NCBI RefSeq assembly: GCF_001592965.1
Contig: NZ_LRPC01000002.1
Location: 1 to 43,812, forward strand
Length of the DNA: 43,812 nucleotides
Direction of reading: 5' to 3'
DNA from: Roseivirga spongicola
Lineage (GTDB): Bacteria; Bacteroidota; Bacteroidia; Cytophagales; Cyclobacteriaceae
The notes below the pieces were generated by a model that was not told the origin of the DNA, did no database searches, and was given only the letters and a program-made list of their open reading frames with translations. Made by a program: the position numbers and the translations under genes. Positions 1 to 43,812 of the stretch are shown piece after piece (position 1 is the stretch's first letter; each line of letters begins with the position of its first letter).

Positions 1-1
1 T

Positions 2-124
2 GAAACATCACCAACGGTAGAAATAGGTTTTACAGAAGTTTCCGCAGGCTCTGTGACACCAGATACTGTTTTCAGAATAACATACGGAGGCGAGGTGTAC
101 GAGTTCAACGTTAAGAAAGTTTAA
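2..124 (+). CDS. C-terminal 40 residues of a phage gene (5' end outside window)
   Basis: An open frame runs from the window edge to TAA at 122-124 and ends ITYGGEVYEFNVKKV. The next gene starts one base later, so it belongs to the same + strand virion operon. The residues are beta-strand-like (alternating V, F, Y, T), as is common in phage structural proteins, but the family cannot be named from this fragment. Confidence 0.6.
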   Translation, partial: ETSPTVEIGFTEVSAGSVTPDTVFRITYGGEVYEFNVKKV

Positions 125-125
125 T

Positions 126-1178
126 ATGGTAATAGGAAAAGATTTATCTGGCAGCGTTTATAAAGATTCATCAGGGAATATTTTTAAAATTGTTAGTGAC
201 TTCCCAGAGTGGGAAGAGAACCAAAATAATTGGAACGAAACTAAAACAGCTCTATCACTTTTAACATCTGAAAACAAACGGTATCAAAGCATATTAAATC
301 CAACATTTGGCAGTGCTACGGGGTATATTGGAGGAGTTCTTGCCCCTAATGGGAATATATATATGATTCCGTTTAATGCTTCGTCAGTGTCGGTAATAGA
401 TACATCAACAAATACTATATCAACATTTGGCAGTGCTACGGGATATGTTGGAGGAGTTCTTGCCCCTAATGGGAATATATATATGATACCCCGTAGTGCC
501 TCCTCAGTGGCGGTAATAGATACATCAACAAATACTATATCAACATTTGGCAGTGCTACGGGGTATCATGGAGGAGTTCTTGCCCCTAATGGGAATATAT
601 ATATGATACCCACTGCCGCCTCGTCAGTGGCGGTAATAGATACATCAACAAATACTATATCAACATTTGGCAGTGCTACGGGATATGCTGGAGGAGTTCT
701 TGCACCTAATGGTAATATTTACATGATGCCCCTTAGTGCCTCCTCAGTGGCAGTAATAGACACATCAACAAACACTATATCAACATTTGGCAGTGCTACG
801 GGATATGTTGGAGGAGTTCTTGCTCCCAACGGCAATATATATATGATTCCGTTTAATGCCTCGTCAGTGGCGGTAATAGATACATCAACAAATACTATAT
901 CAACATTTGGTAGTGCTACGGGGTATTTTGGAGGAGTCCTCGCACCTAATGGTAATATTTACATGATGCCGTCTAGTGCCTCCTCAGTGGCAGTAATAGA
1001 TACATCAACAAATACTATATCAACATTTGGCAGTGCTACGGGGTATCAAGGAGGAGTTCTTGCCCCTAATGGGAATATATATATGATACCCCGTAGTGCC
1101 TCCTCAGTGGCGGTAATAGGTGGCCAATCATCAATACCTAATGACATTGTATTGTCAAGATATTTAAACAAGTTTTAA
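126..1178 (+). CDS. seven-bladed YVTN-like beta-propeller virion protein, probable receptor-binding/tail fibre
   Basis: The 350-aa protein has about 60 unique N-terminal residues and then seven tandem 40-aa repeats (about residues 59-331). Each repeat contains GGVLAPNGNIYMIP and ASSVAVIDTSTNTIS, which matches the YVTN/NHL-type propeller blade (NGNIY, VAVIDTSTNT). Seven blades is a standard closed propeller number. Differences between blades are concentrated in the residue after GSATGY (I, V, H, A, V, F, Q) and the two residues after MIP/MMP (FN, RS, TA, LS, FN, SS, RS), which should cluster in equivalent loops. There is no signal peptide. It lies directly before the connector genes, so a surface-binding role in the virion is inferred. 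It could instead be a non-receptor decoration protein. Confidence 0.7.
   Translation: MVIGKDLSGSVYKDSSGNIFKIVSDFPEWEENQNNWNETKTALSLLTSENKRYQSILNPTFGSATGYIGGVLAPNGNIYMIPFNASSVSVIDTSTNTISTFGSATGYVGGVLAPNGNIYMIPRSASSVAVIDTSTNTISTFGSATGYHGGVLAPNGNIYMIPTAASSVAVIDTSTNTISTFGSATGYAGGVLAPNGNIYMMPLSASSVAVIDTSTNTISTFGSATGYVGGVLAPNGNIYMIPFNASSVAVIDTSTNTISTFGSATGYFGGVLAPNGNIYMMPSSASSVAVIDTSTNTISTFGSATGYQGGVLAPNGNIYMIPRSASSVAVIGGQSSIPNDIVLSRYLNKF
301..1119 (+). repeat. seven tandem 120-bp repeats encoding propeller blades
   Basis: Units begin at 301, 421, 541, 661, 781, 901 and 1021, each exactly 120 bp, starting CAACATTTGGCAGTGCTACG (901 has one change). The seventh diverges after about 1119. Identity between units is very high even at silent sites, which indicates recent amplification or homogenisation. 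Variable cassettes recur: units 1 and 5 share the FN cassette, units 2 and 7 the RS cassette, and units 4 and 6 the alternative NGNIYMMP backbone. This suggests shuffling between units. Confidence 0.95.
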
Positions 1179-1179
1179 T

Positions 1180-1647
1180 ATGATAAAAGAAACAATAACA
1201 AACTCCGAGTTTATAGAATCTATTGATTTAGCTTTAGTAGTCTTTTGTCAACAGCATAAGCGAGACATACCATTGCAGAAAATGATTGAAGGTAATGGCA
1301 ATGTAGAGGGCAATGCAAATAAGTATTTAGATGCCTACGGAGTGCCACAGGATTGCAAGTATGAGGATAATGAAGCGTTTAATAAAGCAGTAGATGCTTA
1401 TTTGTTGGTAGATAACACGGTGAATGAAATTATAATAGCTAGGAACAACGGAAAAATTAGCAGTTATATTTCAACATTCACAAAGCATGGTGCAGCTGTA
1501 TTTTACGACAAGGTCGTTGAAGAAGGTTGGGAGTCATTCAATGATGTTCCAGAAGGAGATAGGCTAGGCGTTTGTGTTGAGCTTATCAGACGGCAAATAA
1601 TAGGATTCAATCAAGTGCCTGAGAAAATTACAATCAATAGTCAATGA
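1180..1647 (+). CDS. phage protein of unknown function (155 aa)
   Basis: ATG follows the propeller stop codon by one base and the end overlaps the next gene by ATGA, so it is an integral member of the virion operon. The protein is mixed alpha/beta, with no signal peptide or membrane segment, and has two Cys (in FCQQH and QDCKY) plus a third near the C-terminus (GVCVEL). I do not recognise the family. Its position between a putative receptor-binding protein and the connector genes suggests a fibre chaperone or an attachment adaptor, but this is only contextual. Confidence 0.7.
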   Translation: MIKETITNSEFIESIDLALVVFCQQHKRDIPLQKMIEGNGNVEGNANKYLDAYGVPQDCKYEDNEAFNKAVDAYLLVDNTVNEIIIARNNGKISSYISTFTKHGAAVFYDKVVEEGWESFNDVPEGDRLGVCVELIRRQIIGFNQVPEKITINSQ

Positions 1648-2258
1648 TTATCCAAGACATAGTAAAAGCAGTCAATAAGCTTTCGAACAGAAGGCAATCT
1701 AGGTACTTCAGTGTAGATGAAATAACGGAGGCCATTAATGATGCCGTGTTAGACATGTTTAATGAAGGCCGTTCGGAGTTCGAGAAAACACAAGTAGTCA
1801 ACGACTTGCTCAGAGTTTTCAAAGCCAAATCCACAATAGCGCTTACTGAAGGAGAAGGCGACTTACCTGCCGACTATGCCTCATTAACAGGGTTTGAAGA
1901 TAATATTGATGTGGTGACTGACGAACGTTGGGGGGAAGTAAAGAACGATGTTATTTGTCCTGCTGATTCAGACTACCCTGTATTGAATATCTATGGCGCA
2001 AAAGTCAGGGTACTCCCAAATACAATTACTGAAGTAGACATTAACTATCTAAAGAAGCCTACGAAGGCAGTGTACGGAAAAACATTATCTGAGAATGGCA
2101 GAGACTACATCTTTAGCGAAGCAGGTAGTACAGACGTAGAAATTCCTGCCCATAGAGCGCCAGAACTACTTGCTAAGACTCTGAAATACCTCGGTGTTAG
2201 CCTTAAGCAAACGGACTTAACCCAATTTGAACTACTTAAAAACCAGACCGACAAATGA
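1644..2258 (+). CDS. putative phage connector/ring protein 1 (204 aa)
   Basis: It overlaps the genes on both sides by ATGA. The N-terminal part is helical (roughly residues 1-60: IIQDIVKAVNKLSNRRQSRYFS...) and is followed by a beta-rich part including LPADYASLTGF and a second strand region ending VDINYLKKPT. The helix-then-beta order, LPADY-type turn and size resemble head-tail adaptor and tail-ring proteins of podoviruses (T7 gp11-like, crAss-like ring proteins). The downstream 220- and 245-aa proteins share features, including a similar LPTDY motif in the latter. The function is inferred from this layout, not from a recognised domain. Confidence 0.6.
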   Translation: MIIQDIVKAVNKLSNRRQSRYFSVDEITEAINDAVLDMFNEGRSEFEKTQVVNDLLRVFKAKSTIALTEGEGDLPADYASLTGFEDNIDVVTDERWGEVKNDVICPADSDYPVLNIYGAKVRVLPNTITEVDINYLKKPTKAVYGKTLSENGRDYIFSEAGSTDVEIPAHRAPELLAKTLKYLGVSLKQTDLTQFELLKNQTDK

Positions 2259-2917
2259 CAGATAGAGTTACCTTAAAGTATTTGGCTCAACAGGTCATTC
2301 GGATGCTATCAAAAGGCACTCCAAGCAAAGACTCTAGGCTAGACGAAAGAGAGATAGCAGAGTCTTTGAGGCAAGAACTGGCCTCTTCTGTTTACGACAA
2401 ATGGTATGAGGCCAAAAAGAACAAATGGGAAACAATAAACCCAAGGCTATTAAGCACCTTCACTCTTCCAGTAAGTATTGATACTTCTGAGAAAGCCAAC
2501 TATGTATCGGTTGGAGTTCCTTACATACACTTGCCAGACGGCACAGGAATTTGGAGTGTTAGACCAGTAACTACCAAGTCGGCTATTAATAAAGCGATGA
2601 TACCCACCCGTCCGCAAGAGATGGACGTGTATCACGGAACTATCACAAAAGCTTTGGAAGGGCAGTTCTCATGGTTTGCTTTAGACGATAGAATATACTT
2701 CACCAAAAGATGGGGTAAGACCTTGTTAGATGAAGGGGTAAAGAATGTGCTAGTAACCCTAGTTACGGTGGCAAACGAGAATATCGGCATTACCGATGTA
2801 TTGCCGATTAGCCCAGAGCAGAGAAAAACAATTGTAGATGCTACTCTTCAAAAGTACGCATCATTAATGGGTATAATGCCCGATGAAGTAAACGATAACT
2901 CAAGCGTTCCGAGATGA
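2255..2917 (+). CDS. putative phage connector/ring protein 2 (220 aa)
   Basis: Second of three consecutive, translationally coupled mid-size proteins (ATGA overlaps at both ends). It has an N-terminal helical part (TLKYLAQQVIRMLSKG), a central beta-rich section (FTLPVSIDTSEKANYVSV, YIHLPDGTGIWSVRPV) and a C-terminal helix (EQRKTIVDATLQKYASLMG). The pattern resembles connector or tail-ring subunits that form hexameric or dodecameric rings below the portal. No catalytic motif, signal peptide or membrane span is visible. Family-level recognition is weak. Confidence 0.55.
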   Translation: MTDRVTLKYLAQQVIRMLSKGTPSKDSRLDEREIAESLRQELASSVYDKWYEAKKNKWETINPRLLSTFTLPVSIDTSEKANYVSVGVPYIHLPDGTGIWSVRPVTTKSAINKAMIPTRPQEMDVYHGTITKALEGQFSWFALDDRIYFTKRWGKTLLDEGVKNVLVTLVTVANENIGITDVLPISPEQRKTIVDATLQKYASLMGIMPDEVNDNSSVPR

Positions 2918-3651
2918 TAACTATTGATTCTGTTGTAAGGTCGAACATGGGCGACACCCAAAACCCAACACTACATGGGTATGTTTCCCGATTGCATTAT
3001 GCATTAAGGGGGTTTCAGGAATTGTCTTTCGATGTAATCGCTGAGGTTAAAACTACTGAGCTGACCCTGAATGAGATATACGTTGCAAAACTACCTACTG
3101 ACTATGTTAAGCTAGTCAGGGTGTTTGCAAAGGTGGGAGATCGAATTTCAGAAATGTCGGAAGACGGATCTATTACTTTTCACCATGAGGGAACTAAAAC
3201 CCCTAATGAGGCTTTCTACCAAAGAAGGAGTTTGTTCACCCTTGGCAATAGTACGACCACTAGAAACCCATTGAATGGACTAGAAATCTCTAGCAAAGGA
3301 AAAGGGCACAATAACAAGGGCTATTTCAGAGAGAATAAAGGAACGTTCCCAAGAGAATTACAATTCGATAGTGGAGTAACTAGCCGAAAGATATTTGTAG
3401 AGTACTTAGCCACCCCAGAAACACCTGGAAGCGAAACGGCCTTAACCCCATTAGCGGCTAATTGTCTCAATGAATACATCCACTACCGAGATTCTAGACA
3501 CAAGAACGGAGAATCTTCTTACGAGACACAATCTTTAAAGCAAAGCTTTGAAAGAGAGAGAAGTAAGTTGTTCGCAAGAGAATCAAACTTAACTCTCACG
3601 GGAATTATTGACGCATACAAACAAGCCTACGGAGAAAACCAACTTAGATGA
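2914..3651 (+). CDS. putative phage connector/ring protein 3 (245 aa)
   Basis: It starts inside the preceding stop codon region and overlaps the 1,044-aa gene. The architecture matches the two previous proteins: an N-terminal helix (LHGYVSRLHYALRGFQELSFDV), a beta section with AKLPTDYVKLVRVFAKVG, and a C-terminal helical region (CLNEYIHYRDSRHKNGESS, SFERERSKLFARESN). The LPTDY turn parallels LPADY in the first protein of the set, which suggests related folds. A tail-ring or stabilisation role is inferred from its position just before the large nozzle-like protein. Confidence 0.55.
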   Translation: MITIDSVVRSNMGDTQNPTLHGYVSRLHYALRGFQELSFDVIAEVKTTELTLNEIYVAKLPTDYVKLVRVFAKVGDRISEMSEDGSITFHHEGTKTPNEAFYQRRSLFTLGNSTTTRNPLNGLEISSKGKGHNNKGYFRENKGTFPRELQFDSGVTSRKIFVEYLATPETPGSETALTPLAANCLNEYIHYRDSRHKNGESSYETQSLKQSFERERSKLFARESNLTLTGIIDAYKQAYGENQLR

Positions 3652-6600
3652 TTTCTCAACACCAATTCATAGCAATAGACAAAGACACTAGCGCCAGAGC
3701 CTTAGAGAATGGAATGGTCAGGGATATGCTTAACCTTATCCCTGTATCTAACGGGGCTAGTAACTCAGGTGAAAGACAGAACTTGAAAGGGAATACAGCC
3801 GCTACTCAAACAGGAATGACGGGTACAAACTACTCTTGCAAAGGGGTGGTGGTAGACGAAGAAAATTCTTTAGCTTACCTGTTTTGTACGTGTGCTTTTG
3901 AAGGGGTAAATAGTTCGGCATTGCTAGAATATGACTTCTCCGCAAACAGCCTCACCGAAATACTTATCCTAGACGAAGGGATATTCCTAAGCGACTCAGT
4001 TGATTTCGTAAAGGGATTCATTGAGTCTGGGTGGATATATTATAATGACGGAGACGAATTAAAACAGCTAAATATTGCCCAAGCTAAGGCGGGTGATTAT
4101 GATTCTTTGTCTGGAGATTTTTTAGGAGTAAGCTTCTCCTTAGACCCTTTTAGTCTCTACATACTCGCGCCAAGACTTGTAGCTTCATTCAGCAAGTCTT
4201 ATGACTCAACTATACTCAACAATACAGTAGGCAAAGATAGCTGGCAATTTAGGTTCAGGTATAGGTTTAAGAATGGAGCAAAGTCACCATTAACGAAATA
4301 CCAAGGGCTGACACTGGCAAATAAGAATCCTTACGACAATTCCGCTAAAAACAAGATTGCAATATCTTTTACAGCAATAGAGGGAGACATTCTAGCTAAG
4401 TTTGTTGACAAAATAGAAGTATACGGAATCAAGAACAACGAAGGAGTACACAAGTTTTTGGGAGAAGTAGACTATGGGACAGATGGAAGCGGTACATTCA
4501 ACTTTACTAATGCCAACAACAGTAAGACCTTATCGGAATCGGAGGCGTTGAAGCCGTATGAAAACATTTCTAGACAACCAGTTTCTATTGCCTACCCAGA
4601 AAATAGAATGGTTGCGGTTAAGGGCTTAGATGAATATGATCTTAGTGGCAACTATGACTTTTCTCTTTCTGTGGACTATTACTCAGGAAGTTCTAGCGGT
4701 TTGTACGCAAAAGAAGGAGGCACATACGAAATAGGATTGGTTTTTTTAGACGCGAAAGGCCGAAGGACTTCAGTACTGAAAAAGAAGCAAATCACCGTTC
4801 CTTACAAAGATCCAGATGGAACCTATGCAGGCTTCGGGAAAGTACATTCTACTAGACCAAGAATTAGCGTGGAGTTTTCAGGAACAGCGCCCTCATGGGT
4901 TGACAGTGTTGTTGTAGTATCAACTAAGGAGCAGAACTATGAAGAGTACATACAAGTGCCCGTCAATGTACTGTTTTACTCTGCGCCAGAAGCGGCTGCG
5001 GTCAACTTCGGAGAGGGGGATCCTAATTTCGCCTTTTTAGACGGCAACCTATATGTGAACGAACAATCTGAGGCAGATGTAAGACTTTCAGCAGGTGACG
5101 GTACATACAACAGTGGGCAAGATGAATTTCAGGGCTACACAGCGATAGACTTTCAGTTGCCAGTCAACATCCCTGTTAAGCCAGAAATAGGATGGAGAGT
5201 TCGCGTAATAGAGTCTGGAGACAATAACGCTTCTGACATATCTGGAGGTGACTTATATGTTAGCGATGTATTCACCAATGTGGTTCGTGTAGAAGGATTT
5301 GACTTTGAAGACTGGTCTAGCAAGAGTCCGTATTTTTTTGTTGAGTTTTACAAGCCAAACACAGTTGAATACAATCAGTTTTACGATGTAGGAGGAAGTA
5401 CATTTACAGACGGAGGTGGTATAACTATTGATGGAGACACCGCTTATGTAGACTTGACAGACCCAGAGTTTAGATTCGTCTACAAGGAAGTAACAAACAA
5501 GCCAAGCTCCACTCTGTTCGATTCATACCTAACAGAACAAGGCTGTATATTAGAGTCGCCAACACCATGTGTAAGCGAGAATGACTTGGTAGATATAAGA
5601 AATCCTGAGCTAACTAATTCAGGAGGATTCAACGTGTCAGAAGGAAAGAGAACGCTTACCTTAGATTACTCTAAAAAAGTAGCCGATATTGGTGTTGCAA
5701 ACATAGAAAACACTGAGTATAGTGAAAAAAACCTATACAACACACTTATAGCTTCTAACAGCTATGTAGAAAACACTAAGATAAACGGCCTTAACAGATT
5801 TGATTTCGAGGACGAGTTTAACTTGCCAAATGAGAGAACCCCAATTACTCACTTAGAAGTGGTCAATGATGTACTGCTTGCTCTACACGAAAGAAATGCA
5901 ACCTCAGTGTACATTGGCTCTAAGTTCTTAAAGCAAGCTTCAGGACAAGACACTGTAACTACAACCGATTCATTCTTTGGAGATGAAAGGCTACTAAAAG
6001 GCGGCTATGGAACCATTAACCCTGAGTCGGTAAAGAAGTATTTAGGGCAATGTTTTTGGTGGGATGCCAACAATGGGTGTGTTGTTAGATATTCTGCAAA
6101 TGGCCTTGATTCAATTAGCGATCAAGGGTTGAAAGATTATTTCAGAACCAAAGCAGAAACTTACAGTTCAGGCTACAAAGTGTTTGGGGCAATAGACGTT
6201 TACCTTGGACTCTATCTCGTTACTTTTCCAGACCAAGACGGTCTTTCGCCAGAAACTTGGGCGTGGGATATTAAAAAAGGCTACTGGATAGGCCGATTTA
6301 GCTTTTGTTTTGAGCAGTCAATAAGCTTAGGCAATAATTTTGCAACATTCAAATCTCAGAACATCTGGAAGCATCATAGCAATAGTGTTTACAACAACTT
6401 CTACAACACTCAGTATGACTCTCGAATTACGTTCGTAAGCAACCCTGATGTGGCCTTAGACAAGTCGTTCGATAACCTTTCATTAGACGCAGACGAGGCT
6501 TGGGATGTATTAAGCATTACCAACCCTCAAGGCCAAGACACCGACTTATTGGAAGCTGAGTTCGATTTGGTAGACAACCAATATTACGCGTACTTGAAGC

Positions 6601-6782
6601 GAGACAAAAACACAGCCTCGGACTTACTAGGAGGGCAGCCAGCAATTTTGGCAGGAGACCCAATTCAGTCTAAATATGTTGAAATTACATTAAGGAAAAC
6701 GGCCTCAGACCTGCAAAAGATAAACGCTATCTATGTAGGATATTCTCCATTGACAGGACATTTATTGGCGGCCAGAGAGTAG
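3648..6782 (+). CDS. large tail nozzle/muzzle-like protein (1,044 aa)
   Basis: Long, beta-rich protein without signal peptide or membrane segments. The N-terminus (FIAIDKDTSARALENGMVRDMLNLIP, then SNSGERQNLKGNTAATQ) is of the type seen at the start of nozzle/muzzle (stabilisation) proteins of Bacteroidota podoviruses and crAss-like phages, where a similar 'do/make this nodal RDMLNL...LKGN' pattern precedes a T7 gp12-like propeller. Late segments (HLEVVNDVLLALHERNATSVYIG, CFWWDANNGCVVRYSANGLDSISDQG) look like repeated beta-propeller blades. It follows three ring-like proteins and precedes an internal virion protein, as expected for the tail nozzle. The assignment is based on N-terminal resemblance, size and gene order. 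Confidence 0.65.
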   Translation: MISQHQFIAIDKDTSARALENGMVRDMLNLIPVSNGASNSGERQNLKGNTAATQTGMTGTNYSCKGVVVDEENSLAYLFCTCAFEGVNSSALLEYDFSANSLTEILILDEGIFLSDSVDFVKGFIESGWIYYNDGDELKQLNIAQAKAGDYDSLSGDFLGVSFSLDPFSLYILAPRLVASFSKSYDSTILNNTVGKDSWQFRFRYRFKNGAKSPLTKYQGLTLANKNPYDNSAKNKIAISFTAIEGDILAKFVDKIEVYGIKNNEGVHKFLGEVDYGTDGSGTFNFTNANNSKTLSESEALKPYENISRQPVSIAYPENRMVAVKGLDEYDLSGNYDFSLSVDYYSGSSSGLYAKEGGTYEIGLVFLDAKGRRTSVLKKKQITVPYKDPDGTYAGFGKVHSTRPRISVEFSGTAPSWVDSVVVVSTKEQNYEEYIQVPVNVLFYSAPEAAAVNFGEGDPNFAFLDGNLYVNEQSEADVRLSAGDGTYNSGQDEFQGYTAIDFQLPVNIPVKPEIGWRVRVIESGDNNASDISGGDLYVSDVFTNVVRVEGFDFEDWSSKSPYFFVEFYKPNTVEYNQFYDVGGSTFTDGGGITIDGDTAYVDLTDPEFRFVYKEVTNKPSSTLFDSYLTEQGCILESPTPCVSENDLVDIRNPELTNSGGFNVSEGKRTLTLDYSKKVADIGVANIENTEYSEKNLYNTLIASNSYVENTKINGLNRFDFEDEFNLPNERTPITHLEVVNDVLLALHERNATSVYIGSKFLKQASGQDTVTTTDSFFGDERLLKGGYGTINPESVKKYLGQCFWWDANNGCVVRYSANGLDSISDQGLKDYFRTKAETYSSGYKVFGAIDVYLGLYLVTFPDQDGLSPETWAWDIKKGYWIGRFSFCFEQSISLGNNFATFKSQNIWKHHSNSVYNNFYNTQYDSRITFVSNPDVALDKSFDNLSLDADEAWDVLSITNPQGQDTDLLEAEFDLVDNQYYAYLKRDKNTASDLLGGQPAILAGDPIQSKYVEITLRKTASDLQKINAIYVGYSPLTGHLLAARE

Positions 6783-6824
6783 AGCAAGCCCTATTTTCTA
6801 CCCCGACCAAGCTACCTTTGGGAT

Positions 6825-7373
6825 ATGGCAGCACCAGCATTAGCAATGATTCCTTCTCTAGCTAAAACAGGCTTAGGGATAATTCAAACAGGGGCAGGGT
6901 TGTTTACCAGGAAACCCAAACGCCCCACATATTCAATACCAACCGCAGTAACACAAGCCACAGATGCTACAAGGCAGCAGGCTAATTTAACCCAGAGACC
7001 AGGGGCTAGTGCTGCCGAATCTGTTATCCAAACCAATGCAGCTAATACTGTAGACACCATTCAAAACGTTGGAGGCTCAGCATCAAACGTTATGCAAGGG
7101 CTTATGAATGCACAGTCTCAGCAAAACAGGGCAATGCTAGGCGAACAGGCTAAAAACGAAGCCTTCAGATACCAAAGCTTTCAAGACAACATAAGATCCT
7201 TACAAACATTAGGTAGATACCAAGACAAAGCATGGGACTGGAACCAAGGCCAGAAGTACATCGAGAAAAGAGATAGAAGAGATGCATTGATTAATGCAGG
7301 GTTAAACAATATGATAGGCGGTGCAGAAGATGCGACTTCTATTGACTTGCTAGGCCAAATGAACCCCAATTAA
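6825..7373 (+). CDS. internal virion (ejection) protein, small (182 aa)
   Basis: The N-terminus is hydrophobic and glycine-rich (about residues 1-26: PALAMIPSLAKTGLGIIQTG, then AGLFTR) and is followed by a long Ala/Gln-rich helical part (QATDATRQQANLTQ, NAQSQQNRAMLGEQAKNEAF). Small proteins of this type with an amphipathic or membrane-active N-terminus follow the nozzle gene in T7-like phages (gp14) and crAss-like phages (cargo proteins) and are ejected into the cell. It is separated from the nozzle gene by 42 nt. The larger partners expected beside it (T7 gp15/gp16-like) are instead on the other strand at 11456-20832. Confidence 0.6.
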   Translation: MAAPALAMIPSLAKTGLGIIQTGAGLFTRKPKRPTYSIPTAVTQATDATRQQANLTQRPGASAAESVIQTNAANTVDTIQNVGGSASNVMQGLMNAQSQQNRAMLGEQAKNEAFRYQSFQDNIRSLQTLGRYQDKAWDWNQGQKYIEKRDRRDALINAGLNNMIGGAEDATSIDLLGQMNPN

Positions 7374-7419
7374 CACTATATTGTAGTAACATAAAACAAC
7401 CATTTTAAAACAAATCATT

Positions 7420-7593
7420 ATGAAAAAGACTATTTTGAACGTAGCCCTAATCGCAATTGTATCATTTTTTGGTGTTTTGGCCTGCACTGACAGCGAAGAC
7501 GTTGTTCCACAAGAGGTTGAGCTAAATGGAGACTATGATGGAAACCTGCCTGACCCAGGAGACACAGGGGTTATAATTGGCGGGAATGGCTGA
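7420..7593 (+). CDS. 57-aa lipoprotein
   Basis: Short ORF starting MKKTILNVALIAIVSFFGVLAC. It has a Lys-rich n-region, a hydrophobic core and a VLAC lipobox with Cys22, so it should be processed by signal peptidase II. The mature part is 36 residues, acidic and Gly/Pro-containing (DLP-type DGNLPDPGDTG). It is the last gene before a strong terminator, 46 nt after the internal virion protein. Candidate roles are outer-membrane spanin (Rz1-like), superinfection exclusion or another lysogenic-conversion lipoprotein; none is proven. Confidence 0.65.
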   Translation: MKKTILNVALIAIVSFFGVLACTDSEDVVPQEVELNGDYDGNLPDPGDTGVIIGGNG

Positions 7594-7620
7594 GTCGACA
7601 ATTAATTTACTCAAAAAAAC

Positions 7621-7661
7621 AAAAAAGAGCGTATGGTTGTTTGACTGTACGCTTTTTTTTG
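7621..7661. terminator. bidirectional rho-independent terminator
   Basis: Stem AGCGTA (7628-7633) pairs with TACGCT (7648-7653). A run of A precedes it (7621-7626) and a run of T follows (7653-7660), so it can work in both directions. It closes the virion operon after the lipoprotein gene and separates it from the TPR gene. Confidence 0.85.
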
Positions 7662-7710
7662 TTTACTTGAAATCGGTTCCTCAGCCTATAGCCAAAATAT
7701 TATTAAATCA

Positions 7711-8985
7711 ATGGACACTATGAAAAAATGGTTATTTATTGCGGTTGCTATTCTGATTTCAGCAAACCTACAGTCTCAAACAGATGAAGAAAAGTTTAAT
7801 TGGGGTAGGGATAACTTCAGGAGTCAAGAAGACTCTGTTATTTCTTTATTTCAAGAGGCTAAAAAACAAGCAGACACTTATTGGTACGCTAAGTATGACG
7901 CATTCTTAGCCATGATTGAATCTAGGAAGGGGCATAGTAATTCTGCACACACGCGATACACTCAGTCTTTAGAACTGCTAAAGTCAATTGAGTCCGATGA
8001 TATTTCCCTTATCTATCAAATCACCAGAAACCTAGCCGCAATAAGCTATAACATTGGTAATTACGAGAGCGCAGCCAAGGCTTATTCAGATGGGCTTTCC
8101 ATAGATTCATTGAGGGACAAGAGCGGATATACTAGCAAGCAGAAAGAGCTAGATTTGATTCAACAAGACTTAACAAGATTTTATATTGCTGTCTCTAAGT
8201 CACAGAGTAGAAGCATGTATGAGGAAGGAAATCTTGAATTAGCCGCTCTTTATAAAAAAGGGGCTATTCATGAAAAGGTGTTCCCAAGGGTAGCTAGTGA
8301 AATCGGCCTTAATAACTATTCAATTGGAGAAAATGAAAAGGCGCTTTCTTATTTTCATGAAGCGGTTATTGCCGATAAATGGGGGGTGCTAGAGGGAAGC
8401 GGACATCACAATATTGCCAAGACGTTCGCAGCAATAGGAGACACGGAAAAGGCGCAGCGATACTTCGAAATGGCTAAACCTAAGATGAAGTCCACTTACG
8501 GCAAATTCCACGTACTTATGGATCAAGGCAAGATGTGGCTAGACCAAGGAAAAGAAGATAAGTCATTGGGGTATTTGTTAGAGGCTGTCGAGAATCATTG
8601 GAAGTTTGAAGACAATGCAAAATACCTACTAGTGTATGACTACATATCAACCGCTTACTCAAGAATTGGAGAAGACAACAAAGCCAGTGCTTATAAAAGT
8701 GAGTTCTGGAACCTAACAGCAGAGCACCAAGAAAACGTGGACAGGATTAGAAAGGTTGAATCGGTAAGAGCTGCGGAGTTTCAGGCTGAGAGCATTAGAC
8801 TTATGGCATTGCAATCTGTTCGGTACAAGAAGCTCCTTATAGAAAGAATGGTTATTGGAGGGCTATTGTTAATCTCCCTGGTATTGATAAGCGTATTGAT
8901 TAGGAAGATGGTGAACCGAAAGGAGAGGTCTAAACAAATTGTGGAAACGGCCTTAAGTAAGATAAAAGAGATAGACGGTTGGTAG
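7711..8985 (+). CDS. exported TPR protein with C-terminal membrane segment (424 aa)
   Basis: ATG at 7711, with a second in-frame ATG at 7720 (MKKWLFIAVAILISANLQSQ) giving a cleaner signal peptide. The body consists of helical TPR-type repeats, for example the segments around IGNYESAAKAYSDGLSID, IGENEKALSYFHEAVI, IGDTEKAQRYFEMAKP and QGKEDKSLGYLLEAV. A transmembrane helix (MVIGGLLLISLVLISVLI, about residues 385-402) is followed by only about 20 charged cytoplasmic residues. The layout is that of Bacteroidota TPR-containing sensor kinases or LuxR-type regulators, but without any output domain. It sits alone between the terminator at 7621 and the convergent repressor gene, a typical place for a cargo (moron) gene. 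A role in envelope interaction or exclusion is possible. Confidence 0.7.
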   Translation: MDTMKKWLFIAVAILISANLQSQTDEEKFNWGRDNFRSQEDSVISLFQEAKKQADTYWYAKYDAFLAMIESRKGHSNSAHTRYTQSLELLKSIESDDISLIYQITRNLAAISYNIGNYESAAKAYSDGLSIDSLRDKSGYTSKQKELDLIQQDLTRFYIAVSKSQSRSMYEEGNLELAALYKKGAIHEKVFPRVASEIGLNNYSIGENEKALSYFHEAVIADKWGVLEGSGHHNIAKTFAAIGDTEKAQRYFEMAKPKMKSTYGKFHVLMDQGKMWLDQGKEDKSLGYLLEAVENHWKFEDNAKYLLVYDYISTAYSRIGEDNKASAYKSEFWNLTAEHQENVDRIRKVESVRAAEFQAESIRLMALQSVRYKKLLIERMVIGGLLLISLVLISVLIRKMVNRKERSKQIVETALSKIKEIDGW

Positions 8986-8999
8986 AATAACTGTCTAGA

Positions 9000-9404
9000 C
9001 TAAAGGTTTCTAAGGGCTTCGGTGAGATATTTCACCTTAGCCTTTTCTTTTTGTAGTTGTTTGTAAAGATCTTCTTTAGAAATGGAATCAAGAGAAGGAT
9101 TTGAATATGATGCTTCTGGCTCTAGTAATTCACTAGGAGTGTTATTCGCATAAAGGCCAACATCTTCTTTACTTATTATTTGCCCATAAAACTTCCCTAA
9201 GTCTAGCTTGTAATGCGCACAAACCTTTTGAGCCGTAGGGATTTGCATTAGCGTTTTTTTGTTGATGTAGTTATTAACGGAATTACGCCCTAATCCAAAC
9301 CTATCCCCCCAAGCATCTTGCTTGCTTCCGTCTAGGTCTATTAAGAACTTAATATTCTTACCGCTAATTTCTCTGGCTAACGCTGTGTCTTCGGTCTTTG
9401 GCAT
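9000..9404 (-). CDS. HTH (XRE-like) phage regulator, candidate repressor (134 aa)
   Basis: The N-terminal half is a helix-turn-helix of the XRE/Cro-C1 kind: KNIKFLIDLDGSKQDAWGDRFGLGRNSVNNYIN, with the recognition helix around residues 38-48 and a following MQIPTAQKVCAHYKLDLG segment. A Ser/Pro-rich linker leads to a C-terminal coiled coil (KEDLYKQLQKEKAKVKYLTEALRNL) that probably dimerises it. It is transcribed away from the gene at 9494 with a 89-bp shared intergenic region, and is convergent with the TPR gene. No LexA-like peptidase domain is present, so induction would not be by RecA-stimulated self-cleavage. Confidence 0.75.
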   Translation of the reverse strand: MPKTEDTALAREISGKNIKFLIDLDGSKQDAWGDRFGLGRNSVNNYINKKTLMQIPTAQKVCAHYKLDLGKFYGQIISKEDVGLYANNTPSELLEPEASYSNPSLDSISKEDLYKQLQKEKAKVKYLTEALRNL

Positions 9405-9493
9405 TTTTTTATCAATTCATCCAACTATTTTTTGTCAGACTGAGTAATTTTGTGTACATTTATGACAGTAAAGATAACAACTAATATTGAATT
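9405..9493. promoter_or_regulatory. divergent control region between HTH regulator and 79-aa gene
   Basis: The 89 bp separate divergent genes. It contains TAATTTTG (9445-9452), a match to the Bacteroidota -7 element TAnnTTTG, without a good -33 TTG at the usual distance. A TGTACA palindrome lies at 9453-9458, and TGTCA/TGACA arms at 9433-9437 and 9463-9467 flank it. These are plausible operator half-sites for the adjacent HTH protein, not proven ones. Confidence 0.45.
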
Positions 9494-9733
9494 ATGAAAG
9501 AGACGAACAACACCTTGAACGAAATTTTGGATATATGTGAACCAGAAGAGTTACAAAGAACTCTATTTGTTGTCGCATTAAACACTCAGTTTCACAAAAT
9601 GAGTAAGCCTGATTGCAATATTGCTAAGTTATTACTGTTGAATCTCTTTGATATTACCTCAAAGATAGTTGAGCAAGAAGAAGAATCAAATGTTGATATT
9701 GAAAAATCCACAAATGGAAAAGAGGAAGTTTAA
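9494..9733 (+). CDS. small phage protein, unknown (79 aa)
   Basis: First + strand gene facing the HTH regulator across the 9405-9493 region, the classical place of a cro- or cII-like or early control protein. The protein is helical and acidic (CEPEELQRTLFVVALNTQFHKMSKP, LLLLNLFDITSKIVEQEEES), with two Cys and no recognisable DNA-binding motif, signal peptide or membrane span. I do not recognise the family. Its location suggests a role in the lysis-lysogeny decision. Confidence 0.6.
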   Translation: MKETNNTLNEILDICEPEELQRTLFVVALNTQFHKMSKPDCNIAKLLLLNLFDITSKIVEQEEESNVDIEKSTNGKEEV

Positions 9734-9800
9734 TCTGATTGATATGGAAGAGGCTCTCTTAATAATAAAAAGAGGTTGATTTTTGTGTTTTGACTTTTAT

Positions 9801-9970
9801 TAGCTATGTTGCGGTGTCTCATTATCATAATCACCGCCTCTAGCTAATTCTTACAGGAAGATTTTACAGGGGTGTCCCTTCGGGGATTAGCATTTCATAT
9901 CGTTCGCGGTGTACTTGTGATGGTGAGACACGCCCCTGTTTTATTTAACTATAAGATTCGTGTCTCACCA
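9801..9970 (+). promoter_or_regulatory. structured leader (riboregulator-like) before the 81-aa/Rha unit
   Basis: Three elements are visible. First, a hairpin at 9801-9846 has arms TAGCTA...TAGCTA outside and GCGGTG (9811-9816)/CACCGC (9832-9837) inside. Second, ACAGGGG (9866-9872) pairs with CCCCTGT (9933-9939) and encloses a UCCC-UUCG-GGGA tetraloop hairpin at 9875-9886. Third, TGGTGAGACAC (9921-9931) is the exact complement of GTGTCTCACCA (9960-9970), whose first three bases are the start codon of the downstream gene. The GAGACAC segment can also pair with GTGTCTCA at 9814-9821 or, through GACA, with TGTC at 9873-9876. The alternatives exclude each other, as in an attenuator. T-rich sequence follows CCCCTGT, so premature termination is another option. 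Confidence 0.55.
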
Positions 9971-10205
9971 GAATCAAATTGTTAATGAAGGCATCAAGGA
10001 TGATTCACTTAACACGTGTAGCTCACGTAACGAGCAGGCAATTCAATTATTCCTTTCTACTGCCGACATTGATTGGCATCTCGAAAACTTAAACGAACAA
10101 CTTGCGGTCTTAGCAAGATTCTCTGGAGAGATACCAGAAGAAGTCAGAGATAGCATTTGTTTTACTCACCAGTCTATTCGTTCCTTATTAAAGTCACTGT
10201 CATGA
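9960..10205 (+). CDS. small phage protein with occluded GTG start (81 aa)
   Basis: GTG is the start; there is no in-frame ATG in the first 50 codons. The start codon is the first base triplet of the 3' arm of an 11-bp perfect inverted repeat, so folding would hide it. The protein is helical (NEQAIQLFLSTADIDWHLENLNEQLAVLARF...) with no recognised family. Its stop overlaps the ATG of the Rha gene (ATGA), so translation of the regulator is likely coupled to that of this ORF, which may act partly as a leader peptide controlling Rha. Confidence 0.55.
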   Translation: MSHQNQIVNEGIKDDSLNTCSSRNEQAIQLFLSTADIDWHLENLNEQLAVLARFSGEIPEEVRDSICFTHQSIRSLLKSLS

Positions 10206-10816
10206 AGGAGTTAGTAACGCAACATGACGGGAAGAATGTGACCACTAGTTTAATGGTTGCTGAGACTTTTGGGAAGCAGCACAAGCATGTATTAAGATCG
10301 GTTCAAAACCTTGATTGTAGTGCCGAATTTACTGAGTCCAATTATGGGCTCAGTAGCTATAACGACTCTACAGGCCGTTCTTTGCCCTTTTACTACATGA
10401 CTAAGGACGGATTCACGTTTTTGGTAATGGGTTTTCGTGGAGAGAAAGCGGCAAAGTTTAAGGAGGATTTCATTAGAGCGTTCAATCAAATGGAAAAGTC
10501 TTTGAGCAGTCCATCAACAGCCAAACAATTATTGATGCAAGCCGAGTATTTGGTTAGTATGGAGAATAGGATGGACACTTTTGATGTCCGACTGTCTAAG
10601 CTTGAAAAACTAGAGAACGGCCTTGACTACCTGAGCATCGCAGGATTTGGAAGTCAGATTAAGCGACATATTAGCAGGGTAGAAGCTATTAGGCTTGGAA
10701 AGGAAGTGACTCGGTATTGCAAAAGCAATGGAATACCGATTAGCACGACTGAACATGAGAGATATGGGTATGTAAATGTCTACCCTAAGCATGTTTTGGA
10801 GAGGTTTATTAATTAA
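10202..10816 (+). CDS. rha: Rha-family phage regulatory protein (204 aa)
   Basis: The N-terminal 100 residues match the Rha family (as in phages phi-80/P22-type immunity regions): TSLMVAETFGKQHKHVLRSVQNLD, then LPFYYMTKDGFTFLVMGFRGEKAAKFKEDFIRAFNQME. The C-terminal part (about 105-204) contains a coiled-coil-like linker and a small domain with KRHISRVEAIRLGKEVTRYCKSNGIPIS. ATG at 10202 is preferred over an upstream TTG extension because of the ATGA overlap with the preceding gene and because the domain begins there. Rha proteins affect lytic growth and often act as regulators or antirepressors in immunity regions, which fits the location. Confidence 0.85.
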   Translation: MKELVTQHDGKNVTTSLMVAETFGKQHKHVLRSVQNLDCSAEFTESNYGLSSYNDSTGRSLPFYYMTKDGFTFLVMGFRGEKAAKFKEDFIRAFNQMEKSLSSPSTAKQLLMQAEYLVSMENRMDTFDVRLSKLEKLENGLDYLSIAGFGSQIKRHISRVEAIRLGKEVTRYCKSNGIPISTTEHERYGYVNVYPKHVLERFIN

Positions 10817-10822
10817 CAACAG

Positions 10823-10853
10823 TAGGGGCATGTGTTACTTTATACATGCCCTA
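10823..10853. terminator. hairpin at the convergent ends of Rha and the 188-aa gene
   Basis: TAGGGGCATGT (10823-10833) pairs with ACATGCCCTA (10844-10853), 10 bp with one bulged G and a 10-nt loop. It lies just after the Rha stop and overlaps the stop codon of the opposing gene. There is no long T tract, so it may block converging transcripts rather than act as a standard terminator. Confidence 0.45.
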
Positions 10854-11401
10854 ATCATACTTTCTAAGTAATCCTCCTGTATAAGAATCTGAGTAGAGTT
10901 CATTTGGCTAAAATGCCAGTTTTCTATTGATTTTAGCTGACTTTCAGACATTCTAGCTTTGAGGCAAGATACGGAGCGGTTTATATTATTTACTCTAATT
11001 TCGTTTATCTTGCTGTAATATGTGACCACCCTTGATAGATAAAAGGTCTCGTGCCATGCTTTAGAATATGGTTCTGGTTCGTAAGGAAGGTTAAAGGCAG
11101 TCTCATAACATTCATTTTGCTTAGATGCATATTTTACATTCAACAGGTAGGGAAGGGTTTTGTCTTTGCTGATAACTAATGATATATCCTCCTTCGTTAG
11201 TTTTGAGTAAATACAGTTTACGTACAACCTAATTCCGCCTTGCTGTTCTTCATTTAAGCTCTCACCGCCTTCTTCAAGTATCTGAATTGTTTGATTAAAT
11301 GCATTCAACTTCCACGCGTCTAAAATAGAATCATATTTTTGAGCAAGGGATTGAGAAATAAGAGAGAAGAAGAATAAAGAAATGAACAAAACCCTAAGCA
11401 T
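10835..11401 (-). CDS. secreted phage-encoded protein, unknown (188 aa)
   Basis: ATG at 11401 gives a clear signal peptide (MLRVLFISLFFFSLISQSLAQ); a TTG further upstream would add six polar residues before it and is not preferred. The mature part is about 167 residues, mainly helical, with four Cys (in NCIYS, ECYET, SCLKA, RACIK) that could form disulfides in the periplasm. It lies 54 nt after the giant ejection protein gene at the end of the leftward transcript, so it would be made late. Possible roles are envelope or lysis functions or exclusion. I do not recognise a family. Confidence 0.65.
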   Translation of the reverse strand: MLRVLFISLFFFSLISQSLAQKYDSILDAWKLNAFNQTIQILEEGGESLNEEQQGGIRLYVNCIYSKLTKEDISLVISKDKTLPYLLNVKYASKQNECYETAFNLPYEPEPYSKAWHETFYLSRVVTYYSKINEIRVNNINRSVSCLKARMSESQLKSIENWHFSQMNSTQILIQEDYLESMIRACIK

Positions 11402-11455
11402 GTTTATATTTTTTGGCAAGGTACAAATTTAACTAATCACAAGAAAGCCTGTCTC

Positions 11456-14400
11456 TTACCTCTTAATAAAACGCTCTACCTCATCTTCAAGCTCTTCTTT
11501 AGCGAGTAGTTTAGCCCTTGTCATTGCTAGTTTTATTTCAAACTGCGCCCTAGACACTTTTTTACCATAATACGCTCGATAGTCTTCTTTTGCGTAAGCC
11601 CGTTTGTCTTTCTCAGACATTGATTCATAGTCAGTTCTTATTTCAGCAACTAGCTTTTGGAAGTTTTTAGAAGCTAATACTTTATACTTTCTCTGGAATG
11701 AAACAGGGATGTCTTGGTCGTCTACATAAATGCCTTCATCGTCTTTTAGCTTCCAGTCGGTTAGGGCAGAAGGTAGGGCGTCTATCTCTTTCAGAAACAT
11801 AAAGTCTTTGTTGTCTTTGCCTTTGTCTAAGTAGTGCCTTAACGGGAACAGTGATTCACCAGGGTAGGTAGTGATTTCATTCCCGAAAATATCGAACCTA
11901 GCCTTGATACTCCCTGAAGCGTCTGGGAAGAAGTGAAGCCCTGCATGGTAAGCAAGCATTTCATCAATATCCTTTTGAGAATACGAGGTAGGGTCGAACA
12001 TTTTCTTCACTTGAAGAATACCGTTGTTATTCCAAGGCAATGTTTTAGAAAGATAAGACACAATTGGCTTAACAACTTTAGTGGCCGCAGAGCTTTTTTC
12101 TTCCAGAGCATTTTCAGGAATCCTAGAGTCAGAATCTAGTAGCTCTAAGGCTGTTGCGGTAAAGTCTGTGAAGTCCTGAATACCTGAAAATATGGACACA
12201 TCTTTTATGGAGTTCATGGAGTACAGCCCCACCAATGCCGATCTCTTTATAAAGCCGTCTTCATCCCAATCTGGCGACTTCATGCCGTCATTCCAGTTGC
12301 CTATTACCGAGGCTGCAATATGTAATGGTGTGTTTAAGTAATTGAATTGGAGTCCACCTATTTTGATAGTGTTAGCAGGCACTCCATTTTTGTTTTGGAG
12401 TTCTCTTTCGCTAAAAGACAGGTTGTGGTAGCCGCCAGAAATGTAGAAATAATCTTCTTCGTCTGTACCTAGAAATAAGGCCGCCAAACCTACCATCATT
12501 GTATTATGGAGGTGAGCCAACGCCATTTGATTGTTGAACTTCCTGGAGCCAACCTCACCCATTTGAGAGGTGTTTTCGGCAAAGGTTTTTCTACTCCAAG
12601 CTTGTCTTCTGCCTAATTCAGATTGCAGCTCTAGCCTTCTCTTTAGACCCGTAACCCCGTACCCGTAAGTTCTAGCATAATTGTAAACTGGAACCGAGTC
12701 TAGCATAATATCGCCAATCTGTCCTATAATCTTTTTGAACGGGAAGAACACGTTAATCAACAGCTTACTGCCAAACTGAGCCATTGGATGATTCATTTGG
12801 CTACCATAATTGGAAGCTTGAATGGCCTTGTTTGCCAATTTAGGGAAGAAGCCAGTTCTTTCCATTGTGGCCGTAATGTCTCTTGATACTTCCTTTAATT
12901 CTTGGATCTCGTCTTGTGGAATACCTAGCTTGGATTCAATAATTTCATCTCTGATTACCTTTTCAGCATATTTGGAAACCTTTACACCGTACTTAGTTAG
13001 TAAGCCGACCTGTTCTTTTGTTTCCGCTTCTACCTGATCCATGTCTACCCCTTCTCGAACGGCCTTACTCCAAGCCTTTCTTATAGACGGATTTTTACTG
13101 TTCTGCTGTTCTTCTAAAAAGTACTGAGTGAACATCATTTCCTCAGCCACCGACCTAGAGAAAATATCCATAGCAGGCAATGTTCTTGTTCTGAACTGGA
13201 AAGCCCTGATTGGGTTGATAGGGATGGAGAAGTTTTTGGTTACAGGAATCTTCCAGTTTTTGTAAATAGGGTGTTGCGCTTTTGGATCTTTATCAATGTT
13301 CGGCAAATGGAAGCCTCTAGGGTCTGTGTGTTCATCGAAGAACTTAGAATCTACACCGCCATTAATGATTGTGTCCATAAAGCCAGCCCATGCTTTAGAA
13401 GGGTTTTTACTGAACACTCCCATGTTAGTAACGGCCTTAAAAGCAGCTCTTTCCATTAAGGCCGCTTGTATAATAGGATTGGTTTTCAAGAATCCTTTAA
13501 TGCTGCCATTCTTAACCGAAGCCATGTATGATTTCTTCCATGCCTTACCTTGGAATATTGGCAAGACTGCGTACTTGAAGAAAATAGAGTACATGTTGAA
13601 CTTGGTGTTTTGCACATCGGTAGTCCAACCTGAAAGTAGGTTGGTAATGATTACCTCATGCGAAACATCTGCCCAATTTTGAGCCATTTCATACTTTTGC
13701 AACAGCCTTACAAACTCTAGTTTAGCTAGGGTAGAGGCTTTTGAACCTGATTCTGTTTCTTCAATTAGCTTAATGAGGTTTTCAATCTTGATAGCGTCTG
13801 AGTTGGTTATTTCAGGAAGAAGGCCAAACTTTTCTGCAAAGGCATTTTTGAACTCTTCTCTGGAGAACACCCCAAGATTAATGAGTTCAATCATTTTGTC
13901 TAGGTATTGCTTTTTCTCCTTTGGCTTAACCTCTTTCTTCTGATTGTTTTCGTCTAGTCCGAGTAGCTTTTGAAGCGCCTTATCTTGCATACTAGAGATA
14001 GTACTCGCCAGTTCTTTTTCAACAATGGCGGCAACTCTCTTAGCCGTTTCAGGGTCTAGGTCTAGCTGAGAAACTATTCTGTTAACCAGTGTATCTCTAG
14101 TTTTGAATTGCCCCAAGAAGTGAGACCTGATTACTTGCTGAAGGTCTATCTCTAAGTCTTTGGCGGTCTTTTCTATTAAGCGCCTAGCTATTTTAGACAT
14201 TAGCTCTGAGTTCTTCTCCGCACCTCCTTTAATAAGGTTTGCAGCTTTATTGAAGAACCTGTCCTCGATTGATTTTTCTGACCTCTCTTCTGGTTCTTTC
14301 TCTAGTCTTTCTATCTCTCGATTAACCATTTCTACCCTATATTCTTGCATAGCGGTAGAAAGTGTTTTCTTCACCTCTTCTTTTAATTCGGCCTTTTGCT

Positions 14401-17400
14401 CTTTTGTGATGTCTAGGTTAGAAACGGACTCTTCTGACACAGCCTCTAAATCAATCCCTTCAGATTGTTTATTGACCAATTTAGAAACGCTTGTTTCTAG
14501 GTTTGATAGGGCTTGCTTTAATACTTTTTCTGATAGCTTAGACTTGAATTTATTTAAGGCTCCTGCATTGATAAGTGAGCTTATTTTGCCGTAGAAGCTA
14601 TTGGCTTTTTCTTCTTTAGTTTGCTCTTTAACCTTTCTCTCCCTGAAGTAATCTTCTACAAACTTACTTTTTTCTTGCTGAATTAGCGCATTGTAAGTTT
14701 GTTTTAAAGCTTCTGAAATTATTGGCCTTTGGTTTTCATCAATGTCCAAATTAGCAACAGCCTCTTCGATAATTGAGTCTATATCTATCTTATCTGTTTG
14801 ATTGTTCCTTACAATGTCTCTGATTTTTTGTTCGGCATGTTTTAACGCCTTGCTTAAAATCTTATTGGAGATGTTGGTAAGTCTATCGCTTCTTTTTGTA
14901 GCCCCTGAGTTAATTAGCCCACTCATACGTGCGTAGAAATTCTTCAACACATTGTCTGGGTGAGGGGCAATCCTTTCTTTAAAGTACTGCTCTAGTATTT
15001 TAGTCTGCTCTTCTTTTATTTGCTTCTCATACTGTCTTGTTATTTCTCCCGAAAGAAGGTTGACTTGCTCTGGTGTTAATCCTAGCCTAGAAAGGGCTTC
15101 GTTTACAATTGCCACCCCATGCTTAAGTCTGTCTCCCTTGGTTTTCTTGGCTATTGCACGTAAAGTCTCTGGAAGATAGTCTATTACTTTTTGTAGTGAT
15201 TTCTCAGATATAGATTCAGTAAACTGAGGGAGAGCACCTGCGTTAATTACCCTTTGAATTTTCTCAAAGAAAGAATTAAGCACTTCTTCCTTAGTTTTAG
15301 GATTAAATATTCTACTCCTAAAGAAAGATTCTATCTCTTTGTTTTGGTTCTCCTTGATTGCTTGATCGAAAGCTTCTGACAATAGGCTCTTTAGCTCAGT
15401 GTTTTGGCTATCACCAAGCCCTGACATTATCTTTTCAATTAACTTGTCTTTAGATTCGGACAAGGCGTTGCTATCGTACCCTGCTATTTTTCTTAAAGAG
15501 GTTTCTAAATCTTTGGCAGCTTTGTTTATTAACGGCTTAGGGTCGAAGTTGCCTGATTTAATGGCCTCGTCAATGGCCTTTCTTTGCGACTCGTTTAGGG
15601 CTTCTAGTGAATCTTGTACAATGCCAGAAATAGTCTCAAGGTCTATGTCTTTATTGAACTTCTCTTTGATGTCCTCGGCTATTCTGGCAGCAATATCTGA
15701 AGCACGAACATAGCCTTCTTCAACATAGGTTGCTGCAAGCTTAGATACGTAAGTGATAAACTCTGGTTTGAAGGGAACCACCGAAGAATAAAACAAGTCA
15801 GACTCTTTGTAGTCTTTGTGAATCTTGTCTCTTTTGGCCTTTATTTTAGCGAGCTTGTCTTTGGTTTGAGACCGTTTGGAAGCGACCTTAGTGGCTTTCG
15901 CTACACTCGACTTTTTAAACACTTCATCTACAGCCTTGTTTATAGCCTCTTGGTACTCCGAAACCACCTCTTCCGAAGCCTTGTCTAGCCCGTCTGATTT
16001 CTTTTTGTTCTTGGGCTTGCTATTGTGCTTTTTGGCCTTTTTGTTCTGCATGTGAATCACACCCTCAGCACCATCCATCTTGAAGAGGTTAAACAAGTCT
16101 ATTCTCCTACCTGCGTGGGTTCCTTCTTTTGCTAAATAGTCTCTGATAGACTGGAGCGTTTCTGCAATTGCATCTGAAGGACTCCCTTCTTCTATGGCTT
16201 GCTTGAGTTTGTCTGCATAGTGCTTGTACACCAAGAATAGCGAACCGAAACGGACTTCATCATCAATCTTGGCATCCTTACTCATAAGGAGGTCTTTCGT
16301 AGCCTCTAAGCCTCCGTTATCGTCAATAAACTTAGCCGACTCTTCAAGGGTTTCTTCTCGGCCTACTGTTCTAAAGAATGGCTTGTTCTTGTTGAGTGTC
16401 TTTCTAGCTTCAGGAGTGGTGTTGTCTCTGATTGTTTTAGAGCCAGACCTTTCTCTGCCTGTTTTAGAGTTGGCAGTGTCGTCTATTGTGCCACCGTTTA
16501 CTCCGTCATTAGTGTCGGAGCTATTGTCTTCATCTATCCCTGTTGTAATTCTTGCTTGCCTTAAGAAGTCTTTAGCTTGCTGTTCTTCTACCTCGAAACC
16601 AAGTGATTCAGATAATGCTTGGGTGAACTCTTTAGTTTTCAAGTAACCCATTTCAACAAGCCCTACTGCTAATTCGCCAACGGCCTTAAGTAATTCAGGG
16701 TCGGTAAAGGGGTTAGCGCTTAATTGCCCTCTTTGCTTCTTCAGAATTTCCTGAATTTTCTGAGAAGCGGCTGATATTTTTTCGCTTGCTGCTTTTAGCT
16801 GTTCAGGCTGAACTTTTACGCTCGGCTTTGCAGTGATAGCTGCGCCCTTTGTGGGCAAATTAACGGCACTATTTTCAGTTTGTGCCAAAGATTGGGCAGG
16901 CTTTGGGGGTGCTGGCGTTTTTTTGGCTTCCATTGCCAGTTTGTTGCTAGGCGATTTCGCATTCACGTCATCAGACTGCCCAAGTTTTGTGAATACTTCT
17001 GATTGCCCCACGGGAGGAAGAACAGACTCGCTCTTGTATCCCTTTTCGCCACCTTCTTTGATGAATACTCCAATACCCCCGCTATCTAGGTTCGAAAAAA
17101 CTAGGTCAGATCTTTTTACATCTAACTCTTGTGCAATTTCATCCTGAAGATTAACGCTTGGAATAGTTTCTTCCCCTGCCTTGTTTTTTTGTAGGGGTAT
17201 TGACTTGCCTGTATACGTGAGTCCCTGAGATTCGTTTTGTTCAATTGAATAAGTGGGGTTTTTGGACACCTCTAACTCACCCTCATTAATAGGCTGTCCT
17301 TGCTCAGTTGTGTTAATAGGTTCTCCAACTGTTTCACTTTCTGCAATAGTTGGCTGTTCTGTCTGTCCATCAACTCCATTCTCTTCGACAGCATCAGTAG

Positions 17401-19189
17401 CTTGTGGTTGGTCTCCGTTAACTGGCTCTTGTTCTGCTGTATCTCGCTGTCCATCTGTATCAACTTCTTCCTCTGCTCTGGCAGTAGTGGGTTCTTGTCC
17501 TCTCTCATGGTTTAAATTGTCTTCTGTAATTGTACTGTCGGTACTGTTATCAAGGCCGTTTTGAACCCCTAAGTCTCCAGTGGTTGCTTCGAGTTCTTTT
17601 TCTACATTCTTGACTATTTGTGTTTTTTCTGGGTTACTCAGGAATACACTAGAACCTAATAAGCCGCCCATTAAAGCCCCTGCTAAACCTTCTGAAACGG
17701 CATCTCTCAGATTGATTTTCTCTCCAGACACAAGGTTGTTTTGTGTTTGAAGGGTTAGGGATTGAGCAAACTCTGTTAAGAACTCTGTAGCGGTTGTGCC
17801 CCCAAACTCGGCAAGCCTCTTTTTAACGGTTCCTGTAACGGCCTTACGCATAGCATTCACTACTTTACCTGTACCGAGTACATCTAAGGAGCCAGAAATC
17901 ACCCCTGCTGTTGCTGCTGCATCGGGATTGTCTAAGCCTTGCTCTATCACCTCTTGAATGGTTATGCCCTTGGCCTTGGCTAGAGAAGATACTTGTGAGT
18001 AGTAAGCCTCTGCTGTTTCCATTGCGTAAGAGCCTCCAAGTAAGGCTAGAGGCATAATTACTGCTTGCTCTCCAGCAATGTTTGAGGCCGTTTGGAAAAA
18101 TTCGTCCCAAGACTTTACATCAAGTAGGTCGGTTTTAATTCCCTCGCCTGCAATCTTGGCCTCGAGTTCTTTTATTGGCTTAATTAACTCGCCAATTTTT
18201 TGCGTTTCCTTGGCTAGTTTTGCTTCTGACTTAGCCCTAAGTTCTGCAACCGTTCCTTGCTCTAAACTCCCTGGGCTGAATCCCTTTGGAGCTGATAGTG
18301 TTCTTGTAACTACTTCATCATCGGCCTTGCCCTCCAAAGAGGCCAGAAACTTACGCTCTTCCTCCATTTTGTTAGAGGTAGATAGTAGGTCTATTTGCTT
18401 GATTGACTGAGGAACGCCATACTTAGCTTTTGTGAGCGCGGCATTAACAAGGTCGTTGGCCAGCACATATCCGTACCCTTGAGTTTCAGTAGCTACTTTC
18501 CTACCTATCTTTTTGGCCTCTTCTTGAATCTTCAGTCCTTTCTCGTGCTCAATCTGGTCGAATGCACCAAGGGTTTCTTGTAGGTTCTTGTACCTTTCTG
18601 CCTCAATTTTCTGGATCCGTTCGGTTACTTCGGGTAAGGAGTTGAGTTCTTTTGCGTATTCGCTATCGAATGATTTGGCCTGCTCTTCTAGTGCTTGCTT
18701 ATACTCATCACTCTTTTGCAAACGGGCTTCATCTAACTGCTTATTCGCCTGTTCTTCAGTTATTTGTTCGGCATTTAATAGCTGTTGTAAAGAGTCTTGC
18801 TTGTCTTGCAAGTAGCTATCTACCTCCTTGGCAATACCTTCTTCTACTTGGCTGAATCTCTGTTGGTAAATCGACTGTAAAGAGTCTCTTTTTTGAGAAA
18901 TAACAGGGTCGCTGCCAATTTGCTCTTCGGCCTGTTGGTCGTACTTGTCTATGATAGACTGTCTTTGCTCTTCTGTTGAAAGTGGTTTTTCTGTAGGAGG
19001 GAAGAATTGTGACGAAAAGTCTTCGGCTGATTTAGAGTAAACCTGCTTTTCGGTCATAAACCTATGTAGCTTACCCTGACTCTCTGGCGTGCTGAACTGC
19101 TCTTGAAATGCGTTGTAGTCTTTTGAATACAGTCCTTTTTGGCTAAGGAAATTCCAAAGCTTCTTTTTAGGATCAGTGTTGTTTATCAT
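11456..19189 (-). CDS. giant ejection-type (polyvalent) virion protein (2,577 aa)
   Basis: The size, almost entirely helical composition and scattered hydrophobic segments fit T7 gp16-like or crAss cargo-type internal proteins. The N-terminus carries two adjacent 'FLSQKGLYSKDYNAFQEQF'-type units (about residues 13-31 and 44-62). Coiled coil follows, then hydrophobic stretches near residues 380-400 and 495-515, an acidic Thr/Glu/Gln-rich linker (about 550-650), and helical modules whose core 'LINxGxxxxxEF/KF' recurs near residues 846, 1155, 1313, 1425, 1536, 1650 and 1766; the last five are spaced by about 112-116 residues. A later segment (ITNLLSGWTTDVQNTKFNMYS) resembles large polyvalent phage proteins, and an additional hydrophobic stretch (MMVGLAALFLG) lies near residue 2230. 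No protease, RNA polymerase (DxDGD) or lytic motif is obvious. ATGA overlap with the 548-aa gene. Confidence 0.75.
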   Translation of the reverse strand: MINNTDPKKKLWNFLSQKGLYSKDYNAFQEQFSTPESQGKLHRFMTEKQVYSKSAEDFSSQFFPPTEKPLSTEEQRQSIIDKYDQQAEEQIGSDPVISQKRDSLQSIYQQRFSQVEEGIAKEVDSYLQDKQDSLQQLLNAEQITEEQANKQLDEARLQKSDEYKQALEEQAKSFDSEYAKELNSLPEVTERIQKIEAERYKNLQETLGAFDQIEHEKGLKIQEEAKKIGRKVATETQGYGYVLANDLVNAALTKAKYGVPQSIKQIDLLSTSNKMEEERKFLASLEGKADDEVVTRTLSAPKGFSPGSLEQGTVAELRAKSEAKLAKETQKIGELIKPIKELEAKIAGEGIKTDLLDVKSWDEFFQTASNIAGEQAVIMPLALLGGSYAMETAEAYYSQVSSLAKAKGITIQEVIEQGLDNPDAAATAGVISGSLDVLGTGKVVNAMRKAVTGTVKKRLAEFGGTTATEFLTEFAQSLTLQTQNNLVSGEKINLRDAVSEGLAGALMGGLLGSSVFLSNPEKTQIVKNVEKELEATTGDLGVQNGLDNSTDSTITEDNLNHERGQEPTTARAEEEVDTDGQRDTAEQEPVNGDQPQATDAVEENGVDGQTEQPTIAESETVGEPINTTEQGQPINEGELEVSKNPTYSIEQNESQGLTYTGKSIPLQKNKAGEETIPSVNLQDEIAQELDVKRSDLVFSNLDSGGIGVFIKEGGEKGYKSESVLPPVGQSEVFTKLGQSDDVNAKSPSNKLAMEAKKTPAPPKPAQSLAQTENSAVNLPTKGAAITAKPSVKVQPEQLKAASEKISAASQKIQEILKKQRGQLSANPFTDPELLKAVGELAVGLVEMGYLKTKEFTQALSESLGFEVEEQQAKDFLRQARITTGIDEDNSSDTNDGVNGGTIDDTANSKTGRERSGSKTIRDNTTPEARKTLNKNKPFFRTVGREETLEESAKFIDDNGGLEATKDLLMSKDAKIDDEVRFGSLFLVYKHYADKLKQAIEEGSPSDAIAETLQSIRDYLAKEGTHAGRRIDLFNLFKMDGAEGVIHMQNKKAKKHNSKPKNKKKSDGLDKASEEVVSEYQEAINKAVDEVFKKSSVAKATKVASKRSQTKDKLAKIKAKRDKIHKDYKESDLFYSSVVPFKPEFITYVSKLAATYVEEGYVRASDIAARIAEDIKEKFNKDIDLETISGIVQDSLEALNESQRKAIDEAIKSGNFDPKPLINKAAKDLETSLRKIAGYDSNALSESKDKLIEKIMSGLGDSQNTELKSLLSEAFDQAIKENQNKEIESFFRSRIFNPKTKEEVLNSFFEKIQRVINAGALPQFTESISEKSLQKVIDYLPETLRAIAKKTKGDRLKHGVAIVNEALSRLGLTPEQVNLLSGEITRQYEKQIKEEQTKILEQYFKERIAPHPDNVLKNFYARMSGLINSGATKRSDRLTNISNKILSKALKHAEQKIRDIVRNNQTDKIDIDSIIEEAVANLDIDENQRPIISEALKQTYNALIQQEKSKFVEDYFRERKVKEQTKEEKANSFYGKISSLINAGALNKFKSKLSEKVLKQALSNLETSVSKLVNKQSEGIDLEAVSEESVSNLDITKEQKAELKEEVKKTLSTAMQEYRVEMVNREIERLEKEPEERSEKSIEDRFFNKAANLIKGGAEKNSELMSKIARRLIEKTAKDLEIDLQQVIRSHFLGQFKTRDTLVNRIVSQLDLDPETAKRVAAIVEKELASTISSMQDKALQKLLGLDENNQKKEVKPKEKKQYLDKMIELINLGVFSREEFKNAFAEKFGLLPEITNSDAIKIENLIKLIEETESGSKASTLAKLEFVRLLQKYEMAQNWADVSHEVIITNLLSGWTTDVQNTKFNMYSIFFKYAVLPIFQGKAWKKSYMASVKNGSIKGFLKTNPIIQAALMERAAFKAVTNMGVFSKNPSKAWAGFMDTIINGGVDSKFFDEHTDPRGFHLPNIDKDPKAQHPIYKNWKIPVTKNFSIPINPIRAFQFRTRTLPAMDIFSRSVAEEMMFTQYFLEEQQNSKNPSIRKAWSKAVREGVDMDQVEAETKEQVGLLTKYGVKVSKYAEKVIRDEIIESKLGIPQDEIQELKEVSRDITATMERTGFFPKLANKAIQASNYGSQMNHPMAQFGSKLLINVFFPFKKIIGQIGDIMLDSVPVYNYARTYGYGVTGLKRRLELQSELGRRQAWSRKTFAENTSQMGEVGSRKFNNQMALAHLHNTMMVGLAALFLGTDEEDYFYISGGYHNLSFSERELQNKNGVPANTIKIGGLQFNYLNTPLHIAASVIGNWNDGMKSPDWDEDGFIKRSALVGLYSMNSIKDVSIFSGIQDFTDFTATALELLDSDSRIPENALEEKSSAATKVVKPIVSYLSKTLPWNNNGILQVKKMFDPTSYSQKDIDEMLAYHAGLHFFPDASGSIKARFDIFGNEITTYPGESLFPLRHYLDKGKDNKDFMFLKEIDALPSALTDWKLKDDEGIYVDDQDIPVSFQRKYKVLASKNFQKLVAEIRTDYESMSEKDKRAYAKEDYRAYYGKKVSRAQFEIKLAMTRAKLLAKEELEDEVERFIKR

Positions 19190-20832
19190 AGGTTGTCTGC
19201 TGTGGTTGGTATTTCGCCCTGAATAGGGTTGGCCTGTTTAATTCTTTCAAGAAGAATGTTGGCTATTTCTTGAGCATCATTTTCTGTTGAATATGACTTA
19301 TCGCCAATCTTTATGCTCTTTGCCCAAACGGAGCGCTCAGGCACAATGTCAGAAACATCAAATCCATATTCTTCACCGATGCTTTTAATTACCTCAAGAG
19401 TTTGCTCATTGCTGCCTTTTTCTTGTTTCTCGTAATTCCCTGCATATCTGATTTGGTCTACCATTTTTAAGGCTTCCATAGGGAGGTCTTCCTTATAGCC
19501 TAAGCTTTTCAACTCGCCCTTTTCTTTAAAGGTGTCTATTGCATTCAGAATTTCTCTTTCTTCTGGAGAATCATCATCAAGCATGTTTAAAACAGTTGCC
19601 ATAGTCTTCTCGTCAGAGAGCGGAATGTAGACCTTTTTATATTCGCCTTGAGACAACCCTGGGATGGTAAATACGAATGATTTCTCAAGTGTATCTGGGT
19701 CGTACTCTAAGCCTTCTAGAGTTCCTTTCTTCGTTTCTGTTTTACCTGAAACTTTATCTTCAATAGGAACGTTTTTAAGCGTGCCTGGCATTGGCATGGA
19801 GTCCGATGTAAACCTTCTGCCATTAGATTCAAACTCACCTGAACCACCTTGAACTAGGTTGAATGTATTAGGTGCTTCTTCTTTCTTTTTGCTACCTGTT
19901 GTTCTGGCTATCCTTGTGTTGTCTTGTTTCTTGAGGTCTGAAGTTCTCATTGGAGCCAGTTCCTTGTCTAGCAAATCTACTGCGCTAATTCCTTGCTGTT
20001 CTGCATTGTGTAGCAACGCCTTGTAAGATGCTTGAATTTCAGGGTCGGGAGAAATAGCCATTTCAGCTAGTACGGCCTGAGAGTCTTTGAATATTGGCAA
20101 GCCTGTTTTCTCGCTTATTTTTGGCCTACCGTTTTCGCCCATCTCAACTAATCGCTTGTATGACTCAAAGTCTTCCTCTCTATCGAAAAACTCGCCTGAA
20201 TTTGGGTCTTTGAATGTTGAGAACTTCGAGGAGATGGTCTTGCCCATGTCTTCCACAAACTTGTTTACTCCATATCCATAGTTCACGTATTTGGGGTCGG
20301 AAGCAAGTTTCTTTAAATCTTGAGCGCTATAATCTAAGTTAGGGGAGTTGACATCTATCTTTCCTTCTTCATCTGTTTTGTACATTTGAGAAAAGGCATC
20401 TTTGAGCATGTCTTCACTGTACAAATCGGGATTTTGCTTGTAAAGTTGGTTTAGTTCTTGCATTCCTTGTTGGTGAGAAAGCATGATGTCTCTGGCAGCA
20501 TAGGTGTCGGATTTAATCTTCTCTAAGGCCGTTGGGTCAAGCTTTACGCCTTGTTGTCTTGCTTGTTTGTAGGCTTCTAATGCAGTTGACATATAACCAC
20601 TAGCCATGTCTTTCAAAACGGCCTTATGATTGCCGTCCATTCCTTTGAAATCTAGGTTAGAATAGTCTTTGAACACTTTGTAGTTAAAGTCGTCTACGGC
20701 TGCTCTTTGCTTGACCTGAAACTCTTTGTTTTCTTGTGCCTGTCTCTTACCCCATAAGAGGGTGTTATAAACGCCTTGGGTTTGTCTTGGAAGGATTGTT
20801 GCAAACCCTGTATTTGTGAACTGATTAGCCAT
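19186..20832 (-). CDS. putative ejection/internal virion protein (548 aa)
   Basis: Helical, charged protein starting MANQFTNTGFATILPRQTQG, without signal peptide or membrane segment. The middle has a low-complexity basic/acidic patch (RIARTTGSKKKEEAP, about residue 305) followed by a beta-rich part. It is translationally coupled (ATGA) to the 2,577-aa gene, the same pairing as gp15 with gp16 in T7-like phages. It is the first gene after the terminator at 20852-20885, so it probably heads a late leftward transcript. The function is inferred from pairing, size and phage context. Confidence 0.6.
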   Translation of the reverse strand: MANQFTNTGFATILPRQTQGVYNTLLWGKRQAQENKEFQVKQRAAVDDFNYKVFKDYSNLDFKGMDGNHKAVLKDMASGYMSTALEAYKQARQQGVKLDPTALEKIKSDTYAARDIMLSHQQGMQELNQLYKQNPDLYSEDMLKDAFSQMYKTDEEGKIDVNSPNLDYSAQDLKKLASDPKYVNYGYGVNKFVEDMGKTISSKFSTFKDPNSGEFFDREEDFESYKRLVEMGENGRPKISEKTGLPIFKDSQAVLAEMAISPDPEIQASYKALLHNAEQQGISAVDLLDKELAPMRTSDLKKQDNTRIARTTGSKKKEEAPNTFNLVQGGSGEFESNGRRFTSDSMPMPGTLKNVPIEDKVSGKTETKKGTLEGLEYDPDTLEKSFVFTIPGLSQGEYKKVYIPLSDEKTMATVLNMLDDDSPEEREILNAIDTFKEKGELKSLGYKEDLPMEALKMVDQIRYAGNYEKQEKGSNEQTLEVIKSIGEEYGFDVSDIVPERSVWAKSIKIGDKSYSTENDAQEIANILLERIKQANPIQGEIPTTADNL

Positions 20833-20851
20833 TAATGCTCGATTTATAAAA

Positions 20852-20885
20852 CAAAAATAGCCCTAATGGGGGTGAAAATAGGGCT
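20852..20885 (-). terminator. leftward terminator before the ejection genes; U-tract overlaps a -7-like element
   Basis: On the - strand AGCCCTA (20885-20879) pairs with TAGGGCT (20865-20859) and is followed by ATTTTTGTTTTAT. This would end the early transcript. The same bases read TATTTTTG (20859-20852), a full match to TAnnTTTG, and the ATG of the 548-aa gene follows 19 bases later, a spacing similar to that of the early promoter at 28260-28290. No TTG is present at -33, so any promoter here would need an activator. Confidence 0.65.
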
Positions 20886-20939
20886 TGGAGGACTTGTTCG
20901 AGAACAGTACCGTTTTTTGGTGCTTTGCGGTAAGTTTTA

Positions 20940-21140
20940 CTAAGGACAATCAGGGTATTTACAGTTGTTGTTCGCAGTACAGCTTTCTCCTATCTTTCTG
21001 ATGTACTTACATTGGTGTTTTCCTTCTAGAAAATCTATGTACTCTTCAAGTGCGTCTATATAGTTGTCGGCACTCCCATAGTCTATGATTCTTTGCTTAC
21101 CTCGATACTCAAAGAAGTCTTTTTCGTTAGGTCGTTTCAT
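20940..21140 (-). CDS. small Cys-containing phage protein (66 aa)
   Basis: ATGA overlap with the preceding 78-aa gene; last gene of the early operon before the terminator at 20852. The N-terminal two thirds are acidic and aromatic, with two DY/FL motifs (NYIDALEEYIDFLEG). The C-terminal 25 residues hold four Cys (QCKY, SCTAN, NCKYPDCP) that could bind one metal ion. I do not recognise the family. Confidence 0.6.
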   Translation of the reverse strand: MKRPNEKDFFEYRGKQRIIDYGSADNYIDALEEYIDFLEGKHQCKYIRKIGESCTANNNCKYPDCP

Positions 21141-21373
21141 TCTCTAAAATTGTCTTTTGTGATTAGTACTTTTCTGTTTTTCTTGATTGTCACCTCTTTG
21201 TTGAAAAGTTTAGAAGGGTATTCGACCCATAATTCATTGGCCACGGCCTTACAATAAGCCACCATATCATCTGCTTCTACCTTATGACCTACAAACACTG
21301 TATGTCTTTCCTCTATCTTCCCTGATTTGTTCCATAGCCATAAGCTTATTACATAGTCGTCTTGTTTTTTCAA
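21137..21373 (-). CDS. small phage protein, unknown (78 aa)
   Basis: The likely start is TTG at 21373, which overlaps the TGA of the primase-helicase gene (TTGA), and the end overlaps the 66-aa gene by ATGA. There is no earlier or nearby in-frame ATG. The sequence (YVISLWLWNKSGKIEERHTVFVGHKVEADDMVAYCKAV) looks like a small alpha/beta protein. No family is recognised; its position suggests an accessory replication function. Confidence 0.55.
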   Translation of the reverse strand: MKKQDDYVISLWLWNKSGKIEERHTVFVGHKVEADDMVAYCKAVANELWVEYPSKLFNKEVTIKKNRKVLITKDNFRE

Positions 21374-23247
21374 AAGAGAGGTTCTTCGTTGTCGGTTTTC
21401 CAGTCTGACTCTTTAATTGCAGGCTCGTCAAAAGCGCTTGATTGGCTCTTGAAGATGTCGTTTCGGGAGTAGGATTGTTCGGGGCTTATCCTTTCTATTG
21501 CGCCTAAACTTCTACCTGCTAGAGGGCAAAATTTATCCGACTCTTGATGGTATCTCATTGTTTTATAGTCGTACTCTAACGGAACCACAATACCTCTTTT
21601 CCCGACTAGCTTTGGCTTTTTAATCTTTGCTGTAGTAAACTCCACCAATGGGTTTCGATAATCTGTTGCCACAAATGGGCGCTGAATAAGTATCATATTA
21701 TCCACTTTATCCATAAAGTCACTGGCTCCCTTTACTTTGTAAGCGTCTGGGGCTTTATAGTTTCCAGACCCATCTTTCTCTGGCTTAAGCTGGTGGGCTA
21801 CTAGATTGTAAGAGACATCTTGTTCATTGCAAAACCGCTTCATGTCAGACAGCATACTGGTTATGTATTGGTCTCTGTTTTCGTTGCCTTTCTGCCTGTT
21901 TGCAAGCCAATTGAACGGATCTACTATAACCCCATCTATGCCATGCCTTCTCACTAATGCTTTGAACTTAGCGTGAATGTGCTCTATGGTGAAGTCTTTA
22001 TCTGGGTAAACAACGAAAAAATGGTTCTCTAGAAAGTCTAAAGCTTCCTTCAATTCGTTTTCTGTAATGCAATTTGGCAGAGAATTGTCTGTTGGCTTCC
22101 CTACGTACATCTGAACAAAATCATCGAAATACTCTTCAACTGGGAAGTTTTCAGGAGATAGTACAGCAAATTTCCATCCGTCATGAACGGCCTTTAATAG
22201 AGCGAGTTGATTTAAGATGAGAGACTTGCCCTCGTTTGCGTATCCCGACCATAGATTGAGTTCCTTTTTCCTCCATGTCCAAGCTTGGTCGATGTCTGTG
22301 AAGTATGTGGTAGACCCTTTTACTCGCCCTTCTTTCAGCTGTCTAACTAGTTCATCTTTGGCGTCTTTGGCTGTGTATACCTCAGCTATTCGAACAAACT
22401 TGGCGTTCTCTTTGAGTTCTATAAGCTTTTCTTTGCCTTCCCATTTGAGCACCTCATTAGCATCTTTGTATTCGCCAAAGTCAACGGTCTTACACTTCTC
22501 TTCTCCAAATCTTCTGACAAGCTCTTGCTCTAACCTCTTACCGTTGGGGTCGTTGTCTACTGCTATGTAAATTATTTCGGCCTTCTCAAATAGGTCATAG
22601 CAGTTGTCTATACAGGCTATCTTATTAGAAGCATCTTTGTCTTGAACGTTTGGCGCTCCTTGGTTTACGCTTGTATGGAAAGGAAAGCCCGCTACCTCAA
22701 AGCTGAGGCCATCTTCAACGCCTTCAGTAATGATTATCTCCTTATTGCCTTCGGTTACATTCTGCCAGCATCTGTCGTAGTTGAAGACAATAGGCATGGC
22801 TCCAGGTGCTTGTCTGAAGTCTTTTGAGTCGATCTTACGTTTTTGGTAGTTGGTAAGTACCCCGTCTTTGTGATAGGGGTAAACAAGCCACCCGTTCTCT
22901 TCTGCTATCTTGTTTGCGTTAACAACCTCTTGGGTAATTTTTCTCCCTGTGAAGTAGTCTAAGCCCTTCTGAGATAGCTTGGTGATGTTAGGCCGTTTGG
23001 GTAGCTCATACTGCTTGCGCTCGGTGTAGGAGGTAGAAAGCTTAGTGTCGCCAACTTTGCCTTTAAAGTCTGGACAATGCTGACAATTGTATAGCTTTTC
23101 GTCAATAGATACGCTTAGGCATTTCTCCTTCCAGTTCTTTCTTCCACAAACATCTTTAGCTCTAGGGCACATGATTTTGTGCTGCCCAGAGTTGATATTG
23201 GCAGGAATATCTATGCCAACGGCCTTAAACTCGTCTATTACTGACAT
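21370..23247 (-). CDS. bifunctional DNA primase-helicase, T7 gp4-like (625 aa)
   Basis: The N-terminus has a Cys-rich zinc-binding region (Cys27, 34, 43, 55, 58). A TOPRIM domain follows, with the Glu motif IITEGVEDGLSF (Glu175) and the DxD motif IAVDNDPNGKRL (Asp231/Asp233). The C-terminal RecA-like DnaB/gp4 helicase domain has Walker A SGYANEGKSL (335-343), a Walker B-like DGVIVDPFNWL and a later YNLVAHQLKPE motif. It should unwind DNA 5' to 3' and prime lagging-strand synthesis at the phage fork. No phage DNA polymerase is seen in the window, so host polymerase may be used. It has a 16-nt gap to the upstream DUF2493 gene and is part of the early leftward operon. Confidence 0.9.
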   Translation of the reverse strand: MSVIDEFKAVGIDIPANINSGQHKIMCPRAKDVCGRKNWKEKCLSVSIDEKLYNCQHCPDFKGKVGDTKLSTSYTERKQYELPKRPNITKLSQKGLDYFTGRKITQEVVNANKIAEENGWLVYPYHKDGVLTNYQKRKIDSKDFRQAPGAMPIVFNYDRCWQNVTEGNKEIIITEGVEDGLSFEVAGFPFHTSVNQGAPNVQDKDASNKIACIDNCYDLFEKAEIIYIAVDNDPNGKRLEQELVRRFGEEKCKTVDFGEYKDANEVLKWEGKEKLIELKENAKFVRIAEVYTAKDAKDELVRQLKEGRVKGSTTYFTDIDQAWTWRKKELNLWSGYANEGKSLILNQLALLKAVHDGWKFAVLSPENFPVEEYFDDFVQMYVGKPTDNSLPNCITENELKEALDFLENHFFVVYPDKDFTIEHIHAKFKALVRRHGIDGVIVDPFNWLANRQKGNENRDQYITSMLSDMKRFCNEQDVSYNLVAHQLKPEKDGSGNYKAPDAYKVKGASDFMDKVDNMILIQRPFVATDYRNPLVEFTTAKIKKPKLVGKRGIVVPLEYDYKTMRYHQESDKFCPLAGRSLGAIERISPEQSYSRNDIFKSQSSAFDEPAIKESDWKTDNEEPLF

Positions 23248-23263
23248 TAATTTGTTTTGTTTG

Positions 23264-23617
23264 CTAGTAGTGCTTTACCCGAATTTGAAGTGCCGACTTT
23301 TTGGCTAGGTCTATCATGTGTTTTGTGCCTTTGCTTTTTCCGTCCCAGAAGGCTATGAGTGCATCTGCATAAAGCGCCATCTCTCGGTTTCTTTTGTAGC
23401 CAGCGCTTTTGCCGTACCTATTCCAATCGGCAGGGAATTGAGTAAGCTTAAGTCCGTTTTCTTTCGCATATCTCTCTCCAAGTTTATCAGCTCCATTAGC
23501 GGTTCCGCTAACTACTTCGATGTCTTTCTTGTGTTGGAGTGCGGCTTTACAAACGGCCTTAAGCATCTCGTAATCATTGAAGGTTCTTCCTCCTGCTATA
23601 ATTACTTTGAAGGTCAT
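23264..23617 (-). CDS. DUF2493/SLOG-family protein (117 aa)
   Basis: Typical Rossmann-like SLOG/DUF2493 (YspA-like) protein. It contains VIIAGGRTFNDYEML (glycine-rich nucleotide loop, residues 5-19), VSGTANGADKLGERYAKENG (residues 35-54), FPADWNRYGKSAGYKRNREMA and ALIAFWDGKSKGTKHMIDLA. SLOG proteins bind nucleotides or nucleotide derivatives, and phage members are common in early operons; the exact substrate is not known. It overlaps the 67-aa gene by ATGA and precedes the primase-helicase. Confidence 0.85.
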   Translation of the reverse strand: MTFKVIIAGGRTFNDYEMLKAVCKAALQHKKDIEVVSGTANGADKLGERYAKENGLKLTQFPADWNRYGKSAGYKRNREMALYADALIAFWDGKSKGTKHMIDLAKKSALQIRVKHY

Positions 23618-23817
23618 TGCGCTAGTTCATCTACATCTATCTTGTACTGGTCAAGCAGTTCGTGTATTTTCTTCCAGGACTTTTTATAGTCGTAGTCAGT
23701 GTGCTTGAAGTCCCTCCATCCGTTGTGTACCAGATCCCACAGCATAAAAGCCATGTCGTTTGCTTTGGCTAGTCGCTTGGCCTCTTTTTCGTCTTCGGTT
23801 TCAAAGGTTACTTTCAC
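23614..23817 (-). CDS. small phage protein, unknown (67 aa)
   Basis: GTG start at 23817, four bases before the stop of the 200-aa gene; the end overlaps the DUF2493 gene by ATGA. Tryptophan- and tyrosine-rich helical peptide (LWDLVHNGWRDFKHTDYDYKKSWKKIHELLDQYKI). Similar short proteins in phage replication operons are usually uncharacterised. Overlaps on both sides support that it is translated. Confidence 0.6.
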   Translation of the reverse strand: MKVTFETEDEKEAKRLAKANDMAFMLWDLVHNGWRDFKHTDYDYKKSWKKIHELLDQYKIDVDELAQ

Positions 23818-24416
23818 TTCTTACTCCATTCGTTTTTTCTTCGCATCCATGCTCCGAACCTCCCTTTGGTATTCCAGGGCTTGAATTGCTTGAGTTCACA
23901 TTTCATTAGATGTCCATTATCAGCCACAGTAGACCAGTGTTTAAAGAACAAATTAGCATCTTCGGCAGTAGGGACCCATTCTCGTTTGCCTTGGGCTTTT
24001 TCTTCTTCGTACTCCTTCATGACCCCGATTATCTTCTTTCTGAAGGCTTCTTTCCGTTTCTCTAGGTCTTGGTCGGACAGTATGTATCGGCCAGAGGCTA
24101 GTTGTTCTTTCCACCACTGAGGACAAACGGTATTGAGTTCTTTCAAGGCTGTTTTGCTAAGGCTCACGTTTTTTCGGTGTTGGTTATACTCCATAAAAAA
24201 GGGCAGGAGCAGGTGGCTTCCGAAGTCTAGGATTATTTCTTCTCCTAGCTGCTCCTGTAATCCCTTTAGTTGTTTAGGGTTGATTCCAGTCTTCACTGGG
24301 TATTCTTCGTGTTCCTTAGTCCATAAACCAACCTTGCTGCAATGCTCCATTAGGTAATGGATAAACAGCTTCATTTCTACCGAAGCGTTAATGAATTTAG
24401 GGTTGGTGTATAGCAT
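23814..24416 (-). CDS. putative replication-accessory protein (200 aa)
   Basis: The N-terminal part looks like a small winged-helix-type domain (FINASVEMKLFIHYLMEHCSKVGLWTKEHEEYPVKTGINPKQLKGLQEQLG). A charged helix follows (KRKEAFRKKIIGVMKEYEEEKAQ), then a C-terminal Trp-rich region (FFKHWSTVADNGHLMKCELKQFKPWNTKGRFGAWMRRKNEW). The last segment resembles DnaD- or replisome organiser-type C-termini that end in 'F..WLRRN'-like helices. It lies in the replication operon two genes upstream of the primase-helicase. Helicase loader or initiator function is an inference. Confidence 0.55.
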   Translation of the reverse strand: MLYTNPKFINASVEMKLFIHYLMEHCSKVGLWTKEHEEYPVKTGINPKQLKGLQEQLGEEIILDFGSHLLLPFFMEYNQHRKNVSLSKTALKELNTVCPQWWKEQLASGRYILSDQDLEKRKEAFRKKIIGVMKEYEEEKAQGKREWVPTAEDANLFFKHWSTVADNGHLMKCELKQFKPWNTKGRFGAWMRRKNEWSKK

Positions 24417-24419
24417 GGG

Positions 24420-24842
24420 TTATTCTAGTTCGGGCGTTTCGTTAAACCCCTCCAAATCGACAGAAAAACCTTCTATAGAGCCGTTCTCATTAATATCCAT
24501 AATGATATAATCTCCATAGCCGTTTTCATGAGGGCAAAGGAGTGAAGGAACGTAGTTGTTCTTTATTGAGGTCACTACTTTCTCATCTTTATCTAGGAGA
24601 TAGTAGCTTCCATCGTCACAAACTTTATAGTGAACAGAAGCTTTTTTGCCAATTTCCCAGTCCTTAATAATGCCAGTACTGAGATCAATAATGGGGCGCC
24701 ATCTGTCTCCCCTTCGGAGTGGTATTAAAGTCCCATCAACATCTTCAACTCCATTGACAGTAGCATCTTCCCAATACCTAACACCTGCGTCAACAGCAAG
24801 AAAATTAACCTCTTTGTCTTCTATTACTTTTACTTTGTTCAT
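24420..24842 (-). CDS. conserved phage protein, unknown (140 aa)
   Basis: Beta-rich protein containing VDAGVRYWEDATVNGVEDVDG, RRGDRWRPIIDLSTGIIKDWEIG, ASVHYKVCDDGSYYLLDKDEKVV and GYGDYIIMDINENGSIEGF. I recognise this series (YWEDATVNG..D, G..W.PIID...G.I..W, HYKVCDDG.Y.L) from uncharacterised proteins spread over several bacterial phyla, often next to phage genes; no function is known to me. It lies three bases upstream of the 200-aa gene. Confidence 0.7.
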   Translation of the reverse strand: MNKVKVIEDKEVNFLAVDAGVRYWEDATVNGVEDVDGTLIPLRRGDRWRPIIDLSTGIIKDWEIGKKASVHYKVCDDGSYYLLDKDEKVVTSIKNNYVPSLLCPHENGYGDYIIMDINENGSIEGFSVDLEGFNETPELE

Positions 24843-24866
24843 AAATAATTGATTATCAGTTAGTTA

Positions 24867-25232
24867 TCAAAAAGGCAAGTCGTCAGAATCTTCTCCTGTG
24901 CTTACCGGGGCTTTTCTCTCTTCAAAGTTTTGGATGTCTGTGTCTCTTTGAGTGCTCTCGCCTTTGTCGATTTTCCAGGCATTGATGGTGTTGAAGAATC
25001 TGGTTTCTCCATCTTTCTCGTACTTTCTTCCTCTCAGGTTAATTCCGACTGTTACTTCTTGACCTTCCTTTACATCGTCTAGCAGTCCGCACTTGTCTTG
25101 AACAAACTCCATTTTGATGAACTCTGGGTACTGAGGGTTGTCGGCATATTCAAGTACAAACTCTCTCTTCTTGAATGATGATGTTACATTCTGTGTGTCG
25201 TAGATCCTCTCTACTCTTCCTGTTACTTCCAT
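24867..25232 (-). CDS. DUF3127 OB-fold protein, probable ssDNA-binding protein (121 aa)
   Basis: Residues 1-90 follow the Bacteroidota DUF3127 pattern: MEVTGRVERIYDTQNVTSSFKKREFVLE, IKMEFVQDKCGLLDDVKEGQEVTVGINLRGRKYE, FNTINAWKID. An OB-fold is predicted for the family. The C-terminus is a flexible acidic tail ending DSDDLPF, very close to the DDDIPF tip with which bacterial SSB recruits partner proteins. This supports an SSB-like role at the phage fork. It overlaps the upstream 145-aa gene by one base (TAATG). Confidence 0.8.
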   Translation of the reverse strand: MEVTGRVERIYDTQNVTSSFKKREFVLEYADNPQYPEFIKMEFVQDKCGLLDDVKEGQEVTVGINLRGRKYEKDGETRFFNTINAWKIDKGESTQRDTDIQNFEERKAPVSTGEDSDDLPF

Positions 25233-25669
25233 TAATTTTCGGGTTTTATGTTATACTTCTCTATCAATGCTTGAGTTAGTATTCTCACCTCTTTACCGCA
25301 CTTGGTACAGGCTAGAATGGTTTTTTCTCTTCCTTTTGGAGTGAAGACTATTTCGGGCACAAAGTCATGGTCGGTGCATTCTTCTTCTAGCCTGTCTTCC
25401 AACCATCTGATTAGCCTTAGCTGCCTTTCTGCAATAGCCCATATTTCCAATTGTTGCTCGTCTCTATCGTTATTAGGAAAATCGTTCCTTAGATAGTCTA
25501 CAATAGCTGCGCAACGACCAAGGACAGGGTAGAGCTTGGTTAGCATTGACTGAGCCTGTTGCTCGGTTAGCCTTCTTCTTTTTCTGAAGTAAAGCCTGCG
25601 TATTTCAAGCCTATCCTCGTCTATTGTTTCAAGCCTATGGATAAGGTCTATGTATGCCCATATCTTCAT
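25232..25669 (-). CDS. helical protein with C-terminal zinc ribbon (145 aa)
   Basis: The first 95 residues are helical and Arg-rich (RLETIDEDRLEIRRLYFRKRRRLTEQQAQSML). The C-terminus has a CxxH...CxxC pattern (CTDH about residue 98, ACTKCGK about residue 126), as in a zinc ribbon. Nucleic-acid binding is likely, but the target is unknown. It lies directly between the HTH gene and the SSB-like gene, with one-base spacing on one side and a one-base overlap on the other. Confidence 0.6.
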   Translation of the reverse strand: MKIWAYIDLIHRLETIDEDRLEIRRLYFRKRRRLTEQQAQSMLTKLYPVLGRCAAIVDYLRNDFPNNDRDEQQLEIWAIAERQLRLIRWLEDRLEEECTDHDFVPEIVFTPKGREKTILACTKCGKEVRILTQALIEKYNIKPEN

Positions 25670-25924
25670 TTAGTCTCTTGTTTTGAAGTTTTGATTGGCA
25701 AACTCTAGGCACTCGCTCCACTTGTAGCTTATACTCTTGCCAAATTGGTAGTAAGAAATGCTAGGGCTGTATTTCTTTCGGTCGTGATAACTGGCAATGG
25801 TATTGGTGTGTACATTCCACCTTTTAGCCAACTCTTTTCTTGTTATAAATTCGTCTGGATCGAAGTTTGAATGCCCCTCCAAAACGGTCTTAACAATTAG
25901 CCTCACCATCTTCTCGAATTTCAT
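25670..25924 (-). CDS. excisionase/MerR-type HTH protein (84 aa)
   Basis: FITRKELAKRWNVHTNTIASYHDRKKYSPSISYYQFGKSISYKWSECLEF is the excisionase/'HTH_17' winged-helix pattern, with the recognition helix near WNVHTNTIASY. Proteins of this size act either as phage excisionases or as small early regulators. The middle of an early replication-recombination operon fits either. It has one-base spacing to the YqaJ gene. Confidence 0.7.
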   Translation of the reverse strand: MKFEKMVRLIVKTVLEGHSNFDPDEFITRKELAKRWNVHTNTIASYHDRKKYSPSISYYQFGKSISYKWSECLEFANQNFKTRD

Positions 25925-25925
25925 C

Positions 25926-26957
25926 TTAGCTCTTTAGTATTTTAGGTGATACAGTGAATTTTGAATAGTTAGAAACCTTGCCAGCCGCCCCAAAGTCTAT
26001 GCACTTAACTTTATTGTTGCCCATGATTTGGATTAGCCTATTCTTGATTCCGCTTTGCTCTGCGGTAGCTTCTTTTTTGGTTTGGCCGAACTCCAGGTAT
26101 TGTTTAGCTAGACCGAAGGTTTCCATGTCGCCTTCCATTGGTAAATTCTCTGGTAGGTTTCGGTATTTCTCTTTGAGGAATTTCTCGGTAGCCTCTCCAC
26201 TTTCGGCCATTGGCTCGTATTCGGTTATTAGCGCTTCTTTTTCTTCGCCCTGAAGCCCTTTAGCGAGTTCTTTCTTTACGAAGATTACATTGTTCAGGAA
26301 GTCGTCTGCTGCCTGTACAACACTTTGAAAAATAGTGTTAGTGTCTTCTTTATAGAAAGGAATGATTTCTGGGTAGGTAGAGTCTTTCAGCTGAAAAATC
26401 TCACCGTATTGGTGTCCAGAAGTGTGTATCTGAGTAATCAGTTGATAAATGTGGGCAGGAGATACGCCCGACTCCCATTTATCGGTTGCCTGAGAAGAGG
26501 TGTTTTTAACTTCTACGCAGCCTTCGGGAACGGTCTTATACCTTCGGCACATAAAGTCCATGTTTATAGCAAACTGTGGGTACTCAGGGTTGATGTAAGT
26601 GAAGTTTGCAGGTCTGTATGAGCGCAGTTTATTGCCCTTGTTGATATTCTCTTCAAAGACTTCTTGCGACTGGTTTAGCGGATCTATGTAGCGCCACCAT
26701 TCTTTTACACTGATTCTTTCTAACACTTTGCCCTTCCAAGTGAATATGTTGTCGAAGTGAACAGGCGGTGTTTCTCTAATCATCTGGTGAAACAGCTCTA
26801 ACTTGCTTCTGTATTGGTCGAAGCCCATGAGTACGCCAATATCTGAGCCGCCAAGCCTTGCTACTTCAGGATTTCCAAAGCCCTGGAGCTTGTGTCTTAG
26901 CTTGATGAAGTTTTTGTAGTTCTTGTATGGGAACTTTTGGAGTTTTCTTGATAGCAT
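25926..26957 (-). CDS. YqaJ-like viral recombinase exonuclease (343 aa)
   Basis: PD-(D/E)XK nuclease of the YqaJ/lambda exonuclease group. The family signature ARLGGSDIGVLMGFDQYRSKLELF is at residues 33-56, a glutamate lies in WKGKVLERISVKEWW (Glu80), an Asp in FAINMDFMC (Asp134), and EVK is at residues 149-151. This enzyme should resect dsDNA 5' to 3' for single-strand annealing recombination. No RecT, Erf or Sak-type annealing protein is recognisable nearby. The C-terminus (TAEQSGIKNRLIQIMGNN...) is the usual helical extension. It overlaps YopX by one base. Confidence 0.85.
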   Translation of the reverse strand: MLSRKLQKFPYKNYKNFIKLRHKLQGFGNPEVARLGGSDIGVLMGFDQYRSKLELFHQMIRETPPVHFDNIFTWKGKVLERISVKEWWRYIDPLNQSQEVFEENINKGNKLRSYRPANFTYINPEYPQFAINMDFMCRRYKTVPEGCVEVKNTSSQATDKWESGVSPAHIYQLITQIHTSGHQYGEIFQLKDSTYPEIIPFYKEDTNTIFQSVVQAADDFLNNVIFVKKELAKGLQGEEKEALITEYEPMAESGEATEKFLKEKYRNLPENLPMEGDMETFGLAKQYLEFGQTKKEATAEQSGIKNRLIQIMGNNKVKCIDFGAAGKVSNYSKFTVSPKILKS

Positions 26958-27328
26958 TAGGCTGTTTGGTTAAGGAGTTCAGGGTTTTCGTAGATGTTGC
27001 CGATGACTGTTGATTTGTGGTTAAGAACTGATAGGCTAGGCGATACTTCTATTTCTCCATTCCATCCTTTTGCAGTAAAACATCCGCTAGAAAAACATAC
27101 CACATGATAATTATGACCTTTTCGCCATGACGGCCTATGTCTTGTTTCACCTGTATCTAAAATATCGCCCTCATAAATCTCTTGGTCGTTCTTATCTTTC
27201 AAGCCAGTGAATTGCATTATCGGCAGGTCACTATCAAATTGAATTACTTTAAGCTGAACGTCCTTGATTGAAAAAGGACTTGACATGTAATCAACATTGT
27301 CCCATACCCTGAACTTAATCTCTCTCAT
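26957..27328 (-). CDS. YopX-family phage protein (123 aa)
   Basis: Recognisable YopX pattern: MREIKFRVWDNVDYMSSP at the start, then MQFTGLKDKNDQEIYEGDILD in the middle and STVIGNIYENPELL at the end. YopX proteins are common in Gram-positive and Bacteroidota phages; the function is unknown. There is a 184-nt structured gap upstream, between this gene and the HNH-like gene, and a one-base overlap with YqaJ downstream. Confidence 0.9.
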   Translation of the reverse strand: MREIKFRVWDNVDYMSSPFSIKDVQLKVIQFDSDLPIMQFTGLKDKNDQEIYEGDILDTGETRHRPSWRKGHNYHVVCFSSGCFTAKGWNGEIEVSPSLSVLNHKSTVIGNIYENPELLNQTA

Positions 27329-27346
27329 TGTTTTACTTTTTCAGAA

Positions 27347-27472
27347 ACCCCTGCTTATCATTCTCGGCAAAAATTGTTTCCGCTAGAGAACCGAATGCTT
27401 GCAACCCTTTAATTCTCACCTTGAATAAGGCCGTTAGGGAAGGGTCTGCAAGTGAATGGATAAGCAAGGGGT
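27347..27472. ncRNA. structured RNA-like element between the HNH-like and YopX genes
   Basis: P1: ACCCCTGCTTATC (27347-27359) pairs with GATAAGCAAGGGGT (27459-27472), 13 bp with one bulge. P3: CTTGCAACCCTT (27398-27409) pairs with AAGGGTCTGCAAG (27440-27452), 12 bp with one bulged base, and holds an apical CCTT-GAAT-AAGG hairpin. CATTC at 27359-27363 can pair with GAATG at 27393-27397 (making a side hairpin) or with GAATG at 27454-27458 (extending P1), so two states are possible. On the + strand a further AGGGGTAG/CTAGCCCCT hairpin (from about 27467) with a T tract (27509 on) competes for the P1 GGGG. The strand is uncertain; the gene operon would transcribe the - strand. No known RNA family is recognised. 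Confidence 0.5.
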
Positions 27473-27512
27473 AGGTCACACTGTCTATTCTCTAGCCCCT
27501 CGTTTGCGTTTT

Positions 27513-27815
27513 TTATAGCTGAGAGTCGTAATACTCCCTGACTAGCTCTTCTTTTCGGTTGAATACCCAAGAGAATCGCTTGTCTTGTTTTGCTTTGTCT
27601 GTTTTGAAATCGAATAAGTGATGTTCTTCAGGAGTCATTAAGACAATGTTTCTCTTGTCTAGCCTATATGAAGGGTATGCACCTTTTGAAAGCACATGAG
27701 CGAAGCAACTGACGCTAAACTCGTAGATAAGTTCTCCTGACACCTCAGATTCATGCGGACGCTCATTCCAAATCTCTTTGAATAGCTCTAACTCGCCTGT
27801 CTTTTTTCTTTTCAA
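27513..27815 (-). CDS. HNH-like small phage protein (100 aa)
   Basis: The start is TTG at 27815, overlapping the stop of the 141-aa gene (TTGA); there is no ATG before residue 60. The core 'FAHVLSKGAYPSYRLDKRNIVLMTPEEHHLFD' matches the small HNH/His-Me-finger-like proteins of Bacteroidota phages, where a histidine in FAHVL and Asn/His in NIVLMTPEEH occupy the ends of the metal-binding fold. The usual Cys pairs of HNH zinc knuckles are missing, so nuclease activity is not certain. The position at the head of the early operon fits a recombination or repair nuclease (NinG-like). Confidence 0.6.
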   Translation of the reverse strand: MKRKKTGELELFKEIWNERPHESEVSGELIYEFSVSCFAHVLSKGAYPSYRLDKRNIVLMTPEEHHLFDFKTDKAKQDKRFSWVFNRKEELVREYYDSQL

Positions 27816-28237
27816 GATTTCTTCAGACTATCTAGTGCCGCCTTAGACTTCTCTTGAGTCTTGGCTTGATTGGTTTCTTTAGAGGCTCTTACTCTAAGCC
27901 CTTTCTTGATGTCTCTCCCGACCTTAATGCCCTCTTCAACGTAGACCGTGATAGTTTTGCCTATCCAGTTCTTTACATCAGCACCGTACAGTCCAACAAG
28001 TGTTTTTCTGTTAGAGCCATTAAGGACTAGTTGTCTCTTGGCTTTTGAGAACTCAAGTGAGTACACTACATCTTTGCTTCTTCCTCCCTCAAATTCTACA
28101 TCCCTGTTTTTGTAAACATTGGCAATAACCAAGTCTATTGAGTTGATTCCTTCGAGGTCTTCACTGGCCATCCAAGGGCTATCTCTCATTTCTCCAGCCC
28201 TTCCGTCAAAAGGCTCTCTTTTAATTTCTTTAGCCAT
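27812..28237 (-). CDS. OB-like early phage protein (141 aa)
   Basis: ATG at 28237 is used (a TTG three bases upstream would give MMAKEIK). First gene of the early operon, about 20 bases downstream of a good promoter. The central 100 residues, MASEDLEGINSIDLVIANVY, VVYSLEFSKAKRQLVLNGSNR, TLVGLYGADVKNWIGKTITVYVE, GIKKGLRVR-type end, match a widespread uncharacterised phage and plasmid family with the pattern 'L.GK..T..I..V...LVLN.TN...L..LYG.D...WIGK.I.L' that looks like an OB-fold. ssDNA binding or annealing is a possibility, relevant because no annealase accompanies YqaJ. Confidence 0.65.
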   Translation of the reverse strand: MAKEIKREPFDGRAGEMRDSPWMASEDLEGINSIDLVIANVYKNRDVEFEGGRSKDVVYSLEFSKAKRQLVLNGSNRKTLVGLYGADVKNWIGKTITVYVEEGIKVGRDIKKGLRVRASKETNQAKTQEKSKAALDSLKKS

Positions 28238-28259
28238 CAATTGCGTATTTGATACAGTA

Positions 28260-28290
28260 CAAAGGAATCTATTCGGGGATAGAAAAACAA
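28260..28290 (-). promoter_or_regulatory. leftward early promoter
   Basis: Read on the - strand, TTG (28290-28288) is followed after 20 bases by TTCCTTTG (28267-28260), one mismatch from the Bacteroidota -7 consensus TAnnTTTG. The start codon of the first early gene lies 22 bases downstream. The divergent HTH gene at 28419 may supply the regulator. Confidence 0.6.
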
Positions 28291-28418
28291 GAAATACTTT
28301 ATAAAAAATAGAATCCGAGTATCAATATACTTGTGTAAATAATAAAAAGAGATTATGTATAGTTGTTTAGTAAAAAAATTATAACGATATTCGCATTGTC
28401 AACAAAAAGAATAATGAT

Positions 28419-28805
28419 ATGAAAGAGAGGGCATTCCTATCTTTGTTAGGAAAAATAACAGGAGACTTAGAGGCTGCTGAAACCTTGGCCTCTAAAGATA
28501 AGGTGGCGAGTAGGGTCGCTTACTTCTGCAAGAAGGAGAATAACAAGTACTTTGAGAAGTTCACTCAAATGAACCTCACTTCTCTCTGGGGTAAGAGCGC
28601 TCAAAGTGTTGGCTACATTTTTAGAGGCGAGCAAAACATGACACTTCAAGAAGTGGCGAAGTTTGCAGAACTAATGGGAGTAACTACCGATGAGGTCATC
28701 CTAGGAAGGAGTCTAAACAGCGGAAGTAAAGAGAAGAAAGAGCTGGCCGAAGCGAAGCTAGAAATTGAAAGACTTAGAGGGGTGATTCACGCCCTTACCA
28801 AGTAG
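28419..28805 (+). CDS. HTH-like phage regulator at the right end (128 aa)
   Basis: Central part KSAQSVGYIFRGEQNMTLQEVAKFAELMGVTTDEVIL has the spacing of an XRE-like HTH, and the C-terminus is a Lys/Glu coiled coil (KEKKELAEAKLEIERLRGVIHAL) similar in style to that of the regulator at 9000-9404. It is divergent from the early operon across 180 bp that hold the early promoter, so it is the natural repressor or regulator of early transcription. ATG is chosen by the AAAGAATAATGATATGAAAG context. No other HTH subfamily marks are visible. Confidence 0.6.
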   Translation: MKERAFLSLLGKITGDLEAAETLASKDKVASRVAYFCKKENNKYFEKFTQMNLTSLWGKSAQSVGYIFRGEQNMTLQEVAKFAELMGVTTDEVILGRSLNSGSKEKKELAEAKLEIERLRGVIHALTK

Positions 28806-28871
28806 AAATCGTGTGCGGATTGTGTGCAAGTTTTAGTGACTGAGAGTAGCTGAAAAGTAGTGAGGTGCTAA

Positions 28872-28925
28872 AAAACAAGATATTTAAAATGATTATGAGG
28901 AAAAACCCCTCTAAATTCTTGTTTT
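28872..28925. repeat. inverted repeat at the phage-host border
   Basis: AAAACAAGA (28872-28880) and TCTTGTTTT (28917-28925) are exact complements, 36 bp apart, and enclose GAGG (28897-28900)/CCTC (28908-28911). It lies between the last phage gene and the first host gene. It may be a terminator for the right-end regulator (T-rich 3' arm) or part of an attachment site; neither is shown. Confidence 0.4.
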
Positions 28926-28998
28926 AAGGTGTTAAATGTTAATAGTTAATTAACTCTCCATTCACATGCTATACTGGAATTGTTAGAAATTTGCAGGA

Positions 28999-30012
28999 AT
29001 GAAAAAAATACTCACCATAACAGCTGTATTGTGCGCTTTAGCCGGAGCGGCAAAGGCACAAGATTCATCATCAAATCAAGTACTTAGTACCATAGCTATA
29101 GGCTCATGTAATAGACAAGAAGCCCCTCAAATTATTTGGCCAAACATTGCCAATAAGAACCCAGAGTTATGGGTTTGGCTAGGCGATAATATTTACGGAG
29201 ACTCAGAAGACTTAAACGTTCTAAAAACGAAGTACGAGCTGCAGAAGAATAACCCAGCTTATAAGAAATTCACCTCAGAAATACCTGTAATTGGTATTTG
29301 GGATGACCATGATTATGGTGTAAATGATGGAGGAAAAGAATACCCTAAAAAGAAGGAGAGCAAGGAGTTAATGTTCAACTTTTTAGATGTGCCTGCCAAC
29401 CATCCTGCCAGAAAAAGAGAAGGTGCTTTTCAGTCTTATGAATACGGGGTAGATGGGAAGAGAGTGAAAATTATACTTCTAGACATTAGATACTTTAGAG
29501 AAGAACTCCATAGAGAGAATGGCCGCTATGAGCTAAACTGGGATGGTAAAATCTTAGGCGAAAAGCAGTGGGCTTGGTTAGAAAAAGAACTAACAGACAG
29601 TAATGCCGATATGCACATTATTGGTAGTGGAATTCAGTTTATAGTACAAGAACATCCTTATGAAAAGTGGGGCAACTTCCCTAAGGAGCGTCAACGCATG
29701 TTAGACCTTGTTGTAAAAACTCAGCCAAAAAACGTTCTTTTCTTAAGTGGAGACAGACATATTTCTGAAGTAGCTAGTATGTATGTACCTGGCTACGGAA
29801 AAGTTTTCGATTTTACTTCTAGCGGAATGACTCACAGCTTTGAATCTAGTACCGAATTAAACGCCTTCAGAATTAGCGATCTTATTACTCAAAAGAGCTT
29901 TGGCCTAATGCAAATAGATTGGCAAGGAGAAAATACTAGTGTAAATTGTCAGATGTTCAGCCCAGAAGGTTCACTCATAGATGAGGTAACCATTAAGTGG
30001 GATAAAAGATAA
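28999..30012 (+). CDS. secreted PhoD-type metallophosphoesterase (337 aa)
   Basis: Signal peptide MKKILTITAVLCALAGAAKAQ (1-21). Metal-binding motifs of the PhoD family in order: GSCNRQ (35-40), GDNIYGD (62-68), WDDHDYG (101-107), HIIGSGIQF (206-214) and SGDRH (250-254). The family hydrolyses phosphodiesters and monoesters, usually with Fe/Ca, in the periplasm or outside the cell. It is followed after three bases by a glycerophosphodiester phosphodiesterase gene, which suggests a phosphate-scavenging pair for phospholipid headgroups. RBS-like AGGA lies just before ATG. First host gene right of the prophage. Confidence 0.9.
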   Translation: MKKILTITAVLCALAGAAKAQDSSSNQVLSTIAIGSCNRQEAPQIIWPNIANKNPELWVWLGDNIYGDSEDLNVLKTKYELQKNNPAYKKFTSEIPVIGIWDDHDYGVNDGGKEYPKKKESKELMFNFLDVPANHPARKREGAFQSYEYGVDGKRVKIILLDIRYFREELHRENGRYELNWDGKILGEKQWAWLEKELTDSNADMHIIGSGIQFIVQEHPYEKWGNFPKERQRMLDLVVKTQPKNVLFLSGDRHISEVASMYVPGYGKVFDFTSSGMTHSFESSTELNAFRISDLITQKSFGLMQIDWQGENTSVNCQMFSPEGSLIDEVTIKWDKR

Positions 30013-30015
30013 ACT

Positions 30016-30891
30016 ATGAAAAATATATTGCTCTTCTGTGGTTTCATGATGGTTTCCCTCTCATTGAAATCTCAAGAATTAGATGTTCAAGGCCATAGAG
30101 GCGCAAGAGGTTTAGTGCCGGAAAATACCATTCCGGCATTTATTCGTGCCTTAGAAGAAGGCGTTACTACACTAGAATTAGATGTGGTAATTACTAAAGA
30201 CAAGCAAGTGGTCATTTCTCACGAGCCCTATATGTCTATTAGTATTTGCTCTAAGCCAAACGGTCAGCCAGTGACCAACAGTGAAATGGAGCAATTCAAT
30301 ATCTATCAGATGACTTATGCTGAAGTGTCTCGGTTCGATTGCGGGATTAGAGGAAATTCACGCTTTCCAGAGCAACAGAAAATGGCCGCGAGTAAGCCAC
30401 TTTTGGTAGATATGATAAAACAGGTTGAGAATTATCTAGCTGAAAAGGGACTTCCGAAGGTAGCTTATAATATAGAGCTGAAAAGTACGCCCAAAGGTGA
30501 CGGAATAAGCCACCCGCAGGTAGAAGAGTTTGCAGATATTGTGCAAACTGTTTTAGATCAGGTGCTTACTAATGATAGGTACACAATTCAATGCTTCGAC
30601 TTTAGAGTGCTGAAGTATTATCACCAAAAATATCCAGATGTAGATTTGGTAGCACTAGTTGAGAACATGAAAGGAGTGAAGGGGAACCTGAAAGAATTAG
30701 GCTTTGTTCCTGAGATTTACAGCCCATATCACGCGCTGCTATCTCGAAAAGACATTGAACTCTGCCACCAAGAAGGGATGAAAGTCATTCCATGGACAGT
30801 GAATGATAGAGATAGAATGGAAAAACTAGTGAATTGGGGGGTAGACGGAATTATCACAGATTATCCTGATAGAGCCAAAGGACTGAGGTAA
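30016..30891 (+). CDS. glycerophosphodiester phosphodiesterase, exported (291 aa)
   Basis: Signal peptide MKNILLFCGFMMVSLSLKSQ. TIM-barrel GDPD motifs: HRGARGLVPENTIPAF (27-42, catalytic His27 and Glu36), ELDVVITKDKQVVISHEP (54-71, with His69), the middle YNIELKSTP and the C-terminal PWTVNDRDRMEKLVNWGVDGIITDYPD. The enzyme splits glycerophosphodiesters into glycerol 3-phosphate and the alcohol. The three-base gap after the PhoD gene indicates co-transcription, so both likely serve periplasmic phosphate and glycerol recovery. Confidence 0.92.
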   Translation: MKNILLFCGFMMVSLSLKSQELDVQGHRGARGLVPENTIPAFIRALEEGVTTLELDVVITKDKQVVISHEPYMSISICSKPNGQPVTNSEMEQFNIYQMTYAEVSRFDCGIRGNSRFPEQQKMAASKPLLVDMIKQVENYLAEKGLPKVAYNIELKSTPKGDGISHPQVEEFADIVQTVLDQVLTNDRYTIQCFDFRVLKYYHQKYPDVDLVALVENMKGVKGNLKELGFVPEIYSPYHALLSRKDIELCHQEGMKVIPWTVNDRDRMEKLVNWGVDGIITDYPDRAKGLR

Positions 30892-30968
30892 TAATACTCT
30901 ACCTTGTAAAACATCCCTAGACTGATTTTTTAGTAAGGGATTACTCATTATTTTTGGTGCCCTGAAAT

Positions 30969-32141
30969 ATGAAGCTGGTAGAAGTCAACAATAAGTCCGC
31001 AGAGAAACAATTCCTATTACTGCCAGTAAGGCTTTATAAAGAAGATAAAAATTGGGTCAGGCCTTTAGACAAGGACATCAAATCAGTTTTCGACCCTCAA
31101 AAAAACAAGAATTTTAGACAAGGAGAGGCCATTCGTTGGATTCTCCAAGACGATGCGGGGCTAGTAATTGGTAGAGTAGCGGCATTCTACATAAAGAAAG
31201 TATCTGAAGCACAAGAACAACCAACAGGAGGTGTTGGCTTCTTTGAATGTATTGATGATAAAAAGGCCGCCTTTGTGCTTTTCGATGCAGCTAAAGCTTG
31301 GTTGCAAGAAAGGGGAATGGAGGCCATGGACGGGCCTATAAACTTTGGCGATAGAAATAACTGGTGGGGTCTGCTGGTAGATGGTTTCCACAAACCTAAT
31401 TATCAAATGCCTTACAATTTTCCTTATTACAAGGAGTTATTTGAGGCTTACGGCTTTAAGGAATACTTTCAGCAGTATACTTACCGAAGGCCAATGGGAA
31501 GTTCGGTAGACTTTACCCCAAGGTTCTATGAAAGAGCGCAAACCGTGCTCGATAATCCAGATTATGAATTCAGGCATCTTTCTAAAAAAGAATATGCTCA
31601 TGGGCATAAATACTTTTTAGAAGTTTATAATAAGGCCTGGGGTGGTCATAGTGGGGTAAAACCTATGACGGAACAGCAGGCAAAGGCAACTTTCAAAACC
31701 CTAAAGCCTATTGCCGATGTCAAATTGTTGTGGTTCGCTTTTTACAAAGGTGAGCCAGTGGCTTTCTTTATTTCAATTCCTGAGTTGAATGAGTTGTATA
31801 AGCACCTTAATGGACAATGGAATCTATGGAGCAAGCTTAAATTCTTGTATTTGCTCAAAACTGGCAAGTGTAAAACAGGCTTAGGAATTGTATTTGGAGT
31901 AGTACCAGAGCATCAGAAAAAAGGAGTAGAAGGCGGATTGGTCATTTCTTTTGTGAAGAAAATGGCATGGAAAGATGGCTTCCGCTATAACGATATTGAA
32001 ATGAACTGGATCGGTGATTTCAACCCAAAAATGATAAGAGTGGTTGAACAAATCGGTGGCCAGAAATACAAAACACACATTACCTACAGAAAACTATTCG
32101 ATGAAACCAAGGAGTTTAAAAGAGCTCCTATTATCCAATAA
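30969..32141 (+). CDS. GNAT-like protein, unknown substrate (390 aa)
   Basis: Large protein conserved in Bacteroidota and other phyla as 'hypothetical/GNAT'. It contains two N-acetyltransferase-like halves: about 1-180 (RLYKEDKNWVRPLDKDIKSVFDPQKN, GEAIRWILQDDAGLVIGRVAAF, DGPINFGDRNNWWGLLVDGF) and about 190-380 (WFAFYKGEPVAFFISIPELN, GLGIVFGVVPEHQKKGVEGGLV). The acceptor is unknown. There is no signal peptide. It is followed after two bases by a PfkB kinase, probably in one transcript. A weak promoter-like TATTTTTG lies at 30949-30956. Confidence 0.75.
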   Translation: MKLVEVNNKSAEKQFLLLPVRLYKEDKNWVRPLDKDIKSVFDPQKNKNFRQGEAIRWILQDDAGLVIGRVAAFYIKKVSEAQEQPTGGVGFFECIDDKKAAFVLFDAAKAWLQERGMEAMDGPINFGDRNNWWGLLVDGFHKPNYQMPYNFPYYKELFEAYGFKEYFQQYTYRRPMGSSVDFTPRFYERAQTVLDNPDYEFRHLSKKEYAHGHKYFLEVYNKAWGGHSGVKPMTEQQAKATFKTLKPIADVKLLWFAFYKGEPVAFFISIPELNELYKHLNGQWNLWSKLKFLYLLKTGKCKTGLGIVFGVVPEHQKKGVEGGLVISFVKKMAWKDGFRYNDIEMNWIGDFNPKMIRVVEQIGGQKYKTHITYRKLFDETKEFKRAPIIQ

Positions 32142-32143
32142 TT

Positions 32144-33139
32144 ATGAGTAAAAAGTACGACATCTATGGCCTAGGCAATGCCTTGGTAGACCTTGAGTTC
32201 CAAGTAAACGATCAGTTTTTATACGATCATAAAGTGAAAAAAGGATTGATGACCTTGGTAGATGAAGACACTCAATTCAGGTTGATTAACGCCATTAACC
32301 AAAATGATTTGGTAAGAAAGTCTGGTGGTTCGGCAGCTAACTCAATTATTGCCGTTAGCCAATTTGGTGGTTCGTCTTTCTACTCATGCAAAGTTTCTAA
32401 CGATGAGTATGGCGATTTCTATCTTAAGGATATGAATGAGGCTGGTGTAGATACTAACCTCGATGGTAAAGATAGAGATGGCGGAGTAACTGGTAAGTGC
32501 CTCGTAATGATTACGCCAGATGCTGATAGAACCATGAATACCTTCTTGGGAGCCACTACCAATATTTCAGTAAAAGAGGTAGATGAAAGGGCTATCAAAG
32601 ACTCCAAGTACATCTATCTTGAAGGTTACCTTACACCTTCTACCAACGGAGTGGAGGCTATGAAGCTCGCCAAGAAAATTGCTGAAGAAAATGGAGTGAA
32701 GACATCTATTACACTCTCTGACCCTTCTATTGTGCAGGCCTTCAAACCTCAGTTTGAAGACGTAATTGGTGCTTCCGTAGACTTGCTTTTCTGTAATGAA
32801 GATGAAGCCATGACTTTTACGGGTACAGACAATTTGGAAGATGCCAGACAGGCATTGAAAAAAGAGGCTAAGCAATTTGCAATAACCCAAGGAAAAAATG
32901 GAGCCATTATTTTTGACGGAGATACCTTTATAGATATCGAGCCTTACTCAGTAAAAGCAGTTGATACCAACGGAGCTGGAGATATGTTTGCCGGTGCTTT
33001 CCTTTACGGAATCACTAATGGAATGTCTATGGCTGCTGCTGGCAAACTGGCGAGTTTAGCTAGTTCTAAGGTGGTTTCTCAGTTTGGACCAAGGCTAAAA
33101 ACACATGAAGTTCAAAGACTGCTTCACGACCTAAAATAG
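32144..33139 (+). CDS. PfkB-family sugar/nucleoside kinase, adenosine-kinase-like (331 aa)
   Basis: Ribokinase fold: the N-terminal ALVDLEFQV, the glycine motif SGGSAANSIIAVSQFGG (residues 64-80), the middle LSDPSIVQAF and LLFCNEDEAMTF (motif for substrate-phosphate), and the anion-hole motif DTNGAGDMFAGAF (about 272-284) with catalytic Asp278. The length and the 'SGGSAANS' form resemble Bacteroidota adenosine kinases, but fructokinase or ribokinase specificity cannot be excluded. It has a two-base gap after the GNAT-like gene. Confidence 0.85.
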   Translation: MSKKYDIYGLGNALVDLEFQVNDQFLYDHKVKKGLMTLVDEDTQFRLINAINQNDLVRKSGGSAANSIIAVSQFGGSSFYSCKVSNDEYGDFYLKDMNEAGVDTNLDGKDRDGGVTGKCLVMITPDADRTMNTFLGATTNISVKEVDERAIKDSKYIYLEGYLTPSTNGVEAMKLAKKIAEENGVKTSITLSDPSIVQAFKPQFEDVIGASVDLLFCNEDEAMTFTGTDNLEDARQALKKEAKQFAITQGKNGAIIFDGDTFIDIEPYSVKAVDTNGAGDMFAGAFLYGITNGMSMAAAGKLASLASSKVVSQFGPRLKTHEVQRLLHDLK

Positions 33140-33167
33140 CATCTAAGCTATAATCCGTTTACCTGTG

Positions 33168-33198
33168 GTTTAGCCCACTAAACATTTCCTGTTTTTTT
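33168..33198 (+). terminator. terminator after the PfkB gene (weak)
   Basis: GTTTAG (33168-33173) and CTAAAC (33178-33183) form a 6-bp stem with a CCCA loop, followed after 8 bases by a T7 tract (33192-33198). It separates the kinase gene from the M16 peptidase pair. Confidence 0.5.
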
Positions 33199-33249
33199 AA
33201 GCTTTTTATTGCATGCTTAATTACATTGCATAAAAACTTAAATAGGAAT

Positions 33250-34611
33250 ATGACTAGGAAAATTAGCTTTCTTCTCATGTTTTGTTTCATGCTTACTTCA
33301 GCATGGGCGCAAAACATAGAATTTGAAGAGTATGACTTAGACAATGGCCTGCATGTTATCCTATACCAGGATAATAGCACGCCAATTGCAACGGTCGCAG
33401 TGCTGTATCATGTAGGTTCTAAAAACGAACCTCCGGGCAGAACTGGTTTTGCCCACTTCTTTGAGCACCTTATGTTTGAGGGCTCTCCTAACATTAAAAG
33501 AGGTGAGTATTTCAAAATTATTCAGGCTGCTGGTGGAAGCTTGAATGCAAACACGTCTAACGATAGAACTTACTACTATCAAACTCTGCCTTCGAACCAA
33601 CTAGAGTTAGGCCTTTATATGGAGTCTGAAAGAATGCTTCATGCAGTAATCGACTCTGTTGGAATTGCTACTCAGAAAGAGGTGGTTAAAGAAGAAAAAA
33701 GGTTGAGGGTAGATAACCAACCTTATGGTTCTATTCTAGAGAAAATGTTGGCGAACGCATACAAGGGCACTAACTACGAGTGGGCGCCAATAGGTAGTTT
33801 TGAAGATATAGATGCTGCAACAGATCAAGATTTTGTAGACTTCTATGAGACTTTCTATGTTCCAAATAACGCTACTCTTTCAATTGCTGGAGATATTGAC
33901 ATTAAAGAAACTAAGAAGTTGGTAGAGGCTTATTTTGGCGAAATTAAAAGAGGAACAAAAGATATCCCTCGTCCAGAAATTGAAGCGCCTAAGTTAGATG
34001 GTACGGTAGAGGCTACTGTTTTCGACAACATTCAGGTACCGGCCGTAATTCAGGGCTACAGAATGCCGCCTCAGGGAACTGAAGATTATTATGCACTGCA
34101 GTTCTTAACCCAATTATTGTCTGGTGGCCAGAGCTCGAGATTCCAAAAAAGTTTGGTAGACGAAAAAAGAATGGCTTTAGCTGTTCAGGCTATTCCTTTG
34201 GCGCTAGAAGATGGAGGGCTATTCATCAACTTTGCGCTACCTAATCAGGGGTATTCTACCGAAGATTTAGCTGCCGAAGTAGATAAAATGGTAGAGCAGG
34301 TAAAAACTGAAATGGTGCCAGAAAGAGAGTTTCAAAAACTGAAGAATCAGATAGAAAGCAATTTTATTTCTGGTTATGGATCAGTACAAGGAATTGCAGA
34401 AAGCCTGGCTAATTACCATGTGTACTTTGGTAATGCTGGCTTAATTAATACAGAAATAGAAAGATATAGAAAGGTAACTCGCGAAGATTTAATGAGAGTA
34501 GCCAAGAAATATTTGGTACCTGAAAACAAGGTGGAGCTAACCTACAGGCCTAAGTCTGAACAAGAACAACCAGGTGAAACTAAACTAAAGAAGGAAGGAG
34601 GAAATAGATAA
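33250..34611 (+). CDS. M16 zinc peptidase, catalytic member (453 aa)
   Basis: ATG at 33250 with AGGA upstream is used; it begins MTRKISFLLMFCFMLTSAWAQ, a signal peptide. The inverted zinc motif HxxEH is present as HFFEH (residues 69-73), with the third ligand Glu in KEVVKEEKRL about 76 residues later. The C-terminal M16 half (IPRPEIEAPKLDG..., LSGGQSSRFQKSLVDEKRMALA) contains the substrate-binding R/Y pattern. It is a periplasmic or outer-membrane-associated insulinase-type peptidase. It overlaps the next gene by one base (TAATG) with a strong AAGGAGG Shine-Dalgarno, so the pair is likely a heterodimer. Confidence 0.93.
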   Translation: MTRKISFLLMFCFMLTSAWAQNIEFEEYDLDNGLHVILYQDNSTPIATVAVLYHVGSKNEPPGRTGFAHFFEHLMFEGSPNIKRGEYFKIIQAAGGSLNANTSNDRTYYYQTLPSNQLELGLYMESERMLHAVIDSVGIATQKEVVKEEKRLRVDNQPYGSILEKMLANAYKGTNYEWAPIGSFEDIDAATDQDFVDFYETFYVPNNATLSIAGDIDIKETKKLVEAYFGEIKRGTKDIPRPEIEAPKLDGTVEATVFDNIQVPAVIQGYRMPPQGTEDYYALQFLTQLLSGGQSSRFQKSLVDEKRMALAVQAIPLALEDGGLFINFALPNQGYSTEDLAAEVDKMVEQVKTEMVPEREFQKLKNQIESNFISGYGSVQGIAESLANYHVYFGNAGLINTEIERYRKVTREDLMRVAKKYLVPENKVELTYRPKSEQEQPGETKLKKEGGNR

Positions 34612-36668
34612 TGAAAAAGTTATTCATCATCGCACTAAGCTGCCTTTCTTTTGCAGCTACTGCACAAATAGATAGAACTAAGTTGCCAGAACCAGCTCCT
34701 GCAAGAGAGATTGAAATTGGTGACTACGAAAAATTTAAGCTGAAAAATGGGCTTACAGTAATTCTTGTAGAAGACCATAAGTTGCCAACATTGGGCTTTA
34801 CTTTGAGCTTTAACACAGGGCCTATCACTGAAGGCGACATTGCCGGATATACGGGGATTTTCGGTCAGGTAATGGGAGCAGGTACTGTATCGAAACCTAA
34901 AGATGTTTTCAATGAAGAAGTAGACTTTATGGGGGCTTCTCTTAATGTGGGGTCTTCTTCAATCAGTGCGTTTTCTCTTTCGAAGTATAAAGAAGACATT
35001 CTGAAACTAATGACGGATGTGCTGTATAACCCTGCTTTTCCAGAAGATGAGTTCGACAGAGCAATTGAGCAGTCTTTAACAGGTATTAAGCAGTCTTTAG
35101 ATAATCCAGATGCAATTGCAGCTAACGTAAGGGGTATTGTCAATTACGGAAAAGATCATCCTTATGGAGAAATTGTTACTGAAGAGAGTCTTAAGAATAT
35201 TACACTTGAAGATCTTAAGCAGCATTATGCTAAGTATTTCAAGCCAAATATTGCCTACTTAGTTATTGTAGGAGACATTACTAAGAAAGAGGCTCAGAGC
35301 TTAACCAAAGATTACTTTGGTTCATGGAAGTCTGGCGAGGTTCAAAAAGAAGAGTTTGAAGCTCCTGAAATGGTTACTAAGACTAACATCTCTTTTGTAG
35401 ACAGACCTTCTTCTGTGCAGTCTGTAATTAGCATTAGTTACCCAATAGATAATAAGCCAGGCACACCAGATGTAGTTAAGCTGTCTTTACTGAATACTAT
35501 TCTTGGAGGAGGAGGCCTTTCTACTCGTCTCAACATGAACTTGAGAGAAGATAAAGGTTACACTTACGGTGCTAACTCAAGTATTGGTTCTAGCCGCTAC
35601 AGTGCTATTTTCAATGCTGGTGCAAGTGTAAGAAATGAAGTGACCGATAGCGCGCTTACTCAGTTTATGTACGAACTCAACAAAATCACTTCAGAATTAG
35701 TAACAGAAGAAGAGTTTGTCCTTGCTAAGAATTCGGCTAAAGGTTCTTTTGCTAGGTCTTTAGAAGGAAGAGGTACTGTGGCCAGCTTTGCTCTGAATAC
35801 TGAGTTGAATAATCTGCCAGATGATTACTATGCTACTTATCTTCAAAGAGTGGATGCCGTAACCAGAGAAGATTTACTTGAGGTGGCCAAGAAATATATC
35901 AGACCTGATAAGGCTAATATTGTAGTAGTAGGTAAGGCCGAAGAGGTAGCTTCTAAGCTAGAGCCTTTCGGGGAAATCACTTACTACGATGCATTTGGAA
36001 ATGTGGTGGATGACCCAACTAAAGTGGTGATCTCCGGAGACGTTTCTGTGGAGAGTATCATAGCTGACTATATTGAGGCCATAGGAGGTAAAGCTGCCTT
36101 AGATGGGGTTGAGACTTTAGAGTATTCTGCTAATGCCACTTTAAATATGGGAGGGCAATCTTTAGAGATATCTAGAACGGTTTATCAAAAATCTCCAGAT
36201 AAGTTTGTAGACGCAACCACTATCCCTATGATGGGAGAGCAGAAGCAAGTATATAATGCTGGTTCTGCAAAGGTTATAGCAGGTGGACAAACCATTCCGG
36301 TACAAGGCCCGCAGGTAGATGCATTGAAGTACTTTGCTGTAATGTTTGGTGAAAGATTCTACTTGAAAGAAGGATTCTCAGCCGAGTATAAGGGCTTGAA
36401 AAAGATAGACGGAAAAGATGCGCATAGAGTAGATGTAACCATTGGTTCGTTTACAGCTATGGAGTACTATGATGTTGAAACTGGCCTAAAGGTTCAGTCA
36501 GATTTAGGTCAGAATGGTACCTATTCTTATTCTGATTATACTGAGTACAATGGTATCAAATTGCCTAAGAAGCTCTCCGTTAAAACTGCTGCACTACCAG
36601 TTCCTATGGAATTTGTAATCAACGAGGTTAAAATTAATGAGGGTATAGACGATTCTATATTTAATTAA
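34611..36668 (+). CDS. M16 peptidase-like, non-catalytic partner with C-terminal LolA-like extension (685 aa)
   Basis: Signal peptide MKKLFIIALSCLSFAATAQ. Two M16 domains (about 30-450) follow the fold but the HxxEH site is replaced (GYTGIFGQVMGAGT), so zinc catalysis is lost. The C-terminal domain includes the R/Y substrate pattern (LGGGGLSTRLNMNLREDKGYTYGA). Residues about 485-685 form an additional beta-rich domain (YIEAIGGKAALDGVETLEYSANATLNMGGQSLEI..., EYYDVETGLKVQSDLGQNG) of the lipoprotein-carrier (LolA/LppX-like) kind found in Bacteroidota. In active/inactive M16 pairs both subunits build the closed chamber; the partner is the preceding gene. Confidence 0.88.
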   Translation: MKKLFIIALSCLSFAATAQIDRTKLPEPAPAREIEIGDYEKFKLKNGLTVILVEDHKLPTLGFTLSFNTGPITEGDIAGYTGIFGQVMGAGTVSKPKDVFNEEVDFMGASLNVGSSSISAFSLSKYKEDILKLMTDVLYNPAFPEDEFDRAIEQSLTGIKQSLDNPDAIAANVRGIVNYGKDHPYGEIVTEESLKNITLEDLKQHYAKYFKPNIAYLVIVGDITKKEAQSLTKDYFGSWKSGEVQKEEFEAPEMVTKTNISFVDRPSSVQSVISISYPIDNKPGTPDVVKLSLLNTILGGGGLSTRLNMNLREDKGYTYGANSSIGSSRYSAIFNAGASVRNEVTDSALTQFMYELNKITSELVTEEEFVLAKNSAKGSFARSLEGRGTVASFALNTELNNLPDDYYATYLQRVDAVTREDLLEVAKKYIRPDKANIVVVGKAEEVASKLEPFGEITYYDAFGNVVDDPTKVVISGDVSVESIIADYIEAIGGKAALDGVETLEYSANATLNMGGQSLEISRTVYQKSPDKFVDATTIPMMGEQKQVYNAGSAKVIAGGQTIPVQGPQVDALKYFAVMFGERFYLKEGFSAEYKGLKKIDGKDAHRVDVTIGSFTAMEYYDVETGLKVQSDLGQNGTYSYSDYTEYNGIKLPKKLSVKTAALPVPMEFVINEVKINEGIDDSIFN

Positions 36669-36682
36669 TTGAATAACGTATT

Positions 36683-36726
36683 AAAAAAGAAGGCTGCTTT
36701 TCGTGAGAAGAGCAGCCTTCTTTTTT
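36683..36726. terminator. strong bidirectional terminator between convergent genes
   Basis: AAAAAAGAAGGCTGCT (36683-36698) pairs perfectly with AGCAGCCTTCTTTTTT (36711-36726) around a 12-nt loop. With A and T tracts on the two sides, it ends transcription from the M16 pair (+) and the M61 gene (-). Confidence 0.95.
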
Positions 36727-38402
36727 TACTCAAGCTCTAGCCATCTTTTTAGAAGCTCATTTGGTCCGTGACCCATCTGAACCTGATAAACCTGAAAGTA
36801 TTCACTCTCACCCGACTCAAGTCGAATAGATTTCTTTCTGCCCATTCTCATAATCTTCAGCTCTATACTTTCAGAACCGGGAAACTCATTCTTCAAGTCT
36901 TCGCCATTCACCTTAAGTATTTGATCTCCCAAACTTAATACTGCTTCAGCAGGTGAGTCTGGGGCAATAATGGCGATCTTTCCGTCAATGAGCCTAAAGC
37001 CATAATGCCTTTCTTCAGGCTTTTGGGTCGAAGTCAACTTAAAGTCTAAACCGAATTCCTCAAATAGCTCTTTGAGATAGTTCTCGTAAGGAGTGGTGCC
37101 AGAAATTATTTCCTCAAAGTATGAACCTAAAGAACCTTCATAAACCTCTTCAGCTACCTGCTGATAATCCTGATAAGTGTAGCCCGAGAGATTTTCACCT
37201 CTTAATATCCATAAGGTCTTTACCACATCATCGAGCGATTTTTCATTGTTAAACTTGTTGCGAATGCTTAGGTCTAGAATCATGGCAGCCAGAGCGCCCT
37301 CATTATATATAGAAACTTTCCTGGCAGGAATACCTGCCTCGTAGCCATCTAGCCATAAATCGAAAGAAGATTCAGCAACAGAATAGTTCTTTCTGCCTTC
37401 GTTTTCATAGTGGCGTTTTAGCAATTTGTTCACTTCGCCTAAATATTCTTCAAGACTAAAAACGCCCGACCTGATAAGGAAAAGGTCGCCATAATAGGTG
37501 GTCAGCCCCTCAGTAATAAAGCCAGTCTCATGATAGTTTTCCCCCTGAAAATTGTAAGGAGTCATTTCCTTTGGCCTCATTCGAATTACATTCCAAGTAT
37601 GGAATAACTCATGTGAGCTTACACCGAGTAATTCTTTGTAAAGCTCTCGTTTACTCAAATCTTCCGATGGGCCTAAACAGATAACCGTTGAGTTCCAGTG
37701 TTCTACTCCATGGTAGGCTTTGTAAGGTAGGCTCTGAATTAGAAAATGGTAATGCTTGCAAGGAAAGCCTCCCATTACTTCGATCTGCTTTTTGGTAAAA
37801 GGGGCAAAATCGTCAATTACCTGTTGGTCAGACTGTGGTACATCGCCCTGAATGTGAATATAGAATTCATACCCTTCTATCGAGTAGTTAACCGTTCTTA
37901 GCTTATTGCTCGCGAAAATAGGGCTGTCTACCAATTGGTAGTAAGACTTAGCCAAGAGTTGATGCTTGCCGTTTGGTTTTAGTCCAGAGGCTAGAGTGTA
38001 GTCCGAAGGTAAGTCAAGTTCGAGCTCAATTTCCTCATTCATTAGTGAGGGTTCGTACATGCAGCAGTTAACAGGGTTAATATAAAGTTGCTCATCGTCT
38101 AACCAGGTGTTTCCTCCATCCATAAGTCCAGCAAAATATTCATACTGAACATTAAGAGAATAGCTCTCTTGTAAATCTACAGTCCAAGTGCCTTTTGCTG
38201 TTTTCTTAAAAGGAAGCTGTTTACCTTTGTTGTCAGTTACTTTAAAACCTCTGATGCGTTTCGGGAAGTTTTGAATCTCATAACGACCTGGCCTCCATAA
38301 AGGCAGATGTAGCGTAACTGACCCATTAAGGTTATTGAAAACCGTTTCTACATGTAAGAAATGGCTCAAAGGGTTCTTGTAACTGAATTTATATTTTGGC
38401 AT
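36726..38402 (-). CDS. M61 family metallopeptidase with PDZ domain (558 aa)
   Basis: ATG at 38402 starts MPKYKFSYKNPLSHFLHVE, the usual N-terminus of the M61 (glycyl aminopeptidase) family. A longer reading from 38510 would overlap rpmH and its promoter and is rejected. The zinc site is HELFH (264-268) with a downstream GFITEGLTTYYGD Glu (298). The N-terminal beta domain (to about 180) and the C-terminal PDZ domain (about 470-540, GFRLIDGKIAIIAPDSPAEAVLSLGDQILKVNG) are typical. No signal peptide is visible, so it probably acts in the cytoplasm. Confidence 0.92.
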   Translation of the reverse strand: MPKYKFSYKNPLSHFLHVETVFNNLNGSVTLHLPLWRPGRYEIQNFPKRIRGFKVTDNKGKQLPFKKTAKGTWTVDLQESYSLNVQYEYFAGLMDGGNTWLDDEQLYINPVNCCMYEPSLMNEEIELELDLPSDYTLASGLKPNGKHQLLAKSYYQLVDSPIFASNKLRTVNYSIEGYEFYIHIQGDVPQSDQQVIDDFAPFTKKQIEVMGGFPCKHYHFLIQSLPYKAYHGVEHWNSTVICLGPSEDLSKRELYKELLGVSSHELFHTWNVIRMRPKEMTPYNFQGENYHETGFITEGLTTYYGDLFLIRSGVFSLEEYLGEVNKLLKRHYENEGRKNYSVAESSFDLWLDGYEAGIPARKVSIYNEGALAAMILDLSIRNKFNNEKSLDDVVKTLWILRGENLSGYTYQDYQQVAEEVYEGSLGSYFEEIISGTTPYENYLKELFEEFGLDFKLTSTQKPEERHYGFRLIDGKIAIIAPDSPAEAVLSLGDQILKVNGEDLKNEFPGSESIELKIMRMGRKKSIRLESGESEYFQVYQVQMGHGPNELLKRWLELE

Positions 38403-38436
38403 AGCGAATCTTTTCTTCAACAATTTTAAGCAGAGG

Positions 38437-38467
38437 TTGGCAAATAAAAAAAGACTATCTATCTTTG
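38437..38467 (+). promoter_or_regulatory. rpmH promoter
   Basis: TTG (38437-38439) and TATCTTTG (38460-38467) are separated by 20 bases, a full match to the Bacteroidota housekeeping promoter (-33 TTG / -7 TAnnTTTG). The rpmH ATG lies 30 bases downstream. It also lies inside the rejected long form of the divergent M61 gene. Confidence 0.85.
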
Positions 38468-38497
38468 CAGTCCTTTTGCAATTAGACGCAGTAGAAA

Positions 38498-38656
38498 ATG
38501 AAAAGAACATTCCAACCTTCGCAGAGAAAAAGAAGAAACAAGCACGGATTCAGAGCTAAGATGGAGACTCCAGGAGGAAGAAGAGTTTTGGCTAGTAGAA
38601 GAGCTAAAGGCCGTCACAAGTTGACTGTGTCTGACGAAAGAAGACACAAAGCCTAA
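38498..38656 (+). CDS. rpmH: 50S ribosomal protein L34 (52 aa)
   Basis: [21 protein letters not shown], then [31 protein letters not shown], is a full-length L34. It binds 23S rRNA in the large subunit. It heads the conserved rpmH-rnpA pair. Confidence 0.99.
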
Positions 38657-38687
38657 TTCTTGATCGGAGGTTTGTTAACTTGACCTC

Positions 38688-39071
38688 GTGACAGAAAGCG
38701 CTATAACTGATTTGAAATTCACTTTCCCTAAAGAGGAGAGACTACATAGCAAGAAATTAATTGAGGAGCTTTTTAACGAAGGCTCCTATTTTTATTTGTA
38801 TCCGTTTAGAGTGACTTTCCTTGTCAAGGAAGATGCCTCTAAGCCGCCTCAGGTGCTATTCTCTGTTTCTAAAAAGAAATTCAAGTCTGCAGTAACGCGC
38901 AATAGAATAAAGCGACTAATGAAAGAGGCTTACCGACTGAATAAGTCTCAAGTTCAATCTGATCATCTTGCGTTGGCATTTGTTTACACTTCTAATGATA
39001 TGCCCGACTTTAAATTTATTCAAAAGCGCTTTTTGAAATCTCTAGATAGGTTGAACAAAGAATTAGCTTAA
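38688..39071 (+). CDS. rnpA: RNase P protein component (127 aa)
   Basis: The RNase P protein signature is present: FPKEERLHSKKLIEELF near the start, the central FRVTFLV, and the RNR box KSAVTRNRIKRLMKEAYRL (about residues 65-83). It binds the RNase P RNA and helps it mature the 5' ends of tRNA. GTG at 38688 is the likely start; a GGAGG lies 17-21 bases upstream, farther than usual. It lies 31 bases after rpmH and is followed by a terminator. Confidence 0.95.
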   Translation: MTESAITDLKFTFPKEERLHSKKLIEELFNEGSYFYLYPFRVTFLVKEDASKPPQVLFSVSKKKFKSAVTRNRIKRLMKEAYRLNKSQVQSDHLALAFVYTSNDMPDFKFIQKRFLKSLDRLNKELA

Positions 39072-39097
39072 GGTTTTCATATTGAAAGCCTTTTTTT
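39070..39097 (+). terminator. rho-independent terminator after rnpA
   Basis: AAGGTTTTCA (39070-39079) pairs with TGAAAGCCTT (39083-39092) over a 3-nt loop (one G-U), followed by T7 (39091-39097). The hairpin begins inside the rnpA stop codon. Confidence 0.9.
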
Positions 39098-39221
39098 CAT
39101 TCTGAGAGCCGGTTTCTAAATAAATGCACCTTTAATCAATTTAATAGCAGTTCTTTCCTGTGGAATAGTCTTTGCAACTTCTCTGAGTAAAATATTTCTA
39201 AACTTAAATCTCAGAAAGACT

Positions 39222-39488
39222 ATGAATAATACAGCAAAAATCATCACAGGTGTAGTAGCAGGAGTTGCAGCAGGAGCTGTCACAGGTATTTTGCTAGCGC
39301 CTGACAGCGGAAAAAATACTAGAAAGAAAATTGCAGAAGGAGCCAATGACATGGTAGATAACCTTAAGGAAGAAGCTGAAGTAAAAGCAAAGTCTGCCAA
39401 AGAGACTTATAACGACTCACTTGAAAAGGCTGCAAATTCTACTAAAAATGGAGTAGATAAAGCAAAAGAAAAACTGGCCATATCTTAA
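39222..39488 (+). CDS. YtxH-domain protein (88 aa)
   Basis: The N-terminal hydrophobic glycine/alanine segment IITGVVAGVAAGAVTGILLAPDSGKNTRKKI is the YtxH signature (transmembrane-like segment followed by LAP.SGK.TR..I). A long charged helix follows (residues 35-85, DNLKEEAEVKAKSAKETYNDS). Such small proteins are associated with the membrane and stress response in many bacteria; the precise function is unknown. Its own terminator follows. Confidence 0.88.
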   Translation: MNNTAKIITGVVAGVAAGAVTGILLAPDSGKNTRKKIAEGANDMVDNLKEEAEVKAKSAKETYNDSLEKAANSTKNGVDKAKEKLAIS

Positions 39489-39508
39489 ACTAAAACTAAT
39501 TGTAGTTT

Positions 39509-39545
39509 AAAAACCTTCGGAGAGACCTTCGGAGGTTTTTTTGTT
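39509..39545 (+). terminator. rho-independent terminator after the YtxH gene
   Basis: AAAAACCT (39509-39516) pairs with AGGTTTTT (39533-39540); a T tract runs on to 39545. The loop has repeated CTTCGGA sequences. Confidence 0.9.
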
Positions 39546-39629
39546 TTTAAACCCATCTACATCAAAATGATTTTATTCAAAAACATGATCTGTTATCTTC
39601 CGTTCTAATCCTGAAACAAATCTTTGATT

Positions 39630-41270
39630 ATGAAAAAGATCATCGTTTGTCTAGTGCTTGGAGTGATGGTGCTAAGTGCGGCATCTCTTCGTCAAAACGA
39701 CAAATACTTCGAAATCCTTAAGAACCTGGACATTTTCGCCACCATGTATAAGGAGGTAAATGCCAACTATGTAGATGATCTTAACCCGAACACGCTAATG
39801 CGCACAGGTATAGATGCAATGCTTACTTCATTAGATCCTTATACCGTTTATTATTCTGAAGATCAGATTGAGGATGTTCGAACGGAGAATACTGGTCAGT
39901 TTGGAGGGATTGGGGCCATTATTGGAGAGAGAAATGGAGGTGAGGTTACTGTCATTTTGCCGAATAAAGGCTATCCCGCGGAAAAGGCAGGGATGAAAAG
40001 AGGCGATGTAATTCTCTCAATAGATGGTGTAGATGTAAGCAATGATTATGATAAGGCGGGTACTTACCTTCGAGGTCAGGCATCTTCATCAGTAAATATT
40101 AAGGTGGAGCGACCAGGACAAGGACAAATAGATTTCAAAGTTGATTTCGAGAAAATTGAACTGCCTAATGTTCCTTATAGCGGAATGGTGAACGAGGAGG
40201 TTGGATATATAAAACTTACAGGGTTTAGAGATGCCGCAGGGAAAGAAGTGAAGGCTGCTTTACGAGAACTGAAAAAGGAAGGGGCTAAAAAGGTGATTTT
40301 AGATTTAAGAGACAATGGCGGAGGATTGTTGAATGAAGCGGTTAATATCTCGAACATTTTTATTGACAAAGGTGAGTTGGTGGTTACTACAAAAGGTAAG
40401 CTAGAAGAAATGAATGCTACCTATAAAACTTTAAATGCCGCTACTGATACAGAAATCCCATTGGCAGTATTAATTAATAGTTCTAGCGCGTCTGCTTCTG
40501 AAATTGTTGCTGGAGTGATGCAAGATTACGACCGTGGGGTACTAATTGGCAGAAAGTCTTTTGGAAAAGGACTCGTGCAAAGAACACTACCGCTCTCCTA
40601 TAATTCGCAGATGAAAGTGACTATTGCTAAATACTATACACCGAGTGGTCGCTGTATTCAGGCAATAGACTATAGCACTAGAAATGATGATGGCTCGGTC
40701 GGAAAAATTGCAGACTCTCTTAAAACAGGTTTCAAAACAAATAATGGTAGGTTGGTTTATGATGGAGGAGGGGTAGACCCAGATTTTTCTGTAGAAAGGC
40801 AGAAGTTCTCTCCGGTAGCTATCGGGTTGCTAAGCGAAGACCTAATTTTCCGATTTGCAAATGAGTATAATAGCCAACTGGGTGAGATTGATAATCCAGT
40901 AACTTATAGGTTGCCAGAATCGGTGTTCACTGACTTCAAGGCATGGGTTGTGGATAAGGAGTTTAGTTATAGTCATCCCTTACAAGATGAAATAGATCAA
41001 TTGAGGATTGCTGCAGAAGATGTAGGTGAGTTAAATAGAATTGCTGCTCAGTTGGGTGGCCTAGAAAAGGCCTTGACTAAAGATGTGCTATTAGACTTAG
41101 AAAAAAGTAAAGCAGAAATCATGTTTTTGCTGAAGGAAGAGTTTGTAACAAGGCAGTTTTTAGAGCCGGGAAAAATTGAGGCCTCATTTAGCTTCGATAA
41201 AGATGTTCAAAAGGCAATAGAGGTGCTCTCAAGTTCCAGTACCTACAATCAGACTCTTTCTGGTCAGTAG
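39630..41270 (+). CDS. S41 C-terminal processing peptidase with PDZ domain (546 aa)
   Basis: ATG at 39630 (MKKIIVCLVLGVMVLSAASL) gives a signal peptide or anchor; an upstream TTG would add two residues. Domains: PDZ (about 90-170, FGGIGAIIGERNGGEVTVILPNKGYPAEKAGMKRGDVILSIDG) and S41 protease core (about 190-380) with the catalytic Ser region NSSSASASEIVAG (283-295) and Lys313 in KSFGKGLVQ. This is a periplasmic tail-specific protease of the CtpA/Prc type with a C-terminal helical extension (about 430-546). It is likely co-transcribed with the TauE/SafE gene (3-base gap). Confidence 0.93.
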   Translation: MKKIIVCLVLGVMVLSAASLRQNDKYFEILKNLDIFATMYKEVNANYVDDLNPNTLMRTGIDAMLTSLDPYTVYYSEDQIEDVRTENTGQFGGIGAIIGERNGGEVTVILPNKGYPAEKAGMKRGDVILSIDGVDVSNDYDKAGTYLRGQASSSVNIKVERPGQGQIDFKVDFEKIELPNVPYSGMVNEEVGYIKLTGFRDAAGKEVKAALRELKKEGAKKVILDLRDNGGGLLNEAVNISNIFIDKGELVVTTKGKLEEMNATYKTLNAATDTEIPLAVLINSSSASASEIVAGVMQDYDRGVLIGRKSFGKGLVQRTLPLSYNSQMKVTIAKYYTPSGRCIQAIDYSTRNDDGSVGKIADSLKTGFKTNNGRLVYDGGGVDPDFSVERQKFSPVAIGLLSEDLIFRFANEYNSQLGEIDNPVTYRLPESVFTDFKAWVVDKEFSYSHPLQDEIDQLRIAAEDVGELNRIAAQLGGLEKALTKDVLLDLEKSKAEIMFLLKEEFVTRQFLEPGKIEASFSFDKDVQKAIEVLSSSSTYNQTLSGQ

Positions 41271-41273
41271 TCA

Positions 41274-42086
41274 ATGGAGTCGTATTTGTTACTGTTTTTA
41301 ATGGGGCTTATCGGAGGCTTTTTAGCAGGTCTGATTGGTATAGGTGGTGGGGTAATGTATGTCTTAGTGCTTCCTTATCTCTTAAATTCAATGGGCTTTC
41401 CCTCTTCAGATATAGTTCAGCTCACAATAGCTAATTCTATTTTCGGAACCATGTTCGCAGCCTTGTCTGGTAATGTTGCCTTATGGAAAAGAGGTGAGTT
41501 CTATACCAAGGAAGTCTTGAGCATTGGCTTCTTCGGTACTTTGGTGAGTTTGGCTATTCTGTATTTTTTCGTCAATACCCCTGCATACCAAAAAACAGAA
41601 TTCAACATAGTGGTTATATGCTTAATGGTGCTTATCGTTTGGAGAACATTGCGGCAAGCAAAAATTGAGAGAGTCGAGGGTGAAGATAAGAAAGCTGGTG
41701 TGCTAGGTTTTTCATTTATAGGTAGTGCAGCCGGAGCTGTTGCGGCATTGTCTGGCTTAGGAGGTGGTACCATTATCATCCCAGTGCTCAATACAGGTTT
41801 CAAAATGACTATGCAGAAAGCCAAGTCTATCTCTCTTGGAGTTATATTCATTACGTCTTTCAGTCTTACGTTAATGAATGTTTTTGCAGTCACTAGTTTT
41901 GATTCTGCCAAATACTACTCGGGATATATTGTTTGGCCACTAGCTCTTATTCTATCGCTCGGAGTCGTTATTGCCTCGCCATTTGGTGTTTCTGTCGCCA
42001 GAAGACTGTCGGGAAAAACAATCAGTTATATCTTTGTGGCATTCGTAATGGTTGTCATTATCGATAAACTGATTCAATTAATTTAA
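41274..42086 (+). CDS. TauE/SafE-family anion transporter (270 aa)
   Basis: Membrane protein with about 8 hydrophobic segments. It has the repeated glycine motifs of the family in each half: FLMGLIGGFLAGLIGIGGGVMYVLVLPYLL (residues 8-36) and GSAAGAVAALSGLGGGTIIIPVL (about 150-172). The family exports or takes up sulfur compounds such as sulfite, sulfoacetate or taurine; the substrate is not predictable here. It starts three bases after the S41 protease stop and ends one base before tsaB. Confidence 0.9.
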   Translation: MESYLLLFLMGLIGGFLAGLIGIGGGVMYVLVLPYLLNSMGFPSSDIVQLTIANSIFGTMFAALSGNVALWKRGEFYTKEVLSIGFFGTLVSLAILYFFVNTPAYQKTEFNIVVICLMVLIVWRTLRQAKIERVEGEDKKAGVLGFSFIGSAAGAVAALSGLGGGTIIIPVLNTGFKMTMQKAKSISLGVIFITSFSLTLMNVFAVTSFDSAKYYSGYIVWPLALILSLGVVIASPFGVSVARRLSGKTISYIFVAFVMVVIIDKLIQLI

Positions 42087-42087
42087 A

Positions 42088-42771
42088 ATGCCTTTGATTC
42101 TAAGTATAGAAACTTCTACCACTGTTTGTTCTGTGTCCATTACAGACGGAAAAAAAGTTATAGCCACAAGGAAGCTGTTAGAAGATAAGTCTCATGCGAG
42201 TCACTTAACCATTCTTATCCGAGAAGTGCTTGAAGAGTCGGGTAGGGCTATGTCCGATATAGAAGCAATAGCTATCTCAGAAGGGCCCGGGTCTTATACA
42301 GGTTTGAGAATTGGAGTGTCTACCGCTAAAGGACTTTGTTACGCATTAGGTGTTCCCTTAATTGGTATTAGTACATTGAAGGCGATGGCATATGAGGTGC
42401 AAGCAACCTCCAAACCTAGTGCTTTATTGTGTCCTATGATTGATGCTAGAAGGATGGAGGTCTACACCGCGGTGTATAATTCGAGTTTAGATGAGCTGCA
42501 GGCTCCACATCCGAAAATCTTGAATCAAGAGAGCTTTCAAGAAACTCTAGGAGATGCTTTTGTGTTATTTTTTGGTAACGGTTCAGGTAAGTTCAAAGAG
42601 GTGGTCTCTTTGTCAAATTCAGAATTTATCGAAGATCTATCACCATCTGCATGGGCAGTTGGTGTTTTGGCTTTTCAAAAGTTAGAGAATAATCAGGTGG
42701 AAGACTTGGCATACTTTGAACCAGTTTATTTGAAAGAGTTTCAGGCAACAAAGCCTAAATCATTATTGTAA
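42088..42771 (+). CDS. tsaB: tRNA threonylcarbamoyladenosine biosynthesis protein TsaB (227 aa)
   Basis: ASKHA-fold protein. It has ILSIETSTTVCSVSITDGKKVIATR at the N-terminus, EAIAISEGPGSYTGLRIGVSTAKGLCYALGVPLIGISTL (residues 60-98), then CPMIDARRMEVYTAVY and SPSAWAVGVLAF. The length is normal. TsaB, with TsaD and TsaE, transfers the threonylcarbamoyl group to A37 of ANN-decoding tRNAs. It overlaps the next gene by one base (TAATG). Confidence 0.95.
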   Translation: MPLILSIETSTTVCSVSITDGKKVIATRKLLEDKSHASHLTILIREVLEESGRAMSDIEAIAISEGPGSYTGLRIGVSTAKGLCYALGVPLIGISTLKAMAYEVQATSKPSALLCPMIDARRMEVYTAVYNSSLDELQAPHPKILNQESFQETLGDAFVLFFGNGSGKFKEVVSLSNSEFIEDLSPSAWAVGVLAFQKLENNQVEDLAYFEPVYLKEFQATKPKSLL

Positions 42772-43292
42772 TGGCAGAAGAAATAATAAATAGAGTGGCC
42801 TCAAGCCCTTTGGTCACAATCGATTTAGAAGATTATTATCACAAAGGCGAAAGGGAAGTTTATGATTTGGCGCAAAACCTTTTTCAAGGAATGATTTTGC
42901 GCGAAAAGGATTTAAGAGAATTCGTGAAGGAACACGATTGGTCTAAGTACGAGGGAAAGAACATTGCGCTCACTTGTTCTGAAGATGCCATTGTGCCAAC
43001 ATGGGCATATATGTTAGTGGCTACAAAACTTGAAGGGATTGCGAATAAAGTTATAATGGGGTCTCTTGAAACTTTAGAATATGCTATTTATCAAGATGCC
43101 TTAAGAAAAATAGACCCCCAAGAGTTTGCTGATAAGCCTATAGTTATAAAAGGTTGTGGGGATTTGCCAGTTCCAGACTCAGCTTATGTAGAATTAACTA
43201 TGCTTTTAAAGCCATATGCAAAGTCCATTATGTATGGTGAACCATGTAGTACAGTACCACTCTATAAAAAACTTAGAAGAGCGACTCCTTAA
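42771..43292 (+). CDS. DUF2480 family protein (173 aa)
   Basis: Matches the Bacteroidota-specific DUF2480 family: NRVASSPLVTIDLEDYYHKGEREVYDLAQNLFQGMILREKDLREFVKEHDW, then NIALTCSEDAIVPTWAYMLVATKLEG and KGCGDLPVPDSAYVELTMLLKPYAKSIMYGEPCSTVPLYK. The function is unknown. The C-terminal GCG and PCS cysteines resemble a metal or iron-sulfur scaffold of the YfhL/SufE-neighbour kind, but this is not established. It ends the operon before the rRNA promoter region. Confidence 0.9.
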   Translation: MAEEIINRVASSPLVTIDLEDYYHKGEREVYDLAQNLFQGMILREKDLREFVKEHDWSKYEGKNIALTCSEDAIVPTWAYMLVATKLEGIANKVIMGSLETLEYAIYQDALRKIDPQEFADKPIVIKGCGDLPVPDSAYVELTMLLKPYAKSIMYGEPCSTVPLYKKLRRATP

Positions 43293-43325
43293 GTATCAGT
43301 CACTTATAAAATACTTTAATTTTTA
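43292..43325 (+). terminator. terminator after the DUF2480 gene (moderate)
   Basis: AAGTAT (43292-43297) pairs with ATACTT (43312-43317), followed by a T-rich stretch up to 43325. The stem is short and AT-rich. It lies directly upstream of the tandem promoters. Confidence 0.5.
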
Positions 43326-43338
43326 TTGAGGTGTTGCA

Positions 43339-43368
43339 TTGCGGTTGGCGGAAAGTTTTCTACTTTTG
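43339..43368 (+). promoter_or_regulatory. tandem promoter P1 of a probable rRNA operon
   Basis: TTG (43339-43341), 19-base spacer, TACTTTTG (43361-43368), then the CATCCCG-type start region. It is the first of three similar promoters in 250 bp. Confidence 0.75.
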
Positions 43369-43459
43369 CATCCCGTTTGAACGCAAGCGGTGCTCAAAAA
43401 GAGCGAAAAGATTGAAGTTTTGGGAGGTTAAAAAAGGATGAAAAAAAACTTCATTTTTA

Positions 43460-43492
43460 TTTGGCTGAAAGCAAATAAGCTTGCTACCTTTG
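43460..43492 (+). promoter_or_regulatory. tandem promoter P2 of a probable rRNA operon
   Basis: TTTG (43460-43463), 21-base spacer, TACCTTTG (43485-43492), followed by CCCTCCGCTT. An upstream A/T-rich tract (43441-43460) looks like an UP-element-like stretch. Confidence 0.8.
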
Positions 43493-43562
43493 CCCTCCGC
43501 TTCTGAAGAGAAGAGGGAAAAAGCAAAGAAGAAAAGCTTCGAAAAAAAACTTTGAAATTTTA

Positions 43563-43595
43563 TTTGCGATATTAAAAATATTCTTCTTACCTTTG
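43563..43595 (+). promoter_or_regulatory. tandem promoter P3 of a probable rRNA operon
   Basis: TTTG (43563-43566), 21-base spacer, TACCTTTG (43588-43595), followed by CATCCGCTTTTGG. The spacing is identical to P2, again with an A/T-rich tract upstream (AAAAAAAACTTTGAAATTTT). Confidence 0.8.
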
Positions 43596-43812
43596 CATCC
43601 GCTTTTGGAACAAAGGGTTTCAAAAAGAAGAAAAACAGAGCCAGCAACGGCAGGTTTCTGAGAGTTTAAAAGGGGTTAAAATCCGGTTTTAAACAACGTT
43701 TACTGAAGAGTGTGATGATGATTTTGATAACCATGAGTTAGCTATCAAAACTTTAATCAAGATCAAATAAGCTCACCATTATAATCAGTAGAAAAGTTCT
43801 TTGAATGAATGT
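43596..43812 (+). promoter_or_regulatory. rRNA leader region with boxA-like element
   Basis: No ORF of note is present. The stretch ends AGAAAAGTTCTTTGAATGAATGT (43790-43812); GTTCTTTGA is the boxA-like antitermination site usually found shortly upstream of the 16S gene in Bacteroidota. 43293-43595 holds only the three promoters, so the whole last 520 bp is regulatory. The 16S rRNA gene itself would start beyond the window and is not seen. Confidence 0.65.

Follow-up and report, generated by a model that had tools for sequence, protein, structure and literature searches.

Chi is a short, over-represented and somewhat strand-biased word that is enriched in the chromosome of the host whose nuclease reads it. 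The uptake sequences of the Neisseriaceae and Pasteurellaceae are about 10 bp long, very frequent and found as inverted pairs between genes (PMC2346458). Among phages, the cluster A stoperators (e.g., of L5 and TipsytheTRex) are described as oriented with transcription, as residing in promoters and short intergenic spaces, and as depending for binding on bases outside the core (PMC9283540), and the cluster O mycobacteriophages such as Corndog carry 17-bp palindromic repeats in 34 copies with invariant arms, about a third of them in genes. The Corndog repeats are absent from the host genomes named there and lie mostly off promoters, and dimeric binding proteins have been suggested for them (PMC4351075).

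Here we describe a ten-base word, AACGGNCTTA, in a stretch of 43,812 nt from Roseivirga spongicola (GCF_001592965.1, NZ_LRPC01000002.1, positions 1 to 43,812, forward strand), which is referred to at its full length as the window. The word resembles the cluster O repeats in being one short inverted-repeat element dispersed in and between the genes of a phage, whereas it differs from them in its number of about 90 sites, in its one degenerate arm, in being about 80% genic, in its amino-acid bias, and in belonging to an unrelated sequence and phage group. Like the stoperators it is asymmetric, occurs in many copies along the genome of a temperate phage, involves bases beyond the core and has variable middle positions, yet most sites are neither oriented with transcription nor placed in promoters or short intergenic spaces. 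It is like the uptake sequences in length (about 10 bp), genic copies, inverted pairs and a preferred orientation in reading frames but, in contrast to these signals of whole bacterial chromosomes, it resides on a phage whose host chromosome lacks it. Like Chi it is a short over-represented word with some strand bias, and unlike Chi it is not enriched in the host chromosome.

A word concentrated in a temperate phage

The first 28.9 kb of the window are prophage DNA with domain matches to a muzzle domain (PF25729), a primase/helicase, an SSB and a RecE-like exonuclease. The chromosomal part, starting at about 28.9 kb, is matched in 18 of the 18 other genus genomes searched (one match spanning 230 bases only), the earliest match outside the own genome beginning at 29078, and gene calls together with this comparison place the junction between 28.8 and 29.1 kb. 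The window is part of contig C2; the remainder of this phage lies on two further contigs of the assembly, C6 and C7, and the total comes to 65.9 kb with 89 genes as called within this analysis. The phage is temperate and distantly related to the crAss-like phages.

A preliminary description of the window had reported 16 copies of the word in phage DNA, none in the neighbouring host DNA and less than one expected by chance. The number is in fact 18 (14 on the plus and 4 on the minus strand), all at 2210-27435 within the prophage part; the chromosomal part of the window is indeed devoid of exact copies, and 100 dinucleotide shuffles of the window gave a mean of 0.25 and at most 2 copies. That description missed 34 further exact copies, 27 on C6 and 7 on C7. 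The 52 exact sites in 65.9 kb of phage DNA compare with 0.67 expected from a third-order Markov model and with 27 copies in the other 4.41 Mb of the assembly, i.e., an about 130 times higher density in the phage. The host count proposed as a check thus shows no comparable excess in the chromosome, and within this genome the motif is specific to the phage.

Scoring with a profile adds 38 near-exact sites of at least 14 bits in the phage as opposed to 1 in a 65.8-kb host sample; 88 phage sites score at least 14 bits in the profile scan, and all strong sites taken together number about 90, on average one per 0.75 kb. Moreover, no gapped word of the phage is more strongly enriched than AACGGNCTTA (log10 p −72.8 by Poisson, uncorrected for multiple words), as against −6.0 to −18.5 for the best words of nine related phage sequences, seven or eight of them partial, and four non-phage samples of the assembly. 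The 18 congener genomes contain 12-62 copies each, and by counts only, no other among 390 genomes of the family matches the own genome in number or density. The features of the window are as follows (window positions, strand, description).

1..28900, unstranded: prophage part of C2, phage genes; genus-shared chromosome from 29078
1764..1773, minus: variant site AACGGCCTTC, 16.5 bits
2210..2219, plus: exact site AACGGACTTA, 22.4 bits
3435..3444, plus: exact site AACGGCCTTA, 23.6 bits
5784..5793, plus: exact site AACGGCCTTA within muzzle-like gene, 18.6 bits
6698..6707, plus: variant site AACGGCCTCA, 15.0 bits
8302..8311, plus: variant site ATCGGCCTTA, 17.2 bits
8946..8955, plus: exact site AACGGCCTTA, 20.7 bits
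9000..11450, unstranded: stretch without sites of at least 14 bits in the profile scan (three at 11-12.4 bits)
11595..11604, minus: exact site AACGGGCTTA, 16.6 bits
12146..12155, minus: variant site AACAGCCTTA, 15.7 bits
13058..13067, plus: exact site AACGGCCTTA, 22.3 bits
13430..13439, plus: exact site AACGGCCTTA, 17.1 bits
13457..13466, minus: variant site AGCGGCCTTA, 15.8 bits
13701..13710, plus: variant site AACAGCCTTA, 16.1 bits
15867..15890, unstranded: dyad of minus AACGGTCTCA (19.0 bits) and plus AGCGACCTTA (12.4 bits), offset 14
16249..16258, plus: variant site AACGGACTTC, 18.3 bits
16679..16688, plus: exact site AACGGCCTTA, 19.2 bits
17551..17560, minus: variant site AACGGCCTTG, 18.9 bits
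17837..17846, plus: exact site AACGGCCTTA, 16.7 bits
18083..18092, minus: variant site AACGGCCTCA, 21.8 bits
18721..18730, plus: variant site AACGGGCTTC, 19.4 bits
20524..20533, minus: exact site AACGGCCTTA, paired outward with 20617 at offset 93
20617..20626, plus: exact site AACGGCCTTA, partner of 20524
22483..22492, plus: exact site AACGGTCTTA within primase/helicase gene
22988..22997, minus: variant site AACGGCCTAA, 18.0 bits
23218..23227, plus: exact site AACGGCCTTA
23449..23458, minus: exact site AACGGACTTA, paired outward with 23552 at offset 103
23552..23561, plus: exact site AACGGCCTTA, 25.4 bits, the top profile score
24144..24153, minus: variant site AACAGCCTTG, 17.3 bits
25883..25892, plus: exact site AACGGTCTTA
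26529..26538, plus: exact site AACGGTCTTA within RecE-like exonuclease gene
26957..26966, minus: variant site AACAGCCTAA, 14.0 bits
27426..27435, minus: exact site AACGGCCTTA, the sole intergenic window site of at least 14 bits
28419..28805, plus: regulator gene at the edge of the prophage with a weak HTH_3 / phrog_8 match, without upstream site of at least 7 bits

The stretch 9000..11450 encodes a weak HTH_3 protein, a pRha regulator and a signal-peptide-like protein and has a G + C content of 35-41% (500-base bins). On C7, a 2.9-kb stretch of capsid genes is likewise without any site of at least 14 bits in the profile scan.

Shape, polarity and coding context of the site

All four bases occur at position 6 of the 52 exact sites with a preference for C (C 31, T 13, A 6, G 2), as expected from its earlier designation as the tolerant position, and position 4 accepts A (AACAGNCTTA, 13 copies). 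Conservation extends into the flanks, with G or C at −8 in 39, T at −6 in 33, G or C at −2 in 38, A at −1 in 31 and A at +10 in 33 of the exact sites. T or A predominates at −6 in the sense, antisense and intergenic classes of sites alike, and G or C is found at −8 in only three of the seven sites of the Asn-Gly-Leu frame. These flanks, as well as inverted pairs at exactly 14 bp, had escaped the preliminary description. The pairs form a dyad of the layout TAAGNCCGTT-N4-AACGGNCTTA, in which AACGGNCTTA is one half. Six exact 14-bp pairs were found among sites of at least 12 bits; the typical site has one strong and one degenerate arm, the latter usually being the left half TAAGNCCGTT.

At the same threshold, 15 of the 19 pairs within 150 bp are inverted and point outward, as against a mean of 4.6 and a maximum of 12 in 5000 strand permutations, and one of 19 is a same-strand pair as compared to 12.8 at random (0 of 3000 that low). 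Such inverted close pairs are expected of a protein site made of two half-sites. Three outward pairs lie at exactly 103 bp, and inspection of the pair distances by eye gave no clear helical phasing. Taken over all sites, spacing is no more regular than at random (CV 0.93 vs 1.02, P 0.18, unmerged test); an apparent evenness after merging close inverted pairs was dropped, as merging in itself removes short gaps.

Polarity is modest. The preliminary description had given a 14:2 skew with p about 0.004; a bias does exist, but with the actual split of 14:4 in the window it is weaker (p = 0.031), and in the pooled phage it amounts to 36:16 (p = 0.0078, resting on inferred orientations of the contigs), and a strongly polar signal finds little support in this bias and in the inverted close pairs. 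With 51 of the 52 exact sites counted, the split is 18+:8− in arms with minus-strand genes and 17+:8− in arms with plus-strand genes, so that orientation does not follow transcription in the former. Unpaired sites of at least 12 bits are distributed 17+:14− and 32+:8−, respectively (Fisher p 0.06 for gene strand).

With respect to the reading frames, own gene calls assign the exact sites to sense Thr-Ala-Leu (15), sense Asn-Gly-Leu (7), a third sense frame (2), the antisense Lys-x-Val frame (16; N coding for Ala in 10, Thr in 5 and Ser in 1) and intergenic DNA (12). The use of three frames noted earlier therefore stands with the addition of a third sense frame, and 27426 is still the single noncoding copy of the window. 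Site density per kb is raised between genes on C6 and C7 and not on C2. In 200 runs of synonymous recoding, 1.2 genic exact sites were expected (largest 5) in place of the 40 observed; therefore selection acts on DNA rather than on protein, as had been proposed. Accordingly, the compatible tripeptides TAL (18 vs 6.0), NGL (13 vs 5.3) and KAV (18 vs 6.0) are in excess of expectation and the motif is maintained even at the expense of the amino acids of the phage; KTV (7 vs 5.7) and KSV (3 vs 6.6), also compatible with the word, show no excess.

Related phages and candidate readers

Conservation in sister phages was judged from proteins, the codability of sites being the author's own reading. The 2577-aa gene holds 13 strong sites, all of which remain codable in the sister protein P0015 (90.5% identical); the only three changed motif residues of P0015 (KRAY to KRSY, SKAV to SKTV, RKAV to RKSV) are all set by base N. 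The sister protein P0016 loses two of the 13 and retains 11 as codable. The motif residues are no better conserved than others in these two sisters (93% vs 90% and 88% vs 89%), and another protein with four exact sites was compared with five relatives at 56-66% identity, of which only one preserves the residues of two of these sites. Conservation, proposed earlier as a check, is thus largely retained in the two close sisters and mixed in more distant relatives.

A viral contig collection searched with the muzzle protein and with the terminase yielded no relative; four viral loci could be aligned to the terminase at 25-26% identity, and 21 kb of each show no motif excess. Scanning a genome contig collection for related phages carrying the motif yielded none, and in sampled genomes other than the own one the terminase search produced only remote matches or nothing. 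The dyad pattern hit one viral contig, of which 4.4 kb carry three sites when A is allowed at position 4 and the dyad is counted as two. A 17-bp single-site pattern matched at least 120 stretches; among the matches listed, none outside the own phage has more than three such sites. In a scan of 395 genomes of the class, the dyad with at most one mismatch occurred at four sites of the own genome and one of another, the reversed control matching six genomes. Raised counts were seen in four genomes of the family; in three of them (G926, G914 and G952), with all places listed, the copies are scattered, and for the fourth, G979, eight of 41 places were listed. A one-stranded word, located in part at gene starts, is present in the related phages phi38:1 and Panino. 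No published account of the motif was found in the literature searched.

Among the 74 of 89 phage genes that were scanned against Pfam and/or PHROGs, no protein reading the motif was found; the regulator-like matches were pRha and others that are weak, and both weak HTH_3-like genes (9000-9404 and 28419-28805 of the window) lack any site of at least 7 bits in the gap upstream of their start. A small excisionase-like gene lies at 25670-25924. The 2577-aa protein was also searched for a catalytic-type pattern of virion RNA polymerases, and none was present.

Possible functions of the motif

The earlier suggestion of a binding site for a phage protein is still the best reading, and a dispersed site for a protein that the phage probably encodes and that acts genome-wide seems to us about equally likely to hold or to fail. 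AACGGNCTTA would then be the strong half of the two-half-site element TAAGNCCGTT-N4-AACGGNCTTA with a usually degenerate left half, contacted by two DNA-binding units of a protein most likely encoded by the phage. Selection retains about 90 sites as far as the coding sequence permits, and does so in early and structural regions as well as in those of replication. The bound protein might mark or organise the whole phage DNA for replication, partition, compaction, packaging or broad silencing and would not switch single promoters, to which the sites show no strong coupling. In favour of this reading are the excess of the word over the Markov expectation, its retention against synonymous recoding, the conserved flanks, the pair geometry, the low host count and the codability of all strong sites in P0015. 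Against it stand the reader missing among the scanned genes, the mild excess of sites just before gene starts and between genes on C6 and C7, the KTV and KSV counts, the irregular spacing, the empty capsid stretch, the unraised identity at motif residues in the sisters, the sites lost in P0016 and in more distant relatives, and the rarity of G or C at −8 in the Asn-Gly-Leu class. Dispersed phage repeats without assigned function are already known; the phage density and the upkeep inside genes stand out here. The 24-bp dyad offers a direct handle on the protein that reads the motif, and the motif allows testing whether a temperate phage labels its genome in full instead of individual promoters.

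More tentatively, the motif might be a phage-wide code for self-recognition, by which a phage protein separates own from host DNA through a dense dyad tag. If true, this would be a tag like the bacterial uptake sequences but virus-borne, with enough force to alter the proteome of the phage through the excess of Thr-Ala-Leu, Asn-Gly-Leu and Lys-Ala-Val.

In stoperator-like immunity, as in the cluster A mycobacteriophages, the repressor of a prophage occupies its operators together with numerous other sites and halts both initiation and elongation; such a system is rather unlikely here. An integrated prophage with HTH-like genes would suit it, as would two dyads directly upstream of called gene starts (C6 4541-4966 and the terminase), the 32:8 preference of unpaired sites for the sense strand in plus-gene arms, and the precedent of more than twenty sites over one phage genome (PMC9283540). 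The stretches of the two HTH genes and pRha without sites of at least 14 bits would fit genes kept on in the lysogen, a pattern noticed afterwards and equalled by the empty capsid stretch. However, orientation in minus-gene arms is independent of transcription, just 12 of the 52 exact sites lie between genes, and the upstream gaps of both HTH-like genes are free of sites; transcription-oriented stoperators are therefore disfavoured.

A self-recognition tag of the Chi or uptake type, accumulated by selection or biased exchange and read by a recombination, replication or packaging enzyme of the phage, is in our view unlikely. The form of the motif recalls that of uptake sequences as described in PMC2346458 (about 10 bp, genic and intergenic, inverted pairs, orientation bias in genes), it bends phage protein sequences, the phage encodes a RecE-like exonuclease and an SSB, and the 36:16 bias is alike in arms of both gene directions. 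Against it, even spacing is not seen and no reader is known; in addition, the host chromosome is not enriched, which disfavours the host Chi-like site considered earlier as well as a host uptake sequence. To our knowledge, a preferred pair offset such as the 14 bp seen here is foreign to Chi.

That the sites are conventional elements of gene expression, whether promoters, terminators or elements associated with starts, is highly improbable: there is a mild excess of sites at −50..0 of gene starts (15 of 102 vs 6.9 expected), and the word of phi38:1 and Panino offers a parallel, but the distance to starts is not fixed, at least two junction sites simply supply the stop codon by their TAA, and 70 of the 88 sites of at least 14 bits lie inside genes in both orientations.

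Enrichment of the 10-mer in the prophage contigs

With respect to the distribution of the 10-mer AACGGNCTTA in the assembly (33 contigs, 4.478 Mb), 79 exact copies were found, 18 of them on contig C2 (the window), 27 on C6 (22.3 kb), 7 on C7 (14.7 kb) and 27 on all other contigs. As C2, C6 and C7 hold one prophage, of which one end takes up the window from position 1 to about 28.9 kb, this amounts to 52 copies in 65.9 kb of phage DNA (0.79 per kb) versus 27 in about 4.41 Mb elsewhere (0.006 per kb), the third-order Markov expectation for the phage copies being 0.67. The preliminary description had counted 16 copies in the window and none in the neighbouring host DNA; the number has to be raised to 18, but the enrichment is real and every copy indeed lies in the prophage part. 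The prophage was recognised by the following features:

Window, prophage part: muzzle C-terminal domain (domain match)
Window, prophage part: DNA primase/helicase, single-strand binding protein and RecE-like exonuclease
Contig C7: portal and capsid genes
Contig C7: terminase (tblastn to annotated terminases)

Among the 30 matches listed, the terminase is about 21-26% identical to those of Cellulophaga, Flavobacterium and Maribacter phages, and the relatives in the phage collection are remote. The relatives of the phage suggest a host within the Bacteroidota. The phage-chromosome junction lies between 28.8 and 29.1 kb, the DNA from position 29078 onward being matched in 18 of 18 other genomes of the genus (in one case over 230 bases only). 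Of the 89 phage genes called on C2 (1-28.9 kb), C6 and C7, 74 were scanned, and no integrase was recognised among them; an excisionase-like protein is encoded at window 25670-25924.

AACGGNCTTA is also the top enriched gapped word of the phage (Poisson log10 p of −72.8), whereas the best gapped words of the comparison sequences, comprising phage Panino in whole, phi13:2, elemoF, phi38:1, phi14:2 and four IMG/VR contigs in part, as well as four samples of non-phage DNA from this assembly, score from −6.0 to −18.5; the best word of phi38:1 looks like tRNA sequence. Amongst 390 family genomes, in a survey of counts only in which a small cluster in another genome could hide, the present genome ranks first in copy number (79) and density (17.6 per Mb), followed by genomes with 71 copies in 9.1 Mb and 41 copies in 3.0 Mb, respectively.

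Form of the element and selection on DNA

The 10-mer is part of a real, strong, phage-specific iterated dyad element at the DNA level. In the flanks of the 52 exact sites, G/C at −8 (39 sites), T at −6 (33), G/C at −2 (38), A at −1 (31) and A at +10 (33) are preferred (p < 1e-5 each); T or A at −6 predominates in every class of exact site, and the preference for G/C at −8 is weak among sites of the Asn-Gly-Leu class (3/7). A profile trained and iterated on the phage DNA itself, so that its weaker sites can be taken as real collectively but not one by one, finds 88 phage sites of at least 14 bits, of which 50 are exact and 38 variant, and 102 of at least 12 bits, compared to one and four, respectively, in 65.8 kb of host DNA. 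Substitutions are tolerated at position 4 (A), position 9 (C) and position 10 (C or G).

Six pairs of sites lie exactly 14 bp apart, the left on the − and the right on the + strand, in the form TAAGNCCGTT-N4-AACGGNCTTA, and beside exact sites remnants of the left arm persist, mainly two T (66% and 52%) and C (38%). Of 19 pairs within 150 bp (at least 12 bits), 15 point outward (permutation mean 4.6, largest 12 in 5000), three have the opposite orientation and one is same-strand, versus 12.8 expected at random. This geometry is consistent with two protein units making contact with one site. Neither the number of close pairs (19 vs 24.5) nor the evenness of site spacing is unusual. Three outward pairs are spaced by exactly 103 bp (C6 9833/9936, C6 19355/19458, window 23449/23552).

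By our own gene calls, 24 exact sites lie in genes in sense and 16 in antisense orientation, and 12 are intergenic. Synonymous recoding of all genes left on average 1.2 genic sites (maximum 5 in 200 runs) versus the 40 observed, which bears out the earlier claim of selection on DNA rather than protein. The tripeptides TAL, NGL and KAV, which are able to carry the word, are in two- to threefold excess, and the TAA of two sites serves as a stop codon; in the same count KTV and KSV show no excess. The sites are thus placed wherever they fit.

Sister phages and strand polarity

Comparison with sister phages was made at the protein level, codability being read from alignment rows. In P0015, a relative (90.5% identical over the alignment) of the 2577-aa phage protein, 13 of 13 strong sites are still codable, and its three changes at sites (KRAY to KRSY, SKAV to SKTV, RKAV to RKSV) all affect the residue whose codon holds the free base N, through which each new residue is obtainable. 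P0016 (88.8%) has lost 2 of 13 by the same reading, and of two further sites of 12-13 bits one is altered in both sisters. Overall, neither sister shows raised identity at the motif residues (93% vs 90% and 88% vs 89%). A second protein contains four exact sites; in five relatives of it (56-66% identity), TAL and KTV are each kept in 4/5, and NGL in 1/5 at each of two sites. The residues at the exact site of the terminase are kept in a 94% relative but not in three more distant ones. Taken together, the protein comparison is suggestive of conservation of the sites but does not prove it.

The polarity described earlier (14:2) is present as a bias but weaker, exact sites splitting 14:4 in the window (p 0.031) and 36:16 when pooled (p 0.0078), the latter presuming the contig order C6, reverse C7, C2. 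This order was adopted because a GroES-like gene lies upstream of the terminase, as in relatives, and because two relatives, P0003 of the terminase and P0031 of a C6 gene, are listed on contigs of equal length (8468). Unpaired sites of at least 12 bits split 49:23 (p 0.003). While exact sites show a similar bias whichever way the genes of an arm run (18:8 and 17:8), these unpaired sites split 17:14 in −-gene arms versus 32:8 in +-gene arms, and part of the bias therefore follows the coding strand. The polarity is too weak for naming a polar machine.

Candidate explanations and parallels

In the simplest reading, a two-unit phage protein would bind about 90 sites across the phage genome. Action on that genome as a whole is preferred because the sites lie mostly inside genes and cost amino acids, ignore the direction of transcription in −-gene arms, and are spread over early, replication and late regions; the 74 genes scanned of 89 called include no convincing reader protein. 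The main rival is a stoperator-like repressor network, in favour of which strong sites are missing from stretches with two HTH-like genes and a pRha gene, but a capsid stretch is equally devoid of them and the sites show neither the orientation nor the intergenic position of stoperators. Third in rank is a tag of the Chi or uptake type that a phage enzyme would read.

Among known systems the closest is the palindromic repeat of cluster O mycobacteriophages (PMC4351075), itself unexplained; the present element is set apart from it by its density, its half-site form and its coding burden.

Within the late region, window 9000-11450 is comparatively A+T-rich, lacks strong sites and encodes a weak HTH protein, a pRha regulator and a signal-peptide-like protein; it is perhaps a later insertion. 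C6 carries the same 21 bases inverted at both ends (L001:1-21 and the end of L002, both loci on C6), with no other copy in the searched assembly, and may be invertible or bordered by inverted repeats. The gap between its divergent arms (L001:10815-12400) contains Asp, Gln and Trp tRNA genes according to ARAGORN, of which Rfam at gathering score found Gln alone, and two dyads lie near them.

Another iterated word, CACTATCA, is present in Maribacter phage Panino (L020, L052) and Cellulophaga phage phi38:1 (L059, L061), and at phage density in none of 149 class genomes. It is strongly one-stranded (24+:2- in Panino, 1+:15- in phi38:1), favours the replication-gene strand in both phages, and in part lies directly ahead of start codons.
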